Made by a program: the position numbers and the translations under genes. A stretch of DNA of 31,763 nt from Baffinella frigidus (taxonomy: Eukaryota > Cryptophyceae > Cryptomonadales > Baffinellaceae), in NCBI GenBank assembly GCA_026770585.1, contig MU646497.1:188424-220186 (forward strand). The letters are read 5' to 3'. Position 1 is the first letter of the stretch, and the number at the start of each line of letters is the position of its first letter. Positions 1 to 31,763 of the stretch are shown in pieces. The notes beneath the pieces are model-generated. The model worked only from the letters and a program-made list of their open reading frames with translations, was not told where the DNA came from and made no database searches.

Positions 1-136
1 ACCCTGAACCCTGAACCCTGAACCCTGCACCCTGCACCCTGAACCCTGCACCCTGAACCCTGAACCTGAACCCCTGAACCCTGCACCCTGAACCTGAACC
101 CCTGAACCCTGAACCCTGAACCTTGAACCCTGAACG
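1..136. repeat. Degenerate telomere-like heptamer array (C-rich)
   Basis: About 19 units of CCCTGAA and CCCTGCA with occasional length changes such as CCCCTGAA. The array ends where non-repetitive sequence begins near 137. Unit variation and the many similar internal arrays argue for interstitial repeat, not a chromosome end. Confidence 0.9.
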
Positions 137-147
137 CTGGACTTTGC

Positions 148-423
148 AGGTATTGAAGATGCCAGTGGCGCTGGTGAGCGCACATGCCCAGACCACACGC
201 GCGGTACGTCCCGTGTCTTCCTGTCCGGGGGAAACGTGGTTAGAATTCCAGGGCAAGGGATAAGATTATAGTACACATCGTTTTTAGATGGATTGTATCC
301 GTGAAGCCCCCGGTGGCTGCTAAGTGGGCTGTTGAGTGGCACCGTTACTCTGAAGAAACAGGTAATGAAGATGCCAGTGGCGCTGGTGAGCGCACATGCC
401 CAGACTACTCGCACGGTACGTCC
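148..423 (+). repeat. Direct duplication of a ~63-bp module flanking a MITE
   Basis: Positions 148-213 and 360-423 are about 90% identical (GAAGATGCCAGTGGCGCTGG core). Both begin with AGGTA. A family A MITE remnant lies between them and a family B MITE starts right after the second copy. The module could be a decayed exon, but both copies are too short to tell. Confidence 0.75.
236..327 (+). mobile_element. MITE family A, 5'-truncated copy
   Basis: It matches the inner and right part of the family A elements at 2753-2891, 6473-6615 and 8325-8463. Shared features are a 'GGGCAAGGGATAAGATT'-like interior, GTGAAGCCCCCGGTGGCTGC near the end, and the terminal GCTGCTAAGTGG. The left terminal repeat is missing. 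Confidence 0.75.
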
Positions 424-564
424 TTATCCGGGGAAACCTATTTTTCTTTAGTTTGATGGCAAGGAAAATTACTACACAATTCATTTTTATTAGTAATATT
501 AGAGCATTTGTGTAGTAATTTTCCTTGCCATCAAACTAAAGAAAAATAGGTTTCCCCGGATAAG
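423..564. mobile_element. MITE family B, hairpin with 57-bp perfect arms
   Basis: Arms at 423-479 and 508-564 are exact reverse complements around a 28-nt loop. The outer end reads CTTATCCGGGGAAACC and the inner part contains AAAATTACTACACAA. Perfect arms suggest a recent insertion or recent gene conversion. It has no coding capacity. Relatives are at 7563-7703, 8094-8223, 19351-19474, 27103-27241 and 29954-30083. Confidence 0.9.
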
Positions 565-885
565 TCCCTTGTCTTCCTGTCCAGATCTTGATGTCCAGAC
601 ACATCGATTGCTGCCCAGACACTTGTCGGTATTTTGTCCGCAACTCTGCACGAATGTTCCCCCCCCCGTTTTTTCTGGCTGTGGCGTGGACCATGTTCTT
701 TTCGAGCGGTCAGCTGAGTCAGCATTCTGCCCCACTGACTCAGCTGACTCAGTCCAGTCAGCATGCTGACCACCGCTGTCATCTTGGGCGTCACGAAGCT
801 GGTGGTCACGCGGGCGGTCACGTGGCAGGTCACGACGCTCACGAACCCCTTGCGGATCCTCTCTCCCGATTCGCACTGGGCAGAC
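565..885. other. No gene supported; short palindromes
   Basis: The stretch holds poly-C, nested CTGAGTCAGC-type palindromes at 712-750, and repeated GTCACG motifs at 790-835. The latter give Arg-Asp rich frames on the minus strand and a short open plus frame from 763 (LGVTKLVVTRAVTWQV). No convincing splice borders or conserved domain are visible, so I do not call a gene. Confidence 0.4.
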
Positions 886-1099
886 GAAGGTCCATCTCAC
901 ACTCAACACGAATCAGAAACCCGAGGCGGGCCCGTGGAATTGGCCCCTGTTCTGCAAACGGGTTTTCCCTTGCCTCAAATGCGCACATCCGCTACCGAGC
1001 GAGGACGGGACATAATTTTAAAAACTTTGACCTGAATCCTGAAGGAAATGGACTTTTAAAATGAAAAGCCAGGACTGGAATCCCGGTCCTGACTGTCTT
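886..1099 (+). repeat. Interspersed repeat family K, copy 1
   Basis: The left half (about 886-990, containing CCCGAGGCGGGCCC and TTGCCTCAAATG) recurs as a direct copy at 1470-1586. The right half (987-1099, with AAAGCCAGGACTGGAATCCCGG) matches the reverse complement of 18727-18852. The paired segment AAGCCAGGACTGG / CCCGGTCCTGACT can fold. It is non-coding as far as I can see. Confidence 0.75.
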
Positions 1100-1469
1100 A
1101 TATGTGCCGAGTTGGCTCGACAGCGGCAACTGAGACGCAGGTCCTACTCCCGCTCACCACGATCCTTTTATTGATCACAATTTACTGATTACACGACCAG
1201 CAAGACCACATTCGAAGACCCCCTTCGGGGTTTTGGTACTACAAGGATCTGGAGTTCTCTCACATACTACACGTTGTTGTAGAACGGAGTCCTTCAGGTC
1301 CTTCAGGTTTTGATTCCGCCCAACATAGCCCAACGACACGCCCTTCCGTAGAAAGGATCTGCATAAAAATAATTTTTGCTTTCGGATCGCATTCAGCTCT
1401 CCAGTGCAGAGGCTCGTGAAGAGGGGATACAGGGTGGCTCTGTTGGGGTGTTTGAGTTATCCCAAAGAG

Positions 1470-1586
1470 GAACGCGCTCGCACACACACCGAGTCCTCGA
1501 TACTGAAACCCGAGGCGGGCCCTTGAATGTGGCCCCGGTTCTTCAAACGGTTTTGCCCTTGCCTCAAATGTGCCAATCCAACTCGG
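1470..1586 (+). repeat. Direct copy of the 886-990 module
   Basis: It aligns to 886-990 with small indels, sharing the GAAACCCGAGGCGGGCCC block and the TTGCCCTTGCCTCAAATG block. A 152-residue open frame on the minus strand (1260-1718) runs straight through this repeat and is probably fortuitous. Confidence 0.75.
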
Positions 1587-1639
1587 AAGTTGTGCAGGGT
1601 AGGTCTCTTGTAACGGACGGTCTCTCGTAACGCAGTCTG

Positions 1640-2009
1640 TCGGGACTAGCGCAGTCTCGTAACGCAGTAACGCAGTCTGCCAGGCAGAGCACTCCTTACA
1701 CTCCCACCGACCGACCATCTCACATCAACTCTTTTCACTCTTTATTCGAAATTTGCAAAGTCACAAACGGTCCTGATCTTGCAAGGCCTTCCCAGACGTC
1801 GAGGCCACGCTTTCCCTCAGGGATATAGTCTGTCAGGACTAACGCAGTCTCGTAACGCTGTCTGTCAAGCAGAGCACTCCTCAAACTCCCACCGACTACC
1901 ACACATCAACTCTTTACACTCTTTACATCATCTCTTTACACTCTTTATCTCTACACTCTTTATTTGACATTTGCATAGTCACAAACGGTCCTGATCTTGC
2001 ACGGCCTTC
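1640..2009 (+). repeat. Tandem direct duplication (~150-180 bp units)
   Basis: 1640-1786 and 1832-2009 are copies sharing ACGCAGTCTCGTAACGC, GCAGAGCACTCCT, CATCAACTCTTT and CACAAACGGTCCTGATCTTG. The second copy is longer because ACACTCTTTA was amplified locally. No exon frame is conserved between copies. Confidence 0.85.
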
Positions 2010-2125
2010 ACATAAGGGAAAACATGGCGGCCATGTTGGGTTCGATCCGTATTCAAGGCGTTTTATCACCCAACACATGGTCAGAGCAGGACCGTAGCTC
2101 CACGGTGGTATCCGTGCACTTGAGT

Positions 2126-2273
2126 CTACGCTAGACCTTACTGAAAGCAATCGCAAAAGTCAATTTCCACAAATTCCCTTGAAATTATGTCAACTTTTGG
2201 AGAAAAGGCCGGAAATCCGTGCATTTTCTGTAAAGCGACTCGCTGCGATTGCTTCCCCTCAGGTCTAGCGTAG
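2126..2273. mobile_element. MITE family J, copy 1
   Basis: Imperfect terminal inverted repeats: CTACGCTAGACCTTACTGAA at the left and, on the opposite strand, CTACGCTAGACCTGAGG at the right, each followed inward by GCAATCGC. Length is about 148 bp. A related element ends at 25484. Confidence 0.75.
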
Positions 2274-2329
2274 TCCCACGTTCCACCCAGGGCTCGTGGG
2301 GGGGTAATCAAAAGTCAAATTTTCAGGGG

Positions 2330-2405
2330 GAAACGGTATTCAAAAGTCAAGTTTTAGACGAAAACGGCTCCAAGAACGCGCTAATGGCTCCAAGTACGCG
2401 CACCG
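2330..2405 (+). repeat. Interspersed repeat 'ATTCAAAAGTCAA', copy 1
   Basis: It contains CGGTATTCAAAAGTCAAG and, later, AACGGCTCCAAGAACG. The same order recurs at 9055-9145, where the ATTCAAAAGTCAATTT unit is present twice in tandem. Confidence 0.7.
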
Positions 2406-2477
2406 AATACCCCACCTGGCTCAGTCAGCGCACGTCCCGATCTGATCCCGCCGACTATTCAAGTTGAATGCGAGCTG

Positions 2478-2632
2478 GAACGAAAATTACTACACGAAGT
2501 AACGAAAATTACTACACGAAGTAACGAAAATTACTACACTACACGAAAATTACTGCGATCTTGAACGAAAATTACTACAACTGTTATTACTATTGCTTGT
2601 ATGGACCAATTGTGTAGTAAATTTCGTTGCCG
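2478..2632. repeat. Tandem amplification of the family B core motif
   Basis: Five occurrences of ACGAAAATTACTACAC or close variants, the first three spaced about 22-25 bp apart (ACGAAGTA between them). The stretch ends with the inverted form TGTGTAGTAAATTTCGTTG at 2611-2631. It looks like a family B MITE whose inner left arm was amplified in tandem. Confidence 0.75.
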
Positions 2633-2752
2633 GATCGTATTCACCTTGAATACTCGTCCGGATGAGATCAAGCAAGCCAGCTCACCACACCCTGTGCGTA
2701 TTGTTCGAAGTTTCCCATCTCAGTTTGCCCTCGAGGCTATCCCGGTACACAC

Positions 2753-2891
2753 CCACTTAGCAGCCACCGGGGGCTTCACGGTTACAGTCCATCTAAACAA
2801 TCTGTACTAGAATCTTAGGTATTTGCATTGGATTCTACCCGTATTTCCCCCGGATATCCGGTGGGAAAGGAACTCGGCCGCTGCTAAGTGG
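2753..2891 (-). mobile_element. MITE family A, complete copy
   Basis: The 12-bp terminal inverted repeat CCACTTAGCAGC occurs at the left and GCTGCTAAGTGG at the right, 139 bp apart. The internal GGGGGCTTCACGG block places it opposite in orientation to the copies at 6473-6615 and 8325-8463. Confidence 0.85.
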
Positions 2892-2920
2892 CCCGGCTGG
2901 TTTCGACGGATCGGCTCCAG

Positions 2921-3067
2921 TTTCATCTCGGAAGATAACTGAATCAGTTCCTTTTCAATAGGAGTTGAATAGGAGAAATTAGTTAGGGCGTAGTATATTT
3001 AATTAGGCCTCCTAATTAGATGCACACGCCAATTAGGGAACTGATTCAGTTATCATTCGAGATGAAA
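2921..3067. mobile_element. MITE family D, copy 1
   Basis: About 147 bp with roughly 30-bp inverted ends (TTTCATCTCGGAAGATAACT and its complement, then GAATCAGTTCC). The interior carries TAATTAGG palindromes. It lies 18 bp upstream of the exon candidate at 3086. Other copies are at 3470-3612 and 22619-22762. Confidence 0.9.
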
Positions 3068-3085
3068 TTCCCGTACAAAACGCAG

Positions 3086-3222
3086 ACCTCCGTTCGACGA
3101 CGGGCAACGACATCGGCGACCAAGGCGGGATGCGCGGGCTTGTCTACTACCTCGATACCACCTACTCGATCATGGTCCCTCCTATCCAGCTGGGCGACAA
3201 GCTTTCGGCCGTCGCGGACAGG
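3086..3222 (+). CDS. Internal exon candidate 1, unknown protein
   Basis: An exon-like segment of 137 bp after the acceptor AACGCAG and before the donor AGG|GTACCC. After two bases of a split codon the frame is open for 45 codons. It reads well as protein (GDQGGMRGLVYYLDTTY, then IMVPPIQLGDKLSAVADR), with strong G/C bias at third positions. It ends in phase 0, matching the phase-0 start of the next candidate at 3374. I do not recognise the family. It is the first of a chain of plus-strand exons reaching 8091. The MITE just upstream may have separated it from its original intron. The borders are inferred, not proven. Confidence 0.5.
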
Positions 3223-3284
3223 GTACCCCCCCCCCGCTGGGTTTCTACCGTTACTCTTGAGTAACACCTCCCCGCGGGTTTCCT

Positions 3285-3380
3285 CAGGGTACGTGCCTAC
3301 CCTGAAAAAAAAAAGGTACGTGCCTACCCTGAAAAAAAAAGGTACGTGCCTACCCTGAAAAAAAAATAAGCAGGCACGTA
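3285..3380 (+). repeat. ~30-bp tandem repeat with A-tracts and inverted end
   Basis: Three units of GGTACGTGCCTACCCTG followed by nine or ten A. They are followed by the inverted piece GCAGGCACGTACCTCC, so the last unit can fold back. It lies in the presumed intron between the exons at 3086-3222 and 3374-3625. Confidence 0.85.
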
Positions 3381-3625
3381 CCTCCCGTCTCCCGGGTAAA
3401 GACGGACTCCCCTTGTTCCAATCAACTCAATTGCTGGGCATGCCTGTGTACGAAGCGCTCGGAACAATCTCATCTCGAAAGATAACTGAATCAGTTCCCT
3501 AATTAGTGTTTCATCTAATTAGGGGGCCTAATTGAATTTACTTTGCACTAACTAATTTCTCCTATTCAACTTCCTATTGAAAAGGAACTGATTCAGTTAT
3601 CTTCCGAGATGAAATCTGGCAGATG
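3374..3625 (+). CDS. Exon candidate 2, interrupted by a MITE
   Basis: After the acceptor AATAAGCAG the frame (phase 0) reads ARTSRLPGKDGLPLFQ, then LLGMPVYEALGTI. At 3470 it is cut by a family D MITE. That element is flanked by AATC duplications (3466-3469 and 3613-3616). If the element and one AATC are removed, the frame continues with Trp-Gln-Met to a possible donor ATG|GTAGAT at 3626, again phase 0. MPVYEAL resembles MPVNEAL in the next exon, so the two may be ancient duplicates. Family unknown. With the insertion the exon is probably broken unless the MITE is spliced out. Confidence 0.4.
3470..3612. mobile_element. MITE family D, copy 2, inside an exon, TSD AATC
   Basis: 143 bp with inverted ends TCATCTCGAAAGATAACTGA and its near complement. 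Direct AATC flanks at 3466-3469 and 3613-3616 are the best target-site duplication in the window. It shares ACTAATTTCTCCTATTCAAC with the copy at 22619-22762. Confidence 0.9.
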
Positions 3626-3680
3626 GTAGATTGATGTGCCATGCGTGGAGGGACATTGACGAGGGATGCACGGGGCGCAG

Positions 3681-3767
3681 GTGCTGTCCATGCCCGTCAA
3701 CGAAGCGCTTGTCGCCACGGTGCTCCGCCACGAGAACCGCCTCCCTTCTGCTGTCGCCCGCCTCCAG
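3681..3767 (+). CDS. Exon candidate 3, unknown protein
   Basis: Exactly 29 codons between the acceptor GGGGCGCAG and the donor CTCCAG|GTTCGC, phase 0 at both ends. The peptide starts VLSMPVNEALVATVLRHEN and ends LPSAVARLQ, and would be mostly helical. The last 20 codons are repeated with the same donor at 3881-3940, after a CT microsatellite. The phase agrees with the neighbours at 3374-3625 and 4640-4771. I do not recognise the family. Confidence 0.55.
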
Positions 3768-3809
3768 GTTCGCCCCGGTTCCTGCTGTTACTATGCATCA
3801 GGTAACACC

Positions 3810-3866
3810 CTCTCTCTCTCTCTCCCTCTCTCTCTCCCTCTTTCTCTCTCTCTCTCTCTCTCTCTA
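3810..3866 (+). repeat. (CT)n microsatellite
   Basis: CT repeat with CCCTCT interruptions, lying in the intron between exon 3 and its copy. It forms a long pyrimidine tract just before ATGTCAG, so it could strengthen a 3' splice site for the duplicated exon. Confidence 0.95.
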
Positions 3867-3872
3867 TGTCAG

Positions 3873-3940
3873 CACTCTGGCTTGTCGCCACTGTCCTCCG
3901 CCACGAGAACCGCCTCCCTTCTGCTGTCGCCCGCCTCCAG
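3873..3940 (+). pseudogene. Second copy of exon 3 (5'-shortened)
   Basis: From 3881 it encodes the same 20 residues (LVATVLRHENRLPSAVARLQ) as 3708-3767, with the same donor CTCCAG|GTTCGC. Differences are few and silent (ACG to ACT, GTG to GTC). The 5' part differs: after ATGTCAG the exon would start in phase 2, not phase 0, so direct replacement of exon 3 would shift the frame. It is either a recently duplicated spare exon or an alternative exon. Confidence 0.6.
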
Positions 3941-4022
3941 GTTCGCCCCGGTTTCGAAGCAGCTCCAGGTTTGCCCGGTTTTGAAGTTCAGCAGCTTTTT
4001 ATTTTTATGAATGCTTTTTCGA

Positions 4023-4185
4023 AGGCCACCACGACAGCTGTTACTATGTATGCCAGCAGTTTACATGGTTAGCAGCGTTTTCAACGGGTAGCAACATTTC
4101 ATATGGCCACCACAACAGCCGTTACTATGCATGACAGCAGGTGTATACGGATAGCAGCGTTTTCTACGGTTAGCTGCATTTCCTG
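4023..4185 (+). repeat. ~79-bp tandem duplication
   Basis: Two units starting GGCCACCACGACAGCTGTTACTATG and GGCCACCACAACAGCCGTTACTATG, each continuing with CAGCAG and GGTTAGCAGCGTTTTC-type segments. The fragment CTGTTACTATGCATCAGG also occurs at 3783-3800, so the unit derives from the intron after exon 3. Confidence 0.8.
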
Positions 4186-4277
4186 TGGTTGGCATCATTT
4201 CCCAGACCTCAAAAGTTTGAAATATCTGCATACTTTGTCGAACCCCGCGACACGGGCGCTAGCTGGCAACGTTGGTG

Positions 4278-4646
4278 TTTTCCGGGCCATGCGCTGCTGA
4301 AACGTGGCGTTTTTCGGGTCGCGCGTTGCTGAAATCCCGAAACGTGGCGTTTTCCGGGTCGTGCGCTGCTGACACGTGGCGTTTTACGGGTCGTCGTGCG
4401 CTGCTGAAACGTGGTGTTTTTCGGGTCGGGCGCTGCTGAAACGTGTTGTTTTCCGGGTCGCAAGCTTCTAAAACGTGGTGTTTCACGGGTCGTACGCTGC
4501 TGAAACCCCGAAACGTGGCGTTTTCAGGGACGTGCGCTGCTGAAACGTGGCGTTTCCCGGGCCGTGCGCTGCTGAAATCCCGAAACGTGGCGTTTTCAGA
4601 GTCGTGCGCTGCTGAAATCCCGAAACGTGGCGTTTTCAGGGTCGTG
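4278..4646 (+). repeat. Minisatellite of 32- and 40-bp units ending at a splice acceptor
   Basis: Ten units of the form GCGCTGCTGAAACGTGGCG + TTTTCCGGGTCGT. Short units are 32 bp; long ones are 40 bp because they contain an extra TCCCGAAA. The last unit runs directly into the exon at 4640: its TTTTCAG is that exon's acceptor and GGTCGTGCGCTGC is the exon's first codons. The array therefore looks like repeated copies of an intron-exon junction. Long open frames on both strands here are by-products. Confidence 0.9.
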
Positions 4647-4771
4647 CGCTGCGACTTCCGCGGCGGACGGGCGTGGACCGACCCCTTTTCGAAACGCTGA
4701 CCAAGCTTCTCAAGGAGTCGGTCGAGGATGACTACTGCTTCCCGATGCTCCGCTTCGACTTTGTCGAACAG
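4640..4771 (+). CDS. Exon candidate 4, unknown protein
   Basis: 132 bp, 44 codons, between the acceptor CGTTTTCAG and the donor GAACAG|GTGCAG, phase 0 at both ends. The sequence has clear protein character: GVDRPLFETLTKLLKE, then SVEDDYCFPMLRFDFVEQ, with G/C-biased third positions. The intron after it begins immediately with telomere-like TTTAGGG repeats. The end (LRFDFVEQ) has a degenerate echo at 5029-5055 (LRFDFIDL). Family not recognised. It is among the best exon candidates in the window. Confidence 0.6.
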
Positions 4772-4862
4772 GTGCAGGGTGTAGGGTGTAGGGTTCAGGG
4801 TTTAGGGTTTAGGGTTTAGGGTTCAGGGTGCAGGGTTCAGGGTGCAGGGTGTTGGGTTCAGG
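4772..4862 (+). repeat. Telomere-like heptamers (G-rich) starting at a splice donor
   Basis: GGTGCAG, GGTGTAG, GGTTTAG and GGTTCAG units begin at the GT of the exon 4 donor. Orientation is opposite to most arrays in the window (G-rich on this strand). Confidence 0.9.
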
Positions 4863-5055
4863 CGCTCAGAGTTCGTGGGGTAACTTAGGCGCTCAGAGTT
4901 CATTGGGTAACTTTCGGATGCAGGGAAAGTAGCTTACGGTGTCGGACAACGGTAGGCCCTAGTGCGCGTAGGACCGCGTCTCGTGAGCCATAGGAGCCAC
5001 TGCTCGTCTATCGGGGACGATAGGGGTCAATTCTCCGCTTCGACTTTATCGACCT
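4863..5055 (+). pseudogene. 28-bp tandem pair and a partial copy of exon 4
   Basis: GGCGCTCAGAGTTCGTGGGG and GGCGCTCAGAGTTCATTGGG form a two-unit tandem at 4861-4916. Further on, 5029-5055 (TTCTCCGCTTCGACTTTATC) matches the last codons of exon 4 with two conservative changes and is followed by GTGTCC at the same place as the true donor. Only about nine codons remain. Confidence 0.5.
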
Positions 5056-5091
5056 GGTGTCCCACCGATGATCAAATTCTCTGTGTACCAG

Positions 5092-5338
5092 GAACCTTGA
5101 AACGGTGCGCCTACACACGGTGTACGACATTGACAACTCTTGTCAAGTCGGCAATTCGTCAAGTCGGAAGCGGACAAGTCCTTTGAGAATTGCTCTAGTC
5201 TGGGACAGCGGTGAATCATCTCCTCGCTTCGAGACGCCCCGTGGGGTTGACATTTGCGTCTCAGCGTGGGCAGCGCTCATGAAACCTGTTGGGTTTGTTC
5301 CGAGATGCATCATCGGCAGCCAAACGGCTGCAGTCTGA
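5092..5338 (+). CDS. Open frame, uncertain, unknown product
   Basis: After GTACCAG the frame is open for about 80 codons to a TGA at 5336-5338. It contains RLHTVYDIDNSC and ALVWDSGESSPRFETPRGVD. Third positions are not strongly biased, and overlapping open frames exist on both strands out to about 5564. No donor is obvious. It may be a real exon, a decayed mobile element gene or chance. Confidence 0.25.
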
Positions 5339-5811
5339 TGGAAGTCGGCGTGCGTCAATGTTGGAACGAGTGTGCCAGACGCCTGCCCGAGGGGGATCAC
5401 ACCATGATGTGATCGAGGGCGCACCACCTTTTGAACGCGATGCCTCTTTGCAGGTTGATATGCCCGGAGCGGCCACGAAATCAGTCTACCTATCCCCCGT
5501 CAAACCGACTGGGGGGGGGGTCCAAGCTGTACAGGTGCGACTCCCTTTTCGAAGTTTCTTGTAGCCTCTGGAATGGTGCCCTTGATCTCTGGGGGTTACT
5601 CTCATCGGAAAACGCGTTGATGTGGGGTTCCCACCACGCAAGAGTGTAGGGCAGAGTGGCCTGCAGGAGAAATAGCCAGATCTGGCCATTTTGAAAAGTT
5701 CATAAGTCAACATTCTCCGCCGAGAAAAATCGAAATTTCGGAAAGTTGATACAAATTCCGTGTGGACTAACTTGTTTTCCCAGGTCAGTCTTACACTCTT
5801 GCGTGGCACGG

Positions 5812-6048
5812 ACGATTTCTCCCACGGCCGATTTCTCCCACGGCAGATTTCTCCCACGGCCGATTTTTCCCATGGACGATTTCTCCCACGGCCAATTTTT
5901 CTCACGGACGATTTCTCCCACGGACGATTTCTCCCACGGACGATTTTTCCCACGGCCGATTTCTCCCACGGCCGATTTCTCCCACGAACGATTTCTCCCA
6001 CGGATGATTTCTCCCACGGACGATTTCTCCCACGGACGATTTCTCCAA
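5812..6048. repeat. 16-bp tandem repeat, ~15 units
   Basis: The unit GATTTCTCCCACGGCC (or ...GGAC) repeats with few changes. Because 16 is not a multiple of three and the unit lacks stops in most frames, it creates long open frames on both strands rich in Pro-Trp-Glu-Lys or Phe-Ser-His-Gly; these are not genes. The flanks at 5688-5785 and 6131-6210 are related to each other (TTTTGAAA, GTCAACATT, TCCCAGG). Confidence 0.95.
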
Positions 6049-6319
6049 CGTTGTCAGCATGCGCCATTGGAACAGGGGAGGTATTCTCGATGGCTCCTGC
6101 ACGAGACGCGGTCCAAGATTCATTAGAGGCAATTTTGAAATAGTCCTATGACTTGAGTATGTGGGGCAGGTCAACATTTTCCGTTGTTTCTGATTTATGT
6201 TTAACTGTCCCAGGAGCACTAGGGGCACGCGACGCGGTGCTAGGTGCACTAGGGCCCACCGTTGTCCAACACCGTATGCTACTTTCTCTTGACCCGAACG
6301 TGACCCCATGAACTCTTGA

Positions 6320-6471
6320 GTGCCTACACCCTAAACTCTAATCCCTTAACCCTGAGCCCTGAGCCCTGACCCCTGACCCCCGACCCCTGACCCCTGACCC
6401 CTGACTCCCGACCCCTGACCCCTGACCCCTGACCCCCGACCCCTGACCCTGACCCCTGACCCCTGACCCCT
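6320..6471 (+). repeat. Telomere-like / CCCTGAC array
   Basis: Starts with CCCTAAA-type units, then becomes a run of CCCCTGA and CCCCCGA heptamers up to the left end of the MITE at 6473. The right flank of that MITE resumes with CCCTGACCCC, so the element probably inserted into the array. Confidence 0.9.
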
Positions 6472-6472
6472 A

Positions 6473-6615
6473 CCACTCAGCAGCGACCGTGGACCTTTTC
6501 GCCTGGAATGAATTCAAGTTGAAATTCCGGATATGCTAGAGGGCAATGGATAAAATTCTAGTACAAATCGTTCAGGTGGACTGTATCTGTGAAGCCCCAG
6601 GTGGCTGCTAAGTGG
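6473..6615 (+). mobile_element. MITE family A, copy in a telomere-like array
   Basis: 143 bp from CCACTCAGCAGC to GCTGCTAAGTGG. It is close to the copy at 8325-8463 over its length (GGACCTTTTCRCCT near the left end, GTGAAGCCCC near the right). Confidence 0.9.
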
Positions 6616-6644
6616 ACCCTGACCCCAACACCTGACGAATGCAG

Positions 6645-6790
6645 GCAGTGCGGCGGGGGCTGCAACAACAGGCAAATTTATGTCAATGAAATTTACTAAA
6701 CACAATGCGTTTTACTAGTAATATTCAAGCATCTTTGCTGGCAAAGACAGACGAGGAGGCGGTCGAGCTGGCGGCGATCCTGGATGCACA
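6645..6790 (+). pseudogene. Copy 1 of the 7136 exon, split by a family B remnant
   Basis: After the acceptor CGAATGCAG it reads AVRRGLQQQ. It is then broken by a family B arm (about 6672-6737) and resumes at 6738 with LAKTDEEAVELAAILD before diverging. Against the intact exon most changes in the second part are silent, plus Gln to Glu. The copy cannot be translated through as it stands. Confidence 0.7.
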
Positions 6791-6873
6791 CCATTGGAAT
6801 CAATGAAAATTACTACACGAATGCTTTAATATTACTAGTAAAACGCATTGTGTGTGGTAAATTTCATTGACAG
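6676..6873. mobile_element. Inverted pair of family B-like arms around an exon fragment
   Basis: 6680-6735 is the near-exact reverse complement of 6817-6872 (ACACAATGCGTTTTACTAGT core). The region between them contains the second part of the pseudo-exon above, so the two arms bracket host sequence. Confidence 0.75.
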
Positions 6874-6910
6874 AAAGTTTAATGAAAGCCGTTTCTCTAT
6901 GGGATTGCAG

Positions 6911-6976
6911 GCTGTGCGGCGGGGGCCGCAACAGCAGAAGCTGGCGAAGACAGACAGGAGGCTGTCGCCGTGTGCT
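6911..6976 (+). pseudogene. Copy 2 of the 7136 exon, frameshifted
   Basis: After GGATTGCAG it matches AVRRG-QQQKLAKTD, then loses one base (GACAGG against GACCAAG), which shifts the frame. It runs into unrelated sequence near 6977. Confidence 0.65.
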
Positions 6977-7014
6977 ACCTTCCATGCAGCCGCCACTTAC
7001 CCTATGCACTCTGA

Positions 7015-7112
7015 GAGCCTACACCCTACACCCTTGACCCTTCCCCCTTCCCCCTTTCCCCTTCCCCCTTCCCCCTCCCCCCTTCCCCCTTCCCTCTGAC
7101 CTCTTCCCTCTG
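7015..7112 (+). repeat. C-rich CCCTTCC array
   Basis: CTACACCC units pass into CCTTCCCC repeats and end with CTCTGACC units. The array sits immediately upstream of the acceptor of the intact exon at 7136 and provides a pyrimidine-rich 3' intron end. Confidence 0.9.
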
Positions 7113-7135
7113 ACCCCAACACACGACGAATGCAG

Positions 7136-7242
7136 GCAGTGCGGCGGGGGCTGCAACAGCAGAAGCTGGCGAAGACAGACCAAGAGGCTGTCGAGCTGGC
7201 GGCGATCCTCGATGAATACTCCCTCATGTCCAAACGCCCCTC
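7136..7242 (+). CDS. Exon candidate 5, possible start of a Cys-loop receptor domain
   Basis: 107 bp between the acceptor GACGAATGCAG and the donor CCCCTC|GTGAGC. It starts in phase 0 and ends two bases into a codon. The peptide reads AVRRGLQQQKLAKTDQEA, then LAAILDEYSLMSKRP. If spliced at GTGAGC it joins in phase with 7993 to give ...LMSKRPSWKPETG. The pattern of leucines, then Tyr, then Arg-Pro before the first strands is typical of the N-terminal helix of pentameric ligand-gated channels. If the donor is not used, TGA at 7244-7246 would end the protein after RPS. Three damaged copies surround it (6645, 6911, 7415). Confidence 0.6.
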
Positions 7243-7272
7243 GTGAGCCCCCCGCCCTCACCAAACCACTTG

Positions 7273-7415
7273 AGAATGCTAGAGGGGCCTATTTAAAACC
7301 GAACATATAAAGTCTTTACTACGCAAATGCTCAACTTTGTACCAGGATCAGATAAAAGTAACCTCGTGCGTGGTATAATTTTTGCCGGGCACGAGGTTAC
7401 TTTACCTTATCCTGG
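7273..7415. mobile_element. MITE family C fragment with a nested hairpin
   Basis: AGAATGCTAGAGGGGCCTAT at 7273 matches the ends of the family C element at 10991-11166. It is then replaced by a separate hairpin at 7342-7415, whose arms CCAGGATCAGATAAAAGTAA and its complement are about 27 bp long. The hairpin ends exactly where a partial copy of exon 5 resumes. Confidence 0.7.
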
Positions 7416-7446
7416 ATGAATACTCCCTCATGTCCAAACGCCCCTC
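7416..7446 (+). pseudogene. Partial 3' copy of exon 5 with donor
   Basis: Identical to 7211-7242 (DEYSLMSKRP) and followed by the same CTC|GTGAGCCC. The flanking MITE and hairpin separate it from the intact exon. It may be the footprint of a duplication that accompanied the insertion. Confidence 0.7.
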
Positions 7447-7562
7447 GTGAGCCCCGCGCCCTCACCATACCCCCTCGACCCGCACCCCATCCCAACACCT
7501 TTTTCTGCTGCAACAGTGTTAGCCGGATTCTCCGCCAGCCAGCTAACAGCCAATCAGACACC

Positions 7563-7703
7563 CTTATCCGGGGAAACCTATTTTTCTTTCATTTCCTGGC
7601 AACGAAAATTACTACACAACTCGTTTTTACTGGTAATATCAGAGTGTTGGTGTAGTGATTTTCGTTGTCAGGAAATGCAAGAAAAGTAGGCTTCCCCGGA
7701 TAA
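7563..7703. mobile_element. MITE family B, copy with imperfect arms
   Basis: Same outer end CTTATCCGGGGAAACCTATT as the element at 423-564, but the arms differ at several positions (GGCAACGAAAATTACTACAC against GTGTAGTGATTTTCGTTG). Confidence 0.9.
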
Positions 7704-7992
7704 ATCCTCATTATATGCGTACTCAGTCACCATACCCAGCTCATGTTTCCAGCACCCTCAGTTGAGTTTGGCAATATACGAAGCTGATATACGAAACGTT
7801 ACGTGGGATGTTCCACTCGTGCCGCCTCGAATTCGGTACTGAACACGCTCCATCCTCATTTCCCAGCGGGCGTATACACGTTACCAGCCAACGCTTCGTA
7901 TATCAGCTTCAGCATCACAGCTAATATACGAAGCAGCGTGCGGCTAACATACGAAGCGACGTGCGGCTAATATACGACGTGACGTGCGGCAG
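7704..7992 (+). repeat. TATACGAAGC repeats; no other feature seen
   Basis: ATACGAAGCTGATATACGAA at 7775 is inverted at 7889-7908. The unit CTAATATACGAAGC-GCGTGCGG is then repeated three times at 7919-7991, leading up to the acceptor of the exon at 7993. Confidence 0.75.
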
Positions 7993-8091
7993 GTGGAAGC
8001 CCGAAACAGGGGTCAAGTTGCCTGTGGGGGTGTCAGTGCGCCTCAACCTAGACTACATCTCGCGCGTCGGCCCCGTCGACGACAGGCAACC
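7993..8091 (+). CDS. Exon candidate 6, Cys-loop receptor-like strand region, truncated by a MITE
   Basis: After the acceptor GTGCGGCAG one base completes the split codon from exon 5. The frame then reads WKPETGVKLPVGVSVRLN, followed by LDYISRVGPVDDRQ. The alternating PVxVxVxLxL run followed by YIS-V--VD is the hallmark of the first beta strands of pentameric ligand-gated ion channel extracellular domains. A family B MITE begins at about 8094 and no donor is visible before it, so the exon is probably cut short. The family call rests on this short motif only; Cys-loop cysteines and membrane helices were not found in this window. Confidence 0.45.
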
Positions 8092-8093
8092 TC

Positions 8094-8223
8094 TAATCCG
8101 GGAACACGCATTTTTCGTTTAAAAACTGGCAACGAAAATTACCACACAACGGGCCAAGTGACCCGCAATTGTGTATTAATTTTCATTGCCAGCTTTCAAA
8201 ACAAAAAAACTTGTTCCCGGATG
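8094..8223. mobile_element. MITE family B, copy truncating exon 6
   Basis: Outer ends TAATCCGGGAACACG and GTTCCCGGATGA, inner CAACGAAAATTACCACACAA and its partial complement. The outer 20 bp differ from the copies at 423 and 7563 but match 19351-19474. Confidence 0.85.
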
Positions 8224-8324
8224 AGCTCCCACCATCCTCTTTCGGTTCCTAGACGCGTGGATCACTCATCTCCAGAAATGAGAACGAAAAAACAGAACCA
8301 CAGGAACTCCCCCACCCTATCCCT

Positions 8325-8463
8325 CCACTTAGCAGCGAGAAAGGACCTTTTCACCTCGAAATCAAGGTGAAAGTTCGGTTAGGTTCGAGGGTAATGGATA
8401 CGATTCCAGTACGAATAGTTTAGATGGACACTATCCATGAAGCCCCCGGTGGCTGCTAAGTGG
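8325..8463 (+). mobile_element. MITE family A, complete copy
   Basis: 139 bp from CCACTTAGCAGC to GCTGCTAAGTGG. The terminal repeats are perfect over 12 bp. Confidence 0.9.
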
Positions 8464-8576
8464 ATCACGCAACCCGCCCTTCCAAGTGCAGAGTTTTGAT
8501 CATTCGACACGCCCCGGATCCAGTAGGTCCTAGGGCTGCTAGGACGACTTGTTTCGCGCGCGCGAGCGAGATGGAT

Positions 8577-8581
8577 GGAGA

Positions 8582-8632
<51 letters not shown>
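8577..8632 (-). repeat. (GA)n microsatellite
   Basis: About 27 GA units with one GGGA interruption; on the minus strand it is a CT tract like those at 3810 and 18430. Confidence 0.95.
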
Positions 8633-8635
<3 letters not shown>

Positions 8636-8659
8636 TGATGTAAGCCTCTTGCACGGATG

Positions 8660-8922
8660 CCTAAACCCTAAACCATAACCCCCAAACCCTAAACCCTAAA
8701 CCATCCAACCTAAACCCTAAAACTTCATACAGGAAATCAGCGGATCTGTTCGGGATCCGTCTGGTCTCCGAAATCCCTCCACCCCGAACCCTTCACCCTC
8801 CACCCTCCACCCTCCACCCTCCACCCTCCAACCTCCACCCTCCACCCTCCACCCTCCACCCTCCACCCTCCACCCTCCACCCTCAACCCTCAACCCTCCA
8901 CCCTCAACCCTCAACCCTAAGC
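8660..8922 (+). repeat. Telomere-like CCCTAAA, then CCCTCCA array
   Basis: AAACCCT units at 8665-8720, a unique 60-bp spacer, then about 18 units of CACCCTC or CAACCCTC at 8785-8922. The spacer AGGAAATCAGCGGATCTGTT recurs with changes at 8925-8970 (CAGCGGACCTGTTCGGGATC). Confidence 0.9.
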
Positions 8923-9054
8923 CAGGAAGGCAGCGGACCTGTTCGGGATCCGTCTCGTTTCCGAAATCGCGCAGCTCCTCCAGGTTCTCCCCACGGAGGG
9001 CCTTTTTTCTTTTTCTTTTCAAAAGTGCATTTTTTACAAAAGTCAATCTGCAGT

Positions 9055-9145
9055 ATTCAAAAGTCAATTTGCGTAGGAAAACGGCATTCAAAAGTCAATT
9101 TCAAGAAGAAATCGGCTCCAAGAATGTCCCAATGGTTCCAAGACC
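9055..9145 (+). repeat. Interspersed repeat 'ATTCAAAAGTCAA', copy 2
   Basis: Two tandem ATTCAAAAGTCAATTT units followed by GGCTCCAAGAATG and ATGGTTCCAAG, in the same order as at 2330-2405. Confidence 0.7.
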
Positions 9146-9498
9146 GCACCTCGAACACCCCCACGTAGCGCCCTGCGTGGCATTCGATCCTCATCCCACC
9201 CTCATTTGCTCCACATACACACAAACATCCGCGCCCCAGCTTTCCCTCTTTTTGTCCGCGGACACCCGCGACGTTGTCTCCGCCCAATCCCCCAGCTAAC
9301 CACAACACCACCCCCCCCTCTCGATTATCAGGTCATCTCACACGAGTCAGCCGTGGGGCTCCTCACGGTATATCTGCAATGCCCGGGTATACGATTAGCG
9401 AGGAAGAAGAGAATACAGAGACGGGCGCGTGGGTTGCACCACAGCACCCACCCCCCTCTTCTGCTTCCCCAACCCAAAATCCCATCCCCAAACGACAG

Positions 9499-9742
9499 GT
9501 GGCGACCAAGAACGTTGAACACAAAAAGGTCTTTCAAAGTCGTAGGAGGGGGGCTCCTACCGTAGGCAATCCGTAGGCTCTGAGTACCTCGCTGGCGTTA
9601 GCTTAGGTGACACCCCCCCTCGCATGCGTCCCCAGCCCTGAACCCCACCCCCCAACAGGTGCCGACCCAGAACGTGGTAGTCGCGGGGCTTCTCCCAGGG
9701 CCGATCCTCGCAGAGACATCAACCTCGAAGACCGTGTAGTAA
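9499..9742 (+). pseudogene. Two damaged copies of the 9870 exon
   Basis: At 9499, after ACGACAG, GTGGCGACCAAGAACGTT matches only the first six codons. At 9659, after CCAACAG, VPTQNVVVAGLLPG is kept, but one extra base after CTCGCAGA shifts the frame and leads to a TAG. Both keep the acceptor. Confidence 0.6.
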
Positions 9743-9869
9743 AACGAAATTTCACCTGCTGACCTTATCCGCGGTTAATGGGGGCACTAGGACCGCGTGA
9801 CCACCTCGTGACCCACCTTTTCACACGAAATCGACCCTGATTGCCATGTCACCTGGCGTGGAACGACAG

Positions 9870-9966
9870 GTGCCGACCAAGAACGTGGTAGTCGCGGGGC
9901 TGCTCCCAGGGTCGGTTCTCGCAGACATCAACCTCGAACCCCCCACGGGCGACCCCCGCACGGTCC
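9870..9966 (+). CDS. Exon candidate 7, unknown protein
   Basis: After the acceptor GAACGACAG the frame reads VPTKNVVVAGLLPGSVLAD, then INLEPPTGDPR. Third positions are G/C-rich. The donor is not clear; CACG|GTCCGC near 9965 is one option, and the frame stays open to about 10070 through lower-quality sequence. The hydrophobic core VVVAGLLPGSVL could be a buried strand. Two broken copies precede it with their acceptors, which supports the 5' border. Family not recognised. Confidence 0.45.
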
Positions 9967-10139
9967 GCGCGCCTCCTACCTCTGCCACGCCTCCTAGCAC
10001 GCCAGAGCGCCTCATAGCACGCCAGAGTGGAGGAGGTTTTTTTCTTTCTTTCAAAACCTTTCTGGTTCTTTGACTTTTGACAAGGTTCTTTGACTTTTGA
10101 CAACCACTGCCTTGAGGGGTTTTCGGCAACACCTTCCAA

Positions 10140-10487
10140 GAATCTGGCGTGGTACCTCTACCTGCGTGGAATTGGGCTCGCCAATTATAAAACTGAGCTC
10201 ATTTAAAACTCGAAACGGCTCCAATTTCTTTATGAAACCACGATAGTTTTAACATTTGTACCATAAACGAGCGACTTTACAAATCTATAGTTATGAGCGT
10301 CGATTATGAAATTGGGCTCGTTATTCGTGTATTTTAGGTGCACGTGTGTACTAGGGTTCCTGATTTGAATTTTGGTACTAGGTTTCCTGTACCAGGGTTC
10401 CTGCAGTAAATGTATTGAATGGCTCGCCCAGTTGTACAGAGACAGGGCAGAGCAGGAGGCCTCCCGTCCCAAGTTACTTGGGACCAT
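10140..10487. other. No gene supported
   Basis: AT-richer sequence with two direct AATTGGGCTCG motifs (about 10170 and 10308) and TTTGTACCATAAA at 10250. The same phrase occurs in the repeat family at 12347 and 14610, so this is probably a diverged non-coding element. Confidence 0.4.
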
Positions 10488-10661
10488 TCGTGTGTGATTC
10501 AAGGGCGCGGCACACAGGCCTGATTCATGGGCCCACGAATCAGGCATGTGTAGATATATATCTTTGCCCAGGCTTGCCGCCCAGTGGCCGATGATTCAGA
10601 TTCCCGGGCGTCACCACACAGCCATCCGTGTGTGATTCGAAGGCGCGGCACACAGGCCGGA
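10488..10661 (+). repeat. Direct repeat pair ~35 bp
   Basis: CGTGTGTGATTCAAGGGCGC and CGTGTGTGATTCGAAGGCGC, each followed by GGCACACAGGCC, at 10490 and 10627. GATTCATGGGCCCACGAATC between them forms a small palindrome. Confidence 0.8.
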
Positions 10662-10672
10662 CGTACACATAT

Positions 10673-10838
10673 TAATAGGGTAATGGCCCGAAAAGGGGGT
10701 AGTTAGGCCTACGGCATTGCCTAGGACCTTCTACCGTAGGCCGAGACTTTTTGGTCCTAGGATCCCTCGGCCTACGGTAGGAGGTCTTAGGCAATGCCGT
10801 AGGCCTAACTACCCCATTTTCGGGACGTTAGCCTATGA
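10673..10838. mobile_element. MITE family E, copy 1
   Basis: A fold-back element with arms of over 50 bp (TAATAGGGTAATGGCCCGAA and, complementary at the right, ATTCATAGGCTAACGTCCCG), centre TTGGTCCTAGGATCCC. The copy at 24397-24564 is about 95% identical, so the family moved recently. It shares CCTACGGTAGG with family F. Confidence 0.9.
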
Positions 10839-10990
10839 ATGTTCCTTTCTATACATTGGCCTATGTACATATCTTACCGCAGGCTTGCCACCCGTGACAG
10901 ATGTGCGGATGCCCGAGTGCCAAACCAGGTATTCCCTAGGGTTCCCAGAAGAGTCGCCAACACCCTCCCGGGAGTCTCCTGGACCACTCA

Positions 10991-11166
10991 AGAATGCTGG
11001 AGGATCCTATTTACATGTGGGGTTGTAAATATTTGTACCAGGATAGGGTGTTCCAACCTCGCGCCTGTGCTAATTTCGCAGAGTTACATGACCAATCAAC
11101 GAAATTTACTGCACAAATGCCACTTTTAAAATCGCATTGGTTTTAAATAGGCCCCTCTAGCATTCT
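10991..11166. mobile_element. MITE family C, complete copy
   Basis: 176 bp, terminal inverted repeat AGAATGCTGGAGGATCCTAT at the left with its near complement ATAGGCCCCTCTAGCATTCT at the right. A fragment is at 7273. Confidence 0.85.
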
Positions 11167-11228
11167 GGTGTGGGGCATCACCCTCCCGGCTCTTGCTCAG
11201 GCCATTCCCAGCGGCAACACTCTCATAC

Positions 11229-11389
11229 CCACACAGCGGAGTTCCAAGGGATTTCGAATAACCCCTAAGCGATAAGACCTAGGACGCTACGGTAGGCAAC
11301 CCGTAGGGACATAGGGGGGTTCCTACGGATAAGGTAACGGAAACTCAGCCCAAAATGGGCCGAAAATCCCTTCGTAGCCCGCTGTGTGG
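11229..11389. mobile_element. MITE family F, complete copy
   Basis: 161 bp, ends CCACACAGCGGAGTTCCAAG and its near complement. Inner CCTACGGTAGGC-like and CATAGGGGGGTTCCTACGG blocks. Other copies are at 15902 (truncated), 16193 and 29668 (inverted). Confidence 0.9.
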
Positions 11390-11604
11390 ACGCACAGACC
11401 CGCCTTGGGTGCCCGGCCTCTTCCTCCTCTTTGGCATGCAGACAGCCAACGCTCGCCGTGGACTTACTTGGACGCGACTCTGCTACACAACATTGCAATA
11501 ATTATTTTCAACGGGGTTCCACGCCATCTATGGTAAATTTCGTTCCGAGTCACGGCCAAATACGTCATCCTTTAACACAGCATTTCGGAACTCCACATCC
11601 GCAG

Positions 11605-11646
11605 GGGCAGGAGCTCTACGACCAGCTCAACGCCGCACTTCTCGAA
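11605..11646 (+). pseudogene. 5' copy of the 11954 exon
   Basis: After ATCCGCAG it encodes GQELYDQLNAALLE, two silent changes and one Phe-to-Leu change from the longer copy, then runs into repeat sequence with a stop. Confidence 0.6.
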
Positions 11647-11782
11647 ACATTGCAATGCTGATTTTCCATGGGTTTCCACGCCATCTATTTCAAATTTCCA
11701 CGCCATCTATCGTAAATTTCGTTGCGATTCGCGACCAAACACGTCCTCCTGTAACGTACGCGACCAGCACTCTCCCTCCGCA

Positions 11783-11839
11783 TTTTGTGCCAAGTCGCGT
11801 CCAAGTCTCCGGTGGACTTGGACGCGACTTGGCACAAAA
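11783..11839. repeat. Perfect 25-bp stem hairpin
   Basis: TTTTGTGCCAAGTCGCGTCC plus AAGTC pairs exactly with the segment ending at 11839 around a 7-nt loop. A diverged single arm (CTTACTTGGACGCGACT) is at 11462-11478. Confidence 0.9.
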
Positions 11840-11953
11840 TTTACGATAGATGACTTTACACCACATTGAAAGAAAAGCTTGTCATATTTTGTACCATAAA
11901 GTCACGTTCAAATACGTCCTCTAAAATAGCGTTTCGACACGTGACCTCCGCAG

Positions 11954-12114
11954 GGGCAAGAGCTCTACGACCAGCTCAACGCCGCGTTTCTCGACCCAGA
12001 CTCGCCCCTCCACGACGCAACCAAATACCCCCTCCTCTCGTCCGCCTCACGATTCATCCACCGCAGTACGCCGCACGCTGTCGTGTACGCCCCCCCCTCC
12101 CCCTCCTGCCCCTG
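11954..12114 (+). CDS. Exon candidate 8, unknown protein, several copies
   Basis: After the acceptor CTCCGCAG the frame reads GQELYDQLNAAFLDPDSP, then LHDATKYPLLSSASRF and STPHAVVYA, with strong third-position bias to C. The 3' end is uncertain: GTC|GTGTAC is a possible donor near 12092, otherwise the frame runs into poly-C and stops at 12112-12114. Degenerate copies follow at 12210-12310 and 12460-12545, and the tail (GCTGTTGTGTATGCC) recurs twice more before the gap at 12886. Family unknown; the peptide would be soluble and mixed helix/loop. Confidence 0.5.
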
Positions 12115-12124
12115 ATGAATACAA

Positions 12125-12200
12125 TTTTGGTGTATCTTGAGGGTAGAAATAAGACAGTCGTCTATCTAGACTTTTTTGAGAGCCTTAAGATACACCAGAA
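12125..12200. mobile_element. Small hairpin element between exon copies
   Basis: TTTTGGTGTATCTTGAGG pairs with CCTTAAGATACACCAGA. It sits exactly between two copies of the CCAGACTCGCCCCTCCACGA segment and so interrupted or duplicated it. Confidence 0.75.
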
Positions 12201-12205
12201 TCGGA

Positions 12206-12545
12206 TCGGACCCAGACTCGCCCCTCCACGACGCAACCAAATACCCCCTCCCCTCCTCTCGTCCGCCTCCCGATTCATCCTCTGCAGTACGCCGCACGCC
12301 GTCGAGTATGCCCCCCCACCCCCTTCTGTCCCCGGAGTGCCTATGCGTGAGCTATTTCCTACCTTTGGGGCTTTGCAATAGCTGGGTGTGTACCATAGAT
12401 CTTTTAGATGGACAGTTCCCGAAATTAAGTCTACCCAGGTCCGGAATGAGACCATATCATCCCGCCCCTTCACGACGCGACGAAATACCGCCTCCCGATT
12501 CATCCTCCGTAGTACGCCGCACGCTGTCGTGTATGCCCCTCCATC
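12206..12545 (+). pseudogene. Two further degenerate copies of exon 8
   Basis: 12210-12310 keeps CTCGCCCCTCCACGACGCAA and the ACGCCGCACGCCGTC end but has a 5-bp duplication (CCTCC) that shifts the frame. 12460-12545 is shorter and has lost internal codons. Between them lies the repeat at 12347. Confidence 0.6.
12347..12460 (+). repeat. Interspersed repeat 'GTACCATAGATCT', copy 1
   Basis: Matches 14606-14715 in order: GAGC-ATTTC-TAC, GGGTGTGTACCATARATCT, AGATGGACRGTTC, CGAAATTAA-TCTAC. About 75-80% identity by eye; no coding sense. Confidence 0.75.
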
Positions 12546-12546
12546 C

Positions 12547-12670
12547 CCCTGAACCCTGAACCCTGAACCCTGAACCCTGAACCCTTGACCCTGAACCCTG
12601 AACTCTGAACCCTGAACCCTAAACTCTTCTCCCGAACCCGTAAACCCTGAACCGTAATTCCTAATCCCCA
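12547..12670 (+). repeat. Telomere-like CCCTGAA array
   Basis: CCCTGAA units decaying into CCCGTAA, CCTAATT and CCCAAATT at the right end. Confidence 0.9.
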
Positions 12671-12885
12671 AATTCCTAATCTCCACCGGATTGCTGTTGT
12701 GTATGCCCCCCCCTCCCGTGGGCATGCATGCCCTGAGAGTTGATTACTGGCGAGGTCTTCACCCCCCCCCCCCCCCCTCGCGATTCATCCTCCGCAGTGC
12801 GCCCCCCCCCCCCCCCCCCCCCCCCCCACCCCCCCTCTGTCCTCAGATTGCTGTTGTGTATGCCCCCCCCCCCCCCCCCCCCCCC

Positions 12886-12971
12886 NNNNNNNNNNNNNNN
12901 NNNNNNNNNNNNNNNNNNNNNNNNNNNNNNNNNNNNNNNNNNNNNNNNNNNNNNNNNNNNNNNNNNNNNNN
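12886..12971. other. Assembly gap (86 N) between poly-C tracts
   Basis: Undetermined bases flanked by more than 15 C on the left and 8 C on the right, with further poly-C at 12763 and 12802. Sequencing probably failed in the homopolymer. Frames and spacing across it are unreliable. Confidence 1.
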
Positions 12972-13005
12972 CCCCCCCCACACCACCGTGGTGTATGTCG
13001 GGGAC

Positions 13006-13068
13006 AGGAGGCGTTACCCGCGTGTCGGTCCGGGTGTACACGCGAGAGGGCGCCAGGACTGTGCATGA
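13006..13068 (+). CDS. Short exon-like segment with a second copy
   Basis: GVTRVSVRVYTREGARTVHE is open from about 13009 to 13068 and ends at GA|GTGATGG, a possible donor, or at the TGA. The segment CGGGTGTACACGCGAGAGGG...CATGAGTGATGG recurs at 13243-13290, where a TAG replaces GAG (CGATAG), so that copy is dead. Too short for a family call. Confidence 0.3.
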   Translation, partial: RRRYPRVGPGVHARGRQDCA

Positions 13069-13221
13069 GTGATGGAGCGTGATGGAGCATCGCGACAGTG
13101 GGGGAGGGTGGGGGGGCATCAGAGGATAGAAAGCCCTCCTCTGCACATATGTTGATGTGCTGAAGAGTTGGTATTGTGATGGAACGTTGGTGGTGGGGTG
13201 CGGGAGGTGGGGGCGGTGCAG

Positions 13222-13239
13222 AAGTTATTAGCCGAAAAG
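13222..13239 (+). pseudogene. Truncated copy of the coiled-coil exon
   Basis: After GGTGCAG, AAGTTATTAGCCGAAAAG encodes KLLAEK with three silent changes from 13358-13375, then joins directly to the GGGGTGTACACGCG repeat. Confidence 0.55.
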
Positions 13240-13357
13240 ATCGGGGTGTACACGCGATAGGGCGCCAGGACTGCGCATGAGTGATCGAAGTTTGGTGTCA
13301 GGAGTGATGGAGCTTTGGTGTCGTGGTGGCAGGGTACGGGAAGCGGGGGCGGCGCAG

Positions 13358-13415
13358 AAGTTGTTGGCCGAGAAGCAACAGGAGCAGGCCAAGGCCGAGG
13401 CCGCCACACTAGCAG
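13358..13415 (+). CDS. Charged coiled-coil exon, best copy
   Basis: After the acceptor GGCGCAG: KLLAEKQQEQAKAEAATLA, then donor GCAG|GTCAGC, 58 bp. The Ala/Glu/Lys/Gln composition with leucines about every seven residues suggests a helical coiled-coil segment. Related copies at 13222, 13631 and 13795 keep mostly silent or conservative changes. Function unknown; such segments usually mediate oligomerisation. Confidence 0.5.
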
Positions 13416-13630
13416 GTCAGCTCTACATTTTTGCGTGGTTGATTCTTGACCCCTGGCACCAGGCTTCCGACAGAGAGGCCATAGACTAGAGAGAGAGGCC
13501 TGGTTCCAGAGGTCTGTGGTACCAAGTTCTTGAGGTCCTTTAGGTTCTTTGAGCTCCCACGATAGGCGGACACTGGAACTTGTTCTCCGGCCAGAGACTA
13601 GAGAGAGGCCTTGGCGTGGATGGTCTCGAG

Positions 13631-13679
13631 GTTGAGAGGCAGCAGGACCACGCCAAGGCCGAGGCCGCCTCTCTCGCAG
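13631..13679 (+). CDS. Second copy of the coiled-coil exon
   Basis: VERQQDHAKAEAASLAG, ending with the same type of donor, CTCGCAG|GTGCCT. Upstream, GAGACTAGAGAGAGGCCT matches the sequence at 13481-13501 downstream of the first copy, so a unit of exon plus intron was duplicated. No clean acceptor directly precedes it. Confidence 0.4.
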
Positions 13680-13794
13680 GTGCCTTCACTGCCCCCACTT
13701 CCCGCACCTTGCCAACACCAACGCTCCACCACAACACCAAACTTCGAATACTCATGCACAGTCCATTACAACACCAAACTTCGACCACGAAGTT

Positions 13795-13855
13795 TTTTGG
13801 CCGAGAAGAAGCAGGAGCAGGCTAAGGCCGAGGCCGCCTCTCTCGCAAGTGCAGA
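13795..13855 (+). pseudogene. Third copy of the coiled-coil exon
   Basis: FLAEKKQEQAKAEAASLA in frame from about 13796, but the donor GCAG|GT has become GCAAGTGCAG and the expected AAG acceptor context is lost. GCA|AGTGCA offers no GT at the same place; a shifted GT two bases later could still work. Confidence 0.45.
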
Positions 13856-13989
13856 GATACGATTTTACTATATCTCTCAATGGTTTTATTACAGACCGAT
13901 CCCAATTTTTTTCCACCATGGATGAAATGGGTTGTTTCGGAACGCAAGCAGCATCCGCACTCGGACGTCGGAAGAGTTCTCCTCGACGT

Positions 13990-14110
13990 CGGAAGTGTCA
14001 CTTTCGGCCGAAAGACAACCGCTCTAGTAGAGCGGTTGTCACATCTGGTGGCCACGAAAAGAATATCCAGAACGTTCCAGAGCTATCCATGACTTTCCAG
14101 AACTCAGGCT
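13990..14110. repeat. Small hairpin and CCAGAA repeat
   Basis: GACAACCGCTCTAGTAGAGCGGTTGTC at 14015-14041 is a perfect palindrome. AGAACGTTCCAGAGCTATCC...CTTTCCAGAACTC at 14068-14105 recurs at 14450-14500 with changes, giving direct repeats about 380 bp apart. Confidence 0.75.
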
Positions 14111-14140
14111 TACTGACTATTGTGGCTGGCGTCACCCGCA

Positions 14141-14251
14141 GCAACAAAGCGGGAAGCAGCCGAGAAACCAGTGGCAGCCGAGAAGCCGGTGGAGCAGCCA
14201 GCACGACAGGAGCGGCCATTGTCAGCAGCCTCGTCAAAAGCCCGCCTTCTG
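14141..14251 (+). CDS. Exon candidate, Lys/Glu/Pro-rich linker
   Basis: After CACCCGCAG the frame reads KREAAEKPVAAEKPVEQPA, then RQERPLSAASSKARLL, with a possible donor CTTCTG|GTCTGC at 14252. The duplicated AAEKPV motif and lack of hydrophobics suggest a disordered linker. The frame stays open to 14641 through the repeats, and a hydrophobic stretch (PWLLLCTCVSALMRPIVF) appears near 14372, but in that part another frame is equally open, so I do not extend the exon. Confidence 0.35.
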
Positions 14252-14605
14252 GTCTGCATCTGCCCCTCAAATCTCGCAACCCGAGAGATCTCGAGAGGTC
14301 GCGAGATTTCAGCCCCGGAATTCAAATCTCGTGACTCGAGGGTTCTCGAGGGCTCTGGAAGGAGGCGGTGTATGCCGTGGCTGCTGTTGTGCACCTGCGT
14401 GTCCGCGCTGATGCGACCCATCGTCTTCCTGGACCCGATGAAGATCGTTTCAGAGCGTTCCAGAGCTTTCTGGATATTTCCAGAATTTTCCAGAACTCCC
14501 GCGTTGCGAAAATGCTTCATTCGCGCTGTCCGTACGACGCACACTGTCTGCGCCGACAATTTCTTCGCGTTCCTGAATAGATTTAATTTCAGGATTAGCT
14601 TGGCG

Positions 14606-14715
14606 TTTGAGCCATTTCGTACTTTTATGGCTTTAAAATAGGTGGGTTTGTACCATAAATCTGGAAGATGGACGGTTCTCGAAATTAAATCTACTCAAGA
14701 CCGGGACGAAATTGA
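14606..14715 (+). repeat. Interspersed repeat 'GTACCATAAATCT', copy 2
   Basis: Same block order as 12347-12460. Part of the phrase (TTTGTACCATAAA) is also at 10250. Confidence 0.7.
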
Positions 14716-14810
14716 CTCGCGCGGTGGTGCCAGGAACGTCCTCGGTCGGGGCAAAGCCAGAACACCTACACCAGCACCGTCAGCAATGCTGAGCGCGCGT
14801 CGGTACGAGA

Positions 14811-15040
14811 CTTCAGGGTTTAGGGTTTAGGGTTTAGGGTTTAGGGTGCAGGGTTTATGGTTTAGGTTTTTGGGTTTCGGTTTGAGGGTGGAGGGTTTGG
14901 GGTTTATGGTTTAGGGATTAGGGTTTAGGGATGAGGGTTTAGGGTTGAGGGTTAAGGTTCAGGATTCAGGGTTCAGGGTGTCGGGTTTCAGGGTGTCGGG
15001 TGCAGGATTCAGGGTTCAGGGTGTCGGGTTTTTGAGATTG
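14811..15040 (+). repeat. Telomere-like GGTTTAG array (G-rich)
   Basis: Begins as perfect GGTTTAG heptamers and decays into GGTTCAG and GGTGTCG units. It is in the opposite orientation to the C-rich array at 15316-15425, so the 270 bp between them are bracketed by inverted telomere-like tracts. Confidence 0.95.
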
Positions 15041-15057
15041 GGGTTTGGTGTCTCCCC

Positions 15058-15345
15058 TCAGTTCGTGGTCCGCGTCTCTTCTGGGAACCCTTTGGGACAC
15101 CGTAGTCCCAGACCTTCTTCTTTTTCTTCTTTATTACTCTCGATACAGGTCCTAGATAGGCCCTTTAGCCTTGAGTTGAGTGATACAATGTCTATGAGCC
15201 TCAAGAACGAGCCCGCACCGGAGATGAAAATACAGTCCCAGACCGTGGGCATATCACCCTGGATTCGAAGAATTTGCCGCGTAGCCTTGTGCCCCTGTTT
15301 GGTCACAGCAAGCACACCCTCCACCCTACACCCTACACCCTGCAC
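15058..15345 (-). CDS. Minus-strand open frame, possibly a copia-like remnant
   Basis: On the minus strand the frame is open for about 96 codons and reads AVTKQGHKATRQILRIQGD, then DCIFISGAGSFLRLIDIVS. The pattern D-C-I-F-I-x-G-A-x-x-x-L-x-L-I is reminiscent of the segment before the integrase in Ty1/copia polyproteins. The match is short. A plus-strand reading is also possible, from the acceptor CCCCTCAG at 15061 through FVVRVSSGNPLG. Both flanks are telomere-like arrays. Confidence 0.3.
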   Translation of the reverse strand: MQGVGCRVEGVLAVTKQGHKATRQILRIQGDMPTVWDCIFISGAGSFLRLIDIVSLNSRLKGLSRTCIESNKEEKEEGLGLRCPKGFPEETRTTN

Positions 15346-15425
15346 CATACATCCTACACCCTACACCCTCCCTACATCCTACACCCGACACCCTACACCC
15401 TTCACCCTACACCCTTCACCTATCA
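15316..15425 (+). repeat. Telomere-like CTACACC array
   Basis: CACCCTA, CATCCTA and CACCCTT units with length variation. Confidence 0.9.
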
Positions 15426-15760
15426 AGCTGAGTGATTGGACCTGATTGAACAGCGCCACCACTTCTCGAAGCCATGCCGTCCAGGTTTTATAGTTTATTG
15501 TTGCACACTTTCTCGAGATCGGTGCACTCGACGCGCTTTACGCACGCTGGCTTGCTTCTTTGTCTTCGTATACGTTGCATGCTTGGTGATATATGACTCT
15601 GGAAAGGTGACTCTCTCGAGCCATCTTCTGCTCTCGTGAGTCGCCCCTAAGAGAGTTTACACGCTGGCTGGCATCCTCACTCTCCGTCCGCGCCTCCTTG
15701 CACACAGCCAATAGTCATCACGTCAGCCACAAGACAACCGCCCAAAGTCATCGTATCGTC
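15426..15760. other. No gene firmly supported
   Basis: One open plus frame (15436-15639) contains a hydrophobic run, ACFFVFVYVACLVIYD, that could be a membrane segment, but no acceptor or second copy supports it. 15755-15808 is a 34-bp tandem duplication (CGTCAACTTTTGCAGGTGCT) that copies the acceptor of the next exon. Confidence 0.35.
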
Positions 15761-15808
15761 AACTTTTGCAGGTGCTTCCAAAAGTCATCACACCGTCAAC
15801 TTTGGCAG

Positions 15809-15895
15809 GTGCTTGCGGCCGCGGCGGCGAATCTGCAAGCTGACTGGGAGAAACGCTCCTACTTTTATGCTTCCAACAAGGAGAAAAAAGGCCCG
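15809..15895 (+). CDS. Exon with first half of a GYF_2-like domain
   Basis: 87 bp, 29 codons, after the acceptor TTTGGCAG and before the donor GGCCCG|GTACCA, phase 0 at both ends. It reads VLAAAAANLQADWEKRS, then YFYASNKEKKGP. An aromatic YFY, a charged turn and Gly-Pro are the start of a GYF_2 domain, a peptide-binding fold found for example in RME-8/DNAJC13-type J proteins. The second half is on the exon at 17416-17490. A fragment of the exon end with its donor (AGGCCCGGTACCACTCCAGT) recurs at 16148. A family F MITE lies 6 bp beyond the donor. Confidence 0.6.
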
Positions 15896-15901
15896 GTACC
15901 A

Positions 15902-16013
15902 CCACACAGCGGACTTCCAAGGGATATTGAATAACCACTACGCGATAAGGCCTAGGACCTACGGTAGGCAACCCGTAGGGGCATAGGGGGGTGCCTACGG
16001 ATAAGGTAACGGA
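15902..16013. mobile_element. MITE family F, right end missing
   Basis: Left end CCACACAGCGGACTTCCAAG, interior CTACGGTAGGCAACCCGTAG and CTACGGATAAGGTAACGGA, then abrupt change to other sequence. Confidence 0.8.
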
Positions 16014-16087
16014 CGAATGCTGGATCTTGCCTGTCCCCTGATCTTCTGGAACCACTCCAGTCCCTGAACATGACTATCTGACATTCA

Positions 16088-16142
16088 AGACCTACACCCT
16101 AAACTCTAAACTCTAAACTCTAAACCCTACACCCTAAAAGAG
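16088..16142 (+). repeat. Short telomere-like array
   Basis: AAACTCT and AAACCCT units, about eight copies. Confidence 0.85.
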
Positions 16143-16192
16143 AAGCTAGGCCCGGTACCACTCCAGTCCCTTCAATTCGTACAGGAGGTGCA

Positions 16193-16349
16193 TGAATAAC
16201 CCCCAAGAGATAAGAGACCTAGGACCCTACAGTAGGCAACCCGTAGAAACATAGGGGGGTTCCTACGGATACCCTATGTTCCTACGGATAAGGTAACGGA
16301 AACTCGGGCACTGAGTGCCCGAAACTCCATTCGTAGCCCTCTGTGTGGG
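16193..16349. mobile_element. MITE family F, left end eroded
   Basis: Same order as 11229-11389 with a local duplication of CCTACGGATA. Inner palindrome GGGCACTGAGTGCCC. The right end CATTCGTAGCCCTCTGTGTG is kept. Confidence 0.85.
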
Positions 16350-16357
16350 TCCCTTCG

Positions 16358-16434
16358 GTTAGTACCGGAGGTGGGGCGTTGAGTGTTTTTATCGGGCGTG
16401 CCCCGTACTAACAAGGACGCTCCGGTACTAACCT
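16358..16434. repeat. 77-bp hairpin with 14-bp arms
   Basis: GGTTAGTACCGGAG and CTCCGGTACTAACC are exact inverted repeats; GGGGCG and CGTGCCCC inside pair partly. Confidence 0.75.
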
Positions 16435-16487
16435 AGGACGCGACCCCTGACACGTCCTGGCTGCTGAGCCGGATGCTGAACCACTTG

Positions 16488-16623
16488 ACTGCCAGCGAGA
16501 AAAATTTGTACAGGACGTGAAGACACTATAATGTTTCTCAGGCACATTATAGTCAATGTGACAGCGGCAACAATGTTTTAAAAGGGTCTTCACGTCCTCT
16601 GCGATTTTTTTTCCGCTGGCAGT
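16488..16623. mobile_element. MITE-like hairpin, single copy
   Basis: 136 bp with ends ACTGCCAGCG / CGCTGGCAGT and inner CAGGACGTGAAGAC / GTCTTCACGTCCT. The centre has a smaller inverted pair, CTATAATG / CATTATAG. Confidence 0.85.
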
Positions 16624-16671
16624 GAACTTCTTGTCAGTCGTGGCGCCCCTTTTCTGTATCTGTCATTGACG

Positions 16672-16880
16672 ACCTACACCCTCAATTCTAAAATCCAGAT
16701 CCTAAACCCTACACCCTGAAAAACTCCTAAACCCTACACTCTGAAAAACTCCTGAACCCTACACCCTGAAAACCTCTAAATCCCAAACCCTGCACCCTAA
16801 AAAACTACTCTAAACCCTAAAACCTAAACCCTGTACTCCAAACTCTAAACCCTACACCCTAAACCGTAAACCGCAAACAC
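16672..16880 (+). repeat. Telomere-like array with CCTGAAAAACTC units
   Basis: CCCTACACCCTGAAAAACTC forms a higher-order unit repeated three times, then AAACCCT-type heptamers to 16880. Confidence 0.9.
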
Positions 16881-16897
16881 CATGGCTGTTTGTGCAG

Positions 16898-17092
16898 ATC
16901 AAATTACCGGAGGCGTGTGAGATGTGCCAGACGGCGTGATCAGCTGTTCCCCAGGACAGCTGACGGTTCACTGTAGCGATCTCTCATGTACACCCCTTGC
17001 GAATGTCAGATAGTATGGGACAGTAACGCTCTCGTGACCATGGCGCCTGGGGCAGATCAAGTTCACGGAGGCGTGTGAGCTGTTCCAGACAG
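16898..17092 (+). pseudogene. Two damaged copies of the second GYF_2 exon
   Basis: 16898-16935 begins after GTGCAG with ATCAAATTACCGGAGGCGTG and diverges after about 12 codons. 17056-17092 begins after GGGGCAG with ATCAAGTTCACGGAGGCGTG and reads IKFTEACELFQT until it is cut by the MITE at 17093. A scrap of the exon end (GCCGGAACCATGGTGTCC) reappears beyond the MITE at 17311. Confidence 0.7.
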
Positions 17093-17287
17093 CCACCCTG
17101 GAGGGGAGTTGCGGCCAATCTTGAATAACCTTCTATCGCAAAAGTTGACAGGATTTATACCACTAAAATACTTATTAGACCTTTTTGTACCAGATCCATT
17201 CATCACGGTGCAGCCGCATTACGGCTGCATCTCAAGGGGGTTTGACTTAAGCATGCTCAAAATACCATAATGTTCCCTCCAGGGTGG
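17093..17287. mobile_element. MITE family H, copy inside an exon copy
   Basis: 195 bp, ends CCACCCTGGAGGG and CCCTCCAGGGTGGG. The copy at 20523-20717 is about 85-90% identical across the whole length. Inner CAGCCGCATTACGGCTG palindrome. Confidence 0.9.
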
Positions 17288-17415
17288 GAATGCAGTACCT
17301 CTATTGACGCCGGAACCATGGTGTCCACCGATATATCTGATATCGAAGCAACCATGGTGTCCACCATTATCTGATATCTGACAGTGCCGCACTCGTCTGG
17401 TTGGCTCTGGGGCAG

Positions 17416-17490
17416 ATCAAGTTCCCGGAGGCATGTGAGCTGTTCCAGACAGGCGCCATCACCCCCGACACCATGGTGTGGTTCAAGCAG
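17416..17490 (+). CDS. Exon with second half of a GYF_2-like domain
   Basis: 75 bp, exactly 25 codons, between the acceptor CTGGGGCAG and the donor AAGCAG|GTATCT, phase 0 at both ends. It reads IKFPEACELFQTGAITPDT, then MVWFKQ. Joined in phase to the exon at 15809-15895 this gives Gly-Pro followed by I-x-F-x-E-A-x-x-L-F-x-x-G-x-I-x-x-D-T-x-V-W, the conserved GYF_2 pattern, lacking only the final Gly-Met and Trp that would lie on a further exon. Domain call good; the parent protein is unknown, though GYF_2 is known from RME-8/DNAJC13 and some bacterial-type membrane proteins. Confidence 0.65.
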
Positions 17491-17499
17491 GTATCTCCG

Positions 17500-17650
17500 T
17501 CAACCATCAACCATCAACTATAAACCATGAACCATGCACCATGAACCTTCGACCCGAAACCGTACACTCTAAATCATCATCCATACACCCTTAAACCCAG
17601 ACACTCAACCCTAGACCGTAGACCCCGAGGATCAACCCTAGACAGGTATC
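17500..17650 (+). repeat. Telomere-like array, strongly degenerate
   Basis: CAACCATCAAC, AACCATGAACC and AACCCAGAC units; the array begins just after the donor of the exon at 17416-17490. Confidence 0.8.
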
Positions 17651-17657
17651 CCCATAC

Positions 17658-17792
17658 CCCACGGTGGACTACGGACCTTTCATAAAAAGGCAACTTGCCC
17701 TGCCGCAGACTTCAAGGCCATTTCTGGTGCAAATTTGGTCACATTTCCGCTAAATCTAGGGGTCCCGAAACCTTCATAGCCCACCGAGTGGA
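17658..17792. mobile_element. MITE family I, copy 1
   Basis: Ends CCACGGTGGACTACGGACCT and the near-complementary CCTTCATAGCCCACCGAGTG. The second copy, at 27703-27842, is inverted. Confidence 0.8.
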
Positions 17793-18084
17793 ACCATGAA
17801 CTATGAACTATGAACTGTCGGCCATAAACCATGAAACTTCAACCCGAATTCATACACTATGAATCCTAATCCATAAACCCTAAGCCTTAGACACTAAACC
17901 CTAGACCCTAGACCCCACGCATACACGTATTGACATGTACGTATTGCCAGGCATAGCCGTATTGATTTACGCTTGTCACGCCCGGCACATGCCTCTGGCA
18001 TGCAGAAATCGCGGGGATGCAGCAATGAGGTAGTGCACGTTCGTTAGTGACTGCCAGGCATAATCGTGCTGAAGCTATGACTCT
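17793..18084 (+). repeat. Degenerate AACTATG/CCCTAGA array, then unique sequence
   Basis: 17795-17922 is heptamer-like. 17923-18084 is unique with a GTATTGACATG / GTATTGCCAGGCATA echo repeated near 18050 (TGCCAGGCATAATCG). No frame stands out. Confidence 0.6.
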
Positions 18085-18240
18085 TCCCGAATTCTGAACC
18101 CTAAACCCTCACCCCGAAACCCCAACCCCTGAACCCTGAACCCTGGACCCTCAACCCTCAACTCCACAACTTAAACGCTAAACCCTGAACCTTAAACCCT
18201 CAACCCTCAACCCCCCCAACCCCCATCCCTGCACCCTAAT
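18085..18240 (+). repeat. Telomere-like CCCTGAA/CCCTAAA array
   Basis: Mixed CCCTAAA, CCCTGAA and CCCTCAA units ending in CCCTAAT. Confidence 0.9.
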
Positions 18241-18381
18241 CACTACATGTGCATACACTAAATCCCAAACCCTTCAAACCAGGCGGGGTCGAAGTGGGAC
18301 AAGTTAGTGATGCACCCAGGGCTGCATTCAGCGCTTCGGGCGTCGGGGATCCCCGCAGCTCTCTCGCCGCGAGGGGAGGAT

Positions 18382-18536
<155 letters not shown>

Positions 18537-18600
18537 CTCTGTGTCTGACTCTGCAGTATCTTTTTCAACTACGATATTACCACATTCTGTTACCTGAAAT

Positions 18601-18648
18601 GAACACTTCCTCGACCTTGAGGAGGAGGAGCGCATCGTGCGTCCCCGC
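18601..18648 (+). CDS. Acidic exon, copy 2
   Basis: Same 16 residues as copy 1, continuing PIRT. The preceding sequence differs (CCTGAAAT), with no strong acceptor; ACTCTGCAG at 18555 is the nearest pyrimidine-preceded AG but does not lie in the same open frame without a stop check. Possibly an alternative exon. Confidence 0.5.
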
Positions 18649-18726
18649 CCCATACGTACATTATGCACGTATAATATAATGTGCTTATATCTTGTATACC
18701 ACATCCGCTATCGAGGCAACACGGGG

Positions 18727-18852
18727 TTAATTTAAAAGCCAGGACCGGAAATCCGGTCCCAGCTTTTTTATTTTAAAAGTTCATTTCCCTTAGAATTCAG
18801 GTGAAAGTTTTTAGAATCCTTCAAAATTGAATCACGTCCTCGCTCGGCAGCG
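18727..18852 (-). repeat. Interspersed repeat family K, copy 2 (inverted)
   Basis: Reverse complement of 987-1099: CGAGCGAGGACG, CACCTGAATTC, GGGAAATGAACTTTTAAAAT, then the small hairpin GGACCGGAAATCCGGTCC. Confidence 0.8.
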
Positions 18853-19010
18853 GATAAGTACATTATACACTCGACCTATTTGTACATATTGTTTTACACG
18901 GTGCTCAACTAGGGGGAGGATCAATATCGTCCCACGTTTTTGAACGTCTCGGGAAAAGTTGCGTAGGTTGATCGAATTTTGGGACCGCTTGGATCGTTGC
19001 TGATTGTGGG

Positions 19011-19232
19011 TAGAGCGTTTGAGGTAATTGTTGTCCATTTTGGACGTACGGTTTTCCGGTTTTCCGGTTTTGAAAGAGACTGATAGGACGTGACAAGGAT
19101 TTTAAAAAGTACCAGAGTTGCGCCTCTTGGTACTATTTAAAACCCTTGTCACGTCCTATAAGTCCAATTTCAAAACGGGGCAACGGGGAAACCGTACGTC
19201 CAAAACGGACAACAATTACCGCAAACGCTCTA
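19011..19232. mobile_element. Fold-back element with ~100-bp arms
   Basis: Left arm TAGAGCGTTTGAGGTAATTG... and right arm ...CAATTACCGCAAACGCTCTA pair over about 100 bp with a few mismatches and indels. The inner ends GTACCAGAGTTGCGCCTCTT surround a short loop. Single copy here. Confidence 0.9.
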
Positions 19233-19350
19233 GACTCCCCGATTGTCCCGAATATGAGGCATCCTGACGGGAACTTGATCTGCCTCAAGAGTCGAGAACA
19301 CGTGCATACGGCGCTTGGTGATGGTTTGTAGCACGAGCAGTTGGGGGTGA

Positions 19351-19474
19351 CCGGGAACACGTATTTTTCTTTGAGGACTCTGGCAACAAAAAATACTACA
19401 CACAGGTCACGTCCCAAAGCATTTGTGTAGTAATTTTGGTGCAGATCTTGCAAATAAAAATGCTTGTTCCAGGA
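19351..19474. mobile_element. MITE family B, diverged copy
   Basis: Ends CCGGGAACACG / TGTTCCAGG, inner AAAAAATACTACACA and GTGTAGTAATTTTGG. It is closest to the copy at 8094-8223 in its outer part. Confidence 0.75.
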
Positions 19475-19512
19475 TGAAGATGTGCCCGTACTGAACACAT
19501 GCCTCGAAACAG

Positions 19513-19711
19513 CTGGAAGAAGCAGACGAAACAGCGGCTTCCGCAGCACAGGATTCGACAGAGGCGGCAGCAGTGCAGCATACGTTGACGGAAGAGGAAG
19601 AGGTGGAGTTTGAGGAGGTGGAGGCGGGTGGGGGTGGGGATGGCGAGGCTGCTTTGGACGATGTGGCGTCGAGTGATTCATTTGCCAACGGTGCACGCCC
19701 TCTCAACACGT
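19513..19711 (+). CDS. Acidic, low-complexity exon
   Basis: After the acceptor CGAAACAG the frame reads LEEADETAASAAQDSTEA, then TLTEEEEVEFEEVEAGGG and EAALDDVASSDSFANGA. G/C-biased third positions. It probably ends before 19715 because from there the sequence is the arm of a fold-back element; the formal frame continues into it to a TAA at 19788-19790. Such acidic Ala/Glu/Gly-rich tracts are typically disordered. No donor is evident before the element, so the 3' part of this exon may have been replaced by the insertion. Confidence 0.5.
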
Positions 19712-19714
19712 TGA

Positions 19715-19890
19715 TAGAGCGCTGTGCAGCGAAGTTGGCCACGGGAAATAATGGAAAATCGAGAAATTGGAGCCGTTTTGTGAACTTTTAAGAAATTCAG
19801 TACCATGCATTTCCCAAAAGCAGACATCAACGGCTCCATTTTTTATATTTTCCCATTTTTCGGTGGCCACCTTCTCTGCACAGCGCTCTA
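19715..19890. mobile_element. Fold-back element abutting the acidic exon
   Basis: Arms TAGAGCGCTGTGCAGCGAAG and CTTCTCTGCACAGCGCTCTA, then GTTGGCCAC / GTGGCCAC, then AATTGGAGCCGTT / AACGGCTCCATTTT. About 176 bp. Confidence 0.85.
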
Positions 19891-19931
19891 GTAACGCTCG
19901 TCGAATCCTGCACGATGTCGGGCGTGGTCCC

Positions 19932-20035
19932 TAATGGTTGCCCCTTCCCTTCCTAGCCGTCAGCCCCCTTGTTACAGCGCACTAGTTAATTAGGGGAAGC
20001 GAATAAGGTGTACTCAAAGATTCGATTGGTGACGT
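19932..20035 (+). repeat. Direct repeat, copy 1 of 2
   Basis: CCCTTCCTAGCCGTCAGCCC and AGCGCACTAGTTAATTAGGG match 21547-21645 almost base for base, ending GGTGACGTG. The phrase GGCGTGGTCCCTAAT lies before copy 1 but after copy 2, which hints at a circular permutation or tandem origin. Confidence 0.85.
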
Positions 20036-20124
20036 GTGGAGCCAGTGCTCGGGGCAACACAGTGTTGCCCCTTAGGGATGTTGCCCCTTAGGGAACACTG
20101 TGTTGCCCCGAGCACTGGCTCCAC
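20036..20124. repeat. 89-bp hairpin with 31-bp perfect arms
   Basis: GTGGAGCCAGTGCTCGGGGC...AACACAGTGTT pairs exactly with the right half. The loop contains two tandem TGTTGCCCCTTAGGGA units. A diverged piece (CCCGAGCACTGACTCCACCG) is at 20291. Confidence 0.9.
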
Positions 20125-20204
20125 CGCTGCGCTTGCGTGGAGAGGGTCGCTAACCCTCTCCACTCGTCGCTAACCCTCTCCACTCTCCCCTGGAGCCTCA
20201 ACAG

Positions 20205-20243
20205 AGCCAGCAGAAGCGTGAGAGCCAACGCCGCCACGAGAAG
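20205..20243 (+). pseudogene. Copy 1 of the basic exon (short)
   Basis: After CCTCAACAG it encodes SQQKRESQRRHEK, one silent change from copy 2, then diverges. It keeps the acceptor; no donor at the expected place. Confidence 0.5.
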
Positions 20244-20365
20244 CACACACAGACTCTAGGCGGGTTCCGATGGGCCTCACCCACATAGCCCCGAGCACTG
20301 ACTCCACCGCTTGCACCGTGATGGTTAGCTAACCATCGAGACTCTCCCCCGGTGTGCATCGACAG

Positions 20366-20452
20366 AGCCAGCAGAAGCGCGAGAGCCAACGCCGCCACGA
20401 GAAGACAGTCCGCAAGCCCCCGGCTACGTCAAGCTCTCCGAAAAGAGGTGCG
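20366..20452 (+). CDS. Basic exon, best copy
   Basis: After ATCGACAG the frame reads SQQKRESQRRHEKTVRKPP, then ATSSSPKR. Highly basic and Ser-rich. Three copies exist (20205, 20366, 20838). Conservation runs further between copies 2 and 3 (ESQR-HEK-VRKPP--SSS), with Arg/Leu, Thr/Ser and Ala/Asp exchanges, so the peptide frame is believable. The end is unclear; AAAAGAG|GTGCGC is a possible donor. It could be a nucleic-acid binding or disordered segment. Confidence 0.45.
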
Positions 20453-20522
20453 CTCCCCAGCTTGTCCCGTTGAGGCGAGGGATTGCCACCCCAGATGTCG
20501 AGAGGAGACACGATTTCAACAG

Positions 20523-20717
20523 CCACCCTGGAGGGGGATTGCGGCCAATCCCGAATAACCCTTGATCGCAAAAGTTGACAGGATTTATACCACTAAAATA
20601 CTTATAAGACCGTTTTGTACCAGATCCATTCATCACGGGGGACTGAGATCTCAGTCCATTCCAAGGGGAGTTGACTTAAGAATGCTCAAAATACCCCCAC
20701 CCTGCCTCCAGGGTGGG
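20523..20717. mobile_element. MITE family H, copy 2
   Basis: Ends CCACCCTGGAGGG and CCTCCAGGGTGGGG. It carries a central GGGACTGAGATCTCAGTCC palindrome where copy 1 has CAGCCGCATTACGGCTG, so the central stem has been replaced or has compensatory changes. Confidence 0.9.
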
Positions 20718-20837
20718 GTGAGAGGGATTATGTGTGTGTGTGAGGTGAGATGCGTTAGACACCAAAACGTGAAGTTGGAATGTAGGGATTTTCCCCAATG
20801 TACAGTGAATGATCCGTATTGGCCCGGAAGTGTTAAC

Positions 20838-20957
20838 TGCGAGAGCCAACGCCTCCATGAGAAGTCTGTCCGCAAGCCCCCGGACATGTCAAGCTCTAAA
20901 AAGAAAGAGGGAAGCGCACCTCTTTTCTTTTTTTTGAAAAGAGGTGCGCTTCTCAGC
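20838..20957 (+). pseudogene. Copy 3 of the basic exon with an inverted duplication
   Basis: CESQRLHEKSVRKPPDM then SSSKKKEG. At 20908 it enters a hairpin (GAAGCGCACCTCTTTTC and GAAAAGAGGTGCGCTTC) whose second arm is the normal continuation seen in copy 2 at 20443 (GAAAAGAGGTGCGCTCC). No acceptor is visible (TTAACTGCGAG). Confidence 0.5.
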
Positions 20958-21030
20958 TTCTTCCCGATGCCAGTTTGCCTTGTACCCTGATGTGTCCGCC
21001 ACATCGCGGTATTAGAGTAGAACGCTAGAT

Positions 21031-21124
21031 CCCCTAGCTTTTTGAAAAGTGGTCGACTTACAGTAGTAAGTTGACAGTAGTCAACTTACAGTAGTACGTT
21101 GACCACTTTTCAAAAGGCTGGGGG
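21031..21124. repeat. 94-bp hairpin
   Basis: CCCCTAGCTTTTTGAAAAGT / ACTTTTCAAAAGGCTGGGG outer stem and GTAGTAAGTTGAC / GTCAACTTACAGTAGTACG inner repeats. Confidence 0.85.
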
Positions 21125-21254
21125 ACCTCTCAAGGTCTTGTTGCGGGTGATAAAACAGAAGAAGAGTTCCCTCATGACACCCGTTCTTCTCGAGAGGAGA
21201 GGTACAGGTGTCTCAGTGTGTATCTCTTTGATGCACACTGCGGGATCTCGCGAG

Positions 21255-21400
21255 CCTGCGGAATGCGTCTTTGCGGTTTGCAAAAAGGAGAGCCTGTGCA
21301 GATCGCAAGACTTTGTAGACCGCACGCATTCCGCAGGCTCCTTTTTTTTGCAGACCGCTCGCATGTCTTGCGGTCTGCAAAATGCGCCTGGAGGGGAAAC
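21255..21400. repeat. Nested inverted repeats of GCCTGCGGAATGCG
   Basis: GAGCCTGCGGAATGCGTCTT at 21259 pairs with CGCACGCATTCCGCAGGCTC at 21321. GCGGTTTGCAAAAAGGAG pairs with CTCCTTTTTTTTGCAGACCGC, and GCGGTCTGCAAAATGCG follows. Several open frames on both strands here are consequences of the symmetry. Confidence 0.75.
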
Positions 21401-21542
21401 GTGCGTGGCTCTTGATGCGCGTGCAACCCCGACCTCTGCTGCGTTGACCTCGAAAGATTCCTGCCCGCATCAGTTCTGCACACGATGAGTTGATGTACGC
21501 GAATCTCCCCGGGGCGCTCTGGTTCTGTTCGGAGGGCGTCCG

Positions 21543-21650
21543 CATCCTTCCCTTCCTAGCCGTCAGCCCCCCTGTTACAGCGCACTAGTTAATTAGGGGA
21601 TGCGAATAAGGTGTACTCGAAGATTTGCTTGGTGACGTGCGGGGCGTGGT
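21543..21650 (+). repeat. Direct repeat, copy 2 of 2
   Basis: Copy of 19932-20035; see there. It runs into a telomere-like array at 21655. Confidence 0.85.
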
Positions 21651-21654
21651 CCCT

Positions 21655-22220
21655 AATCCCCAACCCCTCAACCCTCAACCCTCAACCCTGTACCCTAATC
21701 CCTCGACTCTCAACCCCGCACCCCCGACCCTCAACCCTCAACCCCAAACCCTACACCCTCAACCCTACACCCTCAACCCCCTACACCCTTAACCCCAAAC
21801 CCTCAACCCTACACCCTCAACCATACACCATAAATCCCCTACACCCTACACCCTCAACCCTCAAGCAGAGAAAAGACGGTGCTGGGGGGGGGGTCGGGAT
21901 CGCGATCAGAATAGCAATGATGTCCATGCAGGGGCGTTGTATTCTGACGACATCCAACCTTCGACCCTGAACCCTGCACCCTGATCCCTCCACCCTCAAC
22001 CCTACACCCTCAACCGTACACCCTCAACCTCAACCCCAAACGCTCAACCCTACACCCTACACCCTCAAACCTCAACCCTGAACCCTGAACCCTACACCCT
22101 CAACCATACACCATAAATCCCCTACACCCTAAACCTTCAACCCTCAAGCAGAGAAAAGACGGTACTGGGCGGGGTGGTGGGGATCGCGATCAGAATGGCA
22201 ATGATGTCGATGCAAGGTCT
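21655..22220 (+). repeat. Telomere-like arrays within a segmental duplication
   Basis: Two arrays of CAACCCT, CTACACC and similar units (21655-21863, 21957-22144), each ending with CAACCATACACCATAAATCC. Each is followed by AGCAGAGAAAAGACGGT and GGGATCGCGATCAGAAT. The post-array block (21864-21935 and 22145-22215) may be a small duplicated exon; GATCAGAATGGCAATGATGT is open in two frames and copy 2 ends in CAAG|GTCTC. Confidence 0.8.
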
Positions 22221-22229
22221 CTTTTTCGG

Positions 22230-22600
22230 AAGGCCGCTCGACGCAGCGAAAGTGTCGTACTCGGTACGCTCAACCACCCCACCCTCTAGGGCGGCGTTGT
22301 CCTTTTGAAAGTCGCAAGTGTCGCACTCGGTACGCTCGACTGCGAAACGACACTTTCGACTGCGAAAGTGTCGTACTGTTTCCCGTGGAACAGCCCCGCC
22401 GGCAGGCTCGTGAACGCCCGCGTGACCGGTCACGCGGACGCCGAAGCCAACTGTCCGAGGTGACTGCCTTGCGTTGTACCCGGCGTGTGAGTAGCCTCTG
22501 TTTCCCGAAAGTCTCAAGTGTCGCACTCGGTACGCTCGACTGCGAAACGACACTTTCGACTGCGAAAGTGTCGCACTCGGTACGCGAGCCCACCGCTCCC
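22230..22600. repeat. Cassette repeats 'GTGTCGCACTCGGTACGC' with hairpins
   Basis: AAGTGTCGCACTCGGTACGC, then TCGACTGCGAAACGACACTT, then TCGACTGCGAAAGTGTCG occurs at 22316-22378 and again at 22517-22576, with a single unit at 22250. CGACACTTTCGACTGCGAAAGTGTCG-type palindromes lie within. The two cassettes flank the RS-like exon at 22394. Loose relatives (TACTCGCGTACCGAG) occur at 22875 and 24640. Confidence 0.85.
22394..22459 (+). CDS. Arg-rich RS-like exon
   Basis: After GTGGAACAG the frame reads PRRQARERPRDRSRGRRSQ then LSE, with the donor CCGAG|GTGACT. Alternating Arg/Asp/Ser resembles an RS-type or RNA-binding tail. The two flanking hairpin cassettes are nearly identical, so the exon may have been bracketed by insertion of one repeat on each side. 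Very short; function unknown. Confidence 0.4.
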
Positions 22601-22618
22601 TCTCAGTCCCACCACTTT

Positions 22619-22762
22619 AATCTCGAGAGATAACTGAATCAGTCCCCTACTTGGCGTTTTCATTTTAAGTAGGACGCCTACTTAAATTTACTATGCCCCA
22701 ACTAATTTCTCCTATTCAACCTCATATTGAAAAGGAACTGATTCAGTTATCTTTCGAGATGA
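22619..22762. mobile_element. MITE family D, copy 3
   Basis: Ends AATCTCGAGAGATAACTGAA and its near complement. Interior shared with the 3470-3612 copy (CAACTAATTTCTCCTATTCA), but the left interior carries CTACTT where others have CTAATT. Confidence 0.9.
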
Positions 22763-23048
22763 ACTCTCGTCTTGGCAAGGCCGCTGGATGCTGGTTTGCT
22801 GGGCGCACAGGCCTTGGAACCATTGTTTTGTAAGGTGTGCGAGAGGTTAGCTCGAGAAGATGTCCTCAAGGTCCTAAGGTGTCCTACTCGCTACGCGAGT
22901 CTTCCTCATCCTTGCACCCACCATTATTTGTAATTACTCTCGAGCGCCGTACGTCGAGTGATCCAATAGGGGATGCGCCGTATCAGCCCAACCACGCTTG
23001 AAAGAACCGGCGAGGGGTTACACCGGGAAGGATATTAGTGCCGATGCA
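22763..23048. other. No gene supported
   Basis: Unique sequence with AAGGTCCTAAGGTGTCCTACTCGC and CCTCATCCTTGCACC, both of which recur near 24620-24720. They mark a dispersed module and not a gene. Confidence 0.4.
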
Positions 23049-23376
23049 GTGATATCACTTGGTGCAGGGGCACTTTCACTGCTCTAAACCTCTAGGGTGT
23101 AGAAGTGTAGGGCCCTAAACCTCTTAACCCTGACATGTCGCAACCTCTTAACCCTGACATGTCGATAACCTGTTGTATCCCCGCGAGCGCAGACGCGACA
23201 GGTCAGGGTCAAGAGGTATAGGTCACACGAGAGAGAAGATACTCTCGAGGGACCTACCCAGAGTCGTATATCACCAAGTATACAACGTATACGAAGATTA
23301 AGAGGTTTATGGCCCTAAACTTCTAAACCCTCGCGGTTTAGAGCAGTGAAAGTGCCCTTGCACCAAGTGACATCAC
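23049..23376. mobile_element. Fold-back element, 42-bp arms, 328 bp
   Basis: GTGATATCACTTGGTGCAGG (then GGCACTTTCACTGCTC) pairs with the right end with two mismatches over 42 bp. The interior holds AACCTCTTAACCCTGACATG in tandem and GAGCGCAGACGCGACAGGTC. The latter copies the sequence just upstream of the exon at 23608, so the element may have captured an intron end. Confidence 0.9.
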
Positions 23377-23382
23377 CCGCCT

Positions 23383-23523
23383 GGAGAGATTGGTCATTTA
23401 TTGCCAAACAACCAGCGTCAGCGCCGCACATGCTCGACGCATTGTGCCACTTACCCCACCCCGTGGCGGCCGCTCACACGAGCATTTTCCGGATGGATTC
23501 TAACTTCACCTCCTACAGTACAG
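23383..23523 (+). CDS. Exon candidate, unknown protein
   Basis: Just right of the fold-back element the frame reads WRDWSFIAKQPASAPHML, then DALCHLPHPVAAAHTSIF and MDSNFTSYST, ending at TACAG|GTTACG. Composition is protein-like and the donor is good. The acceptor side is obscured by the element. Family not recognised. A telomere-like stretch (GGGGCTTAGGGCTTAGGG) follows at 23555. Confidence 0.4.
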
Positions 23524-23607
23524 GTTACGAATTACGGGCGTGGGGTTATGGGTTGGGGCTTAGGGCTTAGGGCTGACGTTGACCACTCCCGAGCGCAGAC
23601 GCGACAG

Positions 23608-23752
23608 GGGGTCCCGCTGAACATCATTTCCGAAGACGAAGAGACAGACGCCTGGTCGGATACGAGCAGTCCCAAGAACCGTTCGGTCCCGCCCCTCTCA
23701 ACAGAGCCAGCAGAACCGCGAGCAGAACCGTGGTCTTCGCAGATCGGTCCAT
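23608..23752 (+). CDS. Ser/Glu/Pro-rich exon
   Basis: After the acceptor GACGCGACAG the frame reads GVPLNIISEDEETDAWSD, then TSSPKNRSVPPLSTEP and AEPRAEPWSSQ. It looks like a disordered acidic region. A similar acidic motif, ISEEEENTETGAW, is encoded at 9386-9430. The end is placed at TTCGCAG; the next GT is in ATCG|GTCC. The junction CTTCGCAGATCGGTCCAT recurs at 25518, so it may itself be a duplicated border. Confidence 0.45.
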
Positions 23753-23974
23753 CCATAAATTTCCAATTGGAAATTTCCAATTGGAACCCCCCGGATAGGT
23801 AGAGGTTCTGGTGCGTCCTATCTTGCAACGTGTTGGGTGTTTTTTTGCCAGATCGGACCAGAACTGCGGCTGCCTCTCTACAGGAGATATGTCCGTTATT
23901 TCCGTCCACTTTTCGTAAGTAGTTCCCTTAAGTTATCCTCGACTCATAACCTGCGAGTCTAGGGTACGCGCAAT

Positions 23975-24096
23975 TACAGGGGTACCTCGCTCATAAGAAA
24001 CCGCCCCCCCCTAGGACCCTACAGTAGGCCTATGCCTAGGATCCTATCGTGGTCCTAGGGGGGGTGGGCGTTTCTTGTGAGCGAGGTACTCCTGTA
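23975..24096. mobile_element. MITE family G, copy 1
   Basis: 122 bp, ends TACAGGGGTACCTCGCTCAT and its complement. The stem continues through AAGAAACCGCCCCCC, centre CCTATGCCTAGGATCCTATC. Confidence 0.9.
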
Positions 24097-24253
24097 ACCC
24101 CCTCACGGAGGCTACTATTCAGCAGGACCTAGAGCGAGAGGTCACGCACACTCTGCACGCGTCCGTTACTTCCGTTATTTCCGTCCACCTTTCGTAAGTA
24201 GTTCCCTTAAGTTATCCTAGACCCATAACCTGAGAGTCTAGGGTACGCGCAAA

Positions 24254-24376
24254 TACAGGGGTACCTCGCTCATAAGAAACTGCCCCCTCCCCTAGGACCA
24301 CCGTAAGGCCCTAGGCATAGTCCTAACTGTAGGGTCCTAGGGGGATGCAGTTTCTTATGATCGAGGTACCTCTGTA
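24254..24376. mobile_element. MITE family G, copy 2
   Basis: Same ends as copy 1; the centre differs (CTAGGCATAGTCC), with changes on both arms that preserve pairing. Confidence 0.9.
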
Positions 24377-24396
24377 TCCGTTTCGCGTCTGCCATG

Positions 24397-24564
24397 TTAA
24401 TAGGGTAACGGCCCGAAAAGGGGGTAGTTAGGCCTACGGCATTGCCTAGGACCTCCTACCGTAGGCCGAGACTCTTTGGTCCTAGGATCCCTTGGCCTAC
24501 GGTAGGAGGCCCTAGGCAATGCCGTATGCCTAACTACCCCATTTTCAGGCCGTTAGCCTATGAA
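24397..24564. mobile_element. MITE family E, copy 2
   Basis: Near-identical to 10673-10838, including the flanking TTAATAGGG and GCCTATGAATG. Confidence 0.9.
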
Positions 24565-24899
24565 TGTGGAGAACCGCCCTTGGATGGTTCGGGTATGCAG
24601 ATTAGTTCGAGAAGGTGTCCTAAAGGTCCTAAGGTGTCCTACTCGCGTACCGAGTACGGTGTTCTACTCGCGTACTGAGGAAGGCTCCTCGGTACGCGAG
24701 CCTTCCTCATCCTTGCACCCTGGCACTCTCGCACGAAGCCATTTCTCGGACACACGAAAGACTAGGACATCAATGCCACACACCTCTGTCGCATTCGTCA
24801 CACCGCCCATCTTTCATCATAACCATGCTCTCTCGGCGTGGCGTCGATCGTTTATTGTAAGTAATTTCGCTGAAGTGCGATTGGATGGTGTGCGTGCAG

Positions 24900-24951
24900 C
24901 GTCCGGCATCGAATGGCAGCGCGGCAGGCCTGCAGGAGTCGGCCTCGCAAG
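24900..24951 (+). CDS. Short exon candidate
   Basis: RPASNGSAAGLQESASQ between the acceptor TGCGTGCAG and the donor TCGCAAG|GTTGGT, phase 0 to 1. A partial second copy at 25296-25321 (GLQESTSQ) keeps the donor. Small and polar; function unknown. Confidence 0.4.
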
Positions 24952-24964
24952 GTTGGTGCCTTGA

Positions 24965-25290
24965 TTGTATATTGGATTTTATTGTATATTGTATTTTGGT
25001 TTATTGTATATTGTATGTTGGTACATGTAGTGAAGCAATATTTTACACCCCCCCGCACGTCCATTGATTGTATATCGTGTTTTGGTACGTATAGTGAAGC
25101 AAGATTTTACACCCCCCCGCATGTCCATTTATTGTATATCGTATTTTGGTATGTATCCCTTAAGTGGCCATGCCGTCAAATTTGACGGCCAAGAGGTCCT
25201 AGGCAGGTCCTAGGGCCCTACGGTAGGGCGTATGAGCCTACAGGCCACTTAAGGGATAGTGAAGCACGATTTTACACCCCCCCTGCAGCT
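24965..25290 (+). repeat. ~63-71-bp AT-rich tandem repeat
   Basis: Units with TTGTATATYGTRTTTTGGTA and AGTGAAGCAAGATTTTACACC followed by seven or eight C. At least three units; the last is interrupted by a MITE at 25156-25256. The first copy of the short exon lies before the array and the second after it. Confidence 0.85.
25156..25256. mobile_element. MITE inserted in a tandem repeat unit (empty site known)
   Basis: 101-bp hairpin with ends TCCCTTAAGTGGCC and GGCCACTTAAGGGA, inner CGTCAAATTTGACG palindrome and CCTAGGCAGGTCCTAGG. The uninterrupted neighbouring unit reads GGTACGTATAGTGAAG; here GTA and TAG are split by the element. Confidence 0.9.
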
Positions 25291-25295
25291 TCGAC

Positions 25296-25321
25296 AGGCC
25301 TGCAGGAGTCGACCTCACAAG
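25296..25321 (+). pseudogene. Partial copy of the 24900 exon
   Basis: GCCTGCAGGAGTCGACCTCA CAAG|GTTGATGCC against GCCTGCAGGAGTCGGCCTCG at 24926; one Ala-to-Thr change. Confidence 0.5.
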
Positions 25322-25350
25322 GTTGATGCCTCCCACGATGCTCTTTCCAC

Positions 25351-25484
25351 TTTAGACGTGATGGCGGTCAATCAAAAGTTGACGTAAGGGAAAGGTTCTC
25401 GAAATCCGTGGAAATTGGCAAAAGTCACCTCGAGGGTGAGGGTAAGTTGACTTTTGCGATTGCCTCCCCTCGGGTCTAGCGTAG
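25351..25484. mobile_element. MITE family J, copy 2
   Basis: The right end CCTCGGGTCTAGCGTAG with GCGATTGCCTCCCC matches 2245-2273. The left end is decayed (TTAGACGTGATGGCGGTCAATC). Inner AAAGTTGACGTAAGGG / AAGTTGACTTTTGCG. Confidence 0.65.
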
Positions 25485-25701
25485 CTCAACGCTGCGCGAT
25501 GATTGCACCACACAGTGGGCTTCGCAGATCGGTCCATTCCTTTTCGTGGTGGAAATTGAGAACTGCTCGGTAGACAGGCATGGTAGTATCTTAGTCTTTT
25601 GGGTAGATGCATCTGCAGGACGTGTTCCAGCAGTGAAGGCTCCTCTTGGTTGGTCCTTTCTCTGGTTTCAGGCACACACTCCACCCACAGATGACATTCA
25701 G

Positions 25702-25901
25702 AGGCTAACATCCAAAGATCAGATCTCGATGCTGAAACCGTGCTGGGTCACACAGAACCGGTGCCTTCACTCGGGGCTGTTCAAGAGGTGGACGAGGGGG
25801 CAGAACTCGAGCACGAAATTATGCCAGCAGATGATCAAGCGACCGGAGAGCCAGCGGAAAAGGACACGAACATGCTGGCGACGAGGCGGGGTGGGCGATA
25901 G
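25702..25901 (+). CDS. Probable terminal exon, acidic C-terminus, stop TAG
   Basis: After GACATTCAG the frame (two bases of a split codon first) reads ANIQRSDLDAETVLGH, then VDEGAELEHEIMPADDQA and AEKDTNMLATRRGGR, ending at TAG (25899-25901). The acidic stretch and open frame of 66 codons make it the best candidate for the end of a plus-strand gene. A competing frame from 25546 (SILVFWVDASAGRVPAVK, entering after CTGGTTTCAG) overlaps and is also open to 25903, so the reading is not certain. No clear polyadenylation signal; AATAAAA at 25984-25990 is a possible one. Confidence 0.45.
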
Positions 25902-26011
25902 TTGAGGTGGGCGGCACATGAAAGGCCGGGTTTGGTAAAAAGGGGGGGAGTGAGACGGGGCGAAGCAACCGCGAGACGGGGAATTAATAAAAGCCCGGCA
26001 GATTGTTGTAC

Positions 26012-26132
26012 TACAAGAGTACCTCGCCCATAAGAAACCGCACCCCCCAAGGACCATACAGTAGGACTATGCCCAGGGCCCTATGGTGGTCCTGGGGGGG
26101 GGGTGCTTTCTTATGAGCGAGGTACCCCTGTA
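26012..26132. mobile_element. MITE family G, copy 3
   Basis: Ends TACAAGAGTACCTCGCCCAT / ATGAGCGAGGTACCCCTGTA, complete stem. Confidence 0.85.
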
Positions 26133-26185
26133 CTCCTCTCACCCCTCTCACACCCGTGTCACACATCACGCACCATCCCCCCAGC

Positions 26186-26328
26186 TACGCGTCAGCGAAA
26201 ACGTCCGGGATTTCCGGGTCAAGTCCAGAAGATTCGATAGCGTCGATCGGCGAGAGAGGAACGAGCGAGGCGGCCGCCTGCAGCATCGGCGATTCCTGGC
26301 ACGAGGCTGCACCCATGGGTGATTCCTG
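26186..26328 (+). other. Open frames, exon possible but undecided
   Basis: Two frames are open. One is basic (VSENVRDFRVKSRRFD) and ends at a TGA near 26320. The other is Ser/Ala/Gly-rich (SAKTSGISGSSPEDSIAS) and ends at a TGA at 26327. Neither has both splice borders. GATTCCTGGCACGAGGCTGC / GATTCCTGACGCGAGACCGC is a short direct repeat at 26289 and 26321. Confidence 0.3.
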
Positions 26329-26337
26329 ACGCGAGAC

Positions 26338-26783
26338 CGCCTCCCTCCGCCGTAGCTGCGCGAGGGGAAATTTTCCTCACATGAGACTTGGTGCAATGTG
26401 TGTTACAGGGGTACCTCGCTCATGCTACGTGTGTTACAGGGGTACCTCGCTCATATGAAACTGCCTCCCCCTAGAGGACCCTACAGTAGGACTATGCCTA
26501 GGGCCTTACGGTGTCACGCGCGTGTCAATTGCCACCGGCAACCCGAGAGGTGGAGAGATGGGAGCATGGGCAGGGTCTGTCTCGCAACCAGGGCCCTCTC
26601 GGGCCAACACCCAAAACTTTCTACGTAGAAAGGCTGCCTCCCTCCGCCGTAGCTGTTCGAGGGGAAAGTTTCCTCAAATGAGACTTGGTGCAATGTGTGT
26701 TACAGGGGTACCTCGCTCATGAATTTTGTGTGACAGGGGTACCTCGCTCATACTACGTGTGTTACAGGGGTACCTCGCTCATG
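26338..26783 (+). repeat. Tandem and partial copies of the family G end
   Basis: GCCTCCCTCCGCCGTAGCTG to GTACCTCGCTCAT occurs at 26338-26423 and 26635-26720. After each copy the family G end (GTGTTACAGGGGTACCTCGC) is repeated once or twice more at about 30-bp spacing (26435, 26733, 26763). 26435-26515 is the left half of a family G element without its right half. Confidence 0.85.
26523..26620 (+). CDS. Exon-like segment with two relatives
   Basis: The frame RVSIATGNPRGGEMGAWA, then SVSQPGPSRANTQN, is open. The first part recurs at 26890-26918 (GTGTCACTCACAACCGGCAA) before a family B MITE fragment. The second part recurs at 27262-27322 (GGGCCCTCTCAGGTCAACAC). The three pieces thus look like one original exon region plus a copy opened by MITE insertion. 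Splice borders unclear; family unknown. Confidence 0.3.
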
Positions 26784-26884
26784 AGAAACTGCCCCCCCCC
26801 CAGGACCCTACAGTAGGACTACGTCTAGGGTCTTACGGTGGTCCTAGCTAGGGGGCAGTTTCTTCTGAGCGAGGCACCCCTGTA
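26763..26884. mobile_element. MITE family G, copy 5 (complete)
   Basis: 122 bp. One arm carries GGTCCTAGCTAGGGGGCAG, otherwise the usual stem. Confidence 0.9.
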
Positions 26885-26919
26885 TGTGCGTGTCACTCAC
26901 AACCGGCAACCCACGAAGT

Positions 26920-26972
26920 TAATCTCCATACAAGTATTGATTAATTGCTTTTGGTCAACGAAAATTACTACT
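26920..26972 (+). mobile_element. Family B MITE, left fragment
   Basis: AATCTCCATACAAGTATTGA to ACGAAAATTACTACTG, matching the left arm of 27103-27241, then replaced by unrelated sequence. Confidence 0.75.
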
Positions 26973-27102
26973 GATTCCGGCGTCGAACATAATTACGGGT
27001 TTTCGTATCACTGTACGGTATGCATACAGTAGCATCCTACAGGATGCTGTAATCAGGTTGGCGCCGGAACAAGGGTGTCCACCCTTAGCACATACACAAT
27101 TT

Positions 27103-27241
27103 AATCTCCATAGAAGTATTAATTAATTGCTTTTGGGCAACGAAAATTACTACACGATTTGCTCATAAAAGTAGTAGTAAAGCGTTTGTGTAGTAAATTT
27201 CGTTGCGCCAAAAGCAATTAATTAATACTTTTGTGGAGATG
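27103..27241. mobile_element. MITE family B, subtype with different outer ends
   Basis: The outer arm AATCTCCATAGAAGTATTAA (then TTAATTGCTTTTG) is unrelated to CTTATCCGGGG of 423-564, but the inner CAACGAAAATTACTACAC and GTGTAGTAAATTTCGTTG are the family core. Confidence 0.85.
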
Positions 27242-27322
27242 AAAGTGGAGTGGTAGGAGCACATACCTGTATGGAAACGGTCCAACTAGGGCCCTCTCAG
27301 GTCAACACTCACGACGTTCCAG

Positions 27323-27453
27323 GTGGAAAGTGGCAGCGCTGCAACGCAGAGTCGCTTACAGATGGCAGCAGCGCCGCAACACAGAGACGGGATCTTTCTC
27401 TGCCAAGAGACCTCTCTCCCTGCACGAACCCCTCTCCACAGTCGTGCTCTATG
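27323..27453 (+). CDS. Exon candidate, basic peptide
   Basis: After the acceptor GTTCCAG, one base then WKVAALQRRVAYRWQQRR and NTETGSFSAKRPLSLHEP, ending STVVLY with the donor CTATG|GTCAGT. 131 bp. An overlapping frame (VESGSAATQSRLQMAAA) is also open. It lies only 45 bp from the end of a minus-strand exon on the other side, with both donors pointing at each other. Family unknown. Confidence 0.4.
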
Positions 27454-27498
27454 GTCAGTAACCCCCCCCCCCTTTAGGCCCGCCTCGGGAGTAATCAC

Positions 27499-27675
27499 CT
27501 GGTGCAGTTCCTGGCACTCCCGCACGAATCCGAGATGCGCCTCGACGGAGAAGGTAGGCGGGAGGGTCCAGATGGACTGCACGCTCCCGCGCTTGGCCAT
27601 GAATGCCGGCATGGCTTCGAAGCGCCCGAGGCGGAGGGAGTTGAAGCCCACGTCGCAGCTTATGGAGTAGCGCCG
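27499..27675 (-). CDS. Minus-strand exon, 59 codons, unknown protein
   Basis: On the minus strand the acceptor ACGTTTTTTGCAG precedes 177 bp with phase 0 at both ends and the donor CACCAG|GTGATT. The frame reads RRYSISCDVGFNSLRLGR, then FEAMPAFMAKRGSVQSIW and TLPPTFSVEAHLGFVREC, ending QELHQ. Codon third positions are overwhelmingly C or G, stronger than any plus-strand exon here, and the plus-strand frames across it look poor. This is one of the most convincing exons in the window and shows that at least one gene runs on the minus strand. I do not recognise the family. Confidence 0.65.
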
Positions 27676-27702
27676 CTGCAAAAAACGTTGTAGGGTTCAG
27701 AA

Positions 27703-27842
27703 CCACTCGGTGGGCTACGAGGGGTTCGTCGACCCCGGATTCCGGTGTGTTACGTGACCAATTTGCATTAGAAAAAAACCTGAAAGTTCATTTTCTTCAG
27801 GTAAGTTGACGTTTGATGAGAGGTTCGTAGTCCACCGTGTGG
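27703..27842. mobile_element. MITE family I, copy 2 (inverted)
   Basis: Ends CCACTCGGTGGGCTACGAGG and its near complement GTAGTCCACCGTGTGG; inner GAAAGTTCATTTTCTTCAGG. Partner of 17658-17792. Confidence 0.8.
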
Positions 27843-28001
27843 TTGAAACACGCAACATTAAGCGGTGGGTAAGGTCGGGCGGGGGAAGGACCCGACACTG
27901 GGCAGGGAATGGGTACCACTGGGCGGGGAATGGGTACTTCAAACTGTCCAGTTTGAAACTGGTGAAACAGGACATGGTCGTCCCCTACCGACGCCCCACA
28001 G

Positions 28002-28100
28002 GTGATGTTTGTTCGAGAATGTGCGTGGGCGTGTTTGATATGTGGGACAGTCCCAGTTCCATCGCACTTCTAGAAGAGATGTCTTCAGGATCCGCACGGC
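28002..28100 (+). CDS. Short open segment ending at a hairpin
   Basis: After CGCCCCACAG the frame reads DVCSRMCVGVFDMWDSPS, then SIALLEEMSSGSARL, with a TAG inside the end of the fold-back element at 28101. It may be an exon cut by the insertion. Weak. Confidence 0.25.
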
Positions 28101-28310
28101 TCTAGAGCCAATCTGGTAGGACTTGGCCAGCGCGAACTTCGAAGTTACACGATTGCGAACTTCTAGATGGACCGTAATCATTAGCAAACACCATATTTGT
28201 ACTGCACAATTTGAATTTAAAACACTACATGTCCAAACGGGTCCATCTAGAAGTTCGCAATCTTGTAACTTCGAAGTTCGCGCTGGCCAAGTCCTACCAG
28301 ATTGGCTCTA
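28101..28310. mobile_element. Fold-back element with ~73-bp arms
   Basis: TAGAGCCAATCTGGTAGGAC... pairs with ...GTCCTACCAGATTGGCTCTA through CTTGGCCAGCGCGAACTTCG and GATTGCGAACTTCTAGATGG, with one or two mismatches. The loop is about 60 bp and AT-rich. Confidence 0.95.
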
Positions 28311-28325
28311 TGACCATCTAGTTTG

Positions 28326-28481
28326 GCAAGCTTCCAGCCCTGATGGGCTTTTTTGGGACCTGAAGCGGATCAAATCTCCTCTACGCTCACCCCCTTTTCA
28401 GACTTTGAAAAAATTCAGGCCCCGAAAGGGGATTTGATCCGCTTCAGGGCCCAGAAAAGCCATCCAGGGCTGGAAGCTTGC
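28326..28481. mobile_element. Fold-back element directly adjacent
   Basis: GCAAGCTTCCAGCCCTGATG... and ...CATCCAGGGCTGGAAGCTTG pair over about 55 bp (CTGAAGCGGATCAAATC inside). Only 15 bp from the previous element. The partner arms differ by compensating indels. Confidence 0.95.
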
Positions 28482-28562
28482 GTAACGACATCACGGTCTA
28501 CCGGGGACCTCCAGCCACGAAAAGAGAACCAGATCAGGGTGATGAGGCCTGTGGTAAACCCC

Positions 28563-28602
28563 CCTGCAGCCTAACGGCTGAGCCTGGAGTCTGCAGGGGA
28601 AA
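28563..28602. repeat. Small hairpin CCCCTGCAG
   Basis: CCCCTGCAGCCTAACGGCTG... with CTGCAGGGG; inner GCCTAACGGC. Confidence 0.7.
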
Positions 28603-28661
28603 TCAACGTTTGCAATCATTCGGTTTGGATCACTTCTGGTGGCTGGTGGCCTTGCTCGGAT

Positions 28662-28804
28662 AGCGAGGGGGCAAATGGAACGGGTATTTATTGGATTCAG
28701 TGCCCCCATGTGGGCACTAAATCCCCCCTAAGTTGGACACGACTCGTACCAATCTTTGAATTCGTACCCGAATTCACAAGATCCGTTTGCCCCCTCGCTA
28801 TTCC
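28662..28804. mobile_element. MITE-like element, GATAGCGAGGGGGCAAA ends
   Basis: GGATAGCGAGGGGGCAAATG at the left and GTTTGCCCCCTCGCTATTCC at the right. Inner GTGCCCCCATGTGGGCAC palindrome and GAATTCGTACCCGAATTC. Confidence 0.85.
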
Positions 28805-28999
28805 ACTACGGATCTCACCTGGGGGGGCGCTTGTGCAGAGGGGTCCAGCGGAGGCACCACCCATGGCGGGACTGCGTGCCTGTTTCGGTCGCCCACCAGA
28901 ATCTGTTACATTTCCGGCAAGTTCCAGGCCCCTCGGGATGCATTGCTTGTGTATTCTCCTCTATCAACCCCCCCTGTCCGGAGAATCGTTTTGGATTGA
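28805..28999 (+). CDS. Open frame, uncertain
   Basis: To the right of the element the frame reads WGGACAEGSSGGTTHGG, then TACLFRSPTRICYISGKF and APRDALLVYSPLSTPP, with a TGA at 28997-28999. Protein-like in places, but two other plus frames are also open and no splice borders stand out. Confidence 0.25.
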   Translation, partial: TTDLTWGGACAEGSSGGTTHGGTACLFRSPTRICYISGKFQAPRDALLVYSPLSTPPVRRIVLD

Positions 29000-29059
29000 A
29001 AGCGTATCCCGCATAGCATGCGTGCTTCGACAGATACACAGCCTGGGAGTGTCCATAGG

Positions 29060-29185
29060 TTTCTTGGCAGAGTTCTGGGAGGTTTGAGTTCTGGGAGCGT
29101 TGAGTTCTTGCCACATTTCTGGACACTTTTGGTTCTGAGAGGGTCGATTTTGAGTCTGAGTTCTGGGAAGGTTGAGCTGCAAGGT
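29060..29185 (+). repeat. GAGTTCTGGGAG tandem, degenerate
   Basis: Six to seven loose units of GAGTTCTGGGAGGTT, 15-20 bp, several interrupted. Confidence 0.75.
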
Positions 29186-29356
29186 TTCAGCGTCTGGAAG
29201 AGCTCAGCTGGGAGGGTTTCTGGCAGGGGTGGGAGCCTGATGGGCGGAGAAGTGAAGTCGCGGGGCAGCTGTGCGCCCCATTGTGCCGGTAGCCCTTGGA
29301 ACGTGTGCTCCTGTCGAGGGTTGGTCCCAGGAGGCAATCACACTTTGCTTCAATGC

Positions 29357-29515
29357 GCATACGATTTCCGTTGAGGGGAACACCTGCGAATACGATTTCC
29401 GTAACACAATTTCCGTGTAGCCTAACACGATTTCCGTAACACGATTTCCGTGTACCAAACACGATTTCCGTGTAGCCCTACACGGATTTCCGTGTAGGGT
29501 GACGGATTTCCGTTT
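29357..29515 (+). repeat. ACACGATTTCCGTGTA tandem
   Basis: About nine copies of ACACGATTTCCGT with spacers GTAGCCTA, AAC or GTACCAA. The unit is itself nearly palindromic (ACACG...CGTGT). Confidence 0.9.
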
Positions 29516-29667
29516 AGGGCGCACGCGCGACGTATGCTCTAACCCCTAAACCAGTTCGGATTTAGGGTCTATGATTCAGGTTTTATGGTCAGCGGGGCCT
29601 CGGCTTGATAGCAAGGTGCTGGACGACTCTCTTCAAAGCGCACTGCACGCCCCCCACAACCTCCGAG

Positions 29668-29829
29668 CCACATAGCGGGCTTCAAATGGATTTTCGGGCT
29701 CTGATAGCCCGATTTTCCGTTACCTTAACCGTAGGAACCCCCCCTATGTCCCTACGGATTGCCTACCGTAGGGTCCTGGGTCTTATTGCTTAGGGGTTAT
29801 TCGAAATCCCTTCGAAGTCCGCTGTGTGG
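29668..29829. mobile_element. MITE family F, inverted complete copy
   Basis: Ends CCACATAGCGGGCTTCAAAT and CCTTCGAAGTCCGCTGTGTG. Inner CGTAGGAACCCCCCCTATGT is the complement of the interior at 11229-11389. Confidence 0.9.
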
Positions 29830-29953
29830 ATCGAACCTGTTCCCCTCCGCGATCGAACCCGACGGAAGCATGGAAGGAAAAGCTTCGTCTTCGTAGCCGC
29901 GGCGGCGGGCTCCCGCGGACCCATCTCTGTGGAGGCAGGCATGCAATTTCATG

Positions 29954-30083
29954 AGGGAACACTTTTAATTTAAAAAACTTTGGTGATGAACTTTACTACA
30001 CAGAACGATCTTTACTAGTGATATTAAAGCAAACGTGTAGTAATTTTCAACGAAATCCTGTTCTTTGAATCTAAAGTGTTTCC
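29954..30083. mobile_element. MITE family B, distant copy
   Basis: GGGAACACTTTTAATTTAAA at the left and TCTAAAGTGTTTCC at the right; inner TTTACTACACAGA and CGTGTAGTAATTTTC; loop TTTACTAGTGATATTAAAGC as in 481-507. Confidence 0.75.
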
Positions 30084-30396
30084 ACATTAAACTGAGGTGG
30101 ACCATCCATAGATCCAACTAGAATCCTGAGGCAGGAATATGTCAAGATGTGTTCGCCTGTGCTCGACCGCTGTTTGGACCTCAATTATTCAATTGTGGTG
30201 CACCATTCAAAGATCAACTTAGACGACAGCTACCCTCGCTGTGAGGATCACAGGCCGCATGCCTGGAGCATGTGTACATCGCGGTCACGTTACCAAACAT
30301 CGGAGTTCCCCACTACAACAGAGTTCCCTACCGAGTCACCTACCCATACTCGCAGACCTCAAAAGCTACCCTCACATGCACGAACCAACACCGAGG
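30084..30396. other. No gene supported
   Basis: An open frame from 30147 runs 234 codons to 30851, but it crosses a hairpin and two copies of a repeated block and has ordinary composition (Ser, Thr, Pro, Arg), so I do not call it. The left edge (GGACCATCCATAGATCCAAC) could be a remnant of another repeat. Confidence 0.35.
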
Positions 30397-30450
30397 TAGC
30401 CTGCCCCGCCTCCAAATCAGCCATGACGACCAGATCGGCTGTACCGCAGG
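30397..30450 (+). pseudogene. Copy 1 of a duplicated exon-like block
   Basis: CTGCCCCGCCTCCAAATCAG CCATGA-GACCAGATCGGC occurs here and at 30663-30702. Frames SLPRLQISHDDQIG and ACPASKSAMTTRSAVPQ are both open; the preceding GAG|GTAGCC is a weaker acceptor than in copy 2. Confidence 0.35.
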
Positions 30451-30586
30451 GAGGAGGCTGCACGTGTAGACTGTGGACAAACTCACTGCGGCACTCCCGA
30501 GGCTGCACGGGTCAAACTCCCGTAGAACAAACTCCCGTGCATGCACAGGACAAACTCCCGAGGCTGCACTCCCGTGCAGCCTCCTC
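30451..30586. repeat. Hairpin GAGGAGGCTGCACG with ACAAACTCCCG tandem
   Basis: GAGGAGGCTGCACG and CGTGCAGCCTCCTC are exact inverted ends. Inside are four ACAAACTCCCG-like units and two internal CCGAGGCTGCAC pieces. Confidence 0.8.
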
Positions 30587-30660
30587 ACTTCCAAAACCCC
30601 TCGCAGACCGCAACAGTGGCGCACATTCACGAAACCCCCTTAGGATCCCCACGCGGGCAG

Positions 30661-30800
30661 GTACCTGCCCCGCCTCCAAATCAGCCATGAAGACCAGATC
30701 GGCAGTGCTCCCCCTCGCCTGTCCCCCCGGCTGCCTCCCCGGCAGCCCCGGCGCCTTCTCGGTCCTCGCCCACGCACCCCACGCCCGCCGCACCCACGTT
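30661..30800 (+). CDS. Copy 2 of the duplicated block, possible exon
   Basis: After the acceptor GCGGGCAG the frames YLPRLQISHEDQIGSAPP and TCPASKSAMKTRSAVLPLAC are open. The second continues as a Cys/Pro/Ala-rich stretch to 30851. Base changes against copy 1 do not clearly favour either frame. Low confidence. Confidence 0.3.
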
Positions 30801-31110
30801 GGCCTGTGTTTGTGGTGCGTCAGGGCACGGACTGGCGTTTGGAGGTTGTAGAGTTGAAAGTGAGATGCGTAAGGTCGATGGGGGGGCACTGGACGAATGC
30901 TGTCTGAAGCGCTTCAGAGCAGCCACCCGTGCATTCTGGAGCGGTTCACACTTCAGACCACCCACGTTGGCCTGTGATGGTGATGACACACGTCACGTTG
31001 TCCTGCGTTTGCGATGACAAACGTGTGATCACAAACACAGGCCATTTGTGATCACACTTCTGAAGCGCTTCAGACCAGCCACCCGTGCATTCTGGAGCGT
31101 GTGTGCCGCG
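30785..31110. repeat. Direct repeats CTGAAGCGCTTCAG and CCCACGTTGGCCTG
   Basis: CTGAAGCGCTTCAGAGCAGC with CACCCGTGCATTCTGGAGCG at 30904-30943 and again at 31062-31101. CCACCCACGTTGGCCTGTG is near 30787 and 30958. TGTGATCACAAACACAGGCC / GGCCATTTGTGATCACA at 31023-31056 forms a hairpin. Confidence 0.8.
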
Positions 31111-31164
31111 CAGGATGGATGCATCACACGCATAGGCTGGCGCTACGATCCTTTACGAGCGAGG

Positions 31165-31215
31165 GATGTCGAACCATCGAGCGATCGAGCGAGCGAGCGA
31201 TCGAGCGAGAAAGAG
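31165..31215 (+). repeat. GAGC/GATC microsatellite
   Basis: GAGCGATCGAGCGAGCGAGC-type units, about 45 bp. Confidence 0.85.
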
Positions 31216-31339
31216 ACATAGAGACATGGCGGACGACTAAAATCATCTGAGCCATGATGATGTGGATCCGGACCAGTTGGTCGTCAATAAACAACTCTCT
31301 CTCTTTCTCGCGGAAGAGGCCGGGTGGTTGCGGCAAGCC

Positions 31340-31600
31340 ACTGTACCCATGTCCAGGCGGGCGAGCAAGCGAGAAAAACAAGATGGAGGAAAAGGGGGAC
31401 GGTTGCTGGAGGAAGTGAGGGGCGGTTGGTGACATAGAGACATGGTGCAAGAGGGCGGGCAATTGGGGAAACCGACAGACCTATGTCCAGGCGGAAGAGG
31501 TTGCCCGAGAGCGAGAGAGCGAGAGAAAAAAAAAGATCGAGGAAAAGGAAGGCGGTTAATGGCGGATGAGGGGGGCGGTTGGTGGCTGACCTATGTCCAG
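31340..31600 (+). pseudogene. Two upstream copies of the 31601 exon with leader
   Basis: CCCATGTCCAG|GCGGGCGAGC at 31347 and CCTATGTCCAG|GCGGAAGAGG at 31480 repeat the acceptor and first codons of the exon at 31601. After a few codons they run into GAGA-rich and A-rich tracts and stops. The unit is about 110-135 bp and also contains GGCGGTTGGTG. Confidence 0.65.
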
Positions 31601-31657
31601 GCGGAAGAGGTTGCCCGCGCGAAAGTGTTTGCCGACGATCGAAGAGGTTCTCCGCGA
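31601..31657 (+). CDS. Charged helical exon at the right edge
   Basis: Exactly 19 codons, AEEVARAKVFADDRRGSPR, between the acceptor TATGTCCAG and the donor CCGCGA|GTGAGT, phase 0 at both ends. The donor is a perfect consensus. The sequence resembles the Ala/Glu/Lys-rich coiled-coil exon at 13358 in style, not in detail. Two decayed copies precede it. The next exon would lie beyond the window. Confidence 0.5.
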
Positions 31658-31687
31658 GTGAGTTTTGTCGTTTCGCTGCGCACACGT

Positions 31688-31763
31688 GGTTAGGGTATAG
31701 GGTATATGGTTTGGGGTTTGGGGTTTGGGGTTTTGGGTTTTGGGTTTGGTGTTTGATGTTTGG
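31688..31763 (+). repeat. Telomere-like GGTTTGGG array (G-rich)
   Basis: TTAGGGTATAGGGTATATGG followed by GTTTGGG and GTTTTGG units to the window end. It starts about 30 bp after the donor of the exon at 31601-31657. Confidence 0.9.

Follow-up and report, generated by a model that had tools for sequence, protein, structure and literature searches.

Partial exon copies in a Baffinella frigidus contig as probable relics of short tandem duplications across single splice junctions

The partial exon copies found in the window, by which we mean the whole 31,763-nucleotide stretch analysed here, are probably relics of ordinary short tandem duplications, each of which crossed one exon-intron junction. 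At ten predicted exons, 20 partial copies were aligned (Table 1), and all 20 obeyed the same polarity: the upstream copies hold the 5' end of the exon (10/10), and the downstream copies hold its 3' side (10/10). The polarity remained significant with each exon counted once (two-sided 0.002), and the intact and truncated copies thus stand at the exons in the fixed order that marks tandem duplication. The copies had been described in a first-pass annotation as usually upstream; the even division of the aligned set speaks against that description. On the sequence evidence, these partial copies are likely silent leftovers and not spare exons.

All exons are predictions on the basis of open frames, AG/GT edges, and a coding scan, and one has a homologue. 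For the exon at 3086..3222, the homologue P0001 showed 71% identity over 55 residues and was the sole match for the 77-aa query; a search for a local copy of this exon with a score of at least 34 found none. The copy count excludes a weak likeness of 10551-10601 to exon 10883 and includes the weak copies at 3432-3459 and 5030-5059. Caution applies to the copies of exon 11954, which adjoin runs of poly-C and a gap of 86 Ns (12886-12971).

Table 1. Predicted exons and their local copies (exon bases are numbered from the exon start; paired coordinates are self-BLAST or alignment matches).
Feature	Position	Strand	Basis or remark
Pair 147-210/359-422, 94%; possible whole-exon copy	147..422	+	element-rich spacer
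Exon 3086, no local copy; coding best supported	3086..3222	+	coding scan; homologue P0001
Upstream copy of exon 3681, bases 2-29, without acceptor	3432..3459	+	weak, 23/28; beside hairpin element 3467-3615
Exon 3681, intact	3681..3767	+	open frame, AG/GT edges
Downstream copy of exon 3681, bases 27-87 and donor	3880..3953	+	vs 3707-3780, 97%, E 1e-29
Exon 4640, intact	4640..4771	+	coding scan, splice edges
Downstream copy of exon 4640, final 27 bases and donor	5030..5059	+	weak, score 36
Upstream copy of exon 7136, acceptor and bases 1-79	6619..6786	+	interrupted at 6672-6736
Upstream copy of exon 7136, acceptor and bases 1-58, one-base deletion	6903..6967	+	92%, E 9e-20
Exon 7136, intact	7136..7242	+	coding scan, splice edges
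Downstream copy of exon 7136, bases 70-107 and donor	7409..7471	+	vs 7205-7267, 95%, E 6e-22
Second upstream copy of exon 9870, acceptor and bases 1-17	9491..9515	+	alignment
Upstream copy of exon 9870, acceptor and bases 1-69, two extra bases	9655..9729	+	vs 9866-9938, 91%, E 2e-22
Exon 9870, intact	9870..9962	+	open frame, splice edges
Upstream copy of exon 11954, acceptor and bases 1-41, with 37 intron bases	11568..11645	+	
Exon 11954, intact; 3' end uncertain	11954..12111	+	no GT at set end
Downstream copy of exon 11954, bases 40-158	12209..12332	+	vs 11993-12112, 88%, E 3e-38
Downstream copy of exon 11954, bases 50-151, without either end	12463..12550	+	self-BLAST, alignment
Upstream copy of exon 13333, bases 1-43, acceptor AG lost	13176..13239	+	
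Exon 13333, intact	13333..13415	+	coding scan, splice edges
Downstream copy of exon 13333, bases 38-83 and donor	13634..13681	+	
Downstream copy of exon 13333, bases 25-83 and donor	13789..13850	+	
Second upstream copy of exon 17416, acceptor and bases 1-46	16894..16942	+	
Upstream copy of exon 17416, acceptor and bases 1-37	17047..17092	+	vs 17407-17452, 96%
Exon 17416, intact, GYF_2-like	17416..17490	+	coding scan; Pfam GYF_2 E 1.6e-4, below cut-off
Exon 18283, intact	18283..18417	+	open frame, splice edges
Downstream copy of exon 18283, bases 98-135 and donor	18599..18648	+	vs 18380-18429, 90%, E 3e-12
Upstream copy of exon 20366, acceptor and bases 1-39, with 36 intron bases	20169..20243	+	
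Exon 20366, intact	20366..20447	+	open frame, splice edges
Downstream copy of exon 20366, bases 14-82 and donor, with insertions	20839..20959	+	20379-20437/20839-20897, 88%
Exon 24900, intact; coding support weak	24900..24951	+	AG/GT edges
Downstream copy of exon 24900, from base 23, and donor	25292..25331	+	24922-24961/25292-25331, 90%, E 2e-8
Tandem copies 31361-31431/31511-31584 and 31478-31507/31588-31617 (latter 100%)	31361..31617	+	left out of polarity count

Searches for the identity of the gene yielded little. Across the ten exon readings, Pfam returned GYF_2 only, at 21.8 bits against a cut-off of 25.8. The plus-strand frames of bases 1 to ~29996, with stops read as X, contained no domain at the Pfam cut-off, only sub-threshold matches to Kazal_1 (E 0.008) and DUF3915 (E 0.54). 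No new family came from Pfam searches with the joined exons and five further readings (one of them minus-strand), a PDB search with 153 aa found no match, and Rfam gave none at the gathering score. The GYF-like exon pair drew 30 weak antibody or receptor chains from the PDB (best E 0.054), which were dismissed. A 375-aa exon mosaic had no hit at E ≤1 among 7998 scored candidates, and a homologue search with a minus-strand segment returned no candidate. A 20-base element pattern matched no viral contig and a single Flavobacterium contig, a match attributed to chance.

Self-BLAST and alignment bore out a local copy at each of the ten places named by the first-pass annotation, with E-values of ~2e-8 to 3e-38 that exclude chance there. 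Its statement that the copies keep the splice acceptor or donor holds for most of them but not for every one. The acceptor AG was kept in 8/9 upstream copies in which the acceptor was at least partly aligned, and the donor GT was kept in 7/8 downstream copies with both donor letters aligned; in the eighth, at exon 24900, the exon end had been set two bases short, and the copy there reads GT too. Identity in the intron flank (211/239) was nearly as high as in the exon (932/1027), indicating that the copies do not stop at splice sites, although these values come from local alignments, which favour similar flanks. The damage ascribed to the copies was confirmed in part: the 6903-6967 copy carries a one-base deletion, as described, whereas the 9655-9729 copy has two extra bases instead of one, and the nonsense change exists in the pair 13029/13241 but, of the three frames, only one gains a new stop from it. 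Cuts by elements were recovered, the gap at 6672-6736 in the 6619-6786 copy containing a hairpin arm (6674-6732) and the 17047-17092 copy stopping where a dispersed repeat (17089-17288, like 20519-20717) starts. The data support local duplication and later decay of the spare piece, which may be a by-product of some general process.

Every one of the 20 aligned copies breaks off within its exon, and none is complete. On a rough calculation with uniform breakpoints, ~4.7 whole-exon copies were expected and 0 were observed (P = 0.003), an expectation for which unit lengths were set by hand and copies of copies, which are not independent, were counted as events. The shortfall hints that whole-exon duplications have been selected away. 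The pair 147-210/359-422 is the sole candidate for a whole-exon copy and is without independent coding support. Tandem exon duplication with mutually exclusive splicing, the subject of PMC9013439, involves whole exons that are in use. Such clusters resemble the present case in having neighbouring exon copies, but their copies are complete with both splice sites, as none of the 20 aligned here is, and for the same reason the suggestion that the copies feed alternative splicing is unlikely to hold.

The direct orientation of local copies across the window is also that of tandem duplication. Outside masked arrays and elements (TTTAGGG-like arrays are present in the window), matches no more than 800 bp apart comprised 47 direct and 4 non-palindromic inverted pairs, as compared to 9 direct and 7 inverted at greater distances (Fisher p = 0.002). 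The median offset of the copies was 219 bp. Collinear homology extended beyond the core in 18/35 pairs (20/70 sides), a count that is inflated because several of the 35 pairs are neighbouring pieces of one event, and ordered collinear blocks with insertions were found for 6272-6825 vs 6968-7331. Several results count against tandem duplication: the remaining 17/35 pairs lack significant extension, coding segments found mechanically are copied in excess (see below), and one acceptor region has an inverted copy.

In the mechanism that we favour, a tandem unit would have one breakpoint in the exon and the other in the intron, and retention of the intact exon would produce the observed polarity. 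Where the unit began within the exon and ended in the next intron, the intact exon would come first and a second exon end with its donor after it; where the unit began in the intron and ended within the exon, an acceptor with the exon start would precede the intact exon. Either way, splicing at the sites of the intact exon would leave the message unchanged, and with that exon retained the copy would go unnoticed in the intron. Such units would stem from replication slippage or from end joining at staggered breaks, and we lean to the latter, given how often the spacer is unrelated sequence. Hairpin elements and simple-repeat arrays probably pushed the copies apart later; many spacers contain masked elements or arrays, which make up 117/148 bases of the spacer in the pair 147/359 (31 unmasked), 56/99 in 3707/3880, and 104/170 in 18380/18599.

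Elements could instead be the cause. Insertion or excision of a hairpin element would break the DNA, and gap repair would duplicate the flank, leaving the copies as scars of element activity. The window holds 29 palindromic stretches, and copies abut elements at 3459/3467, 6671/6674, 7415/7416, and 17092/17093, but the spacer lacks a masked element in several pairs (9655/9866, 11993/12209, 13188/13324, 13370/13634, and 16879/17037), and we regard this explanation as unlikely.

Somewhat less probable still is a process directed at exons, as the first-pass annotation proposed, that copies an exon plus its splice junction as a unit and lets the spares decay. In its favour, strong local copies occurred in 9/17 mechanically found coding segments vs 16% of 800 non-exon controls (p = 0.001), or in 6/14 when three copy pairs were counted once (p = 0.017). 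After hand filtering of the coding segments the excess dropped to 3/9 (p = 0.17; p = 0.059 for scores of at least 60). This filtering removed the copy matches 6735-6782 and 13797-13838, weak matches, and minus-strand matches except 27463-27681, and trimmed 7928-8083; 757-861 matched on both strands. An earlier comparison (11/16 exons vs 26% of 600 controls) was set aside, the exons having been chosen partly for their copies and the controls having included copies. Some excess is to be expected in any event, given the slower decay of a kept exon as compared to intron sequence. The breakage of every aligned copy within the exon argues against copying of exons as units, as do the many local copies that hold no predicted exon (e.g., 1634/1827, 21865/22148, 22307/22507, 23892/24171, and 26339/26636); the controls, too, are copied locally at the rate given above in direct orientation (3.3% inverted), and any preference for exons is tentative.

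Template switching or templated repair that pastes local pieces nearby in either orientation would account for the inverted copy of an acceptor region (13268-13350/13691-13764), a second inverted pair (13168-13221/13684-13740), and a small inverted repeat (20911-20952) inside a copy, but the preponderance of direct matches and a polarity that pasting would not yield make it highly improbable. An assembly artefact from collapsed or misjoined haplotypes is the least credible reading, despite the N gap beside the 11954 copies and some pairs at 97-100%, in that most copies differ by several percent with private insertions and an artefact would not produce the polarity.

Short tandem duplication across one junction has partial parallels in the literature. 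In known intron gain by duplication, both an intron and an exon were newly added to the message, whereas the copies here are broken and predicted to be spliced out. According to PMC4974935, the AGGT model of intron gain (Rogers 1989) has an exonic AGGT segment duplicated to give a new intron; it is alike in the tandem duplication of exon sequence with splice letters and differs in that the units here cross an already existing junction. PMC8355091 and PMC5730883 describe end joining at breaks with protruding ends that yields small tandem duplications in mammalian cells, which are likewise direct, adjacent, short, and a common insertion class. The direct repeats near intron borders described in PMC11782384 also lie near splice sites, but they measure 4-30 bp and occur at both borders of one intron, whereas most of our exon-derived copies exceed that length and duplicate a single border. 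Among the freely accessible papers listed, none dealt with a gene that carries numerous half-exon relics in a fixed polarity.

Splice junctions may, we suggest tentatively, work as a one-way ratchet that lengthens introns in a genome where short tandem duplication is frequent. Units across one junction would be invisible to the message and stay, and whole-exon units would be seen and lost, so that introns would fill with half-exons bearing decoy splice sites and always of like polarity. Both predictions match the data (20/20 copies of the expected polarity and 0/20 whole vs ~4.7 expected). If the pattern is genome-wide, it would provide a natural experiment on splice-site choice because each exon would adjoin a near-identical decoy acceptor or donor, and it would call for caution with gene-finding programs because the decoys resemble real exon ends. 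The polarity and the missing whole copies would then form a countable signature of selection filtering duplications at exon edges, and the same signature would show how introns are let lengthen.

When the self-alignment proposed in the first-pass annotation was run with arrays and elements masked, 47 direct pairs and 12 inverted rows (8 self-palindromes and 4 true pairs) were found at separations up to 800 bp, compared with 9 direct and 7 inverted beyond 800 bp. The direct-pair excess is local (Fisher p = 0.002), and the 47 pairs are offset by 66 to 698 bp (median 219). Copies were present at all ten exon-like places that the annotation had named. Its view that they usually lie upstream did not hold, with 10 upstream and 10 downstream among the 20 partial copies aligned at ten predicted exons, and the extra bases in one copy said to have a one-base frameshift number two.

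Every upstream copy (10/10) starts at exon base 1 or 2 and lacks the exon end, and every downstream copy (10/10) lacks the exon start and keeps the 3' side; with one count per exon, this polarity has a two-sided probability of 0.002. Identity within the copies was 211/239 for the intron flank, where local alignment favors similar sequence, versus 932/1027 for the exon. The flank is nearly as similar as the exon, indicating that the copies do not stop at splice sites; the retained splice letters probably reflect an outer breakpoint located beyond them. Collinear blocks continue beyond the core in 18 of 35 pairs, and the other 17 show no significant extension.

The copy pattern at exons is real, dense, and orderly, and its cause is likely ordinary. 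A tandem duplication that breaks once inside the exon and once in the intron would give exactly the observed polarity, provided that the intact exon is kept, whereas pasting of pieces anywhere nearby would put about half of the copies in it. The 17 pairs that show no significant extension do not fit this reading; filler DNA added during end joining might account for unrelated spacer. The inverted copy of one acceptor region, unlike the direct copies, may reflect template switching; together with a small inverted repeat inside another copy, it makes some template switching likely in addition to tandem duplication. Earlier reports describe a new intron arising in a potato gene from tandem duplication across an intron-exon border and an older AGGT model in which duplicated exon pieces become introns (PMC4974935), small tandem duplications produced by end joining where the broken DNA ends protrude (PMC8355091, PMC5730883), and a survey of 4–30 bp direct repeats near intron borders (PMC11782384). 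Our literature search, of limited reach, returned no report of so many partial exon copies with fixed polarity; it is the number of copies in one window and their fixed polarity that are unusual, not the kind of event.

The window (31,763 bases, 53% G+C) contains CCCTAAA-like heptamer arrays, microsatellites, and 29 palindromic stretches after merging, and an Rfam search of it gave no family at gathering score. In a coding scan that took no account of duplication, 11 segments on the plus strand and 9 on the minus strand scored at least 9, versus 0.65 per strand in shuffled sequence. In our predicted gene structure, the window covers part of one or more plus-strand genes whose exons are small and introns long. 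Apart from the exons with similarities listed in the table, no predicted exon had a homologue in the searches made. Recurrence of similar flank and heptamer array in the same order suggests that some telomere-like arrays may belong to a dispersed element.

Among 800 non-exon controls, 16% had a direct copy at score 40 and 3.3% an inverted one, so local direct duplication is general in the window. Coding segments had copies in 9/17 cases in the unfiltered scan (p = 0.001 versus controls), in 6/14 when copy pairs were counted once (p = 0.017), and in 3/9 after hand filtering, which did not differ significantly from controls (p = 0.17). Because a retained exon evolves slowly, its copies can be recognized for longer, so coding segments should show an excess even if nothing directs duplication to exons.

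Features of the window, by position
Feature	Positions	Observation
Pair	147/359	117/148 spacer bases element or array; may be a candidate whole-exon copy
Best supported predicted exon	3086-3222	39/55 residues identical to its homologue P0001 (E 1.1e-16), similarity fading within ~1 residue of predicted donor; no local copy
Pair	3707/3880	56/99 spacer bases element or array
Heptamer array with ~100 bases of similar flank	4771-4985, 6226-6471, 6968-7115	Same relative order
Array flanks	4886-4985 vs 6226-6326	Inverted, 84%
Array flanks	4886-4939 vs 6968-7021	80%
Collinear blocks	6272-6825 vs 6968-7331	With insertions
Likely further exon	7928-8092	Ends GACAG, then GCAACC; hairpin element starts 8093; GC donor or insertion at donor
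Copy with supposed one-base frameshift	9655-9729	
Downstream copy	12463-12550	Also lacks last 7 exon bases
N gap	12886-12971	86 bases
Inverted acceptor copy	13268-13350/13691-13764	Second segment also listed as 13684-13764
Predicted exon	17416-17490	Similar to GYF_2, under curated cut-off
GYF_2-like exon pair	17416-17490, 18283-18417	May resemble RME-8/DNAJC13 proteins
Pair	18380/18599	104/170 spacer bases element or array
Copy with small inverted repeat	20839-20959	
Possible further acceptor copy, outside the copy count	23184-23202/23590-23608	By eye, 19 identical bases ending CAG, then G; ~400 bp apart
Hairpin-like element in tandem array	25154-25258	By eye, TA at both sides, resembling a TA target-site duplication
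Top coding segment of scan, minus strand	27463-27681	Score 17.6; neither Pfam family nor homologue found

None of the 20 copies is a whole exon, versus about 4.7 expected when units of inferred length are placed at random over these exons (P = 0.003), an expectation for one window with unit lengths set by hand and copies of copies included. For this window, the shortfall suggests a sieve in which whole-exon duplications alter the message and are lost, and half-exon duplications, hidden in the intron, are retained.
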